From Himantopus leucocephalus (taxonomy: Eukaryota; Chordata; Aves; Charadriiformes; Recurvirostridae), in assembly GCA_003993805.1 (NCBI GenBank), contig RSEF01000003.1, forward strand, positions 65,511,749 to 65,575,748: DNA of 64,000 bases, in the 5' to 3' direction. This document shows positions 1 through 64,000 of this stretch, in pieces (the stretch's first letter is position 1; each line of letters begins with the position of its first letter). Both the position numbers and the translations under genes were made by a program. Below the pieces are notes generated by a model. That model ran no database searches, was not told the DNA's origin, and saw only the letters and a list, made by a program, of their open reading frames with translations.

Positions 1-3000
1 CTCCTGCTGGTATTCGTGATGAGATGCCAATGACAGGCTGGGTAAGGTCTGTGGTGCCCCTGCCCCCCCCCTTTCTGGCACTGCTGAAGCTATAAGGGAA
101 CCCCCCAGAACGTCTGTGTGCTGCACAGGAACGTGCTGTCCCCACCCCTCCGCAGACTCAGCGCACCCACGAATGCATACGCACAGATGGCCCCGAGCTC
201 AGCTGGTGTAAATCAGTGCTGCCCGTCCGGCAGACTGCATGTACTTGCTGTAAATAGATGCCGTGCGTTATATATCTGTGTCAGTGTAAAACCACATTCT
301 TGCAATACTGGGGCTGGGAACGCAAATCTATAAAACTCAGGCAAGTAAAATTAAAGTTGCAGTCACTTGCTCCCCTTGACATACAAAATATGGTAATTCA
401 TTACATGTTTATTTTTAGTGCATGTACAATTCAACATGAGGGACTTAATGTTGCCATGGGAACCATAACTTTGAATTCCTGACTTTTTATGCCTTCATTT
501 TTTTCCTACTATGTTTTATAAAAGGAAAAAAAAAAGTGTACAAAAAGATCATGGACAAAAAAATATTGGACAAAACTCCAGTCAGTGGTACGCTGGTGTG
601 ACTAGCATCAGGGGAAGAATAGCAAACCTAAAATAATGTCAGTTTTAAATAGTAAACAAAATTATAATTGGCAAAACATGATGAGTTTGAATACAATTAA
701 ATGGATCTGGCAACTGGATCCCATACTGTCACATATATATCTGTCTCAGATTTTATTTATCTGCCCCAAATTTTATTGAACTAGCACCTGAGCACAATCA
801 TTTGTCTGCCAGTCTGTTGCAATGGGAAAACAAATAGCTATCAAAAGGAACAGAAAAAATGGATCTATACTCCTGCATGGAGATTCAGTCTTAGCTGCTG
901 AAGCTGGTAAAAGGGTTAACTTTTGTCTATGTGTTTGGGGGTTTTTTTAATTCTCTTTTTTCCTCTCTCAAAACATATTCATCCTGAGGCTGTTCTATTC
1001 TGTCTTTATTGCAGTCTACAATGTAGCCTGTAAAGAAAGAGGGTGTTACGACCACTGTACCATTTTGTGACTCCAGAAAGATAAAGATACAGCAGTATAT
1101 ATGTTAATAGACACTTTTAAACTTATAGTCATTACTGCTCATTATAGAGGAGATTCTTCTTCCAGCTCCCTGGAAAACAGATTTCACTACTATCCTCTGG
1201 GCTCCAGGGAAAAAGTACCTGAGACCCCTAATTTGTCCTAATCTCCCCAACAGAAGGGACCGGTACTGGGGGAGAAGGTTCATTGCTATGCCTTTGATTT
1301 CCATCCGGCCATAATCCCTCCCTGAGGTAATTCCAGTTGTGTGAATTTCATACCTCATACAGTTAACAGCAGCTTGAAGAAAGTCTGACGCGGTATCTCG
1401 GAAGACGTTATTTACAGACGCTGGACAAACATGCAGTGGCCTTGCTGTACCTATAATGCTTTGGCTAGTTTCTAAGAGTTTCTGAAACGCAGAGAATAAC
1501 TATTTACAGTGAATAAACTATTTTACAAACTATTAGCAGCATACCAGTTGGTCCCTATGTTGTGCACGGGTATAACTGACAGGTCAGAGGAGACTAGTGC
1601 TTTATTACTTCTGTGCTTTATTGGGTGGCGGTGTCACCAAAGAACATCCCAGGTGAAGATAAGCACAACCTTTAAATATAAAAGGATACAAAAAGTTAGC
1701 TATGCATAAAAGTTACTGGCAAATATGCATGTTCTATTTTCAAAGCTCAGAGACGCATCTTTCAGCTTATTAGTATCAAAATACTATGGGGGAGAATATG
1801 CAGACGTTGCGTGTCTGTACCAGACACTCTTCTGAAGAGTTTAGGTCACTTGCAATAGCTACTGGGGCCTGAGTTCTTTAATGGCATCACAGATCTATTT
1901 TGGCAAGTATATTGTAGGTTGAGTACGCAAATAATACACAAATAATATCCAGAACTCTGCTTATCTGTTCACATGTTTTCTCTATGAAGAGATTTCTACA
2001 TGAACGAAAAGGACAGTGCCGGTTTTATCTGGTATAATGCTGAAGTAATCTTCTGTAATCGTTCAAGATACCCATGAACCATGACCGCGTTTGCTGTCTA
2101 AGACCCTTTCTTCCCCATGAAAGCTGAGCAGCAGTGTCTAACGACGGCTAGCCATGTGGTCACGTTGTTTCTCTCTGAAGAACATCCATCTTAAGGCTGT
2201 ATTTAAACAAGCCTGGGCACGATTTTAAATTCCCTGTTCCAAGCAACCACTTGTGATTGATCTGCTCTGTTACTGTTGCCTTTCTCTTGGACAGCATAAC
2301 ATTTAAGGTTTTGTTGTAAGCTACGTTTATTGAGAAACAGAGCAAGAATCGTTTGCAGGTATTTTTTAATAACTCTGTTGATAAATCTGTCTTGGGGAAA
2401 ACGGTAAGACTTCCAGTCTCCCAGTTCAGTATACGCTGTTTATGGTTTTATTAACTTTACTGCAGCAATATCCAGGGCATCAAGGCTTACTAATCATCAT
2501 GGGTGTTCTGGAGGAGTGGGAAATCCTGGATAACAGGACTGATGCTGGAGGGAACGTTCTTCTCAGACAGCTGCCCTGGATGCTGGTGTGCTACGCCATA
2601 GCTGGTGCCACCAGTTTCCTTTATTCTTGCACACATCAAAATAATGTGAAGAAGTCACATGGCCCCTTTTAAAATCTGATTATAATCACCTGACCGCTCA
2701 GACTAGTTTCTGTTGATTAAAAAAATGGCTGTATATTAGGGATTATTAGAGAGCTCAGAGCATTTTAAAGGGATACAACTGTTTTTCTATGCACTGTGAT
2801 CCTTTCCCCTTGCATTCGTAACCCGAGGTCCATCCTCTGCTGCACTGTGGAGCCTAAGAGAAAGTCAGACAAAATGTTTCTTTGTGCTCTCTCCCTTCAG
2901 CCCTGGCTCTGCCCTCTGTTCCAGGCTCATGTTTGTACACAAAAGCATACACATCATTCATAGTGGCAGAAGCAAATCTGGATGAGCCGGGTCCCTTGCG

Positions 3001-6000
3001 GATGTGGAGCCAGAGGGCATGATCAAGCATGCAGTTGTTGTTGACTGACGGCTCCTGCACACAATGTGAATCTGAAGTATTTCTTTCTACTAGATAGTTG
3101 AGCTTATTGTTAAAAGAAAATTGCTTGGGTTTTATTTGGGTAATGTGCCTGCTGGAGGGGGTGTGCATAAAAGTTTTTGCATCTGAGAGCACTGAGACGC
3201 ATAATATTAGTGTGATCATGATGTCGTCTTATTAGTAAGACAACTTGTCCTTTTTTGTCAGTGAATTGCAAAGATCTGTCAAGGCCCAGTTTAATCTACT
3301 CCCTGTAATAGGATTTGTCTGTAGCTTGAGGAAACAGAAGCTTGTAATGCATAGGGTTATTAAGAGTGGGATGTAAGCTATTTGAGACTCTTTAATAAAA
3401 TATAATATCAGTATATTCAATGAATATGGAAAGAAAGATCTAAATATTTCTCGTTACAACCTTCAAATATCTTGGGAGAGGAGAATGTTACCAATTAAAA
3501 CAAGGGGAAAAAAGCAATAGCACTCTGATTTCTAGCCTTCCTCGGAGTTAAATATTGATGCAAGCTAGAGTTCAATTCAAGAATCTCATTGCCCCTGCTG
3601 TAACCATTAAACTAAATCCCTGCCCCATTCCAAGACAAGGTTAATGTATTTAGGGAACCTTGCAAACAACAGCTCTAGTTGCTTTCATGTACACCCATGC
3701 GTAGCCCTTTTGCAAACAAGGCAGTTTTAAACAAGGAAAGATGTAGCTGCCAGGAGGTACAAAGTATTCTGCCCTGTGAATTGCCTCACTTCATATGTAA
3801 CAAGCTTTGAGAGACTTGAAAGCATTTGCAGTCCCAAACCTCACTCACCTCCCTCAGCGCCTTGACAGGAAACACAAAAATCGAAAGCTTTAATTGCCTC
3901 TTTCTAGAGGGAGTTTTGGTGTCCGGAGCAAGCAATCAACACAAAGCGATTGCATTTTTTTGTGGATAGAGCCATTAGGAACAGGGCTCTGTTTCGTATG
4001 CTCCTGAGCATTAAGGTACACTGCGGTAGGAAACAGACTGCTTTAACATAACGTTTCTGATCCTCCTCCACAAACACAGTTATACCCATCACATGTACGG
4101 TCATATCCTTGTTATTGGAGGTTCCTGGAACAGGAGTAATTTAAAGTAAACTAAGACTGGCATCTTTTAGTCAAGAACATCATTGCAGTCCCTATAGTAT
4201 ATAAAATTCACTGTTTTTCTTGCTGATTAATATGACCTTGTCTGTGTTATATCTAGACAGGTTAAATACCTAGATTGTCAGCCACTGCCAAAAAGTCACT
4301 AAATCCATTGAACTGAAATCACAAATAAGCCACTCAGGACACTTCTACTCACTTGAGGTACTCCACAAATACTCTCTGATTGTGGCCCTCCAAAAAGTAC
4401 CAGCGGGAAAAATGTATGTTTTGAAACCAAATGACCTGGTTGCCTCTGAATACAAAGTCTAGATTCAGATCTCCAAACGCCTGACTCACAGGCTGTGCTG
4501 ACATGTCGGATACAAGCAGTCCTCAGTCTGCGGAAAGAGAGAAGGGGGGTGAAAGGAGCAAAGTTCACTTTCTGTTTGTTGGGGTTGGGCTGTTTTAGGG
4601 GTGTTTTTTGGTACCTGAGCTGTTTTGCAGTAATGGGAAAATTACAGGAGTAAGTATGGTAAGATTATTATTTTTTTTTTTAATCAAAAGAGAATTGTTT
4701 GGGCTTTGTCATTATGAAATGAAAATTGTCTTTGGACAATGATAAAAGAATGAGGTGAAGCCAAAGGGGATTTTTCCCTAAGGAATTATCCTTAGTTTAA
4801 TGACTAAGAATTTGTTATTAATTAACCTGAGTTAATCTGGAAAACAAGGAAGTTGAGCTCCCTCTGTAAAGATATTTGCTAAAGGAAATAGGCCTGGATA
4901 CTATCTCAGATAAGCAGAAGGGAGAAGAAGTATAGGTCATTTTCCCATTAATTGTATTTGAGACAAAATCATACAGTGAAAGCATCAGAGAGAAATTTAG
5001 GTTACTTATGACTCAAATATATTCCACTGAGGTTTTCCTCAGGTCAGGAGGAGTGTAGCGTGCCTTCAAGGAGACCAGAACTCCCGAAAGTGTTTGTAAA
5101 CCAGCTGGTGGAGAGACAGCAGATGGTTATTTTTGTGGCCTCACCCATCCTCTGTCAGAAAGCTTATTCACATTGGGAACCATTGCAGTGGTGAGACTAC
5201 TCTTGAGGCTTAAATTGGACCTTACCAAAGAGCAGCACGTCTCTATCTGTACTCCTTCCCTGAAGTGTCTCAGGTTACTCCTCTGAATCCTTCTTTCCAA
5301 AGCAGATAATACCTCTTTTTTATTAGAGAAAGTGGAACATAAACCATCTTTTTTATTGCTACTCGGTTTTGGGTCCCAAAGGTTTTGCTTATGATGGGCA
5401 ACATGACATCCAAAACATTTCATAACTTCCTGAAGAAATTTGAAGCCTGTAATTTTCAGTGACTTCTAACACAGCAGAGAATTGAACAGATTGAGAGCCC
5501 AGCTCACAGAAGGACTCGGGGAGCACAGCACTGAGCGATGCTGAGGGGGCGCTGGCAATAAAGGTTACATGCCTGTAACCTAGGGAAAGCAGCAGCTCTA
5601 AAACCCCTTGACTCTCTGTACGGTCACAAAACTTTAATGGAAGGAAATCTCAAAGAGAGAAATAGGATTTATTCTTTCCTTCTTTCACAGAGATGAGCAT
5701 TTTTCCCAGCCGCAAATCCTTCTCAATGGTTGGGACTCAGGAACCAAGCCCTTCCCTTTCTAAGTCAGAGAAAGCAGAGATGTGCCATTTCCCTCTTCAC
5801 TACCTCTGATAGCTGACGCTACAGTGATGGACGTAATCACTGGGGGCAGCATGCAGAGTGCAGATCAGCCTTTTGCCTGAACTGAAGCAGGAATTTGAAG
5901 GTTGTTTTAGTTCCTCAGATTAGTGTGTTAACCACAGGCTACAGGGCAATCCAAGGAGCATCTGGAAGCCTCCCGGACTAGAAGGTCTGCCGCACGGGCA

Positions 6001-9000
6001 CTGTATCAGCGGGGGTGCAGTTCACACTCTCTGACCCAACATATTTCCACATCTGTGCACAAAAAAGCTTCAAAGAAGAGAGCAGGAGAGACCAACTTTA
6101 GAAACCACTAGAGCCTAATGAAAGATATGCTTAGTGACAAATTAAGAGACCAACAGTCAAGTAAGAATGAAAGTTTTCTGTGGGTATGTTGACTTACTGG
6201 GCGTAAGAGAGGGAGTTAGGAGTGGGAAATAGCTTCTCCCATTACTGCCAGGGGTGTGGTATGTATTCTGGTATTGCCAAGTGCAGCCATAGCTGCCAGC
6301 TCCCCATGCAAACCAAGACTGTACCCAGCCCTGTGCCAACCTTCCAGGTAAATGCTCTAACAGCGCTAATGATGTAATGAGAGGGATCGCTCCTGTCTCT
6401 TCTTTACCTTTTTCTTCCATTAGACACGACTCCAGAAAACCAACATGATCAGGCTTTTTAAAAGCCCTAATTGAGGGTAGGGAACACCTAACTTTCAAAT
6501 TCTACTGAGTTTTGTGGAAAACAAAGTTTTACCAAAGACTTTAAGTGGATAGGGTGAGAGAGTGTGCTTAAAAGTTGAATCAAGTGGCACCCTCAGGCAT
6601 CCTTAGTTGAACTAAGGTGACACCCTTGGATCTTACCAACTAGATTACAAGAGAAATGGAGGTCTAAAATGTGGACATAAAAACAGATTTAAAAAGCAGT
6701 GCTTTTTCAAAAGCAAAATATCCTTAATTAATTAATTTCCCACTCCAAATCTGAAATGTATCTTGCCTCATAAACTCTCAATTTGTTGAAAAAATATAAG
6801 TAATGAGTTTCAGTGGTGTGAGGAAAAGCAAGGACTGACAAGAGAAGGCATGAACGAAGTGGCAGTGAAGTTTTGCAAGTGAGGCTATTTCTGGTTGTAA
6901 ATTATTTTAATAAGATACACAAGAGAACCTGCTTCCAATATAATGGTGGAAAGTCACTGCTATCTTACTGTGTCTTACTAGAGCCAGAAGCTGCTAAGAG
7001 GTTTTGGGATTTTTGGGCCAAATCTTGTGCTCACCAAACCCTCGTATAATCTCAACAGTAGGATTGCAGAGTGGTTTGGAGTACAATCCTGTATGTTTCA
7101 AACAAAGTTTATAGGCAATGAGCCTGTGAAATCAAGATTCCTAACTTCAGAAGGTTAAACCTTCTGTTGGCTTAACCTTTCCAAAGATTACAGGACTAAA
7201 TAAGAGCCTGTGGTCCATGCAGCTGCAAGGGAAGCAATTCTCCATGCTTATTTTTTAATCTTCTTTGCAACAGTAGATAAAATAGCCAATCTTCAGGCAC
7301 ATGTATACACATGATAGGCACTCTGTTAGTGAGATATCACAGACCATACATCGGATGCAATGGTAACAATTCTAATAATATTGAACAAAACTGGGCAAAA
7401 TTAACCCACAGGGAAAAAAAAGTTCCTACATTGCAATCTATTATTCTGTTGACTAATCTATCAAAGGAAGGAGCACTTGCACCATTTGAAACTACACTGG
7501 CTATTTTTCTTCCCACATAGGATCAATATATATATAAATAGCTAGGTTACAGTTAGAAAATGGGTTTTAGATAACGGAGCTGAAGCTTGAAAGTCGGGTT
7601 GTTGATAGAGCAAGTACCAAGATTCCTTTAACCCACAGATACACTAAAAATTGCACAGATCTGCAAAAAACAGTAAGAGGTAAGAAAAAGTCTATACAAG
7701 TGAAATTTCTCTCTACTGTTGGATCCCTTTGGCAACAGAGCTTCACTTTGTGAGTGGTGCTTGTGGCTGGATAAGGAGCTATTTCCTGCAGGATTTCTTC
7801 TTGAAAACCTGAACTTTCCCTGTGGGAAATTTTTGTACAGGCAGTAAATGCTTTGCAGACCATTGTACACCAGCTTGCCAAATTCTTCCCTCTTCCTAAC
7901 TAACAGAGATAAAAAGGTATCTGTGGTATTTTGAGAAAAGCAGTTGTAGCCCTTTTTCTCCCTCGGCAGTGAATGTTAGGAATTTTTCACCTTTATTTTG
8001 ATCTTCCCCAGACTGCTGCAGTTAGGTGGATTGCGTCCAGAGCAAGAAAACTGTGTATTGTCTAGTAGACTGTGCTGGCCAACCGTTACCTTCCTAAGTT
8101 GTAGGAAAAACATCTCTTAGAGTTTAAACCCAGCATAGCAATTTGCACCATTGTTGGAAGGCCAAACATAATCGCAGTGGACAAAAGCAAGGTCTGCTTC
8201 CTCTCAGTGGTTACAGTCTCTATCGCATATCACACACATCACAGTAAAGCAAAAGAGACCACATCAGTGGCATGTGGTGTCAGGGAGAGGTTGCCACCAC
8301 ACGCGTGGTATTGGTCAGAGACAGTGTTGAAGCTCTAGTGCTACATCTCTGGTATAGTCTCGAAGAACTTACAAAATGAAAAAAAAACAAAAAACATTTG
8401 TCTCAGAATCCAGGTGCACAGACTATCCATTCTGAGATGGACTGCAGGTTCGCAGGCAGCCTGCTTTACAGCTGTCCTCACCTTCATCCTGAAGCATTCA
8501 AAGAATGATGACAAAATTATACGATATGATGCGGTGGTCTGTTATCTTTTCAGTAAAATTGTTTACACAACACACTCTCAGATGAAGCCTACTGTCTGAA
8601 CCTTGAAATGAGGGGGTGAGGAGAAGGAAAAGAACATGGGAATGCATATTCTGCAGAGGAAACCTGATCTTTTATAAAAATAAAACAGAAATGATGAATG
8701 CATTGAGTAGACTGACAAAAACACTTCTTTGGACTTGGCCATAGACAAACTTTAAATGACTGTAAATTTATTTTTTTTATATATATATTTAATCTATGTA
8801 ATTCCATACATTAAATATATATACTCAGTGGTGAAAACTGCACATTCAAATATGAAGGTCAGTCTCTTTAATTCTAATAGACCAGACTTGGAAACTCTTA
8901 CACCTCTTCTGAAAACTGTGCTGTACCTGGGGACAAGTGAGAGTCAAGCTAAGAAGCCCACACCACCTCGGGTAACATCAGAGTCCACGGTGCAGGATCC

Positions 9001-9051
9001 AGGCTCAGCATCACGTACTGCAGCCTCCTCACGAGGCACCCTCCCCTCTGA

Positions 9052-9078
9052 GCTTGACAAGCCCGGGGCTTGTCAAGC
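9052..9078. repeat. Perfect inverted repeat, 13-bp arms, 1-bp centre
   Basis: GCTTGACAAGCCC is followed by one G and then its exact reverse complement. The arms are mixed in composition, not low complexity, so a chance origin in 64 kb is unlikely. Confidence 0.9.
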
Positions 9079-9916
9079 ACCAGTCAGAGATCAAGAGCTG
9101 TGCATAAAACCCCAAGCGTTTGTTGCATGTGCAGATATTTCCAGACACAGTGCAAAAATTTCCCATTATTTTGCATTAATTAAAAGTATTGCTTAATGAG
9201 CACTTGTTTGCAATTCTGTAAATTTCTTTGCTTTTCATTAGTGCAAAATAATAAGAAATAAGCATGTGCATTCTTGACACATTTCAGCTTAGGAAGTCAG
9301 AGCACTTCACAGAGATTAATTAATCTAACACCCCATTTATTTATCAGAAGCCTTTAAATGTTCTCAAGTCATAAATGGTGCTGTATTGTCAGTGCAGCTT
9401 GTGTTGGTGATCTCAGCCAGTGTGTCTGGGATTAATCATTCTGTTCCAAGCAGGCCATGGCACATAATTTGTTCTTGTATATACGTTTGACAAAGATGAC
9501 ATAAATTAATATTATTAATTATTTTAAGTGGCTTTAGACCTCATAAGTGCAGGAAGCTTCCTTGTAGATTGTTGTGGATTTATTTTTTTAATAATGAAAT
9601 TGCATTAAAGAAATTGAGGATACAAATTATTTTTCATAATATAAGATGCCTTGTATTTTAACATCTAAGGAAGTAGTTCTATGAGTTTCTAAAGAGTTAC
9701 CGTAGAATTAAGCACAACAGACTTTTTCCCAGATTAGTCTCAAAGCAGTGAGGTTAACAGCCTAATCCAATAGTCACTGCTTTTGATGATATCCTTTTAT
9801 ACTGGCTTCAACCAGATCAAGATGGGATCTGATGCAGTATATCCTCTTTTCAGCAAACCAGTTGTTAACATAAACCTTGTTGCTTAAGAGCACCCCTGAA
9901 GAGAGACTGCCTTGAG

Positions 9917-9960
9917 AGTATGCTTAAGGTTCAATATGTGCTCAAGTACTTTGGTGAACT
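9917..9960 (+). repeat. Arm of an ancient hairpin-type repeat
   Basis: AGTATGCTTAAGGTTCAATA then TGTGCTCAAGTACTTTGGTG matches the opposite arm of the same repeat type as that at 29461 (TGCTTAA..TTAA..ATGTGCT.AAGT.CTTTG). Confidence 0.45.
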
Positions 9961-11302
9961 TTAGTACTTTAAAGAATTTAAAACGTTTTGACAGGAATCC
10001 AGAAATTAGAAAGATTCAGGCAAGTAATTTATTGCATTTGAGAAATGGCTCTCTCATGTAACAAGTACAGGTCAAGAGAAAATAAAATATTGAATCTTTT
10101 TTAGAAATCTCATACCAGGGCTAGTAAAATTATGTGTGATGGACAAAGAATAATCTTTAATCTAGACCACAAAACAAGCCTTTCAGTCTCCTGTTACATG
10201 GAGGTATTTGGAAAAGGGGGGAGATGCCTACAGAAAGCAAGACAGACTCAAATGTGAAAGCTCAAATTGAAAGTCTTGTTTCAGAAAAAATCTTGTGCAG
10301 ACTGCCTCCTAGTCTTGAAGGTACCCAATATGGTGTATATAATATATTCCTGTCTTTCTCATGGACTTGGAAATAGTGTGGAGTCCTGCACTTCTGCTCT
10401 GGATCATCAATGCTCTGTGCCACCCAGAGTGAGGATGAGGCAGATTCCAGGACAGAGGCTGCCGTGAGGCACTCTGTTGTATAGCTACGCTCTGGCAGGC
10501 TGGGAGTACCTCACAAAGTACAGAATCACTGGATTCAGAAAGGAGGAAATTTCCCCAGACCCTCTCCTGCCGTTGCATGCCTTACCTTTTGACTGCAGAG
10601 CAACGTGCCCCCAACCTCACAGGGACTGTGTGCCCCTTAGCGTGGTTCCCCGCTTCCACCAGCAGTGCAGGGGACACACAACCGTCCTAGCTGTGTCGTC
10701 CAGGCTACCTAGCCTGGTCAGAGCACTTCCTTGAGTGGTGGGAGATGTAGGTCTTGAAACCTCTAACTGAGGAGGTGTTGAACCAAATGTATCTGTTTCC
10801 CTGAGAGAATGAGTTATTTAAGAAGCCTACAAGTAAGCGCTTCTTCTTGAGGAGGGCTTGAGACTGTGAGTCCTGGGTAGATCCCGAACATCAGAGAGAT
10901 GGGTATTTCGGGTACTCCTTTGTACTCAGTGGTTTTTGATGTATAGGCAATTCCATGTTTGGTGTACGACTTTTCTTGATAATCAATTGGGGTGTATAAT
11001 GATGCCGCGTAGGCTATAGGGAGTGCAATTCTGGGTACACGTGCAGATGCCCAAATAACTTTTTAGCTCTAAGTGCCCAAAGTAGCCTTCTTAACATGGC
11101 AAGTCAAATTCAACTTCATATCACAAAGACTGAAGAGAAAAAGATCACCAAAACTAACTCTTAGAATAAGTGGAAGAAAAAGTAGGAAACCACCTACTGG
11201 ATAGTTGAGGAGTATAAAGATAATTCTTTGCTGAAGGAACTGAAACCATTTTATAAAAGTGCTCTGATGTGTCTTTGAAACTCCATTTCACATAGAGATA
11301 GC

Positions 11303-11377
11303 AATCTTGATTCTCAGCTGGTATAAACTGTCAGGGATACATTGAAGCCAATTTCCTCCAGCTTCTGATCTGGCCCA
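11303..11377 (+). repeat. Ancient palindrome-type sauropsid repeat
   Basis: ATTCTCAGCTGGTATAAACT, then CATTGAAGCCAAT and CTTCTGATCTGGCCC, matches a pattern I recognise from turtle, crocodile and bird DNA, in which a CAGCTGGTGTAAAT arm is mirrored around a CATTGAAGTCAATG core. The second arm is decayed. No family name is claimed. Confidence 0.5.
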
Positions 11378-12000
11378 GAGATACCATCTACTGCTATCTA
11401 TACTAGTATCATCTAGTATCATCTATGCTGGCATCAGGATGAAATGTACATGTCTGCATATAGCTTTGTGTCTGACAAAGACATAGAACTGTGCTAACAC
11501 AGAAGAGAAAAATAACCAGTACAGAATAAAATTAATACCGATGGCTGAAAAATTCTGTGTACATGATAATGCACTGGTTACTCTTTAGTTTCTGGTTTTA
11601 TTTATTTAAGAGGTGTTTCCTTCAAACTGGCTGATAGTTATATTAGCTTCATTCACAGAATTTTTCCAATTCAATACAAGAGCATATCCCCTCCTACTGA
11701 AGGCAGATGTTGTAGTAACACACCTAGTGTACTGCTACTGTTTCATGCAGAGAGGATAAAATACATGAGGCAGTCAGGGAAATGGCGGTTAAGTGTGATC
11801 GTTGCACTGTTTTTTGGCAACAAAAAAGGCTGTGCTTTTGCTCCTTTAGAAATCCCCAAATTTGCAGCTGGTCAGTTAGAATGCAAAGGCTAATGTGCAC
11901 AAGTGACCGAGGTTTATTTTGCAACATTTTGTCAACAGTCTTATAGAGCCTCGCAGCTCTCAAAGGCTTTGTAGAGTGTCTTCCTCTGATGGAATGTGCG

Positions 12001-12037
12001 CACACGTGTGTGTGTGTGCGCGCGCGCGCGTGCGCGT
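12001..12037 (+). repeat. Compound (GT)n/(CG)n microsatellite
   Basis: Alternating purine-pyrimidine sequence runs for about 36 bases: a GT run, then a CG run, then TGCGCG. It is CpG-dense inside AT-rich DNA and of a composition that can adopt Z-DNA. Confidence 0.9.
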
Positions 12038-14608
12038 TCATGTGCACTCGCATGCCTGTTCTCCTAAGGGAGTTTTACAAGACTTCTACACGTTGGATGT
12101 AAGCTCAATGATGCCAGCCTGCAGGAACGCAGGTCTGGAGATGTAGAGTGCGATGGTACCGGTCGCATGACTACTGCCTGAGGTGAGAAATTCCAGTAAT
12201 TTTCCCTGCTGTTATGGGAAACGTCGTGTGTAATTCCAGTTTTGACAGGTTTTTCTGTAATTGGTATTTGGACGCACCTTTTGCTGGAACAAGACTCTGC
12301 CCCTCAGGCTGGGATCTGACAGTCTGCGGCAGTGCTACTGCCTCTGCTTCTGCGCTAACGCCGGTGCCTGCACAGCTCTGCACGGGAACCGTGCGGGGAA
12401 CTGACCAGGTTTTAAAAAAAAAAATCCCACCCCAGCATCAAAGGCCTATTTTTTTCCGTTGGATCAACCACGGATTCCTGTGCTGGATGAATAAATGGCT
12501 GTAGAAATACTTGTGGCAGTGTGGTGGTGGGAGAGTCCAGGGGTCGAGAGCAAGTGCCTGGGGAGGAAGGGCTGGCAGCTTCTTGAGGTAACTCAGCTGA
12601 TGCTAACTTGCCCACTGCCCGGCTCTTGTGTAGGTGTGCGTACTTGCACCACCGCTGCTCTGATATAGGTTTGTGCTCAATCGAGCAGACTTAAACGCCC
12701 GCCTAAGGCACAAGACAAAGGGGAATTTAACCTTTTCTTGCGATCATGGGCTGTGAAATATACCATTGCCGCTGGAATGCTGGAGCTGCCTTAGCGCTGC
12801 CTCCAAACCCAGGCAAGGTCTTGATGTGCTAAATGCAAAAGTAAAGACTTGTCATTGGTACCAACTTACCAGTCAATTTGCTTACTGTGTACACAGCACC
12901 ATATTTTTGACACCTCTGTCACCATTCAGCATGTGGGGTGTGTTCTGGCATGCATTTTAAAATGGCTGTATCACCACTGCATTAGCAGGCAGGCAGTTTG
13001 AAATAATATTTGAAAGACCTGTAAGCAGACAAACTCTAAAATTTGAAATTAATTTGTCTTGAATAGATTTGGCCTGAAGATGGGTAGAAACCTGAGCTGT
13101 ACCAGTCGGAAGTAGTTCAGCTTTAACTCCACTGGTACTTGCAGTCACACTCATTCTGGCATTGAGCAACCTCCATTCCTGCGCCTGTGCTACAAGAGCG
13201 AGATCTGTGTATGTAATTCTTTAGTGTGATCCTGACTCTTCTTAAAAGGAAGGTTATAACTAGGAAAGGATTTTCACTAGGTACATGGTGTTGAAAGTTT
13301 GATGCTTAAAATCACCTCTTCTGAAAAATTCTGACATCAGAACGTGATTAACTGTGCTATTCCTGTCGTATCTTATTTCAGGAAGTCCACAGTAGTGCCA
13401 TGGAAGCGGGACAGTATTATTTTACATAGCATGCAGATTTAGTTTCGAGATGTATGCTGACAGTCCATGTTGCTCCTTCTGTCATAATGAAACAAAGCAA
13501 TTAAGTTTGCAAAACCTCAAATACTCTTTTTACTTGATCTTTAGAGCTGCTGAAAATACTTTTACTGTCAGAAACACACCTTCTTTGCTTGTGCTGAGAT
13601 AGTAACGAGCTACTGGTCTTCCAGCTCTGTCCTAGTGTACCAATGGCTACACGGTGGACATTTTACCTGTTTGTTAATATAAGGTTAGACCCTGAAGTCC
13701 ATACATACTTTTTATTCCAGCACAGTTCTCCCTAAAGTCAAAAGATTTTTTCTGAATAGGACTGATTAAACATGTCAGGAATTAGATCTGTATTTGTTTC
13801 GTGCCAGCAGTGTGTTCAGTACTGTCAAGTATGTAATTGTTTCTATCTCAGGCATTTAAAATTCTTTATATACTCTAGTGTCTACAGACTGACTCAAATA
13901 ACTCCACGATTTTGATGAAAGACTCTTTCAAATTTTCTGTAGGGCCATGGCAATAACAATAATTTCAGGATGGGATTTCAAAACCTTTGTGAACAAGTGA
14001 TCTCCCCCCCTCCCAGTCCTACAAGGAAGACCTGTGTGGGATTTCCTTTTTCTAATTGTGAAATTAAATTATTGCAAAGGCAAGGAAATACAAGCTGAAA
14101 TTCAGGACCAACTGAACAGCAAAAAACTTTCTATGGAAATGGAGCTCAGAATTTAAATTATAAACCTATAGTTTCATGTTATATGAAGCTCACTTATCAA
14201 AGGATATCAGACACTGTGCTGCTAAGGATTTAAGTAAAGTAATATGCTAGAAAAAAAAGATCCCTGAAGCAGTGGATAAGTGACCTCCTCACCACCTTTT
14301 AGATTGTGGGGAGGTTCTCCAACGCAGCTCTGAGGCAGCCCCGGGGCAGGTTTTCTTGGCTCCTGAGACAAAGGTTGTGGCCCCCAGGACTGCTGCAGGG
14401 GTTCACAGGGTCTGTCATCCTCTCTGGTCCCTCACCCCGTGCCATTACTGATCCCCACCTCAGTGCTTCAGCCCCCGCAAGCACTCAGGGATGGATGGGG
14501 AAGGAGCTGGGAGGCCAGAAGGGCAGAGACAGTGAAGACCTGAGTACCTCAGCCTCAGGAGGCAGGAAAATCAGAGGCAGATCCACTTTGGACCTGATTT
14601 CTAAGTTA

Positions 14609-14686
14609 GCCCTGCTTTGAGCAGGAGATTGGACAAGACGACCTCCGCAGGCCCCTTCCAACCTAGGTTATATATGACTTTGTGTT
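14609..14686 (+). mobile_element. CR1 3' end fragment
   Basis: The segment reads CCTGCTTTGAGCAGGAGATT, then GGACAAGACGACCTCCGCAG and CCCCTTCCAACCTAGG, a recognisable CR1 3' end. The octamer tail is decayed. A GC-richer block just upstream (14300-14608) has no CR1 likeness that I can see. Confidence 0.82.
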
Positions 14687-16984
14687 TTTATGAAAAAAAT
14701 CTACTTTGCAGTGTGATTCATTTGAAAAGCATGAGCAATTTTTCATGTAGCATCTATTTATAGTTATTGGACATTCTCAACATTTAAAAGGAATTTCAGA
14801 GTATTTCTACCGTGCAGTTCTTCAGCCTTGGATTAATGGCAAATATTTCCCTTTTTGGCTTTGCCTCTGAAAATCTTCTTATTGTACTGATACGTGGAAA
14901 TCAGCTCCTGATGTCTGAATAAAATGGAGTATGCACATCCTTGAGCAAGACCACAGTGCTCCTAAGTCACCCGTGCAATTTTAGAGCCATTTTTTCTGTT
15001 ATGGTATTAGTGGAATATATGTGACCGATAAAGATATATTGAAGTGCTGCAATTTATTAATTAATTGTTCCAAACAACTCCTAACATTAAAGACATGATC
15101 CCTCCTCTATCAGAGATACAGCAAGAACTGGTAACAAATAAATAATGGTAAAAAGTGTCTGAGAAATAATCAAATAAATGAAATTGTTTGCAAAGTAAAA
15201 GGATATTTAATGAGTCAAATCCAGTCCAGAAACAAAAATAATTGTTTCAGTTTGTCTTTGAATTGTAGCTTAATAATAGAGACAAAAATGGCTGAGCAGG
15301 GGAAGCAACCTATCAGTCAAATTGTGATACCTTTACTTTAAAAAGCATTTTATTTCACAAATAGTCCTATTAATTTGATCTAACAGATAGGAGAGTATCA
15401 CAGTTAAGTCATGCAGCCTTGAGGTTGTAAGTGAAGACCTGAGGCAAGGTTAGCTTTAGTATCACATTTTTTTCAGTTGATAAGTCGGAAATAAACACCT
15501 TCTCCTCTCAACAGAAACACCGAGGAGAGCAGGATGTTAAGTTTTATTGTGTATCCTGTTTTTTAGCCAGCTCAGTATTACTTTTAAAAACTTGCAGAGT
15601 CTTCTGCGGGCTTTGTGTGAACAGAAAATAGTCACAGACAGCTATTCTTTTGCTTGCTGAAAATTAGTATCAAGCACTTCTACAATACAGTCTAGACAGG
15701 AAATTGCCTTGTCCTTCAGCAGAAAATTGATTAGGTAATTCATTACATCAGTCATCTGAGACACTCCATCCTTTGAAAATTTGTTTTCTGTGGCTCTGAT
15801 AAAGGTAAGATCTATAGGTTTTCTCTTCTAAGTAGGTGAGTCATCTTAGGCTGGACATTTCACACATGTTTTCTTAGGACAGCAACTCTTCTCTGTGGCT
15901 AAGCCAATTGAGGAAAAACATTAAACTTACCTGATGCTTATCTGTAGGGTGCTCAGGCTACAGGACAGAATAAGCCTCCTATAAAGAACCCTTGGTACTT
16001 CTGTTCCTCTTCAGCTGGCAAACAATGGCTTTTGTTCGTGTCTGAAATGTTGGCACTCCCCCAAGAGAATGCTCTCAGTAGAACCTTAATCTCCCCGAAG
16101 TATTTTCTTTTTATTGCTGTCTATTGATTTTTATTTTCGTGTGTAGATCACAGCATATACTTTAACTCTGTAGATCAGCCCAGAAAATTCTTGGTTACAT
16201 GATGCATTCTTCTTCTGATGCATTAGTGTTTTGGATGTTAATCACAGTTAACTGACTTTTAGCATTTGCAGTCAGATTGTGACATAGGTGAACCTAAAAA
16301 TGTGCCCGATGGATTCCAGCCGACAGAAAAAATAAGTCAGAGAGTAAAGAAATGCAGCAATTTATATAAATTATGGCCGGGAAGAATTCAGGGGGCAGGA
16401 AAGCATGAACAGAACAATAAATGAGCTGAATGTGAGTATATGACATGGCAAAAAGGAAAGCAATTAATAAATCAGTCTTTAAAAAGTAGTGAAGCAAAGA
16501 AAGACAATAAAAGAAACAGTTTAAAAAAATATTTTTTAACAATGATTCACCGAAGGGTTTTGTCCCTTTTTCCACTTAAATATGTAGTTTTACAGCCTTG
16601 ATTTGGACAGAAAGTGACTTTAAAAAAATGCTGAAAAAGCTAAGAAACTATCCTTCAAAAAACTGAAGCGATGTCCAAGCAAGCAAAAGAGAAGAGAATG
16701 TGAGAAGTGGCAAATTAAGCGTATTGACACAAATCACAGGCCAACAATAAATGTTTTAGGGACTATTTGCTAAATGCATAAAAACTAACAGCCAGCTCTT
16801 CCTCAAAGCCATTGGGAATGGGGAGCCTTTCTTGGAGTCATTAAGGCCAATTGACATATCAATGAGAGGATAAATTACAGCCGAAAAAACAAAGGGATTC
16901 TTGCATGTTTCCTCAGCCTGGAAGATCTTAGATATTCACACTCCAGAAGTCGTCTGTAGAAGAACGTATCAGAAGATCTGTTTT

Positions 16985-18215
16985 AAACTGAAATGTCTGT
17001 GGAGGAGGTTATAGAACAAATTTACAAAATGAACAGTAGCAAACTGCCAGGACCATATGGTATTTACCCAGGAGATCTAAAGGAAATTGAGGATGAAATA
17101 GCTGAACTACTATCTTCCTGAAAACTGCCTCTATAGTAAAGCTCTGGAAGGTAGCGACTATGACACTAACTTTTTACAAGTATCTCAATTAGGGATTGTG
17201 GGATTACAGACCAATGATTTTGATTTCTAGGAAGTAACACACAATGTGGAAAAAATAATCTTAACTTACATGTGGGGTGATAAACTCTGTACTAGATGCT
17301 ACCACTCAGAAAAAAAAAGGTCTTGGAAATGTAACACATAATTCTGTGAAAAACTCAGTTTCACGTTCAGTAAAAGTCAAAGAAGCAACTACAAAATAAG
17401 ACAGAATTTTTAGGTATTACACGGGTTCTTCAGCATATGAGCCCCTTTCCAAAATGCATGCCAAAACTCACTCCTTCTCCCCGCCCCCATTTGTTCTGAT
17501 AAACATATTACCTCTGTTTCCAAGCCGCTTGCTTTGATATGTCCTTGGGCCACCACAGAAAGAACAATGCTACCAATAAAAGAGCAGGAAATTATTACTG
17601 CAGGAATAGAGAACAAAACATCATGTCAAGCTATGTCCACTTTCAAATATTATGTTACATTTCTGGTCTTCCCTCCTATCTCTCATCCCCAGAAGGGACA
17701 GGGCAGAACTAGAAAAGGTTCAAGGAAGGGCAATAACAGTGATCAAAGAGATGAAACAGCTTCCATAAGAGGAACAACTAAATTGTTTAGGACTGTTCAG
17801 CCAGGGAGAGACAACTTAATTTTGTACAGCTATCATGGCCTGGAGAAGATGAACAGTCAATGATTTTTTTTGTACAAAAGCTAGCGAGAGCTCAAATTAT
17901 AATTTTGAGGGGTAGGTTGAAAATGAACAAAATTAGTTATACTGTGGAACTCTTTCACATGGGATATTTCAATATTAAACTTGTACAGCTGTTCAGAAAG
18001 CTAATTAATGGAGGAAAAATCTACCAGATACTATAAGCATGAAGATAATACTTCTCATTCAGGAATTTGCTGAAACACTAATCCCTGGAGATTGCAAAAG
18101 TATTGTGGGGAAGTACTGGCATATTCTGGCTTGGTTTTTACACTGTTACCAAGATATTTGTTATTTGCCACTGTTGAGGAGGTGTTACACTTCTGGGTGG
18201 ATTTTTGGTCTTAAA
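16985..18215 (+). mobile_element. Ancient CR1/L3-like LINE, heavily decayed
   Basis: Three collinear blocks on the plus strand resemble a non-LTR reverse transcriptase and its 3' end. Around 17010-17100 the translation gives QIYKMNSSKLPGPYGIYP, a worn K.PGPDGI.P motif. At 17696-17880 it reads like the LEKVQGRATK..KGLE...LGLFS region at the nucleotide level. At 18085-18210 it resembles the 3' end of sauropsid CR1-like elements (ggagattgcaaaagtattgt and following bases). Many stops and deletions show it is old. Block edges are approximate. Confidence 0.65.
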
Positions 18216-20122
18216 CAGTAAGCTATACGTATAGTCCCTCATTTGCACATAGGGGTACCCCACACAAGGGTATAAGAGATTTCAAGGTTAATTTCTGAAG
18301 TCCCTTTTGCCCTGGTGTGTGCGCAGAGCCTCAGTCAGAATCTACCTTCTCTTTCTCTTAGGCATAAATGTGGCTATATTTTAGGTATGAAGGGAATGGC
18401 ATGGCTTCTGCCAATATTTGGCCTCTCAAAAATGCAAACAACTTAATCAGATCTCGAGTAAACGAAAAAAAAAGGTGTTGATCTGAAATAATAAATTATT
18501 GTTTAGTATTAATTGCACACAACATTGTGCCTCTGAAGAAGAGTGTGAAATTCTGTGTAATCATCTTGAGAAGAAGATTCGAAAATGTCGATAAAGAAAA
18601 TCTGTGCCCAGGAATCATTTGAGTGAGGGTGACAAATAAAAAGAAGTAAAAATATTTAAATCTTTCGGGCAGTTGGATTCTTTTTTCAACATACAACAAA
18701 ATTAGATCTCCTTTAAGGCTTAGTATCTGTAGACGTCAGAGAGTTATGAATTCTATCAGAAAAGGGATTTATAAGTGCAACTCTGTTGCCAAATTAGAGC
18801 TGAAATTTTAAATTAGAAAGAGATCCTCATGTGTCTAAAGTGTGGCCATTTTCCACACAGAGTTTCTGATGAAGTAGGTAGGAATAAAATGCTCCTTCAG
18901 TTTGCACTTTGCTGATGAGTATTTGACTTTCATGGTGACACTTGCTTTCTAAGGGTAGAAATGAACGCAAACTGTTAACTTCTGCTTGTTGCTTGAGACC
19001 GTACAGGAATTAATTGAGTGCTTTTCGGTTTCTAGAATCAACATTCAAACAAACAGAAAAAATCTGGCATAACTGGAAACTTCACTAGCAGTCCCTGATT
19101 GCTGCAAATCAAATGACTGGAGTCTGATCTCACTTTTTCTCCTTGATGACAATCCATATAAAAAAAAAGTTGCATTGACCAGTAGGTAGGGACTTATAGC
19201 TACAATTTAAAAATATGCCATTACAGGAAGAATGAATAGAACATTTGGGCAGATTTCAGACAAGATTTCTTTCTCCGCCCTTGGGCAAATCACTCACTTA
19301 GCTGTTCCTCTCTTTTTCTCTTACTTTTTTGCCAGCTTTATATTTATGCCAGCAGATGTATATTGCCAGCAATGTAACTCCTCCGCACTTCAAAAATTCC
19401 TGATAACTGTCAGGATGCATTGGCTCTAAATTGATACAATAATCAATATGGGTCTGGCCGGACCTCACTGATTCAGAGAGATTTTAACTAGCCAGTTACA
19501 ACTTTGCAGCCCGCTGTAACATCAAAATTGGAAAGTTTTGAATCTTTCCTTGTGGTTTGGCCACAACTGGCGGCAATACTCACCAGTGTGGTAATGGGGA
19601 GAAAATTTTTGTTTCTGTTTGCTGGACTCCATGTTTTCTGAGCCTCAAAGGTGATAAGGAGGCAGCCTTTGCTTCTGGGACTGTTGGGTCCTTCCAGGTG
19701 GCTGAGAGATTTTCTGGATTCAATCAATTTTCTGAAGAGTCTCCTCAACTGAATATATTTTTTCTCTCTAACCACATGCCCCATTCAGCAGACTTACTAA
19801 AGAAAAGGCAAACAGTAGCAACATCAGCTCCCCTTTGCTGGGAAAAAGCACCTCTGTGAAGCAAGGGGTAAAGTTAGCAGAGAAATTCAGTTTACTTTTT
19901 TTTCTGCCAGCTAATGTCTTTGTAACCCAAGAGGGCTTAATTTCACAGTGATGTTAGTTTGACTCATTTCACGACAACTGTTTTTTCAAGTTGTTTTTAG
20001 AAGACGAAAAATTCTATGAAAGGTGCACAGCTCTGGCAACAAGCTAATAGGGAACAGCCTGCTACAGCCCAAAGTATATGAGCCCTCACTTGCCAATCTA
20101 GCAGTCGTTCCCTGTCGGTATG

Positions 20123-20148
20123 ATTGGATTATTTCATTGGATTATTTC
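20123..20148 (+). repeat. Exact 13-bp tandem duplication
   Basis: ATTGGATTATTTC occurs twice in direct succession without a mismatch. Confidence 0.88.
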
Positions 20149-23100
20149 CCAGATGGGCATTAATGTGTTTGTAGGGCACATTCAGTTAAGGGGTCAATGT
20201 TTATTAAAGCTGCAGATATTGCATTTGCTCCGAGCATGTAATTAAAACAGCAGACTGCTCTCTGTTTTGCCTTTCATACAGTAGGCTGTATCATAAAACA
20301 GCTCTGGATGATTTCGCCACCTGTTTTTGTCAAGAGCTTTAAAATAGAATATATTATAGGCTTCTTATATGAAATGAAATAGTATTTTCCCATAAAGCTA
20401 AGGTTTTCAAATATTATGATTTATGCTGTAGGCAGGGAAATTCCATATTCCCCCAAAGACCTCTGCATTAGTTTATGGATTTGTTGTACCTTTCTCCCTC
20501 CAGAGCTCCCTGCTTTGCTATTTAATCTGGAGGGGAAATCTTCAGTGAAATAAACATGACTTAGGTCTATAATTTCTACATAGATTATACTGTACATAGC
20601 CATTCTTGCATAAAAGCAAGATTCTGATCATATTGTGATTCAATCATACTTTTTAATGTAAACAATATTAGTGATATTCATTGTCTTACAATTGCCCCTC
20701 CCTAAAATATCAATAGTGTCTATTTTCAGGAAGATAAAAAGTTATTGTTTCTTACCTATCCTGTCTTCTGCAATTCCATTCTGCATTTTACATTATATAT
20801 TCTAAGATTGTTTCAGTTCAATGGTGAATGAAATTATAGTTCTTATATATAATATATTATGTATTATGTATTATAAATTAACCATTGAGATCAAGCAACC
20901 TTTTATCAGTAGTTTGAATAACTTTAAGCAGTAAAATACAGTAGTCCTGGGCATTAAAATGCTATGTTCATTGCTCCAATACACCATTTCTACCATACAA
21001 ATTCAGTATTCAAAGGCTTTGCTTCCCTTATTCTGTCTTTAGAAGAAAGTCTCAGAATCACATCCCCAGGTTCAGCCAAGAAGAAATCTGCAGACCTGAA
21101 AAATGAAGGCAGAAAGACTTCTTGGTTTTCAAAGCAACCTTTTCACCATATGTCATTAAGAGGCTAGATCTCCTCTAAGAGCCTCTTCCAATTGTACTGG
21201 CTTAGCGCTATTCCAGAAGCTTACCATGTCCAATCACCCTAAAAGAATCCTAATCAGGCCTTAGGCTAAAATGCTGCATTGACAGGAAAGCTGGGCAGTA
21301 AGTAACGTTGCATTTGCTTCAGCTGATGGCCTTGTCAAATAACTGCATTTCCAACTTCTGGAGTTAAAATAGATGAAGTGTCATTGAAAATCAACGTCAG
21401 TCTTTTGTTCCCAGGTAGGCAAACACGTTAGGTCTGCAAGTAAGTCTGAGATTGTAGCCTTGACTCGTATTTGAGGGTTTGGATCTGCAAGATGAGCCTG
21501 GATGGACAACATTCAAGGATGATGCTTTGCATTAGACATCTATTTAAGAAGTGTCCTTCGGAGCTGCTTATATCCTAAGAGTATCGGACTTCTTCAGGAC
21601 TTCTGATCCAGCCCTTCCCTCTCTGAGATCTGTGTTCTTAACAGCTCTCAAAACTCCTGTAATTTGCCTCCTCTTGTCCTGTTTGGTGCTGCTCTAGGGC
21701 TCTGAAAATAGCATGCTGTAGTCCTGACTCCACTGATGTGTTAGACACTGGCCTGGAGCTCTCTGTATGGCTGTGTTATGGCAAGATTGATAAGACTTCC
21801 AAGACAGTGGTTTGGGTTTTGATTTTTTTTTTTTTCATTTGGGTGACTAACAGCATTTAAGTCAAAAGAAACCACGGTGTTTAACTGATTTGAATTGGTA
21901 TTTTAAGCCCTGATCATCTCACAGGTTTCATGCACACAGTCATTGTGAAATGTAAACTATCAAGCTCACATGTGGTTTACGTGCAATAACTAAAGCAGAT
22001 ATATTTGATTTGCTAGTAACTTGCTCTGCATGACTTCTGTTCCTAAAAGATGCAGGGCACAAAATAGCAAGGTATATCATTGATATGATTAGAAAGATGA
22101 TGGGAATATTCACTTCTATTTTTCAATTCGAATGACCACCTGTGGTAATCAGCCTATGAGTTTAGTTACCTGTTTGCAGATTATCACGTAAAAGCAGCAC
22201 ATTGAACCAGCGTCACTGAATGAGGGGAGAAGGCTGCCCGCTTATGTTTCCCATGCCCTGGATGCTACACCAACTTAAGGGCAGCTTATGGAGGTTTGGG
22301 GAAGTTGTTTCTTTCCTGAAAGATGCTGAAAACACACAGGAGTGAGTTGCTTGCGATGTGCAAGTGAGAGAGGCAGGGACTCAACAGCGCAAGCAGAGAA
22401 TGAGGGGACATCCAAAAAGAACAGAGAGCAGAGACCTCACTGGGCCTTAACTGTGATGGAAAGGAGCAAAGGGAGACAGGGGAATTTGTTGCAACCCAGT
22501 AAGTCTCTGATTTGCAGGACTGAGGGTGAGACTGACAGAAGGGGTCTGCCCGATAATGGTATCTGGGGCAGAGGAGAGATTTGTTCATAAATCTCTTGTT
22601 TCTGATCTACTTCATTACGTTTGTTTAAGTTCCTGTGCTCCAATAAGACAGCTTTTGGAAATCAGTGCCCCAGGAGTTCTGGGAACAGTCACAAAAAAGT
22701 TGACCTACCTTTGGTTTGCATTGATTTAGGTTGACCCACCCTTAAAATTTGACCCAGTTCATATTCCCATTGCACCATTCTTAATAAAACTTTCTCCTAA
22801 AGTGTAATTAGCAAGTCTGTACGAATGAGATTAGTGTTGTCTAATAAAACTGATAACTTAATGCCTGCTCTGTGTTCCCATCTGATGCCTCAGCTGGCAA
22901 GACATTCCTCTCTGTAGCCATCACTCCTAGGATTAGTTACCAGCTGATTAAATCTCAGGAAAGCCCTTGTATCCTATGGATTGGGTGCTAGCCATGCTCC
23001 CTGCAAGCAGGTGTGGGAGCAGATATTTTCTGCTGATGGAGGGGTTATGCCTTTGCAACTGTGCAGATTGTTGTGAGTGGTAGCACCAGAGATGCAAGCC

Positions 23101-26100
23101 ACAGATGGCAGCAAGGGGATGCAGCTGTCTGCATGAGGCTTAGTATCCCTGAAGCAGCTGCACTGGGAATTTGGTAGATGTAGCATGGCTTATGTGTGCT
23201 GAGTGGTCTCCATTAATCCCTCTGCCTTCACCTCATCTTTGCTCATTACATTATTATTACAAATTATGAGCATTGCTAAAGCCCCAACAACCTGTTGACA
23301 TAGCCTCTAGGTCCTATGTTTTCTGTGTTCCTGGGTAGACTACACTCTGCATTCGTCACTAGTTATGTCTTTTCTTTTTTGTTTTGCTTTTGATTTGCTT
23401 TCTGCCTTGAGTAGGAAAAATTTCATGGGTGTCAAGATCCTTGTGTAGGAAGGGTAAATAGGATTTTAAATGATAGCCCATGACCCAAGAACATGATGCA
23501 AGGCTTAAGTATTGAACTCAGTCCCTTTTGGATCTATCAATGAAGCCAGAAGACAAGGGTAAAAGATAACCTTGATAGAATACTTAAACCTCACCTGTCA
23601 TTTAAGTTACGTTAATTTTGCACAAAGTGGAATTAAGATTATCCTTATACTTTTCAATTGCTTTTCCACTGCACTCTTACCATTTCTTTTCTCTTTCTCT
23701 GCTTTGTTTGTCCAGTTACTTCCAAATTTGTTCCTCAAGACTCTTGTCCCATCTTTCCCATCACATTTATATATTTGATTACCTATTAACAAATTCTTTA
23801 TCTCTTACCATTCTCTGTGTCATCATTAGTGCTTTAGCATTAGCACAGAAAGCGTCCAGGAAAAATCTTGACGTTGGAGCAAATCTTTTCCTCTCAGGCA
23901 TCCAGGCAGAATTTGGATTAGTACTGACATTACACCCAAAGGCAGCCTGATCTCCTGCTGGTGTATTACATACTCCCTGGAGAGAACTGGATCTTGCTCC
24001 AGCACATTCCTGATTTGGGGGGAACTGACAGGTTAACTAGGTCCCTACTACCATGTGAAGGACCTCACAGGGATACTTTAATTTGTAACCTGGTAGGGAT
24101 TGCTATTTCACGTGTTGTGTACCTGAGGAGCAACAGAGGTACAGTACAGTGCCCTCTCAGTGTTATCCTTTGCCAACTCCTGCCTGACCAGGGTTTGCTA
24201 GCAGGCACCTAAGTGGATCTAAACTATTTCCAGACTGGGAATTCTGCAGGGGTATTAGCTTTGATTCTGACCCGAGGTGCAAAAGATTCTCTGTGGTGGT
24301 CATTGTAAGAGGATTTTTCCCATTTTAAGATCTTTTTGCACAGTCTTTGGGGCTGCAAGGCAATAACTGCTTAGGGGCAGTGCATATCTCTGAATCAGTG
24401 CTGTAGGAGAGGTCAGGAAGAGGACTAGTTAAGGATGCGCAGAGAAACAGAGTTTGCTTATAATATTATTTATTTAGAATTTTTTTCAAATTCCTTTGGG
24501 AAACAGAAAACTTAAACATAGAGATAATTCCAGAGAAATGAGAGGAATTTTATTTTAAATGTTTTGAATTCATGAGAGGTTTGGGGAAGTGAGAGAAATG
24601 AAAACTGTCCACACACAGAATATATTGACTTGCGTCAACTCGAGAAACTTGAATTACTGCTTGTGCAAAACTGTAGAAAATGTTTACAGGCGATGTTATT
24701 CTTACATCAGAGTATTTCCCCCGCTTTGCCTTCGCCTTCCCTCCTGCTGAGCTTTCTCCTTTCTATGATCTTACTTTTCCTTTTTACTTGCTCTCAACTT
24801 CTCACTTTTTGCTAGTTCCCAGTTTTCCTCTTCGAGTCCCTCACCACAGTTTTTTTCCTCCTCTACTCTTTTGCCTTTTTTGTTGCATTTGCTCTATCTT
24901 TAACTTCTCTCCCCTGTGCTTTTTTTCTTTTGTATCACTTTCTGCTTCCCTCTCCATATAATTATTCAGCTACTTCATTTCCCTGAATCTTTTTATATTT
25001 CTATTTTAAAAGACAAAAAAGTTAAATGGGAAAGGCAGCTTTCAGTTAAATATTTATGCTGCATAATGGGCTGCTTGCTGTGTTATATACCTTCATGTTA
25101 TCCTGGCACAAACTAGCAGAGGAGATAAAATGAAGGATGAAGGAGAGAGAAAATGAAATGTTGCCTGTCAGGATCACCATGAAGGTGTGGTAGAGTGAAG
25201 AGTATTAATCTAGAGCTTCCTTGGGATTCCATTTTGGGTTAATCTATGCTCTGACTATTGGCTTTGCAACTGTAAAATGAAGATTTTGGAATTTTCTTCC
25301 CTCAAAGAGGCAGTGTGAAGACAAATACATTAGAAGTTTGAAGGGTGACTACATAAAAAAGGTAATGACACCACAGAAGAATGAAAAACAGTTAACTTCA
25401 AAGTGGCAACAGCTTGACAAATACTTAAGCAGTGGACAAAATACTTTAGTGGTTTTCAAACTGTGTATTTTCAAATTCATTGCCAGCTACTATGGAACAC
25501 AATAAATTTTCCAACATTTTATTTTCCATATGAGCTCTTGGGACAACTAAATCTCAGCATACTATCAAAATATTTTTTGAGATACACTTCCATTTCTACT
25601 CAATTTTGGAAGACAAATATTTTCTAAGACCAATATATCATCCAGATAATTAATAGTAGTGCAGAAGAACTGGATAATTGATTTCTAGAAATCAGCCATC
25701 AGTTTTTAAACCTTTGTAGTTCTGAAAAGAAATACTGAAAATTGAAACCTGATTTAATGAATCATTCGCAGGACATTTTATTTGTTCCATTTTTGTACAA
25801 CCACATTTTCAGAATAACGAGTTAATGCAAAGTGGATTTTGTACATGTGGTTCAGAATTTGCTTCACAAAATAAAAATGAAGTGAATAATCAAGGACAAA
25901 GAGTTAACGAAATAATGTTAGCCTCAAGAACTTTTTTCAATAGCTCTTCTGACATCTCTCTAACATTGCAGTAGCATCAACAAGGAAGAAATTTGTCTCA
26001 CTGCTGGAAAAAGAGAAAAGATGTGATAATGTGGAAAAGAATATCCAGTTATGAAGTGAAGTGATGACCAAGCTTTGGTGTAAAAGTAAATTAAGCATTG

Positions 26101-26120
26101 TTAATGGACTATAGATGTTA

Positions 26121-26190
26121 GAGCCTTGGTCCATTGAAGTCAATGATTATACTCCCACTGAGTCAGTGGGAGCAAGGTTTTCACCCTAAC
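26121..26190 (+). repeat. Ancient palindrome-type sauropsid repeat
   Basis: CATTGAAGTCAATG is followed by ACTCCCACTGAGTCAGTGGG and AGCAAGGTTTTCACCCTA, close to the core of widespread sauropsid hairpin repeats. The CCCACTGAGTCAGTGGG part is itself a palindrome. Confidence 0.55.
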
Positions 26191-28635
26191 TTCAAATTTA
26201 AGCTTTTGAAAGCCTTCATAAACAAACACTTGATGTTCCTCAATTTACCTGCAAGAGATACCTTAGTTGATCCTATATATTAATTTTAGAGTAATTTGAT
26301 TGACTTAAAACTGCATAACTACTGCCAGAACTAGGAATTCGGGGTTTGGTGTTGACATGGCAATCTCTATAAAATGGGAAAAGTACAGGCAATGCCTGTG
26401 ATATTCTTGCTGAAAGGAAGCAGGTTCCTTTAGTCGTATTTTTGCTGGCATAACAAATGAAGCAAGACTGTTGAAAATGTTTTATTTCATCACATAATTT
26501 GCTCCTTAGCATTTTCTTCATGTTCACTACTGTTGGTTGTTTGCTTTCTGAATTAATTTTGATAAAGCACCATCATATTACAATGAATAATCCAGGAGTG
26601 GCCAAAATAATAGATTAATATTTAGTCAGTATTTTACTGTTCTAGCTTCAGTGATTCTAATGATTGGTAGTATAAATTTAGTGACAAAAATTCCCAATAG
26701 TCATTATACAGATAAATACAGTGCCTCCTGGTTCATAATTGATAGTAATACCACCTTTCTAGATTCTCTGAACATATTCTATAGATGGTATTTTAATGTC
26801 TGTCTAATATAGACAGTTGCAAATATTTTATGTACATTATTAATTGAATTTTGCCATTGGAAAGTATTCAGAAAGATGTCTATATCTAAAAATACGCAAT
26901 TGTGTGTTTTAGGAAATGAAACCCAGTGAGACAGCCTTATATCATGAATATTTATTTTTACCTTTATTATGTGCTGAGCACCACATTCAGGCTTGAACTG
27001 TAGGGTGTGTAAGTGTATCTCTGCCTTTCTGAGTTGGAAGGTTCATTTAATCTTGACCCCAGAAGATAGTTTCTCACAAAGATGGCTGGCCACGGCTTTA
27101 AAGGGAAGCTCAGACAGCTTTTGCTTCCCACAACAATGGCACACTTCAAAATTACTGAGTGCTGGCTACAAAAAGGGGATCTTGAACTATGTTTTCTCTC
27201 TTATTCTAGTGGCCTCTCCCAAGTGACTTCTCGAGGCCTTGCACCTGGATGACTTTCCTTTCACTTTTGTGCATTTACGGTTGTATTTACTTGTTAATCA
27301 TAGCCCTTGCTCTTCCCTGGTGTCAACTGAGATTATGAAAATGATTAAATAAGGAAAATAATAGTACATGTCTTATAAAATATGAATCATCTCTCCTTGT
27401 AGGAAAGACCTTGCATAGATGAGAGAGCATGATTGGGGACAGGGGGAATGACCATCTTTGACTTGAAAAGAATAGACATCGGCTTCTTGAAAAGGCTGAG
27501 AGAAGAAAAGTCCAACTAAAGCCAGTTTTGAATCACACTGGTGAGCCAGGGAACTCCTAAAACTGCCATACAAAGTGCTTATCCAGTTTCCAGGCTTTCC
27601 TCAACAGCAAATGCACTGAGGCAACTCCAAGAATTTCTGAAGAGTTAGAGACAAAACACATTAACTAAAAGTAGGAGATGGGGATAAATGGTGAATTGGT
27701 TGTGAAGAGTTTTTACATAAAGCAGCTGAAAGAATTTTCACAAAACTCTTTGGACAACCTCCCTCTGTCCTCAGAGGTTTATATAGGATAAATAGAACAA
27801 ATACTGTTCCTGCATGTTTGTTTATCTGTGAAACTTCTCCACATAAAAAGTAATGATACCCTTTCATTGACATCGTCCAAGTAATAATATCCTTCTGACT
27901 GTGTCATAGGGGTAATAGCAACCTTTCAAGTACTTCAATGAGTAATGTATTTTTGACATTCCAAATAAAAATAAAAAGACTCCTTAAAAATACATACCTC
28001 ATATTTGTTCCAGCACAAATGTCAATATAAATAAATTAAACCATTGTGGATTTGAGTGAAGAATTTGACCCATTGTACGAAATAAGTAATATAAGTTTAA
28101 AGAGATTAGTTATTTCCTCAGTTTTCTTAATAATTTTGTAATTATGCAATTAATTTGTTTTAATAAATTTTTTATCACTGTTCTACACGACAAGCATACA
28201 TTAGGACACAAAGAAAGGAACAGGGCGACATACAAGGCCTACCAGAACTCCTCTCTTAAGTTTAATTGCATGTTATTTATCATTCAGCAAATTAGCCTTG
28301 AGAGGTCACTGTTGCTCACGCAGAACAGAAGCATCAATGCTAAGATACTACACAGAAAAATAGTTTAGTTAAGCAGTCACTACTAGGCTTTTTACTCTAT
28401 AATCCAGTCTTACGTTGACATGCAAAGACGTTTTCATATGAAGCAGTAGAAGGTTGTGTGAAAATGTTCATAATGAAAATGTAAACTTTCTGCTTTCAAA
28501 TCATTACTTTAATTACTCAATGTAACATAGATTTAGTACAATAAGATGATCTGTATTCATTAGAATACTCTGATTAGATTGCTTCTTGTCATAATGTTTT
28601 ATCACTAATGTGAAATACATTGCAATGTTGATCTT

Positions 28636-28641
28636 TTTATT
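28636..28641 (-). terminator. Candidate poly(A) signal AATAAA for the SLC32-like gene
   Basis: AATAAA reads on the minus strand about 950 bases past the stop codon. It is the first canonical hexamer I noticed downstream of the coding region; ATTAAA variants are also frequent in this AT-rich stretch, so the true cleavage site is uncertain. Confidence 0.3.
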
Positions 28642-29588
28642 AAGCCAGTATCTTTTAAAGCTAAAGATCTAGCAAGTCGTACAGGAAGTTAACTGTGTGT
28701 CTGTTTGTTGAACTTGATTTACTTCATTGAGCTTTTAATATCATCAGATAAAATACAAAGATCAAAGAATCTTCCTGCCTAAGAGGGAAAGTGAACTGCA
28801 TATTAACTTTTTCTTGCTACCAGTGAGACTTCTTGTAACCCAACCAATAGAATAGCTGCATTGCAGAGGCATGAATCTTAGGAATTAGACTTGCAGAAAA
28901 GCTGCAGTCATCGGCTGTAGCTTCCTTCAGAACAAATTCCCTTTTTCATGACTGTGAGATGTTAGAATGCCCGTTTTACTCTGTATTCCCATTTGACCTC
29001 ATGATAAAAGCAGGCTTTCAAAGCTGTTGTAAACTGAGGGGTTTTTTTTGCCTACTCATTTAAAAAACAAGTAGTAGAACTTGTCTTACATCAAAACCGA
29101 AATTCACCGATTTGTTCTGTTGATATTCTGCCAATAATGTGAAATCATATTTCTTCCATTTGCAATGATAGCTTTCTCAAACTCCATCATGTCCTGTAAG
29201 CTATATTTGATAGTTATGAGACTGAAGAGTATCTAACCCTGTGAGAAATCCTGGTTAAATTAGAATCACTCACAGTAACCAGTTTAGGATGTGCATGTCA
29301 TGTATGAACAAAACTATACAGGATTAGTTTAAAACTATTTTCATGGTAAACCATCTCCAACAACTTCTTTCCTTCAACATTATAAATAGGGGTACTTTTT
29401 TACTTTTTGGCTGTAAAGGTTATTCTCCAATTTGCTTAGAGCCACATACTTTTACAGTTAAAGCTCTGATTCTACAAACATTTAAGCATATGCTTAATTT
29501 TACCTAGTAACAAAATCTCTTATATACTGACTAACAGAATAAGAGCATTTATAAGATTTGGGCCTTATTTGGCTTTCAGGAAATCTTT
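28642..29588 (-). other. Probable 3' UTR of the SLC32-like gene
   Basis: This is AT-rich non-coding sequence directly after the stop codon, up to the first canonical AATAAA noticed. Its first 120 or so bases overlap an ancient hairpin-type repeat (29461-29567). The extent is inferred only from the poly(A) hexamer. Confidence 0.35.
29461..29567 (+). repeat. Ancient hairpin-type repeat at the start of the 3' UTR
   Basis: CTGATTCTACAAACATTTAA followed by GCATATGCTTAA resembles the half-arm of a sauropsid hairpin repeat (typically GATTCTGCAAACACTTAAGC). The segment ends in AGATTTGGGCC, like its far arm. It lies 20 to 130 bases beyond the stop codon of the SLC32-like gene. Confidence 0.5.
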
Positions 29589-30740
29589 TTACACTCCTCC
29601 AAATACTTCAAGCAACCCTTTTATTGAGCAAACTATGCCTGCAATGCTACAAAGGAAACCCAAAATAAAAACAGAGATATCTGCACATTTCTCTAAGAAG
29701 GATAGTTTTTCCCACTTAAGTTTTAAATGGAAGAGAGAAGGAAGAAGAAAAGTCATAGCAGCACCTGTTACACTGCCTGTTAAACCCATCAACAGGGCAA
29801 AATGTGGTATGAACATGGCCATCAGCAGAGTTAACAGGAGAAATGAGCCTCTTACACCCAGAGCGAATAGTGGAGATCTGTAATTGGAATGGTTGCCTCT
29901 AGAAATACAAGCATACACAATTTCTGTGGCTGCAAAAAAGGGCAAAGGGTAAGAAAGAAGAGCCTTGGTTAAGAGACACAAATTCACTAGGGTTTGAAGA
30001 AATGATGGCAGGTTGTCAGTAATAACTTCCTTTGTCTCTTCACCCCAGGTCAAGAATGCAGTCAGTGCAAAGGTTGTTTTCAAGACACAAGCGAAAAAGT
30101 GAGTCCAATTCAGCATACATCTGAATTCCCCTGGGTTTTTCATGTTACCTTCAAGTGTGGGAAGAAATATTTGCGAAGTGTAACTGAAAATGATCACCCC
30201 TACAGAGACCAAGAAGTCTTCAAACTCAACAGAGAGTCTGAATTTTGCCCAGGACCATTGATGTATTTGTGTGAGACAGTAAGTCATCACTACAAGGATG
30301 ATAATGAAATGGACCAAGGAGCAAAGCTGGCTGAGTTTGGAAACAATTTTGAGAGTCTTGATAAACATGCAAGGCAGCAGTGTAACAAATGCAATTACAG
30401 ACCAAGTTTTCTCAGTCACTGGTACATATGGAAAACTATGTGACAGCAAGTTTCCACTAACAACCAGATACAAAATACATGTCATGATCAGTTCCATCAC
30501 TTGGGTCACATTGACAACTATGCCACCTAGTTTGGGAGACAGCTTTTTGCAGCAGGCATTCGCAATATCTTCATACGTGTCTCTCACTCTTATGAGCTGC
30601 CCATCTTCGTTTTCTTCATACAGGCAAGCGATTAGAATCTTGCCTGTGTAACAGCATAATGCTGCTGCCAAGATAATAAGAAACAGGCCACTGTATCCAC
30701 TGTGGAGAAGAGCATATGGCAATCCTAGGACAAATATTCC
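29589..30740 (-). CDS. Coding exon 2 of the SLC32 (VGAT)-type transporter paralog: main membrane domain
   Basis: This exon encodes residues 104-486 and the stop. It starts with GIFVLGLPYALLHSGY, which completes the helix 1 motif begun in exon 1. By hydrophobicity the remaining helices lie near residues 119-140, 175-200, 214-232, 239-260, 277-296, 314-335, 348-375, 398-420, 422-442 and 454-478, about 11 in all as in VGAT. Family-typical blocks are CCYTGKILIACLYEENEDG (132-150), FSYTSQIFLPTLEGNM (288-303), ETKEVITDNLP (338-348), ALLSYPLPFFAA (363-374) and PHFALLMGLTGS (415-426). Known members load GABA and glycine into synaptic vesicles using the proton gradient; whether this paralog shares that substrate cannot be read from sequence. 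There is no stop or frameshift. Many substitutions fall at positions I expect to be invariant in SLC32A1 orthologs, so I call it a paralog. SLC36 or SLC38 membership is unlikely given the SLC32-specific blocks. Confidence 0.95.
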   Translation of the reverse strand, partial: GIFVLGLPYALLHSGYSGLFLIILAAALCCYTGKILIACLYEENEDGQLIRVRDTYEDIANACCKKLSPKLGGIVVNVTQVMELIMTCILYLVVSGNLLSHSFPYVPVTEKTWSVIAFVTLLPCMFIKTLKIVSKLSQLCSLVHFIIILVVMTYCLTQIHQWSWAKFRLSVEFEDFLVSVGVIIFSYTSQIFLPTLEGNMKNPGEFRCMLNWTHFFACVLKTTFALTAFLTWGEETKEVITDNLPSFLQTLVNLCLLTKALLSYPLPFFAATEIVYACISRGNHSNYRSPLFALGVRGSFLLLTLLMAMFIPHFALLMGLTGSVTGAAMTFLLPSLFHLKLKWEKLSFLEKCADISVFILGFLCSIAGIVCSIKGLLEVFGGV

Positions 30741-30766
30741 CTGAAAAAGAAAAAGGGAAAGAAAAG
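30741..30766 (-). other. Splice acceptor and polypyrimidine tract before exon 2
   Basis: The minus strand shows a nearly uninterrupted run of T and C of about 24 bases ending in TTTTTCAG, then GGAATATTT. The first exon codon is GGA (Gly104). An open frame extends 11 codons upstream into this tract and offers an ATG at 30773, but those residues are intronic. Confidence 0.92.
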
Positions 30767-33700
30767 ATAGCACAAAATCCCTGAGGCAAACTGTTTACTA
30801 GAGGCCACACTCCCAAACCTGCCCTCCATTGAACATTGCTTTCACCTAACTGCGTGATGGAAGTACTGCTACATTCAGCTAAGCAAGTAACAATCATGAG
30901 AAATGTGTTTATTTATGATAAATGAAATTATCAGCAAAAATAACTGCTCCTATCGACATGTGTACGGATAAGCTAGGAAAAAGAGAATGTGACTGAATGA
31001 TAGAGTCAGGTTCCTAATTAATATTTAACGCTGATGTGATTAGAAGCACATTTTAGAAGGTTCATAGGCAGTTATTGAGTCAACATGCATATTAATGAAA
31101 CAGGTTCAATATCAGTAAAATTAAGCAACTGTAGCATCATCTGTACAAGTTTCATTCAAATTAAAAATAGCACTGTAGATAGATCCAGCAATGACAATTG
31201 TCTTCAGTCTATAAAAATTGTTAACAGACCTACAGAAAGAAAATGGCATTAGAGTGACATCAGATTTTGTTTGTGTTTCCTCTGCAGCTTCTGTGTGCCT
31301 CATGCGGCCTTTGCTCTGAAGTCCACTGCTAAAGTGATTCTTCTCACAGCTGAGATTCTAGACTGTGCAAAATTATTTAGGTGTTTGAACATACACATAA
31401 AACATATAGACATACTTTTCTCTAAATGGTTTCTGAAAGGAACAGAATTATACTTTTTTTATCCAGTAAAGAAAAAAACGTGGCATTTTAGTTTCACAGA
31501 ACACTGTGTGTATTTCTTTGTCTTTTTCCTTCTTTCTTGTCTATATTTAAGGACAAACGACACTTTTATGTGGTTTAATTTCCATCAGCACAAAACCAAC
31601 AAAACCCTTGAACAATAGTTATTCATAAAAATATCCAATTTAGGAAAGATGTTTCCGTGACATTTCTCTTTTTATGCTACAAAGCTGAAATTAAGCAATG
31701 CACATTAGTCAAACTGGTCAGGCATTTTTGTTCTTGATGGCTGAAGAAAGGTAGGGAGGAAACAAAATACAGTTAACTAGGTCTACAGAAATTTTTACTT
31801 CAATATTTCTTACAGCACTGATGACATGATGAAATATGAGCATCTGTGCTCATGTTTGCTATTCCGGCTTGACAGAAGGGCTTGATTTGCATCAAACCTA
31901 TCTAAACTCTATTTCTGACCAAACCTGAGCAACCCCATCTGCTCTGCAAAACCCATGGATCGCCGACAGAAACAGGCCTCCTCACAGAAGGGGCGACCCA
32001 CTCTTCTCTCACTTTCTGAGTGAGTAGTGCCACTGACTACCTTCAGGAGCCAAAGCAGAAGAGGTGAGTTTAACGGCCTAAATCTTAATTTCAGACTTTT
32101 CCATCCACAATCGTGAACACGAGGCCATGTGGGGGACAAGAATTTCAGGCATGCTTCTGTCTTCGGTGTTTTCTGTCAACTCCCTCAGGTTTCATACCCA
32201 GCAGACAGTTTCAGTGAGGCCAGTCTAGGAGTCCAGCTCTGCTGGAGCTCATCAAGGAGGTGGGTGCTCGTCTCAACTTTTTAGGGTTCGTACCTAGCCC
32301 CCTCCCTGCTAAGTGATACAAGTACTCCCTGGCCTGATCTATAAGGAGAGCTATGAAGAGAGGCAATTTTTCAAACACTAAATAATCATCAATGTATAAA
32401 AAGTATTCTCCTTTTTCTCCAGCCACAAAATAATATTCCTTTTTGGGCAGATTGTGGGATGAGCATCAACCAGAGAAGAAAAATCAGAAGTCCTTAAATT
32501 AAAGCAGTATTTTTTCTCTAAGTCCATGAACAAAATGGAGTGCCCTTTGTATGAATGAGCAGCATTGCCTGTTTCACCAGGCTTCACTCTAGATGCAGGT
32601 ATCTTCAGCTTTCAGGAGAATTAGAGCTGGAAGAATCATATTAAATACATGCCCTAGTACCTTTTGATTAAAAAGGTCTATGCCTTTATGTACTGAAATA
32701 GAAGCACCTCAGTTATTATTACTGATATAATAATAAAGTTATTGACTAGATACCTTTTTTGGTTGTTTTCAGTGACTTCATTTGCAGCACTGGTTTTGTA
32801 TAAGTCACAGGTGCCATTTCACTTAGGAGCTGGGACGTGCGACTACCTAGCTTGTGGTGCTTCAGTCACCCAAATCTCCCCACTCCAGTGGCTTAGCTCC
32901 ATTCTAATAGAGGTCTCATGACCCAATTAACTTGCAGTGTAATTAGCATTTCTTTTGTACATGAACTTCACAGAAGTGTTCAAAATTCTACCATTTCTGC
33001 CATCTTACAGTCTACTTTCTTAAAAAGACTAGATATCTGGCTGTATGCAGACGGCAGGTAGCACATGTGTAACTAGGTTTTGGTACCATGCCATTTTTAA
33101 TCATGTTTTTGACTGACTGGCAAGTTAGGTAGTTGCCTAAAGAACAACATGTGTTTTCTTTCCTGTGAAAACTATCCTTGGAGAACATTTACATAACAGA
33201 TTGAGTTTGAAAGCATCACAAATAAACCAAGCCTATGTAAAAATCAGGACAACAAAAGCCAGAGTAATCTTCCATATTAACATAAGAACAATGATATTTT
33301 CTTAGTTTCTTGCAGTTTGTAGCAAGCTTATCTCATTTGTTTCATACTCACAGCATTATTATTTTCCCCCTTAACCTGCATTTGGGAGTTCAAAAGATAT
33401 CTGCTGACCCAAAGGGTCACTGTATAATTAAACCTCAGGTAAGTGTCAGCACAGGCCTTACCCACACAATGGCTTCTCCCCTGCTGAATTTAGTCTATTA
33501 ACGTTTATATGACTAGCCTCAACCTCAACCAAAGCATAAGTCTTTCAGAGACATTATCACATTAGACAGACATTTACAGTCTTCCCCCACGGGTGTCTGC
33601 TTTTCCATGCTTAATTGTTAGTTTAATCAGAGCATAACGTAATTCTAACCTCTAACATCTCCTTGTTGTTGCTTATATCAAATAATTTTATTTGGTACCT

Positions 33701-36700
33701 AACACAGACCACAGGATGATAGAGGTGGGGTTTTTTTTGTTGGTGTTGTTTTTTTTAATCTTCTGAATTCATACCTTATTAAACAAACCCAATTTTGCAC
33801 TCTGTATATACTTTCTTAAAATTATGTATCAGTGATTGCCAATTTCAAATCACATACAGTGAGTTTAGAATTTCTAAATTGAAACTTTCTACAGAAACTG
33901 TAAGTTTTACTTTCAGCTGATGTCTTTGACATCTTTTTCTCAGAGTTTGTAAACAATAGCTGGTGAGATTTATGGAAGGGACTTACCGTTTCTGTGTCCT
34001 TCAGCTTTCAGTTAATAATAGAAAGTAAACATTGTGAACATAACTGGTTTTGCAGCTTTTTGGATACAGAGCATGGTTAGTAGAGAGAAACGGGAGAACT
34101 CTGAACATGCCAGCACAGTATGTATGTGCTGAAATGACAGTGCTTTTCCTGCCTTGACAGAAATGGGTTTTTTTTCCATTTAAAAAAGAAAAGTTTCATG
34201 TATCAGCACGTTGCCAAATTTCTATGAAATATCAAAAAATGTTAGTGATGGCCATAAGAGCTCAAAGAAAGAAAGACCCTTTGTCAGACTTCAAAACTCA
34301 TTTTGGATTTGATATTCTATTCTTACCTTTCCAATAGCGATACTTTCTGTTAGGCCCATTTCCTGAACACCTGTTACACCATTTGTCAATGCACATTCGG
34401 TCCAGCCTGGCTCCAGCGCTTGCTCTTACTGAGTCTTCTGATCCTGTGTTCTCATGTCCAAATTATGGCACTGAAAGCCTTAGCTGTGAGGCATCAATTA
34501 AAAATGAGCGGCAAAAGGAACCGTTTCTCAAACTGCCTCCCAGCTCCTACTTTTAGTGCTCTGTTTGGGAAGTGTTCCTGTCTGAATGGTTTTGTTTTCA
34601 ACTGTTCCAGTGCTAAGTCAATGTTAGCTCTAAATATGCTGTTTTAAGGTATCTGCTTACAGAAGAGAATAGCACAGGGAAAAAACACTCACACAGTTGG
34701 ATACAAGGGAGATGGAGTTTTTGAAACAGTCCTCTAACATGGCTCATCTTGAGCGTTGTGTTATTTGCCATCTCTCCATCCACCCTGTGTAAGGAGGGAC
34801 CCCGAGCTTGCCCAGTGGGCTGCATCTTCCCTTGTCTCCCAAGACGTTTGCAAGACGTGGGTATTTTCACCCTAGACTGAGGGTGGAAGTGGACTGTTCG
34901 TTGTCAATGAGTGAATACACGTGCCTGGGTGGAGGTCCTTGTCTGGAGTAGACTTAGCCATAGGCAGCTGGGTCTAGAAAGGATTAAGGGCTGACCTGGT
35001 GATCAGCCTTCGAAGAAATAGCAACGACAAGAGCGGAAAGAGCATGTAAAGAAAGGTCAGTCTCAGCTAGAAGCTATTTATTAGCCTTGTCAGAATACCC
35101 CCAAGCGGAAGCAACAGTGTATGACAGCTACCACCAGATATTACCAATCTATATCTACAACACAAAACAAGTAGATCAGGATTTCCAAATTACAACTGCA
35201 CATTAAAATATTTTTTGCATTTGTCAATGGTTTGACTGTAATATTTGAACTACATGGGAGTGTTTCCCACACCAGCAAGGCTGGCTGTTTTTTTTAAAAT
35301 ACTAGATACCTGGATTAGTGTAGAATGCAAAAAATGGTTCTTCTGCTATCATACCACTATTTGACACTACTTCATCTCAGGGGAAGCACCTCCCCAAGAA
35401 ATAAAATGTGTTTAGAAAAGTACATAAATGAGCACAGTCAAGCACTCTGAGAAAATATCAAAATTCCTTAATATTCAGTTTAAGACTTTTTAGTCCCAGG
35501 TAAAATGCTTCACTTCACTGGCTGTTTTAACCGGAAATATGTCACTTTGAAAAATAAAGCAGATAGAAAGGCAATTAAAAAGTAAAGAAGATAAAATCAT
35601 GGTCAGAGTTGAGACATGCCAAAAGACAATGAAATAAAGCAGAGTAAAAAACAGTGCTAAAAAAAAAAAGAGAGAAAAAAAGATTTCACCTTACAACTTA
35701 ATCAGATGGAAAAATAAATTAAGAAATTACGAAGAATTTAACTGAAAATTACTCAGTTAGTACAGTTCTCCTACATGCAGAGTACATCCTAACATGCCAG
35801 ACTGCTGAATTAGCTCTGACTGCCTTTCTCACCATCTGTAGCTACTCCACTGGAACGGTTCATTTAAGCCTAACTATTTTCCCAACTATGTATTTGATTC
35901 TCTGCATGAACATGTGTTGGGCGTAGAAACTATACAGGAAATCCTCCTTCATGCATCTTCTTGGAAGAGTAGGGAAATAAATTCAAGAACCCTGCTTTTC
36001 AGTGCACTTCCACAAAATACTTAATTATGTTGTTTAGCATTTGTTGTCATTTAAAATAAATAATTTTCCTGAACTGATGCAAGCCTGTGTTGATGTGGTA
36101 TTTATATGAAGATTCCACTTTATTAGCACTAATTTAAAAAATAGAGCAAATCCCTTAATCTCATGCCATGATAACAAAGCTACTTGCTTGTTGACCTTTT
36201 TCCTTTCTCAGCCACCACTGTGATCAGTTGTATCAGATGTGATAAGATGTATTCTATTGTTGCACTAATTTTTAAATCAGAATGTTGTGTATTAATGTGT
36301 CAAAATTCCTTTTGAAAGTCTAAATATATTATTTATCTTTCACTGCCTATATTACAATCTCATCAAAGAATTATATCAAGTGTGTTTAACAAGGACTGTA
36401 AGGACTCTTTCTCCAAAACTGTAATGATTGACACTAATTATATTCCCAACTTTTTATTATGTATCAATTAAAGCGTGTATTAAGAATTACATTCTTTTTC
36501 TCAGAATTGTTGCCAGGTTTCACTAGTCAGAATTTAACTGGCTTTTTAAATATTGGAATGATATCCACAAGCTCCTGAAAATTCCACATGTAATAGCATT
36601 CAAATAAGAGTATTATCAGGTCAGATGTATCTTTTGTTACGTCTCCCAAGCACAACCTTGCTGGGCATTCTGCTTTCAAAATATTAACAAGATACATTTT

Positions 36701-36791
36701 AACATCTGTTTTAAATAGTAACTGTAGTTATCTAATAGTTAATTGTCCAAGTCTAAGCTTGAAAAAAATAGGCACCTCAATTTATAACTAA

Positions 36792-36811
36792 GACCTATCT
36801 TAAGATAGGTC
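36792..36811. repeat. Perfect 20-bp palindrome in the intron
   Basis: GACCTATCTTAAGATAGGTC equals its own reverse complement. The symmetry stops at both ends (A versus G). Confidence 0.9.
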
Positions 36812-39800
36812 GTTAGCAGAGCTGGGACAAATTTCCTTTCAGAGATGCCTGTTTCTTTTGCTGGGCAAGAGAATATGTACACAATAGAGTGTAGACACAC
36901 AGCTCAGAAACTCTGAGAGTTACCTTTTAAGCGTCCTATGCAGAATAGCATGATGCTCATCCTGAAAAATTACAAAACGGCCTACTGTTCTCCTGAGCAC
37001 ATCCTCCTGATTCTCTACAGAGACTACTTACACACAGTTGCATCTTTTTTCAGAGTTAAGAACAATGTTAGAACCTCCCTCTACTGCTAATGTAGGAAAT
37101 CAGTGTAGCAAAATTCAGTGAGAGGTCTCAGAGAAGAGGAAGGTGATCTTACATTAGAAAATCTCTAAGTTGATTTTTTGCACTCTCACATCCACATACT
37201 CAACAGCACTGGTGTGTGTGTCCTACTGGCTAGGCCAGGATCACTTTGTGTGCACCAAGGAGGACAAGGGATGCTGGCGGTCAAGTGCTCACTATCTCTG
37301 CTGTTCATCTTGAGCAGTGATGACAGATTTTGGATTTGCCTTCTATATTTTTCTGGAATGGATAAAGTTTGGTATCTTTTGCCTCATTATTTTGTCTCGT
37401 CACCCATGAATATTAGGCAAAAATCCTGAATTTCACAGTACTGTTGCTTTCCTTATCTGCATGTTTTGTAGATACTTTCTTCTACTTCATGCCCTTAACA
37501 CTTATCTATAGGTCAGTTTTTCTACCTCTCCCTTTGAAGGAAATCACATATATGGGGCTCTGTAGCAGTTAATGCATACTTTCCCCTTTGATTTTGTTCT
37601 GCTGTTTCTCCTGGTGCTTTTAGACAAGTAAACACAGTCACATATATAGACACATACTTCCATTCATACTTAATTTATATCACAATTAGTATTTCTGTTT
37701 CAGATTTTTACACTAAACCTAGCCTTTTTTTCCTAATTCCTAAAAATTGTTTTCTTACCGTCCTAATCCCTGCGAGATGCATTTTTTCATGGTGTCTTTG
37801 GGTGCCTGTATCTCTTTGTTACACTTCATAAATGATAATTTAATTTACAATGATTACTCTCACCCTCCCTTTCTCAAATTTGCTATTTTTAAAAAAAATT
37901 TAATTGATACATTCACTTCACACCTGAAGTAGGAGGAGTTTTAACACATAGGCGTACTATTTCTTGATTATGAGATGTGGTTTCTGGACATCTCATAAAT
38001 TCTTGTTAAACATCTTCCAAATTGCTTTCACAATTTGCTGTCTGTATTTATTGTTCCTAAACAATTATCTCTCATAATTTTTTCTACGTTTGTAAAATTC
38101 ACTCTTTTGAAGTACCGAGTATATATATTACTGTCCTCTGTTTTCAAATAATGAATTTAATTAGATCCACTGATCTGTTCATCTTTATTCAACATAATGA
38201 GGCTCAAAATAGAATTACCTCATGTTAGGTTCAATACCTTTTGTGTTAGATAATTATCATCTATCATTTTTAGAAACGTTAATGATGTTTTACTACAGAC
38301 TGCATACAACCTCCTGCATAGGTCTTTAAAAATGAAGTCACCAAGAACAATACAAATTTTCTTTCCAGACAATAGCTCTAACACAGATAATAATCTCTCT
38401 AACATAGAGTGCCACACTCACTTCTTTTGCCTACTCTTTTTTGTAAATGTATTTTACCTAATTATTTTTAAATTCAGTTGCATAAATCATCCCATCATGT
38501 ATTTGCGATATCAGTTATATCCTATTTCTTCTCAGCAGTAAGAATTTCCAGTTCCCTAGCTGGCTACCCAGACTTCTGGCACTGCTCTACAGACACCAGG
38601 AAAAGAATTCATCTGCTTTCCCACTTGCTTCACAGTTTGTTCACAGCTCAGCTAAGTTTGAATTAAAAAATACTACAAGCTGTTCTGTGGAAATCTTCAA
38701 ATATTGTCCACGGCTTGTATGACCTTAGCAGCAGATCCAGCTCCTTAATGCCAGTGAAAAATCTTCCTTTAACTTCAGGGATGGCTGAATTAGACCTCAG
38801 CAATCTTGTTTTTCCTGGTTTTTCTTATTCTTTCTCTCTGCCACTGCCAGCCTGTTTTAGCTGCAGGGAGGAAAGTGGCTAAGGTTCTTATTCTGTGATT
38901 AATGCCTGCAATCACCTTATATACCAAGAGAAACTTTAGAAGTGTTGTTCTGTCAATCCTTCACGTTCAATAAGCTGATGATAAGGCAGATAGACTGCTC
39001 AGGAGATGCTGTGATAAGATAAGCAAGTAAGGAAGCCGCATGGTCTGCACTGCAAAATGTATGTGTTCATTTGACTGACAGAAGCCACTGATTCTGTTCT
39101 CCTTTTAGTGACCAGATTAGTCGTAAGAATCTCCTAAAGATTAAGAGAGGCAACAGAGGGAAGAAAACGTCTCAACAAAAAAGGAATCGCTGCAATTGAG
39201 TGTGACAGCTGATCCCATTGGCTTTGCTATTGGTTTAAATATTTGTTCTAAAACTGAAATAATATGCTTGATGCTTAATTCTGCATGGTTTGATGGAAAA
39301 TGTTAGTTTGCATAAATTCAGAGTTGTCTGCAAGAATGCACTGAATCACACAAAGTAATTCTCTCAAGCAAATTACCTTTTAAGAAAATATATTATTTTA
39401 CTTGGTCCCAAAGGAGAAAGAATGCTTTGGTAAAAGCATGAGGGCTTTTATTATATGTTACATAGCGGAGAGGAAAAAGATGAAAAAAGTAAGGCAGTCA
39501 AATCTAGAACAAACATTACTTTGAAAGTCAGCAGTGGTGAGCAACATGGACTAACTGTCTGCTTACTTATTTCTCACATTATAGGTCATCACGGATTCTC
39601 AGGTTTTTACCTGAAGGCAGGCAAGTACTCAAAACATCCAGTACAGCAACATGTGAGTGAGTTTCCATGAAAATGTGGTCAAAAGTGCTTCAGGGGAGGT
39701 GGAGAGGGGACTTTGGGAGACTAGAAGCAAAGCGAAGCAGTAGGGAGCCAAATAACTTTATTTGAGTGTGCACTGACATAACAAAAAGGAGAGTTTAAGT

Positions 39801-41002
39801 GCATAGAAAGTTCAAACTCAGGCTGGGAGAAAGCACTTGGCTTGTTAGGAGTTTTTCTTGAATGCTGCCTGCATGGGACAAGCCACAGTTCCTGTTACAT
39901 TTAACAAGTGAGGCTGAAGAAGAAATGGAAAAAACCAAACCCATTACCACAAAGAACTTTGCACTGGAACAAACCGTATGCACCTCTGAGAGGTGAAGAG
40001 GAAGCCAGGTTACATCTTCTGGGAGCTGGGTTGTATTTTCTGAAAGCTGGCATAGGATTTGTCATGACTGCATGCGGAATAAAAGGTGACTGAGTCCCCC
40101 CCCGGCTAATATTATCCTGTTCTTTCCTCAGCACAGACCCAACCACCAATTTTAGGTGGACTCTTACTCAGGCTATAACGACTCCCAGAGCTCGGCGTAT
40201 AACGGGGAAATCTGTCTTATAGCACTGCCTGGAGAGAATACAGTTAATAGTCTGGATGAAGGACGTAAATAGTGGTATACCATTATTTTTGGTCTCTAGG
40301 AATCAGTAAACTCATATGGAGTATCATAGTACATTCTTCTGGAATACGTGAGAAAAGATGCTGTCTTATAATTAGGCTGGGTATAGACAACAAATGTCTA
40401 CTGCTCTTCCTCTCTTAACCTCAGTTAAACTTCAGTGGCAGCCCTGGAGGCTCCAACCTTTAGGATAAAAGAAGCAGCAACTGATTTTACTGCTGATATT
40501 TCATTGTGCACAGTTACAGACAAAGTTGAGGTTGCAAATGAATTCCCGTAATGGAGGTGTCTCTCTCCTATAAGGACATAAAAGATCACATCATTCTTAA
40601 AACTCAACAAAGTAGAATAATTCCCCTAATTTCAAGTAGATTAGACAAACATTCCCAAATGTTTATAATTAATAATAAAGAGAAAAACTAAATATCAGAA
40701 AATAAACATGCCTGAGTTTTCTGGCATGTCATGAGAGCTCTGCATAAAAGCAAAGTTATTTAAGTTCTCCTTTAAAAAAAAAATAATTTTGAATATAGTT
40801 ATGCATTGTGAAACCAGGAATATGGCACACAAAATAGATGCCGAAGATGTCTTTTTAAGGTTTCTAGATGTAAAACACTTAAGGTATTACTACTTGAGGA
40901 GGTATTTCTCATTCTGTTTGTACAGACTGTGACACAGTGGACCTCTACTGTCCCATGAACAAAAGTACTGGAGTTATAAAGTAAGTCACACTCCTTTTCT
41001 GT

Positions 41003-41057
41003 GTTTTTTTATTATTTTTATTTTCCTCTTTTTTTTTTTTAATTTTTTTTTTTTTGT
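41003..41057 (+). repeat. T-rich low-complexity tract in the intron
   Basis: Runs of 7 to 13 T are broken by ATTA and CCTC. On the gene strand this is an A-rich tract, perhaps the remnant of a poly(A) tail, but no retrocopy is recognised beside it. Confidence 0.8.
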
Positions 41058-43909
41058 TCTGCAGCAGCACTGGAAAGACTTGGAGACAGAATGCTGTCTG
41101 CAAACAACAGCTGAAGAGCTCTGGATGAATAAACCGGGGACCTCGATTATTCCTGACCTTTGACAAAGACCTCAGGTTTATTCTTAACTTATAGATGCAA
41201 ATACTGTCTGTACAAAGATAAAAACATTTTTCATTATTAAAACAAAGTTAGTTAAGTAATTGCTGTAAAAGTTTCCATATTTAAAAGAATAGTTTAATTT
41301 TTTGTCTTAAACTAAGCCATTCTGACAGTGTAGGGAAAAGTTCTCAGCTGTATTGGATCTCTCTTTTATTCATACCTCAGTGTTGAGAGCTGTAATGATT
41401 TCATGTTTGAGAAATTTATTTTAAGACTGCATTTAGTTTCTGTTCCTTTCTTCTAAATAACTTTCATTTCTCACATTCAAACTTTTAGGCAAAATCCCAG
41501 TTTATTCATAAGGTGAAATTAGTGTATTTTAGGTGAAAACTCAGTTACTATTACTGAAGTTACTAAAGTAACTACTTTTTTATTCTCTTTGGTACACAAG
41601 GAAATGATCATTTCTTAGCATCTATGAGTTAGATGTATCTCACCCAATTTTTCTGTCTAAATCAGACATTTAATGAATGAGTACAAACAGTAGCAGAAAA
41701 GACATCCATGACAAATCTACCTTGCTTTGATGCATGCTGATTGGGAATGGGATTCCTAACTTCACCTATCTAAATACGGCAAAAAGAAAAGCTAGTCTTC
41801 TGGCTCTGGAAAGGATGGATAGAAATAAGGATCACCAGAGGACTATTCATTCCAACAGTGTAGGGCACTTACTTTAGGATTTGTGAATCCCAATCAGAGG
41901 TGCTTGTGTCTCTACGTTGTCTATAGAGCGAGATGAATTCTTTTACGAAGGCCGTGAGGTGCCCAGGAAGAGCAAAGGACGAGCAGGGAGCTGGATAAGT
42001 TGGGAACACAGCAGGACCAGGGGAGGCAGGGATGGGGGCAAAAAGGTGTCATTAGGTAACCTGGAGAACACTAAAACAGAAGTTGTGAACCATATGAGGT
42101 AGCAACAAGGGGTAGGAGAATATGACGGGCAAGAGGCTGTGAGGAGAAATGACTGATAGGAGAAATATCTAACTATAGGCATAAGACAGGAATAAGTAGG
42201 TGGCTAGGGGGAAAGTATGAATTATGCAGCTGATTATCCTTTCTGATTAGGAAAGGAAACCTTCAGGGGTGGAATGGCAGCTCCTCACAATTTAAGAGAT
42301 AGCAGAGTCTCTGAAATCCCATCCAAGCAGCAGAGGGAAGCCTACAGTTTTGTGCAGGTATTTTATTTTTAACTTGAGATGACAACAATAAAAAGTACAA
42401 AAGGAAGAGCTCTGAGAGCAGCTGGCTTTCCAGCAAAAGTGAAAAAAGCCAGCAGGCAAGCAAAAGCAACAAGAGCAGGAGTGGAGAACTCATTTTAAAC
42501 TCCAGATCCCAATTAAAGCTTAGAAGAAGATTTTTAAGTCCCTTAAGGGAAGGTGGCTGGGGAGATGTCATTTGGAGTGCAGAAATCATGCAGACAATGA
42601 GACAAGAGAACAGCTTTAAAATGTAGTGAGATAGAATAGACCTCAATGCCAACTTCTAAATATGGTACAAACAGTAAAATGAGGGAATTAACAGTCATTA
42701 CAAAAGAAAAAATAAGATAACTTTTTATAAATATAAATAATTTTCTTATAAAAGAGAAATAATATATCTTGCATCATGTAATTCTTATACCCATATTTAC
42801 ATTTCCTCAGGCTTCAGTAGAACTATTCATAATTTCTGAAATACACAGATTTAGTTTGAAATAACTAAACTAGAATGGGTTTTAAAACTGAAAAAAATCC
42901 TCTGCTTATCAGAGAGGAACTGAATCAAACATATTTCTAGACGGGAAAACTGAGCAATAAAAAAAACTGTCATGAATGGAAATACCCATGTACAGTAAAG
43001 GCAAAAACTGTAGCTGCCATTGCTACTGATAATATAAACCAAGTAAAAGTGTTTGCTCTAGGGACATACAAAACGTAATCTAGTGGTGCTGTTATTTGTG
43101 TCAATTCAAGAAATGAACTGAGAGAAATTGAAATGGATAGCAGAGTATGGTGTATGAGCTGAAGTGAGTGTTTCCTCACTTTGACTCATATGTTTACATT
43201 TTTGAGAAGTAAATATTAAATTTGATTTTTTTTTGTTAGCTATTTAGTGAACACAGTATTGTACATATGGCAAAACTAGTGCCACTGGCCAAGAATACAG
43301 AGAAACATTGCCTTCCAAGAAACATGGTGTGTGTGGGGAGAAGAGGGAGAATAGATGCAAATAGAAGTCAATTTCTTTTATTTAGCTTTCGGGGCAAAAC
43401 GTTTTATACAGCTTACTGTGCTAAAACTAGGTTACAATATATCATCTTCAGTACTGTGTGTAATCAGTGTTTAAGGCTTTTTATTTTCTCAAATAGCTCC
43501 ATTTGCTCATTCAGACAGAGCTTGTGCCATTTCACTGAATCTCCTGCTGTCAGGAATTATACACATAGAAGTAAACTGTAGATTAACCATCTACGGGTTG
43601 TGTGGAAAGAGCTTTACCATTTGGAAAGTCTAATACAGAAATATTGCTATTTCTGATTCTATCAGTACATTATAATAATTCAGATGTCCTTTACTTTCAG
43701 CATTAAATTCTTATACGCACCTGCAGGCATTGAGCTTGTCAACCTTTATTCCTTAATGAACCCTAAGGCTTAACCTTTCTTTTTATAAAAAAATGAGCTC
43801 CCTTCTGAAAATTTGCTAATGGAAGTGGAGGAAGTTTATAAAAAACAGGAAAGGAATGCTATCTGACAAAATATTTTACTTTCTGCTGCCTATCACTATG
43901 TTCTTGCTG

Positions 43910-43943
43910 TCTTGGGAGGAATGTTATCTTGGGAGGAGTTATA
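43910..43943 (+). repeat. Short imperfect tandem duplication
   Basis: TCTTGGGAGGAATGTTA is followed at once by TCTTGGGAGGAGTTATA, two copies of a 17-bp unit with a few differences. Confidence 0.8.
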
Positions 43944-44865
43944 TGTCTAAATATGGTTTATTAAAACAAATTAACTGAGGTTACACATGTCATAAGTTTA
44001 AGAATAGGGACAGAAAGAATACTTTTAAGAAGAATATTTTCCTCCAGTGATAGCTGGTCAGTGGCATGAGCCATACTGAAGCACAAGTGTACAAATGATC
44101 TCAGCCACAGAAGGCTGGTAGATAATTATAGTAGGTAGTTTGGGCTTTGTTTTGAAAGGTAACTGTCAAACATAATATCACAACAATAAAGTAAGCAGAT
44201 ACAGAAATTCAAAATTGCCTAATAATAGTGTTCTAAATACCATGTGACCTGCCGTGAATTAAAACAGGAGAAATTATACCATCTGTTTTCATTCAACTTG
44301 TTAAAAATGCTCTCAGGGATTGATGAGACCAGAAAGCATGGTAGATTATTTTGATTTTAGTGTAGTGGGAAAGTAGATCAGCTATTCCCTTCACCTGAGG
44401 GAGCCAGAGATCCTTGTTCTGCAACAAGTCACGGTGCATTGGGTTCTCTCATGGAATAAAGTGATCATTGCTTTCAAGCAACTGACAGTTACTTGATCCT
44501 GTTTGGTAACATTTACTATTTCAAAAGGTATAATTTTCATAACGCTACTATCCATTTATCTTTGATATCATGGTTCTGTCATTCTTGTTCCTGACCATCT
44601 GGATTTTTAAGACGGAATGCCCATTTTAATGGCAGAATATTACACATTTGTCTTATCACATTTGTCTGCTGATTTATCTTGTGGTCAGCCCCTACAATGC
44701 ACCTCAATAGCAAGAAGAATCCATTATATAAAAAAAAAGAGAGGAAATTGAATCAAATGTCAAGCTGATTTATCACAGGCCACATTTAAACAATCATTGT
44801 TTTGTAAAGAGTTTCTGTAAAATAGAAAACATTTTGAGTCTTACTTTCAAAATTCTTCTAATTGT

Positions 44866-44980
44866 TGGAGCACCTGGAAATCCTTGATTGGAATCCCATT
44901 GTGCAGGGCACTGTGCAAACAAAGTACAAAAAGATGCTCTCTTCTCCAAAGAATTCAAAATCTACGGGTAGGGTAGCAGG
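44866..44980 (+). repeat. Ancient interspersed repeat copy 1
   Basis: The segment contains GGAATCCCATTGTGCAGGGC, ACTGTGCAAACAAAGTAC and AAAAAGATGCTC...CCAAAGAATTCAAAATCTA. It shares its layout with 60903-60962 and with an old repeat type I recall from turtles and birds (ACAAACACAGAACAAAAAGA...CCAAAGAGCTTACAATCTAA). No family name is claimed. Confidence 0.45.
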
Positions 44981-46187
44981 AAACAAACACAGGCAGAAAG
45001 GGGACTCAGGAAAACCATGAGTCAATAAAGAGCTGTGAGTCAAGAGCGTAAATAGTGGTTTCTATGTAGCTTATAACTGTGAAATTTTCAGCAAAAGGAC
45101 ATTTCTGAGATGAACAGAAGAGTGCAAATAAGTATCTTCATATAAGTTCATAGGAATGCTTGTTTAAATATTTAACAAATTGACAATGGTACTTGTAACT
45201 GGAAGAACCGAGATCAGAGTCAATAGATGCAGAAAGGTAAATGGTAGATTGCTAAAGAAAAGGTGAGTAGCTTACATTTGATTTGATGGTTGAAGAGGTG
45301 TTTGCAAGACCTGCTGGACACACATGGTATGGAACCGCATCAGCTTTCCAGGTGGGTGTGCATGGGGTGAGCTTGGCAAGGTCAGGGAAGAGTGTACTAC
45401 TGTGACCCAGATGGGGCATTATTAGTGCTCAGATAAGAGTTTTAGCCTTGTGGATTGGTAAATCAGACTATGTATTAGTGATGTTTTACAATACAAATAA
45501 GCAGAAGCTGAACATAGGCTGAGCGTGAGGATTTAGAAAGAGGCCTGACTGAAAGGTGATGCCATATGATAGGCCTGCATGGCATGAAGGACAAAGACAT
45601 TCACAGGTGGTGAAGAAAGGTTGGTGTGGGCAGACACTAGATGGAAGGCAAGGAACTCTGTGTAGCTGCTTCTACTACTGACTGCTGAACAGACAGACCA
45701 ATATTTTTTGTGGGCAGCAGAGGGATCTATATGAGATGTGAACTTGAACTGGCCCAGGAAACACACTCTGGTGTCGTTACACACTCCCACAGGCAGTGAA
45801 GGATGTGGTGTCTATCAGCAGTGTCTCTAGCAGCCCTGAGAGCCTGAGTCTGATGGAGGTGATGACCTCAGGGACGAAGGCAGGAGGCAGAGCTTCAGGA
45901 GAGATCACCAGCATTTGTCGTGTGCCTGGTTATGGACAGCAGTGTAGAGCAGAGGAAGCTGGTCATGCCTACGTATTAATTCACATACCACTTTTCCTTA
46001 TGAAAAATTCTTGCAATGAAAAATACAAATAGAATGGTGTATCATGTGTGTGCTTGTAGTTATCTACCTACCAATGCAAAAGCTTTTTTTAGGCATTAAC
46101 ACCCCCAGAGCGGGCCATCTCCTGGGTGACTTGAAGGTTTCCTAATGATGAAATGAAAGAAAAAGAGGTCTGGGAGGCAGAGGCTCC

Positions 46188-46221
46188 CAGGTTTCTGAAC
46201 AGGTTTCTGTTCAGGTTTCTG
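46188..46221 (+). repeat. 12-bp tandem repeat, three copies
   Basis: CAGGTTTCTG occurs exactly at 46188, 46200 and 46212, separated by the dinucleotides AA and TT, giving a strict 12-bp period. Confidence 0.9.
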
Positions 46222-46912
46222 AAGTGTTACTTACATGGACTATTTATTTTATATATGTCATGGGAGAAATGTAAACTGACACACCCTTTTTGTAAATATA
46301 TGTAAATGTGCATGTAAATCCCACCTCTGTCACTTGGCAGGTTGTCTATTAAGCCCTAGCAATATCGTTGATAGTAGCTGGCCTTTGAATAACGGCAGTG
46401 TTTAAAGCTCTTAGGTGGAGATGCGCTTTCATTTCATTCATGTAACTGTACTTAAGCTGACTGAGATAGAAAATAGCAGAAATATTGATGTCCCCACTAA
46501 GGGTGTCTGTTGGCAAGCTGAATTTGACAGTGTGCAAAGCAACTAGCAAATTCCAATTAAGGCTAAGGTTCATGTTATTACTGGCTAGAAAGCATTGCCG
46601 TAAAGAGAAGAGTTGAGCTGATCTCTCCCAGCTCCTCAACTGAACTCCACACTGAGACCAAGGTGCCCGACCCCTGCTCTGACTCCCTCAGACCTGCAGA
46701 GCAGGAGGAGAAGGGCAGGAGGAAGCAAACAGGAGGGCCCCCAGCATGAGGCCAGGTTTATCTTTGACCACAAAGCTTTGTTTATAGCCTTTACTGGCAA
46801 ATGAGTTAGAAAGGAGTTTGAAAATCAGTGCCCAAGTACTCAGCTGTGTCTGTGCCCTTTTCCTCTTCTCTGTCCTCAAACACACAGTGGATAGTGACAA
46901 AACTGCTGTTTT

Positions 46913-48424
46913 AGAATCATAGAATCATAGAATTGTTTAGGTTGAAACGGACCTTAAGATCACTGAGTTCCAACCCCCCTGCCATGGGACACCTCCCACT
47001 AGACCAGGTTGCTCAAAGCCCCATCCAGCCTGGCCTTGAACACCTCTAGGGATGGGGCATCCACAGCTTCTCTGGGCAACCTGTTCCAGCGCCTCACCAC
47101 CCTCATAGTGAAAAATTTCCTCCTGATATCTAATCTAAATCTACCCTCTTCTATTTTGAAGCTATTACTTCTTATCCTATCACTACATGCCCTTGCAAAA
47201 AGTCCCTCTCCTGGCTTCTTGTAGGCCCCCTTCAGATACTGGAAGTCTGCTATAAGGTGTCCCCAGAGTCTTCTCTTCTCCAGGCTGAACAACCTCAACT
47301 CTCTCAGACTGTCCTCACAGCAGAGGGGCTCCAGCCCCCTGGTCATCCTTGTGGCCCTCCTCTGGACTTGCTCCAACAGGTCCATGTCCTTTTTGGGCTG
47401 AGGACTCCGACACTGGATGCAGTACTCCAGGTAGGGTCTCACCAGAGAGGAGTAGAGGGGCAGAATCCCCTCCCTTGACTTGCTGGCCATGTTGCTTTTG
47501 ATGAAGCCCAGGATACAGTTGGCTTTCGGGGCTACGAGTGCACATTGCTGGGTCATGTTGAGCTTCTTATCCACCAACACCCCCAAGTCCTTCTCCTCAG
47601 GGCTGCTCTCAATCTATTCTCTGCCCAGCCTGTATTTGTGCTTGACCCTGCCATGACCCAGGTGCGGGACCTTGCACTTGGCCTTGTTGAACCTCATGAG
47701 GTTTGGACAAGCCCACCTCTCAAGTCCCTCCAGGTCCCTCTGGATGGCATCCCTTCCCTCCAGTGTGTCAACTGTGCCACACTGCTTGGTGTCATTGGCA
47801 AACTTGCTGAGGGTGCACTCAATCCCACTGTTCATGTCACTGACAAAGATGTTAAACAGCACCGGTCCCAGTACTGACCCCTGAGGAACACCACTCATCA
47901 CTGGTTTCCACTTGGACATCGAGACGTTGACCACAACTCTTTGAGTACTACCATCCAGCCAGTTCCTTATCCACCAACTGGTCCATCCATCAAATCCATG
48001 TCTCTCCAGTTTAAAGACAAGGATGTCGTGTGGGACAGTGTCAAATGCTTTGCATAAGGCCAGGTAGATGACATCTGTTGCTCTCCCTTGTCCACCAATG
48101 CTGTAACACCATCATAGAAGGCCACCAAATTTTTCAGGCATGACTTGCCCTTGCTGACGCCATGTTGACTGTCACCAATCACCTCCTTATTTTCTATGTG
48201 CCTTAGCAGAGTTTCCAGGAGGATCTGCTCCATGATCTTGCTGGGCACAGAGGTGAGACTGACCGGCCTGTAGTTCCCCAGGTCTTCCTTTTTTCTCTTT
48301 TTGAAAATGGGGGTTACATTTCCCCTTTTCAAGTCAGTGGGAACTTCACCAGACTGCCACAACTTTTCAAATACAATGGAAAGTGGCTTAGCAACTTCAT
48401 CTGCCAGTTCCCTCAGGACACTCA
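46913..48424 (-). mobile_element. 5'-truncated CR1 LINE with decayed reverse transcriptase, sense to the host gene
   Basis: The 3' end carries repeated ATGATTCT octamers (plus-strand agaatcat at 46913 and 46921), the hallmark CR1 tail. Reading on the minus strand, the ORF2 C-terminal half is recognisable in three pieces. 48362-48090 holds [20 protein letters not shown]. 47934-47614 holds [17 protein letters not shown] and the active-site region FANDTK. 47586-46999 is the C-terminal part, with [13 protein letters not shown] motifs replaced by [10 protein letters not shown] and ending [13 protein letters not shown]. Breaks seen: a one-base frameshift near 48090, a Trp-to-stop change at 47614-47616, and loss of the first catalytic Asp (FADD-type motif reads FAND). 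The 5' part of the element is missing, as is usual for CR1. It is a dead copy of moderate age. Confidence 0.93.
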
Positions 48425-48428
48425 GTTT

Positions 48429-49011
48429 TGCACTGGAATGCAGCAGTTAGGATAAGCACCAGCAAGTATGCGCTACTGCTCGTATCGGGTGTCCATGCCC
48501 AGGTGCTGGCACAGGTAGGGGGGGCTGCAGGGTGCCCTCTGTGAGGAGCCCGGTGCTGGACACAGCCAGTTCCACGCTGGCTCCAATTGACCCACTGCAG
48601 GGCACAGCTCAGCCCTCCAGCCAAGGTGGTGGCGCCTCAGGGAAAACCTGTGTAATGAAGGGCCAAAAATGCCACAAAGAGTAGGAAGGGGACCATAGGA
48701 GTGAAGGACTGAAGTTGAGCATGGGAAAGAGGGGAGGAAGGGTGTTACTTTAATGTTTGTCTTTTTGTTTCCCAATACCAGATGCAGTAATCAAACACAC
48801 ACATATATATTACTTAGAAATAAAGTTAATTTTCCCCAAGTTGAGTCTGTTTTGTCCACAACTGTAACTGACAAGTGATCTCCCTGTCTTTTTCTTGACC
48901 CATGAACTTTCTCATTCCTGTTCTATTTGCTCCCCCCTGCCCAGCTGAGGGGGAGGACTGAATGAGCAGCTGAGTGGGAGCGTGGCTACTAGCCAAGGCT
49001 AACCCGCCACA
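48429..49011 (+). mobile_element. Solo or partial avian ERV LTR, antisense to the host gene
   Basis: The segment resembles an LTR family I recognise from many bird genomes. It contains AATAAA (48819-48824) followed by a U5-like part with CCCCAAGTTGAGTCTGTTTT and a right end reading AACCCGCCACA. The left edge is uncertain: it lies within about 15 bases of where CR1 homology stops (48424), and no clear target duplication was found. No internal retroviral genes flank it. Confidence 0.7.
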
Positions 49012-49656
49012 CTACTGTGTGCTTACTTGCTAGTTCCTTTGTCCTTTTACATGCACAAAATTTCAACTAATATCAGCTTCATGTAGGAGGACTATAGCTT
49101 CACACCTATAAATTAACTATTCTGAAAGATTGATAGTAGTAGATTTTCCAAATGAAAAGATTATCAAACTTATACAACTAGCGAATAATCAACAAGAAGT
49201 CTCCACTTAACAAGAAACAGGCACTTGTAAATTCTGCAAGACTTCCCTGACCAGACTGGGAGAAACTAGACATCAACCCCAGGATAAGTATACTACGCTA
49301 CTGTTACTAAGAATAGCCTGCAAGATAATATAATGAATTTGTAATTTAGATGCTGAAATATACAGATTTCAAAAGTACTAGCCAAGAAGAGTTTCAACTA
49401 CAGTTGTTGGAAATGATAGGTAATTGACATTGCTAAAAATCAAGTGTCAAATAAATGAAATTTATTGAAATGTAAGGTTATAATTTGAGGTTCTGAACAG
49501 AATTATTCAGATTTCTTTAAACACATGTTGAGGTTTAGCCCCAGCCGGCAACTAGGACCATGCAGCCATTCATTCACTCCTGCCTGTTCCCCCCATAAGA
49601 TAGTTAGAAAAGGGAGAAAAAGGGGAAAACCCCCTCATGGGTTGAGATAAAGATAG

Positions 49657-49662
49657 TTTAAT
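49657..49662 (-). terminator. ATTAAA poly(A) signal of the intronic solo LTR
   Basis: ATTAAA reads on the minus strand, followed by a CTTTATCTCAACCC segment typical of the R/U5 edge of this LTR family. It lies in the sense direction of the host gene and could in principle end transcripts within the intron. Confidence 0.5.
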
Positions 49663-49808
49663 AGAACTGTAACGGAAGAAAAGATAACAATAATAATAAT
49701 GGTAAAAGAACATGCAAAAGGAGTGATGCAATACAACTGCTCGCCACCCAATGATCGGTTGCTCAGCCTGAGCAGCGATTGCGGATTCCTGCCCCCGGCC
49801 GACCCCCA

Positions 49809-49816
49809 TTTATATA
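49809..49816 (-). promoter_or_regulatory. TATA box of the intronic solo LTR
   Basis: TATATAAA reads on the minus strand inside the LTR, about 150 bases before the LTR's own ATTAAA, as expected for an LTR promoter. Whether it is active is unknown. Confidence 0.55.
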
Positions 49817-50043
49817 CTGAGCATGACATCTATGGTATGCAATATTCCTTTGGCCAGCTTGTCCTGTGTATGCCACCTCTCAGCTTCTCTGGGAAGCTGA
49901 AAAAGTCCTTGACTTAATATAAGCATTACTTAGCAACAACTAAAACAATATGTGTTATCAATATTATTCTCATACTAAATCCAAACCACAGCAGCTCCTA
50001 GGAAGAAAATTAACTATATCCTAGCTGAAACCAGGGCAGCACA

Positions 50044-53000
50044 GCAGCCTTTCTGGCTACTGTTATCAAAAGGATGTAATATTAGACAGCTATAAAGTAA
50101 AGCTCAGGTAAAAATCAGTTAAAGGTATTGGTTAAGAACAAATATTTTAAACTATATCTATCCTACACCCAGCTTAATTGAGACATTTAGATTTAAGGCT
50201 GAGGCTGCATGTGAAATTCCGTATTTGTGTTATTATACTTCAGAATGTCTTCCTCTCATCTACGTGAGATAATTATCTCATATGATAATTAGCTTTAAAC
50301 ACATCAACATCATAAATTGTAAACCATTGTATATCATTCATAGTCAAACTATTGAGGCTATTAGAGTCATTTATGAAGGAGACAGAGAGAGACACCTCCT
50401 GTAACTCTTTTGCAACTCATCTATTAGGAAATGCAATTTTGGGCCCATGGTGTGGGCAAGCGTAATCTAAGGACTGCTTTAAGTTCTAAAGATTTTTAAT
50501 GTGTCATGTTAATGTCTAGAAGGCTGCGAGAATCGCCATACTTTGACCCATTACTTGTGTAACCCATGTACTTGTTTCTGGGATGCTTCAAGAGCATGGT
50601 GCTTTCTGAACAAATTGTCCATATGTTGGAGACTGTCTGTATGTCCAGGGAATAATTTGTGGAGTAGTTATGTTATATCACATCTCCTACTTGCTGGCAA
50701 ATCTGACACAGAGGGGCTATGGAAAACTGATTTGCCACTCCTAACATTTCCATAATAGTTACAGTAGAATATGCTGATGTAAATCCATTCAATGCTCCCT
50801 CCATCTGTTCATTGCCCAGATGATGTGACAAACAACATAAAATGCAAAAGCTGCAAAACAGCAACTTAAATCCCATGAGAAGAATCTGAATATTTCTTCC
50901 TGGAACAAAAAAGAACTTTAGATGACCCACCTCTTTATGTTTAGAGGTTCTGGCTTCATAATGTTTTTAGTGTTTGCAGCTGACCAAGGGAAAAGTAGAC
51001 TGATAAAGTGCATTCTCTAATGAGATCTATGGGAATGGCAGTTAGTTAACTCAAAATCAGTCCACTGCACAGTGCTTACATGTCAAATAAAGAGATTTCT
51101 GTGAAGTAGACATAATTTTGTTGTTGTAGGATAACACAGTTTTTTTAAAAAGCTTTTGTGACAAAAAGTAGTGTTGGGAATAGAAAGAATATATATCCTG
51201 TATGCAGCCTTCTCTGTGCTGTATGAATAAGTGCACAAAACAAATCTACTGCAGGGTCTGAGCTGAAATAAAAGGCTATATGAATTAGTGACATATGTCC
51301 GGAATCTTTTTTTCCCTCTAGAGAAAATCCAAAGAGAAAACCAGGGTATAAGCATTAGTTACAGAGTCTTCTTCCCAAAAATATATCTTTTATCAATTGC
51401 AATGCATAACGGTGACTTTCTATCATAGGAAAAACAGATCTGAGTTATATATGGCTCTCACCAGGCTCTGTGCTTTTTTGGATCTCCATTTGGGGCTATA
51501 TGGGTTTCTGGTTGCAAATCTATGAAAAATAAATTTGGCCAGTAGTGCAGATGCATTTCAGCTAAAACCATATTAAATGGCATTTTTATATGGACCACAA
51601 TAGCCCTACAGTTTTGGAATTTTACTTTGCACTGTCAATTTTTGACTAGCTCCATTTGGAAACTTGAATTACTTGCTGGTCCTAGGTTAGATATTAGCAC
51701 CAGGCATCTCCGTTTAATTCTCAGTATCACCTCTTGATATGAGATGCAGCAGTTTGTTTCCCTCAGACATCTATAATTTAGTTCAGAGTATGACTTTAGC
51801 TTCAATGCATAATTCAAGGAAGTTACTGCTCTGGGCACCAGAAAGGATTGACCCTTGTTCTCAAGTCTGGAAAATAAATACTTAAGATCAAGTACTGCAG
51901 TTAAGATCTAAGTGCTTATTTAGTTAAATGTGACTAAATTATTTAAGGTTGAGGGTGAGAAGTTTTGTATTGTGGTACGTCGAATGACCTGATGGTGAAA
52001 TCATTTAGCTTTCTAAGCACACAAACATGTATGTATTTATATTTAGAAAATGCTTAAATACAGTGTCAGTAAAGCTTAATGGGAGGGGTGTTTAGGCACT
52101 TTAAAAAGATATTTGCCTTTATATCTTTAGGGGCATGTCTGCTAATTCTGTTTCTCAGCATTACTGTGTTTACTATTTAAGTCTTTGGGAGTTGTTGATA
52201 TTCATTAAGCACTCTAAAGATTCAGTCTGTATTACGGAGATGAAGGCAGGTAACTCAGAGGAAACATCATAGAAAAATAAATATTAACTGTGAGATATTC
52301 TCATGTGAATCTTTTAGAGTTACATAAGTAAAAATGAGCCAAATTGGAACCTAATATGGAAATGTATCTATAATGGCACACCGTGAAGGATATACAGATA
52401 TACACTTTCATTTTTAAAAATGGTGATTATTGAAGTGTTGAGTCTTTTCTAAACTAATGTACAATATACAGAATATAAATATAACGAGCATATTTATGAT
52501 CACTGCTGTAATATTTATTAACTTATTGACACAATTTAAAATAATTATTAATAACACTAATCACATTATTGTTATTCCTAGAAGCACTCATGATAGACAA
52601 GCACCCTATTGTTCCTAACCAGGGAACAAGAAAATTGCCAAAAGTATTTCTAATTTTTGTACAGCCTAATCTCTTCAAAAGACAGGAAACAAAAGATGGC
52701 TACAGTAGGTATCAGATGCATTGAATCAAATGGCACATTCAGTATGCTTTGACACACCATGTTTTACCAAACGTCCAGGGAAGATTTGTGCACTTATATT
52801 ACACTGTATTTTAAAGATTGTACAAGCATGATAATACTGAAAGCACTTTGGAGCTGCCTGGTGGCTGACCTTTGTGCACTGTTAAACTTGTTTGTAGTCC
52901 TGAGACCCACGTGGAGATAGACTCACAATGGTGTAAATTACATTTAAGATGAGAAGAACATTATTTCACTTCTTGCCATTATTTCACTCCTTCCCTTTCT

Positions 53001-55653
53001 GTCTCTTGGTTTTCCTCTATTCTCTGTCGTCTTGTCCCCCTTGGTGATACTATAGAGTGAGTGCCTTTTTCTTTTGCTTTGGCTTTTTCTTTCTTGGACA
53101 AACATTCTCCATACTGCTTGCAACAATCCTCCTACATGTGGCTGGCAAATAAATAGACTTTATTGTCCTTTAGTTCTGCTGTGAAATGCTGTACGGTTAG
53201 AATTTAACTACCTTCTTCCTTGTGACTGTTGCTTTGCTTATCTATCCAGTACTACTGTACAAGTCAGTACAAAATTTTGGGGGGCTTTTACTGCTGTATA
53301 CAAACAAATGTGACTTGCATCACTCTGCTAGATGATGCTGTTCATTTTCCCCTTTGAATTAACTCAGCTTTATGGTCTCTGTCCTTACCTAGATTAACTG
53401 GATACAGGTTTTCATTTGCCTGTGTGGTGTTGGAATATGAAGCATGTTTCCCTGGAAACTTTAAATGTCTGAAGCAATCATTTACACATACAATATCATC
53501 ACCAAAAGTGCACCTTTTTTCAGTTGAAGTTAAAAACAAAATAAAAATCTTTACCTGTTTGTTTGAAAATATTTGCATTTAAAACACTGTAAGAAAACCC
53601 TTCTATTTCATTTCAGACACCAAAGATTTACTCATTGCTACAATAAATCTGGATTGCGAAACGATTTCACTTTTAGACTAATTGTATTCACCGGAATAAC
53701 TGCTTAGAACACTTCAGAATTCTGCTGAAATGTTTACCTCTAATTGCCATGCAAAACATTTCTGCCCTCTCCTCTGGGTAGGGCAAAAACAACTGTCATT
53801 TTAGGATAGATTGTCTGCACCAGTCTAGAACGTTTGGATTGTTTTAATCAGTCTGTTCACAACTCTGACTTTCGCTTGAAAGCTATTCATAGAAATTTCT
53901 TCGAGGCGTTATTTTTTACTGACAGATGCCCGTTCAATATTCTCTCCTCCTCTCCTGCCTTTCCCCTTCGCTTTCTCTGCTCTCTACGCTTGTTCCTAAA
54001 CCAAATGCCAAAGTATTGGGAAACAGGAAAAATACACACGTGTAGATTCACATACGTGCTCACATGTGCAGTTTTACAATGTGTCGTTAGGACACTTCAG
54101 TTGTACTACTAATGAAACTGCATCTCCCAGGCTCTGCCATCCTCAGCTTGCCTTAGGAGAAAAGCTCAATACAGCTGTAGCTAACTGCTCTTTTAATGCT
54201 GTTTTCTAAAATATTTAACCAAATGAGATCCAATAGCAGTATGCAACACTCAACATGCTGAGAGTTTTGACTAAGACCATTGTTACTGATCTGGTTGGAT
54301 AATTTAGCTTAAATTTGTCCTGTTTTTAAATAGGCAACTGCATGCTTGAGAGTATTTTTAGACTGTGTTGTCAGTCTATTTTTTAACTGGAAGCTATAAT
54401 ATTAATAATTAAAAGTAATTGTGTACATAACAACATTCAGGAATTTTTAGGCACTTTGATGTATTTACAGAGGCATTATTACTTTTGTTTTTCGGAAAGG
54501 AAAACAATGGGTGAGAGAGAAGGTGACTTGCCAAAAGGTCATACAGCAAATATTGACAAAAATTGACTTCCAGAATGAAATCTTGGCTTTGGTGAAACCA
54601 AAGGCAAAACTCACAGAGACAACAATGGGCTCTTGTCCCAGACTCCTGTCCTGACTAGGTGCTGCGGAGGGAGACTGAAGATAAAATGTGTTACTAGAAT
54701 GTAGCTGGGGTATTTTAGGACTTCACGCTTTTATTCACAGCTGAACACTTTCCGAGTATGGTATGTTACTCTGCCCTAGATGTTATTGCATTGCCTCTCA
54801 TATGGTGGTGCTCATGTTTGAAAATACAGGGGGGTTAGAAATATGTCCTTTTTCTCCTCCTTTTCAGAGCCGAGGGAAGAACGGGATACATAAGCAAATG
54901 TTCATCAGCATCACGATACCCTTGTGTGACACTGGAAGGATTAATTTTCTATAACTAAAGTGCCATGAAAAGTTACCAGGACTAGATGTGTCTGTGGATA
55001 CTGCTTTCTTCTTACCATGTCAGACAGCAAGTTAGTGGTAATGATAGAATTATGTAAGGAAATGAATCACGATAAGTGAGAAAAAGAATCTGAAACATTT
55101 AACGCTAAATTTAAAGATTCAGAAAGATATTTAAACTCGACACAGAATGCTGGGACCAAATGCTTTCAGTATTTTCAACCTGACTATTTTTTTAACATTG
55201 GCAAGTATTATACTTCTTGTGTTTCATGCTCCAATTTATATCTAGTCTAACCTACATGTCAGTAAATTTATGTCTGCGTCAGTCTGGCTCTTACTATCTT
55301 CTTCTTATTAGATGTTCACCTCACATTTCTATCAAAGATCTCTGTCACTGCATTCAAATATACTTATTAAAGATAATGTCTGCACTTCCAAAACTGGTGC
55401 AATCACCAGCTTTTCATTTTCACCTAGCTTAAATATTTTTTAAGCTTTATCTAACGTATCTATCTTTTTTTTCCCTTTGGAACTTTATTTTTTCAGAGTG
55501 CTAATCTTGTGCAGAAAGGTTGAAATACGTTAGTAATAAGTTCATAGAAACCTTTTAGAATATTGCAAAATGATGGTATGGTTAAGTAAAGTAAAGCAGG
55601 GTAAGTGATGACCAGGTTTTTCAAATGATGATTGTAATGAGTGGCAAGTAAAA
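50044..55653. other. Inner intron, 5' part, no recognised exon
   Basis: AT-rich DNA without a supported coding segment. Only the old SINE-like piece at 54495 was recognised. Confidence 0.6.
54495..54635 (+). repeat. Ancient SINE-like piece next to a hairpin-repeat arm
   Basis: GGTGACTTGCCAAAAGGTCA and TACAGCAAAT resemble the GTGACTTGCCCAAGGTCACACAGC block seen in MIR-like and related old SINEs. It is followed by TGAAATCTTGGCTTTGGTGA and GGCAAAACTC, an arm of the sauropsid hairpin repeats. It lies in the intron about 1 kb from exon 1. Confidence 0.4.
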
Positions 55654-55662
55654 GGTTACCTG
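55654..55662 (-). other. Splice donor of coding exon 1
   Basis: On the minus strand the sequence is CAG followed by GTAACC, a good match to the U2-type donor at the exon edge and +1 to +3. Cutting here leaves the conserved family residues AIQ at the exon end and keeps phase 0. Confidence 0.9.
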
Positions 55663-55968
55663 AATGGCATTTGTTACATTCCATCCTGCTTCCCAGCTGG
55701 TGATCAATTTGACCTGGGCACTTGGCAGGGGAGCTGGGGACTTGTATTCTGAGTCCTGGTGGCAAACATCAAGCTCAAAGTTCAGGGGTCCATCTAGCTC
55801 CTCTCTCTCCTCACTGTGAGCTCCGTTCAGTTCATCTCTTCTAGCAAAATTCACATACTCTTCATCAATGTCTACGCAGCTGTCCCATCTCACCATTCCC
55901 AAAAAGAGGGATGGTGTTTCCCTAAAGCAGTTGAAAAGAGATGAAAAAGTCTGCTTCAGGTGAGACAT
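55660..55968 (-). CDS. Coding exon 1 of an SLC32 (VGAT)-type vesicular amino acid transporter paralog
   Basis: This exon encodes residues 1-103 of the joined 486-residue protein. It gives the cytosolic N-terminus and the start of membrane helix 1. Residues 31-47 contain a DEEYVNFARRDEL block that resembles the acidic DEE..FA..D.L segment in the N-terminus of VGAT. Residues 44-76 are strongly acidic. Residues 92-103 (WEAGWNVTNAIQ) are the SLC32 signature that opens helix 1. Reading on past the codon for Q103 gives an unrelated tail and a stop, because the exon ends there: CAG is followed by the donor GTAACC. The exon is 309 bases, so the intron is phase 0. The ATG at 55968 is the first in this frame; its context is weak (AGG before, TCT after), and no upstream in-frame stop was found close by, so an earlier start or a 5' noncoding exon is possible. 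The N-terminus is shorter than that of mammalian VGAT and lacks its Gly-rich stretch. Family assignment is secure; function is inferred. Confidence 0.9.
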
Positions 55969-56502
55969 CCTGAATATTAAAGGAAATCTGTCCTTACATG
56001 TCTTTATTTTTTTCAGCAGTTGTATGTTGTTGATCCGTTTGGTAGTTTAGCCTTGATATTGTAGCTATGATTAATGAAGTTTGTTGTCCTTAGTTCATTT
56101 ATTTGTGTCGGTTTCAAATGCTAAAGAAATATCTCCAGGGTCTTCAACGTACTGGTCAGAGTAGTCTGCAGTGAGATTTAGTAGTCTGCAAGGTGCAATT
56201 TACAATTCAAATCCTTTTTCCATTTACCTATGCTATCTATGTAGATCAGTCATTCGTGAAGCATCTACAGGTGGTTGCAAGAATCTCTTCCTGGAAATTA
56301 TGCATGTTTCTAACACAAATAAATAGTTCTGCCAAAAGGAAAAAAATGCTTCATTAAAAACTAGAGTTGATGGACTGACTGCTAAGTAAATGCAGGTAAA
56401 CAAGTTCACTTTTGCAGATGTGAGAATTTTCTGCTGTGTTTTAGTGTCTACAGAGGTCAGTAGAACTGTAAAAATGTTCTTTATAAAGCTCAAAGTTGCA
56501 AG

Positions 56503-56520
56503 AACAACAACAACAACAAA
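56503..56520 (+). repeat. (ACA)n microsatellite
   Basis: Five to six CAA/ACA units in a row. It lies about 550 bases upstream of coding exon 1 in the direction of the gene. Confidence 0.85.
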
Positions 56521-58214
56521 GTAGCTCGTTCATAACTACATCTAATTCACAGTTGCTGGTGACAGTTAGGGGAACGACATAGAGCTGTGATCATATGTTT
56601 ACTGTATGGAGGTAAATAGTGATACATCATGATTATTCACACTGCAAAATCAAAAAATAGTATTTACAGAAGTATCCTCTTCTTTCCTTGCATGGCCCAT
56701 GGGGTTTGTGAAAGAGAGGTAAAGAGAGAGAGTTGGTTGCACAGTTGTAGGATTACTTATGCCCATTTTCTTTCGTTGTTTCCCATGCCTGCCCTACATT
56801 CCTCTTCCCTCTTTGTTCCTTTATTAAGAGTACTGAGTTTTAACAGCTATATTTCTACATTGACGACTCAATAACTGCTACAACACTGCTGATCATGCTG
56901 AAAAAAGTATTTGCTTATAAAGAGTCTGAATTTGACAATGTGAGATCAATTACAGTCCTCGCTTGCACCAGCGTGTCCTTCCTGTTAGCTGAAATTTCAG
57001 GAATTCTCAAAAGAAATTCAGGAGTTTGCATTTCTGAAGTAGAATTCTAAACTGATGACTCTTCTGCCAGATGTACGTGAACTGCAGTCTCACTAGTAAC
57101 TCTCAGGTCTTGCTCATTTCCAAAATGAAATATCCTTCATGCAGGCCTTGTTGTCTGTTTATTCTTATGTGCTCAGGATTAAAGAAATATGGAGATAGCC
57201 TTCACTGTTCCGTGTTTTATGATCAGACACTGAAATTTCTCTTGTTCTTTTCACATAACTAATATTCTGAAGCTCTCCACAATCTATCCATCAGTTCTAA
57301 AAAATATAAATATTTCAGAAATACTACCAGTACAGAATTATGTTCCTTTGCCTACCTTGTTCAAGCCTCATCACTGACACCTGTATGTTCTATGTCCATG
57401 GGTTTATCACCGAATGCTCTAGAGTATTTCTTTTACACATTGTGAAATCTGCTGATGTTGACCTGAGCTAAACAACAAGTGTCTCCTGCATGTTAAAATA
57501 CCCATTTCTTGGGATTTCTGAGCACTGAAGTGAATGTCGCTAGCCATCTCACAAATGTATCATGATCTCCTGGAGTGACCTGGAAGGTGCTTGAAAATAC
57601 AACTATGGTTTTTACAGCAAATTTTTACCTCCTCCTCTCATCAAATCCATTCCAATAGAAAGTTTCAGGCAGGTTTCTTAGGGGAACTGCTCTGTAACAG
57701 GTGTATATACTACTCATTTTAAGTAAACCTGGTAACAGTATCTACAGAGTGAAAATAATAATGTAAAAATTACAAGGTTGATTGTCCTAATATATACAGA
57801 ATGGTCTGAGATACACAAATGTAACCATGGGAGGTGGTAAATATTAGTTTGAATTTTCAGTTTATTTTTAAGCATTACTTCTGTAGATGTTGACATTTCT
57901 GGACAGAAACATTTTGTTGTCATTGACTTTATCTCATGTGAGAGGTATAACCTCCTGAGACGCACAATGAGCATTTTAAAAGCTATTTTTTATTAATTAA
58001 ATACAGATAAAAACCATTTTAGCATCCCGAGGGACTGAATTACATCCAATGCAAAATTTGTTGTTGTTCATTTACAAATGATGCATTACATAAGAAATTG
58101 CATTGTTTATCTGATGTTTGTAAAACTTTTTTTCTGTCTAAAAGAATTTATTGAGACAGCAATCACTGCCACTTGGTGGGGGCTTTGTTTTTCTTTGTTT
58201 TGTTTTTACAGGGG

Positions 58215-58257
58215 TTTTTTTGTTTGTTTGTTTGTTTGTTTGTAAGTTTGTTTTTCC
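58215..58257 (+). repeat. (TTTG)n microsatellite
   Basis: About seven tandem TTTG/GTTT units with one interruption (TAAG), preceded by a looser T/G-rich stretch from 58185. Confidence 0.9.
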
Positions 58258-58349
58258 TTGTAAATTAGTCAGGGTTTCAGGCAGCTAGTTTAGCTAGTTT
58301 AAACAGTTCTTTCACAGTTGCACAAAATAGCTTAAAAATAATGTAAAAA

Positions 58350-58376
58350 AAAAGTTATTTTTAAAAAATAACTTTT
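58350..58376. repeat. AT-rich inverted repeat, 13-bp arms
   Basis: AAAAGTTATTTTT, one A, and then the reverse complement. The low complexity makes a chance origin more plausible than for the hairpin at 9052. Confidence 0.8.
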
Positions 58377-59092
58377 AGTTAGTTTAAATTCACGGCTTCC
58401 CTACTGACTACCAAATTCAAATGCAAGTATGTTCATATGTTTCCAGAAATATCTGAATTTTAATAAAATATTTATCTTAGATCTCCCAAGCTTGGTATAC
58501 TGGTGGGACTATTTGTTTCAATGAAACATCATTATTAATCACTAACGTACAGCATAGAACAGGACAACACAGATTATCATTGTACAATATTTATTATTAT
58601 TTCTTTGTAGAATTGCATGAAGATCCTAGCAGCCACGTTTGGATTAAGTGTCTTAGAATCAAAGAGTAGGAGACAGCTTCTTTATGAAAGGTTTACTGTT
58701 TAATGAGAGAAGACATACAGACACTTGGCAATCTGGGAGTCTATCTTTCTTCTTTGTCTGCTGGGCATGGATATTTCATTCTGTGCATTACCTGCAGCTT
58801 TGATTTTTGCAGTCAGTAGGACAAGTTATGGTCTTAGTTACATCACTGTATATCTACTGGTTGTTTCACTGACATAAATAATGAGCAAAGGAAGATATAT
58901 CAAATTTGGCTTTATTACTGTATTAAAAACTGCTCTCTAGATGACTGCAGCAAATTTCATATTTATTGTTCTACTTCCGGGCCATCAGAAACAAACAATA
59001 AAGGCAAGAAATAAGAACTGGACTCAGTCAAAGGGTAGTCCAGTTCTTCACTTTTCCCATGCACTTCTTCTGCTAGATATTCTTTCTTCAGA

Positions 59093-59160
59093 TAGAATCA
59101 TAGAATTGTTTAGGTTGGAAAAGACCTTTAACATCATCAAGTCCAATCATTAAAGGTGTC
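59093..59160 (-). mobile_element. Short CR1 3' end fragment
   Basis: The plus strand reads tagaatcatagaattgttta followed by ggttggaaaagacctttaa, the reverse complement of a CR1 3' terminus. Only about 68 bases remain, so the insertion was very short. Confidence 0.85.
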
Positions 59161-60221
59161 CTATATCCACACAAGCCAATACTGTAAATTTAATTAAACC
59201 TTATGTCTTGTCTTAGGAAAAACTTATGGATTTATGATAGGCCCATAAGTACGGTTATCATTGCCTCGTCACCTATTCACCTATTTCTATTTCAGTACCT
59301 AAAACAAGATTCAAATTTTCTGCTTGTAAAGCAGCAGACTATTGCTGTGATTCATAAACTTGACAGAGCTGGATTTCGGGAACAGGAAGAGTGGGTGGAT
59401 AGGCTTGGAACAGACATCTTTCTTGGTCGGTAGGATTTCATAGTGCAGCTGCTTATGCCCGAGGGAAATAGGTCTTCAGAGCTGCCACTTGCTTTGGATG
59501 TGGGTCTTCTTCAAAATCTATTTGACTGTAGGATCCTTCAGTTATACCCTTCAAGGACAATGTTTCAGAACAGCAATGAAAATCAGATCAACAAAATAGT
59601 TTCTCAACCCTGTGTGCTTTTATCTTACGTAGCAGTGTATTTACGGATCTTTTTATATAATGTCAATCCTATCTCTTCCTTTTAATCTCACTTTTGCTGC
59701 GGGATGTGGTTTTGGTTCAAGTACTGGGGTAGTAGCATGTCGTGGCTGCTTAGCATACTCCTTCACAAGGGAGAAGATCTCTCTCCACAAAAAAGATATT
59801 TTAAGTAGTTACCATTCTTAGTCGTGAGGCTAGCTGCAGCAAATACAGCGCTTCTAGATATGCAAGACATTCTCTTTAAAATAAATGCCTGCTTAGAGGA
59901 TATGCACTATTACTTCCCATAACGGAATCAGTTTACAACTAAAGGGCTTTTTCACTTTTTCCATGTTAATGCACATAAACCTGGGCCCAAGAGCATGAAA
60001 ATTAGAGAGTTAGGCAAAGACGGACCTGTGGTGTGTTCCCACAGAACCCTGAAGCTGTATGGTGGAGCAACCAGGAATGCAGGTGCACTGCTGAGTACCC
60101 ATGTTGCACAGTTTAGGTGCATCATGGCTATCCCATTCTCCAGCACAAGCTCAACAGGGTCCTTTTTGGTAAAGAAGCTCCTTCTTGGTATGAGCCTAGC
60201 TTTCAGTACTGCCTGAATGAC

Positions 60222-60363
60222 TCTCCCCTTCTCTGGAGATTTTCAAGACTTGCCTGGATGCAGTCCTGAGTAATGTGCTCTAGGCAATCCTGCTTTGGCA
60301 GGGGAGTTGGACTAGATGATCTCTAGAGGTCCCTTCCAACTCTGAAAATTCCGTGATTCCGTG
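60222..60363 (+). mobile_element. CR1 3' end fragment
   Basis: The segment contains GGACTAGATGATCTCTAGAG and GTCCCTTCCAACTC and ends with gattccgtgattccgtgac, a decayed CR1 octamer tail. It lies opposite in direction to the neighbouring CR1 pieces and covers the C-terminal coding edge and 3' UTR of the LINE. Confidence 0.85.
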
Positions 60364-60902
60364 ACTTTAAACTATAAATAGAGATGACAGCGCAAAATGA
60401 AAAAATATCTGAAATAAAACAGCATTCAGTTTGACAGACATAGCTGGAAAAAAATATCACAGACTATCCATCCACCCTTTGCCTTGTGTAGGTTAATGAT
60501 TGAGATGAGTCATTTTTCTTGTAGTGAAATAAGGATTTCAGTTTTGGTGCTGTGGATCCCTAATACAAATATTCGCAACATTTTTTCATACTTGTAACTG
60601 ATGCTTCTTATGAATGCTCAGGTAGCTTATCAAAAATCATCTTCAAGTGTTTCTGCCAATCATACAAATTTGGAAAGCAGACACAGAGAAGGGACAGCAC
60701 ATGATGAAAGACAATATTAATAGTTGATTGTATGTTTGTGGAAAGGTTTCTTTGCATTCACTTACATTTATTTGTATGCTTTTATAAGGTTTTCCGTATT
60801 GTTGCTGGCTCTGTGCATGTTACTCTGACAGCTCTTAAATAGTTATTCAAAATTATGTTCATACATGCAAGTATATATAAGTATATGACTGTAAGTATGT
60901 GT

Positions 60903-60962
60903 GGCACTTTAGAAGTGCATGAAAGATAAGGTCCCTCCCCTAAGAAGATAAACTCTAATCCA
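60903..60962 (+). repeat. Ancient interspersed repeat copy 2
   Basis: GGCACTTTAGAAGTGCATGA, then AAGATAAGGTCCCTCCCCTA and AGAAGATAAACTCTAATC, parallels the end of the copy at 44866. Confidence 0.4.
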
Positions 60963-63653
60963 GACAGAAAAGACTTAACGTGATATCAATTTAAAACAAA
61001 AATGATAGAATGGAGTGGTTAATACCGAACAGATCAGTACGGGAAGGTTTCTTGAAAGAGCTTGATCATTGGCTAGAATTTGTAGAGGACAGTTCTTCAC
61101 AGAGAAGAAGGAGCTATTCAAAACGTAAGGGACATGAAAGGAATTAAGCCAATAGTGAAGGGATTAAGAAAACAGCAGGAAAGAGGATTGTAAGAAAAAT
61201 ACATCTGCATGGTGTAACTAAAAGAAAATAAGAACAGGCATAGAGACAGAAAGGAAACTGGAAAGATCAAGTATTCAAGGGCAGGATGTCATAGTATGAA
61301 GAACTTATTTACATAGAATATTGCCTAAGAAATAAGACCAAGATTTTAAACCTAATTTATTTGGAGGTAGTTTGCTTTCATTGATTTACAAAGTTAGATG
61401 CTTAAATTTCTTAAATTACAGCTTTAGGGATAGTAGGAATTTGATGAGTCTGTGTTCAAGGTGTGGTTTTGATGTTGTGTGCTCTGTTTTGTATGAGGCT
61501 CCACAGTGAGAATGAGGATTAAAAAGAGATGCTGAATGTCTTTTATGTGGACACCATCCCTTGAGCACAGGATAAGGTGGGGGTGAAAACATGTGATTAT
61601 GTGGTAAATGACTACCATAATGATGCATAAAGGACCTGAATTAAGGTTACAATAGCAAATAATAAATAGAATCTACAGCTCTTCAGCAATGCCTTTTCAG
61701 GTTTACTTTTTAAACAGTTCTTGGGATACGCTATTCTGTAGAGGTGCATTAATTTCACAGAACTAGAAAAGGTTCTCAGGTTGTGAGGAAAATGCCAAGT
61801 GTCTGTTATACAGCTCATGCAGAAACTGTACCTATACAGCGATTCAGTGGCATAATTCTTTTAATGGATTGATAAAATAACACAAATTTAATCTTAAACT
61901 TTGGTCACAATTGTTAACAAAATGTTAACTCAGTTTTGTTCTTGTTATGCTGAATTTAAATGACAGTTTTACAAAAATAAATATGTATTAATATTCTAAT
62001 TTTAGATGGTACGGTAAAAAAACTATCAAGGCAAATATACTGCCCTTTAATCCAGCAACCCACATATTAATAGCACACACAAAGACTAATAAACAGTCTG
62101 ACATGACTGAGAAATTCAGTGATGTAGGTGAGTGGACAGTGGATAAATACTAACATTTTCCTCCACTTCCTTATGAAATGAATTGTGAAGAGGAAAAGAT
62201 CAAGAGTTTACTAATTGGAAATGTTACATCCAGATGAAGTAATCTGCCACTTACAGTGAGGGATAGAAAAGCAATAAGCGTATCTACAGGTAAAAGGTGA
62301 AGTTGATGGCTATAATTCAAGTTGAGATAGTTGTTGAGGAAAAAAAAAAAAGTCATGATAATGAAGACCAGCAGACATAAGCAATTCCTTATGTAGCACA
62401 TAAAATTATTATTTCCACTTCTTTAGAAATAACTGAGGTGTACAACATGAAAACCACGCTAGATATTTTTGTACATATGTTCCACAGCATAATAGGTTTT
62501 TTACTTTGCCTTCAGGAAAGAAAATGTGTCTTCATCAGAACTGCAATTTTCTGTGTTTATTTATAGTCCCACAGGCCCAACTGTATTGCTTCATCGGCAA
62601 GTTCTGCTCCCTCAGTTCTCATCCATGCCCTCTCTATTCAAGAATTAATTCTTTAGAGGAAGAGTTTCTTCATTTATTATATGTCTTCAAGGTATCCTGT
62701 ACCAGAAGATACAGGTCTAATTTATATGCATGGCATTATTGTCATCTGTCTGTGCATTTTCTCTAGTGTTATCCGTGGAAACTGTTACTTTTAGGAGTAG
62801 TTGCAGTTAACAGAGAAGATGACTTGGTGTTGTGATGCTTACAGTCATTTGGAAACAAAATATTTTACTCCCATTCTTGCTGAGACACTTTAGACCTTGA
62901 AGGATGATGAGGTGAAACCTAGTCCTGTGACTTTCCTCACAGTCTTTTGCATTTAATTTTTTGATACAAAGTTCAAATATGTGAAAATATGTGATAAATA
63001 GTGAAAACACAATCTCACAACGCAGACATCCATCACTGTAAGTATATATGAAAAAAGAAAGAGCTGCAAAACGTGCCATTGCCCTTTGCTTTTACAGGCG
63101 AACAAATGCTCTGAGGTGCTAGGCTTGGCTGTATTTTCCAACAGAGATTAAATGTCAGCACTTCTTCAGATTAGAATAAACAGTATGCAGTAATTAAATG
63201 AAAGTAATAGAAAATTTTACAGGTGGTTAAATCAGAATAAGCAGAGAAAACAAAAGGTGCAGAAAACAGCTGAATAGACCTCTGTTTTTCCTTAATATAA
63301 AACTACCATACTCTGCTCTCTAGATTAGAAATACATCAAGTTTCATAGGTGGTTTCTCTCTTCTGTTTTTCCCCATCAGCAATGATCTTTCTTCAAGAAC
63401 TCAATAAAAAAAAGATATAATTCTGTTTCTTTTTATCTCATCTTTTCATGATTTTTTTTAAAACCACTGCTCCTTTGGGAAGTGACAGTGTCCAATGCCA
63501 AAGAGCATTTCTGATCAAATATAAATACCAAATGTTGGGCCATTTGAGTCTCAGTGCTTGAAGAGTTACCATATGATATCCTCATAATATTTTCACATCT
63601 TGTGCAAGTACTGGTCAAAGCACATGACAAATGAAATGTTTTATTCATAATGG

Positions 63654-63950
63654 CATCATAGAATAATTTAGGTCAGAAGGGGCTTCAGGAGGTCTCCAGT
63701 CCAAACTCCTGCTCAAATTCAGGTCAGCTGTGAGGTCAGACAAGGTTGCTCAGGGCTCTTTCCAGTTGAGGCTGAAAAAACTCCAAAGAAGGAGACTACA
63801 CAACCCATCTGGGCAACCTGCTCCACTGCTGGACTGTCTTCATAGGAAGAAAGTTTCTCTTTGTAGCCAGTCTGAACCTTTCATGTTTCATTTTATGCCT
63901 GATGCCTCTTGACTTCCCATCGTGCACCACAGTGAAGAGCCTGGATTCAT
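63654..63950 (-). mobile_element. CR1 3' fragment of about 300 bp
   Basis: The plus strand begins catagaataatttaggtcag and continues through gggcaacctgctccactgc and gtttctctttgtagccagtc, the reverse complement of the CR1 C-terminal coding region and 3' UTR. It is clearly diverged. A short open frame on the opposite strand (63730-63912) is only its shadow. Confidence 0.85.
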
Positions 63951-63960
63951 CTGCTTGATA

Positions 63961-64000
63961 ATAGAATCATAGAATTGTTGAGGTTGGAAGGGACCTTTAA
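63961..64000 (-). mobile_element. CR1 3' end, cut by the window edge
   Basis: The window closes on atagaatcatagaattgttg then aggttggaagggaccttt, a fresh CR1 3' terminus placed right next to the previous fragment. The remainder lies outside the window. It looks younger than the neighbouring piece. Confidence 0.88.

Follow-up and report, generated by a model that had tools for sequence, protein, structure and literature searches.

The minus strand of the window (the whole 64,000-nucleotide stretch of Himantopus leucocephalus DNA analysed here) carries a two-exon gene encoding a protein of 486 residues. Coding exon 1 (55660..55968; 309 bases, residues 1-103) runs from the ATG to a GT donor, read on the minus strand as CAG|GTAACC, and encodes the cytosolic N-terminus together with the first half of TM1. 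After residue 103 it joins in phase 0 to coding exon 2 (29589..30740, minus strand; residues 104-486 and the stop), which opens behind the minus-strand acceptor TTTTTCAG|GGA, encodes the remaining part of TM1 through to TM11, and ends in TAA. The exons are separated by a single GT-AG intron of about 24.9 kb (30741..55659, minus strand), and the joined frame has zero internal stops. The only domain that a Pfam search returned for the product is Aa_trans (PF01490; E 1.8e-82), covering residues 89-476. The preliminary description of an intact gene with good splice sites is confirmed. In the intron, Pfam also recognised two reverse-transcriptase pieces when these were given as separate frames.

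Homologous proteins were used to trace the same exons by tblastn. The first residue of the bird protein P0001 matches at 55968 and its second piece runs from 30743 to 29592, while all nine bird and turtle queries span 30743-29598 or more of exon 2. The P0001 alignments overrun the exon junction by some residues, so the exact splice points were placed using reading phase and GT-AG signals. The same Q|G junction is seen in the translations of two SLC32A1-like read-through contigs (P0148 and P0151). The length of 486 residues recurs in six listed bird proteins (P0001, P0002, P0005, P0006, P0010 and P0011), the species with this form being ostrich, rhea, emu, pigeon, fairywren and a parrot; these six predicted orthologues come from a protein database, which cannot reveal broken copies. 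The two-exon, 486-residue gene is an exact observation that cannot be due to chance. A pseudogene is ruled out by the 486 open codons, the canonical splice sites and the retention of all 136 deeply conserved residues (see below). In the window, RNA family and tRNA searches gave no match; AATAAA near the stop was uninformative, the whole window having 145 AATAAA sites; and six-frame scans of the flanks (1-29588 and 55700-64000; E up to 0.01, no positive control) found no Pfam domain that would mark a flanking gene.

SLC32A1 (VGAT/VIAAT) loads GABA and glycine into the synaptic vesicles of vertebrates. The window protein shares with it the family domain, the exon junction (judged from translations), an N-terminal EExxxFA motif, 14 conserved charged residues and 61% identity in the membrane core, but has 103 residues before the junction where an alignment gives 130 in gorilla. 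SLC36A1 (PAT1) and SLC38A9 have the Aa_trans superfamily and fold in common with the window protein, yet PAT1 is far more distant, scoring 50 bits in a single-sequence search against 575 bits for the bird SLC32A1 P0099.

A model of P0001 (93% identical to the window protein) was generated using AlphaFold 2 and has an 11-helix APC/LeuT-type fold in which TM1 and TM6 are broken; the window protein, with its Aa_trans domain, is accordingly predicted to adopt this amino acid transporter fold. In the model the TM1 break corresponds to GIFVLG (codons 104-109; 30723..30740, minus strand), where residue 105 is a fixed M to I change, and TM6a, the break at 290-292 and TM6b correspond to codons 276-301 (30147..30224, minus strand). 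The cytosolic N-terminus carries the sequence EEYVNFA (codons 36-42; 55843..55863, minus strand), which matches E39EAVGFA45 of mammalian VGAT, an acidic dileucine-like motif whose AP-2 sorting function is described in two papers (PMC5770824, PMC8752090). Among rows holding this segment, EExxxFA is kept in 36 of 39 for the paralogue (44 rows in total), 17/17 for SLC32A1, 5/5 for cyclostomes and 4/6 for invertebrates. The three paralogue rows scored as broken are P0081, P0086 and P0100; the P0081 N-terminus looks mispredicted.

Automatic names call such proteins vesicular inhibitory amino acid transporter(-like), which would fit the window gene being simply this bird's SLC32A1 orthologue, diverged or mis-assembled. 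Sequence comparisons leave this next to no credibility. Bird SLC32A1 is found elsewhere, in Chloroceryle (P0099) and Bubo (P0145); P0099 is 92% identical to the gorilla protein, whereas the window protein shares 61.0% identity with P0099 across the membrane core and 83-97% with the listed bird 'VIAAT-like' rows. As had been expected from the sequence, the window protein departs from near-invariant SLC32A1 positions: across 19 SLC32A1 rows, 254 columns show conservation of 95% or more, and the window protein differs at 75 of these. Furthermore, both genes are named in six fish species.

Phylogenetic analysis of SLC32 rows only, rooted on invertebrates, separated the two genes. The window protein sits with vertebrate VIAATs, the invertebrate VIAATs forming the outgroup, and falls within a paralogue clade of 41 rows (support 100/100) that contains sharks, ray-finned fish, coelacanth, frogs, reptiles and birds. 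The gnathostome SLC32A1 sequences form a clade of their own (99/98) with the window gene outside it, and a second, quick tree gave the same separation. Long branches were flagged in frogs, Polypterus, amphioxus, acorn worm and tick; three rows were flagged for unusual composition. The tree thus rules out SLC32A1 orthology and bears out the earlier suspicion of a separate paralogue. Cyclostomes possess two SLC32 copies in hagfish and two kinds among three lamprey species; these have A1-like motifs and cluster with SLC32A1 (93/93), away from the paralogue, although AU tests did not reject joining either cyclostome kind to the paralogue (p 0.09 and 0.11). Since the paralogue clade spans sharks to birds and stands apart from both SLC32A1 and the cyclostome copies, the duplication is, on the evidence of this tree, older than the jawed vertebrates. 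Three AU tests bearing on a 1R or 2R date, these two included, gave no rejection (p 0.305, 0.092 and 0.111).

The invertebrate outgroup comprises amphioxus, Ciona, acorn worm, horseshoe crab and tick. The VIAATs of amphioxus, horseshoe crab and Ciona share 48-52% core identity with the window protein and 57-60% with bird SLC32A1, which is the nearer of the two. At the 18 columns fixed differently between the SLC32A1 and paralogue clades, the residue found in most invertebrates is retained by SLC32A1 in 12 cases and by the paralogue in 2 (ties left unresolved). Core identity between bird and shark is 68.9% for the second gene compared with 92.6% for SLC32A1, and across seven comparable species pairs (paired by group, with the species sometimes differing), core differences of the second gene are 1.6 to about 6 times those of SLC32A1. 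At the same time, non-bird paralogues have 136 columns with conservation of 95% or more, and the window protein matches every one of them. Together with the open frame, this shows a protein under strong constraint and agrees with the original reading of an intact gene that is not decaying.

These data also bear on whether the window gene was duplicated recently or within birds alone, or is a relic that relaxed selection is carrying towards loss. Its faster evolution and several apparent losses would suit such a history, which is nevertheless highly improbable given that none of the 136 deeply conserved residues has changed, that the length of 486 is constant among the six birds, and that sharks, rays, sturgeon, gar, coelacanth and zebrafish (XP_001342572.1) have orthologues; the shark-to-zebrafish orthologues rule out a recent duplication. 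The claim of a second SLC32 gene in a bird is therefore real, but the gene is not special to birds, as sharks, zebrafish, coelacanth, turtles and lizards have orthologues. With orthologues so common, the surprise lies in the age of the gene and its apparent absence from mammals. In the deepest search, among the best 120 matches listed, 106 paralogue rows rank ahead of any SLC32A1 row, and none of them is named from mammals, neobatrachian frogs or spiny-rayed fish. Losses in the latter two groups are thus what these matches seem to suggest, and the apparent mammalian loss is likewise read from predicted proteins among the matches listed. No dedicated paper on a second SLC32 gene was found among the literature matches listed, subscription journals lying mostly outside the search, and no official name was found; the 'SLC32A2' in PMC2563692 looks like a slip for SLC32A1.

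What the second transporter carries is less easily read from its differences. Five of the 18 fixed differences fall in codons 276-301 (TM6), but neither the substrate-site helices (9/18 versus 49/135, p 0.30) nor the TM1 break plus TM6 (6/18 versus 19/135, p 0.08) were significantly enriched, and none of three groupings, these two included, gave significant clustering (p 0.08, 0.06 and 0.30). Site clustering was therefore dropped as proof of a cargo shift, which stays a guess. It is possible, if rather unlikely, that this is a functional ancient SLC32 paralogue working outside inhibitory synapses and carrying another amino acid, for example in vesicles of endocrine or epithelial type or in some other acidic compartment. 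The divergence at 75 of 254 conserved columns, ten charge-class changes relative to SLC32A1 (histidine as its own class) and an apparent loss in mammals, which keep SLC32A1, would favour this, as would, weakly, a search of the window for an NRSE neuronal-silencer pattern, which gave 0 matches against 0.03 expected when as many as 3 mismatches were allowed. The retained AP-2 sorting motif and shared charged core speak against it.

We favour, with a probability of about 0.72, a functional second SLC32 gene that arose by duplication before the gnathostomes and was later lost in mammals and apparently in neobatrachian frogs and spiny-rayed fish. On this reading the ancestor would have been a two-exon gene for a vesicular carrier of inhibitory amino acids. 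It would have duplicated before the jawed-vertebrate radiation, probably as part of the early vertebrate genome duplications, and the second gene (provisionally 'SLC32A2' or SLC32A1-like) would later have disappeared from those groups. The window gene would then encode a working carrier that fills vesicles with small inhibitory amino acids, and its cargo may have shifted. AP-2 would retrieve the protein into synaptic-like vesicles, whose proton and voltage gradient would drive loading; because the charged membrane residues of SLC32A1 are kept, GABA and glycine are the first cargo candidates for this putative H+-driven uptake. The fixed changes in TM1, TM6, TM7 and TM8 and the charge changes might shift cargo, affinity or coupling, and expression might be restricted or complementary to that of SLC32A1; both are guesses.

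More tentatively, and at somewhat worse than even odds, jawed vertebrates may have begun with two vesicular inhibitory carriers, of which mammals have one left, the second having its own cargo or coupling. It might, for example, prefer glycine or beta-alanine or serve a specific cell class, a suggestion we hold just as loosely. Inhibitory-neuron markers, antibodies and knock-outs outside mammals tend to presume a single carrier. If the second carrier does have its own cargo or coupling, the filling of inhibitory vesicles would, in birds, reptiles, sharks and zebrafish, differ in kind from the mammalian textbook account, and SLC32A1 knock-outs in these animals would be incomplete tests. A second conserved carrier, seemingly lost in mammals, would make GABA and glycine release without VGAT testable in zebrafish, chicken and turtle.

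Two minus-strand exons make up the gene, at 55968-55660 (exon 1, with a canonical GT donor in phase 0) and 30740-29589 (exon 2, with a canonical AG acceptor), separated by an intron of about 24.9 kb with GT-AG borders. The phase 0 join gives an open reading frame of 486 codons, and the coordinates, splice points and length in the preliminary description, which had proposed an intact, diverged SLC32 paralogue at 29589..55968, were all borne out. Aa_trans is the sole Pfam domain of the protein (E 1.8e-82). The exon junction, Q|GIFVLG, occupies a position equal to Q|GMFVLG in two SLC32A1-like proteins, P0148 and P0151, in whose translations intron-like sequence runs directly into this motif. On this indirect evidence from translations, the window gene and SLC32A1 probably descend from one gene that carried this intron.

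Within the intron, a reverse transcriptase fragment, presumably CR1-like, spans 46999-48446 (minus strand) in three frames; RVT_1 matches two of its three pieces (best 3.9e-15), one of them marginally below the curated cut-off. Pfam scans found no other coding domain in the flanks of the gene. An eagle model (P0003) carries an N-terminal extension, probably a mispredicted fusion, of which residues 101-140 match window 48419-48297. A tawny owl model of 656 aa (P0008) runs past the stop close to where exon 2 ends and gains about 190 residues; alignment of its pieces places the added residues on the minus strand at 12079-13220 and 17509-17580, in several frames, and these are perhaps non-coding 3' exons taken as coding. 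AATAAA is in excess over window 1-64000 (145 sites, against 90.6 expected from shuffles). The gene-bearing contig measures 105-148 Mb in 16 of the bird rows listed and is shorter in others (Haliaeetus, 47 Mb); as a lead, the larger contigs would suit a macrochromosome sharing ancestry with human 6q, which we take to be a paralogon partner of 20q, the site of SLC32A1.

A search of the window protein against 5.8 billion proteins scored 7993 candidates and returned 654 matches at E <= 0.001. Birds lead the best 120 rows, mostly under the name 'vesicular inhibitory amino acid transporter-like', and six of these bird proteins share the length of 486 residues; lower rows include turtles, lizards, snakes, alligator, caecilians, two frogs (presumably early-branching), coelacanth, sturgeon, gar, bowfin, sharks, rays and teleosts. 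The match of the window protein to bird SLC32A1 (P0099, from Chloroceryle, with 671 member sequences) reaches only 575 bits and 55% identity. Used as a query, P0099 gave 801 matches, the best 120 of which include gorilla, bat and rat SLC32A1 at 91-92% identity (P0160 carries the name of family 32 member 1), two hagfish copies and two kinds across three lamprey species. This search also yielded the vesicular inhibitory amino acid transporters (VIAATs) of amphioxus, Ciona, acorn worm, tick and horseshoe crab.

A phylogenetic analysis (IQ-TREE, LG+C20+F+G4, 71 rows, with acorn worm, tick and horseshoe crab as outgroup) was used to place the window gene. It falls among the birds of a 41-row clade (support 100/100) and outside a clade of gnathostome SLC32A1 (99/98), which supports a separate paralogue rather than the SLC32A1 orthologue. 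In the paralogue clade, cartilaginous fish diverge earliest, and ray-finned fish are sister to lobe-finned vertebrates with tetrapods (96/79). Cyclostome copies attach to gnathostome SLC32A1 with weaker support (93/93); on the timing of the duplication relative to the cyclostome split, AU tests did not reject gnathostome SLC32A1 plus the paralogue as one group (p 0.305), and placing one or the other cyclostome kind with the paralogue was likewise not rejected (p 0.111 and 0.092). The output flags two frogs, Polypterus, amphioxus, acorn worm and tick as long branches and three rows for odd composition; N-termini are mispredicted or missing in P0050, P0065, P0067, P0081 and P0085, and P0078 is presumably Callorhinchus from its accession range. 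In a quick tree of 74 rows (P0160, P0145, P0121, P0101, P0094 and P0084 removed, nine added, including zebrafish), the 47 paralogue rows and the 16 SLC32A1 rows each form one side of a branch. Both trees separate the paralogue from SLC32A1, so the SLC32 duplication is older than the split between sharks and bony vertebrates. In the 71-row tree, teleost SLC32A1 itself seems duplicated (P0098, P0102, P0095 and P0142 versus P0119, P0113 and P0135), and hagfish and lampreys hold SLC32A1-side copies of two kinds.

A profile of 18 deep paralogues gave 492 matches. Among the best 120, every one of the 106 rows ranked ahead of the first SLC32A1 row was nearer to the window than to SLC32A1, compared with 1/14 from that row down, so that the list sorts the two genes with hardly any overlap. 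Carriers identified by name include Danio rerio, carp relatives, Astyanax, eels, herrings, bonytongues, salmon and pike. Six species are listed by name with both genes: Astyanax mexicanus, Denticeps clupeoides, Sardina pilchardus, Anguilla anguilla, Conger conger and Dallia pectoralis. No spiny-rayed fish, neobatrachian frog or mammal was named among these 106 rows (4 without a name) of the best 120 of 492 matches, absence here being from listed predicted proteins, not from genomes; mammalian SLC32A1, in contrast, was abundant in the P0099 search. The second SLC32 gene has seemingly been lost in mammals.

The paralogue evolves faster than SLC32A1 in all seven comparisons of membrane-core identity, with pairs matched by group and not always by species: 68.9% against 92.6% (bird-shark), 60.2% against 93.4% (bird-Astyanax) and, at the mildest, 66.8% against 79.6% (Denticeps-chimaera). 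Conservation nevertheless reaches at least 95% over paralogue rows at 155/469 columns, and the window agrees at 136/136 columns conserved at least 95% in 37 non-bird paralogues. The protein is strongly constrained despite its faster change, in line with the earlier proposal of selection rather than decay.

Eighteen columns hold different fixed residues in the two clades, with thresholds of at least 95% for SLC32A1 and 90% for the paralogue; SLC32A1 keeps the invertebrate majority residue at 12 of these, whereas the paralogue keeps it at 2. Among them, from SLC32A1 to the paralogue, M becomes I in the break of transmembrane helix (TM) 1, G becomes S in TM1b, V becomes E in the loop helix between TM2 and TM3, and F becomes C in TM8; five changes lie in TM6 and three in TM7. 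Charge class is altered at ten positions, with histidine as its own class. The fixed and charge differences could alter the cargo or coupling of the putative carrier, but clustering of the fixed differences in substrate-site helices was not significant for the TM1 break with TM6 (p 0.08), TM6 alone (p 0.06) or TM1, TM3, TM6 and TM8 together (p 0.30). At the end of TM3, window residue 204 (an exon 2 codon) is histidine in 42/44 paralogues and asparagine in 18/19 SLC32A1 proteins, a candidate for an altered pH response.

Automatic annotation already labels the gene 'VIAAT-like', and among the matches listed we found no treatment of a second SLC32 gene in open papers. A passage in a review gives zebrafish one slc32a1 (PMC5515482), and excerpts of two papers name a killifish 'slc32a1b' (PMC11320354) and a lamprey 'SLC32A1b' (PMC10555824). 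Because rows of Fundulus, another killifish, and of lamprey group with SLC32A1 in the 71-row tree, it is likelier that these two are SLC32A1-side duplicates of teleosts and cyclostomes. We therefore regard the window gene as a new member of the known SLC32 family that is old, conserved and apparently unstudied.
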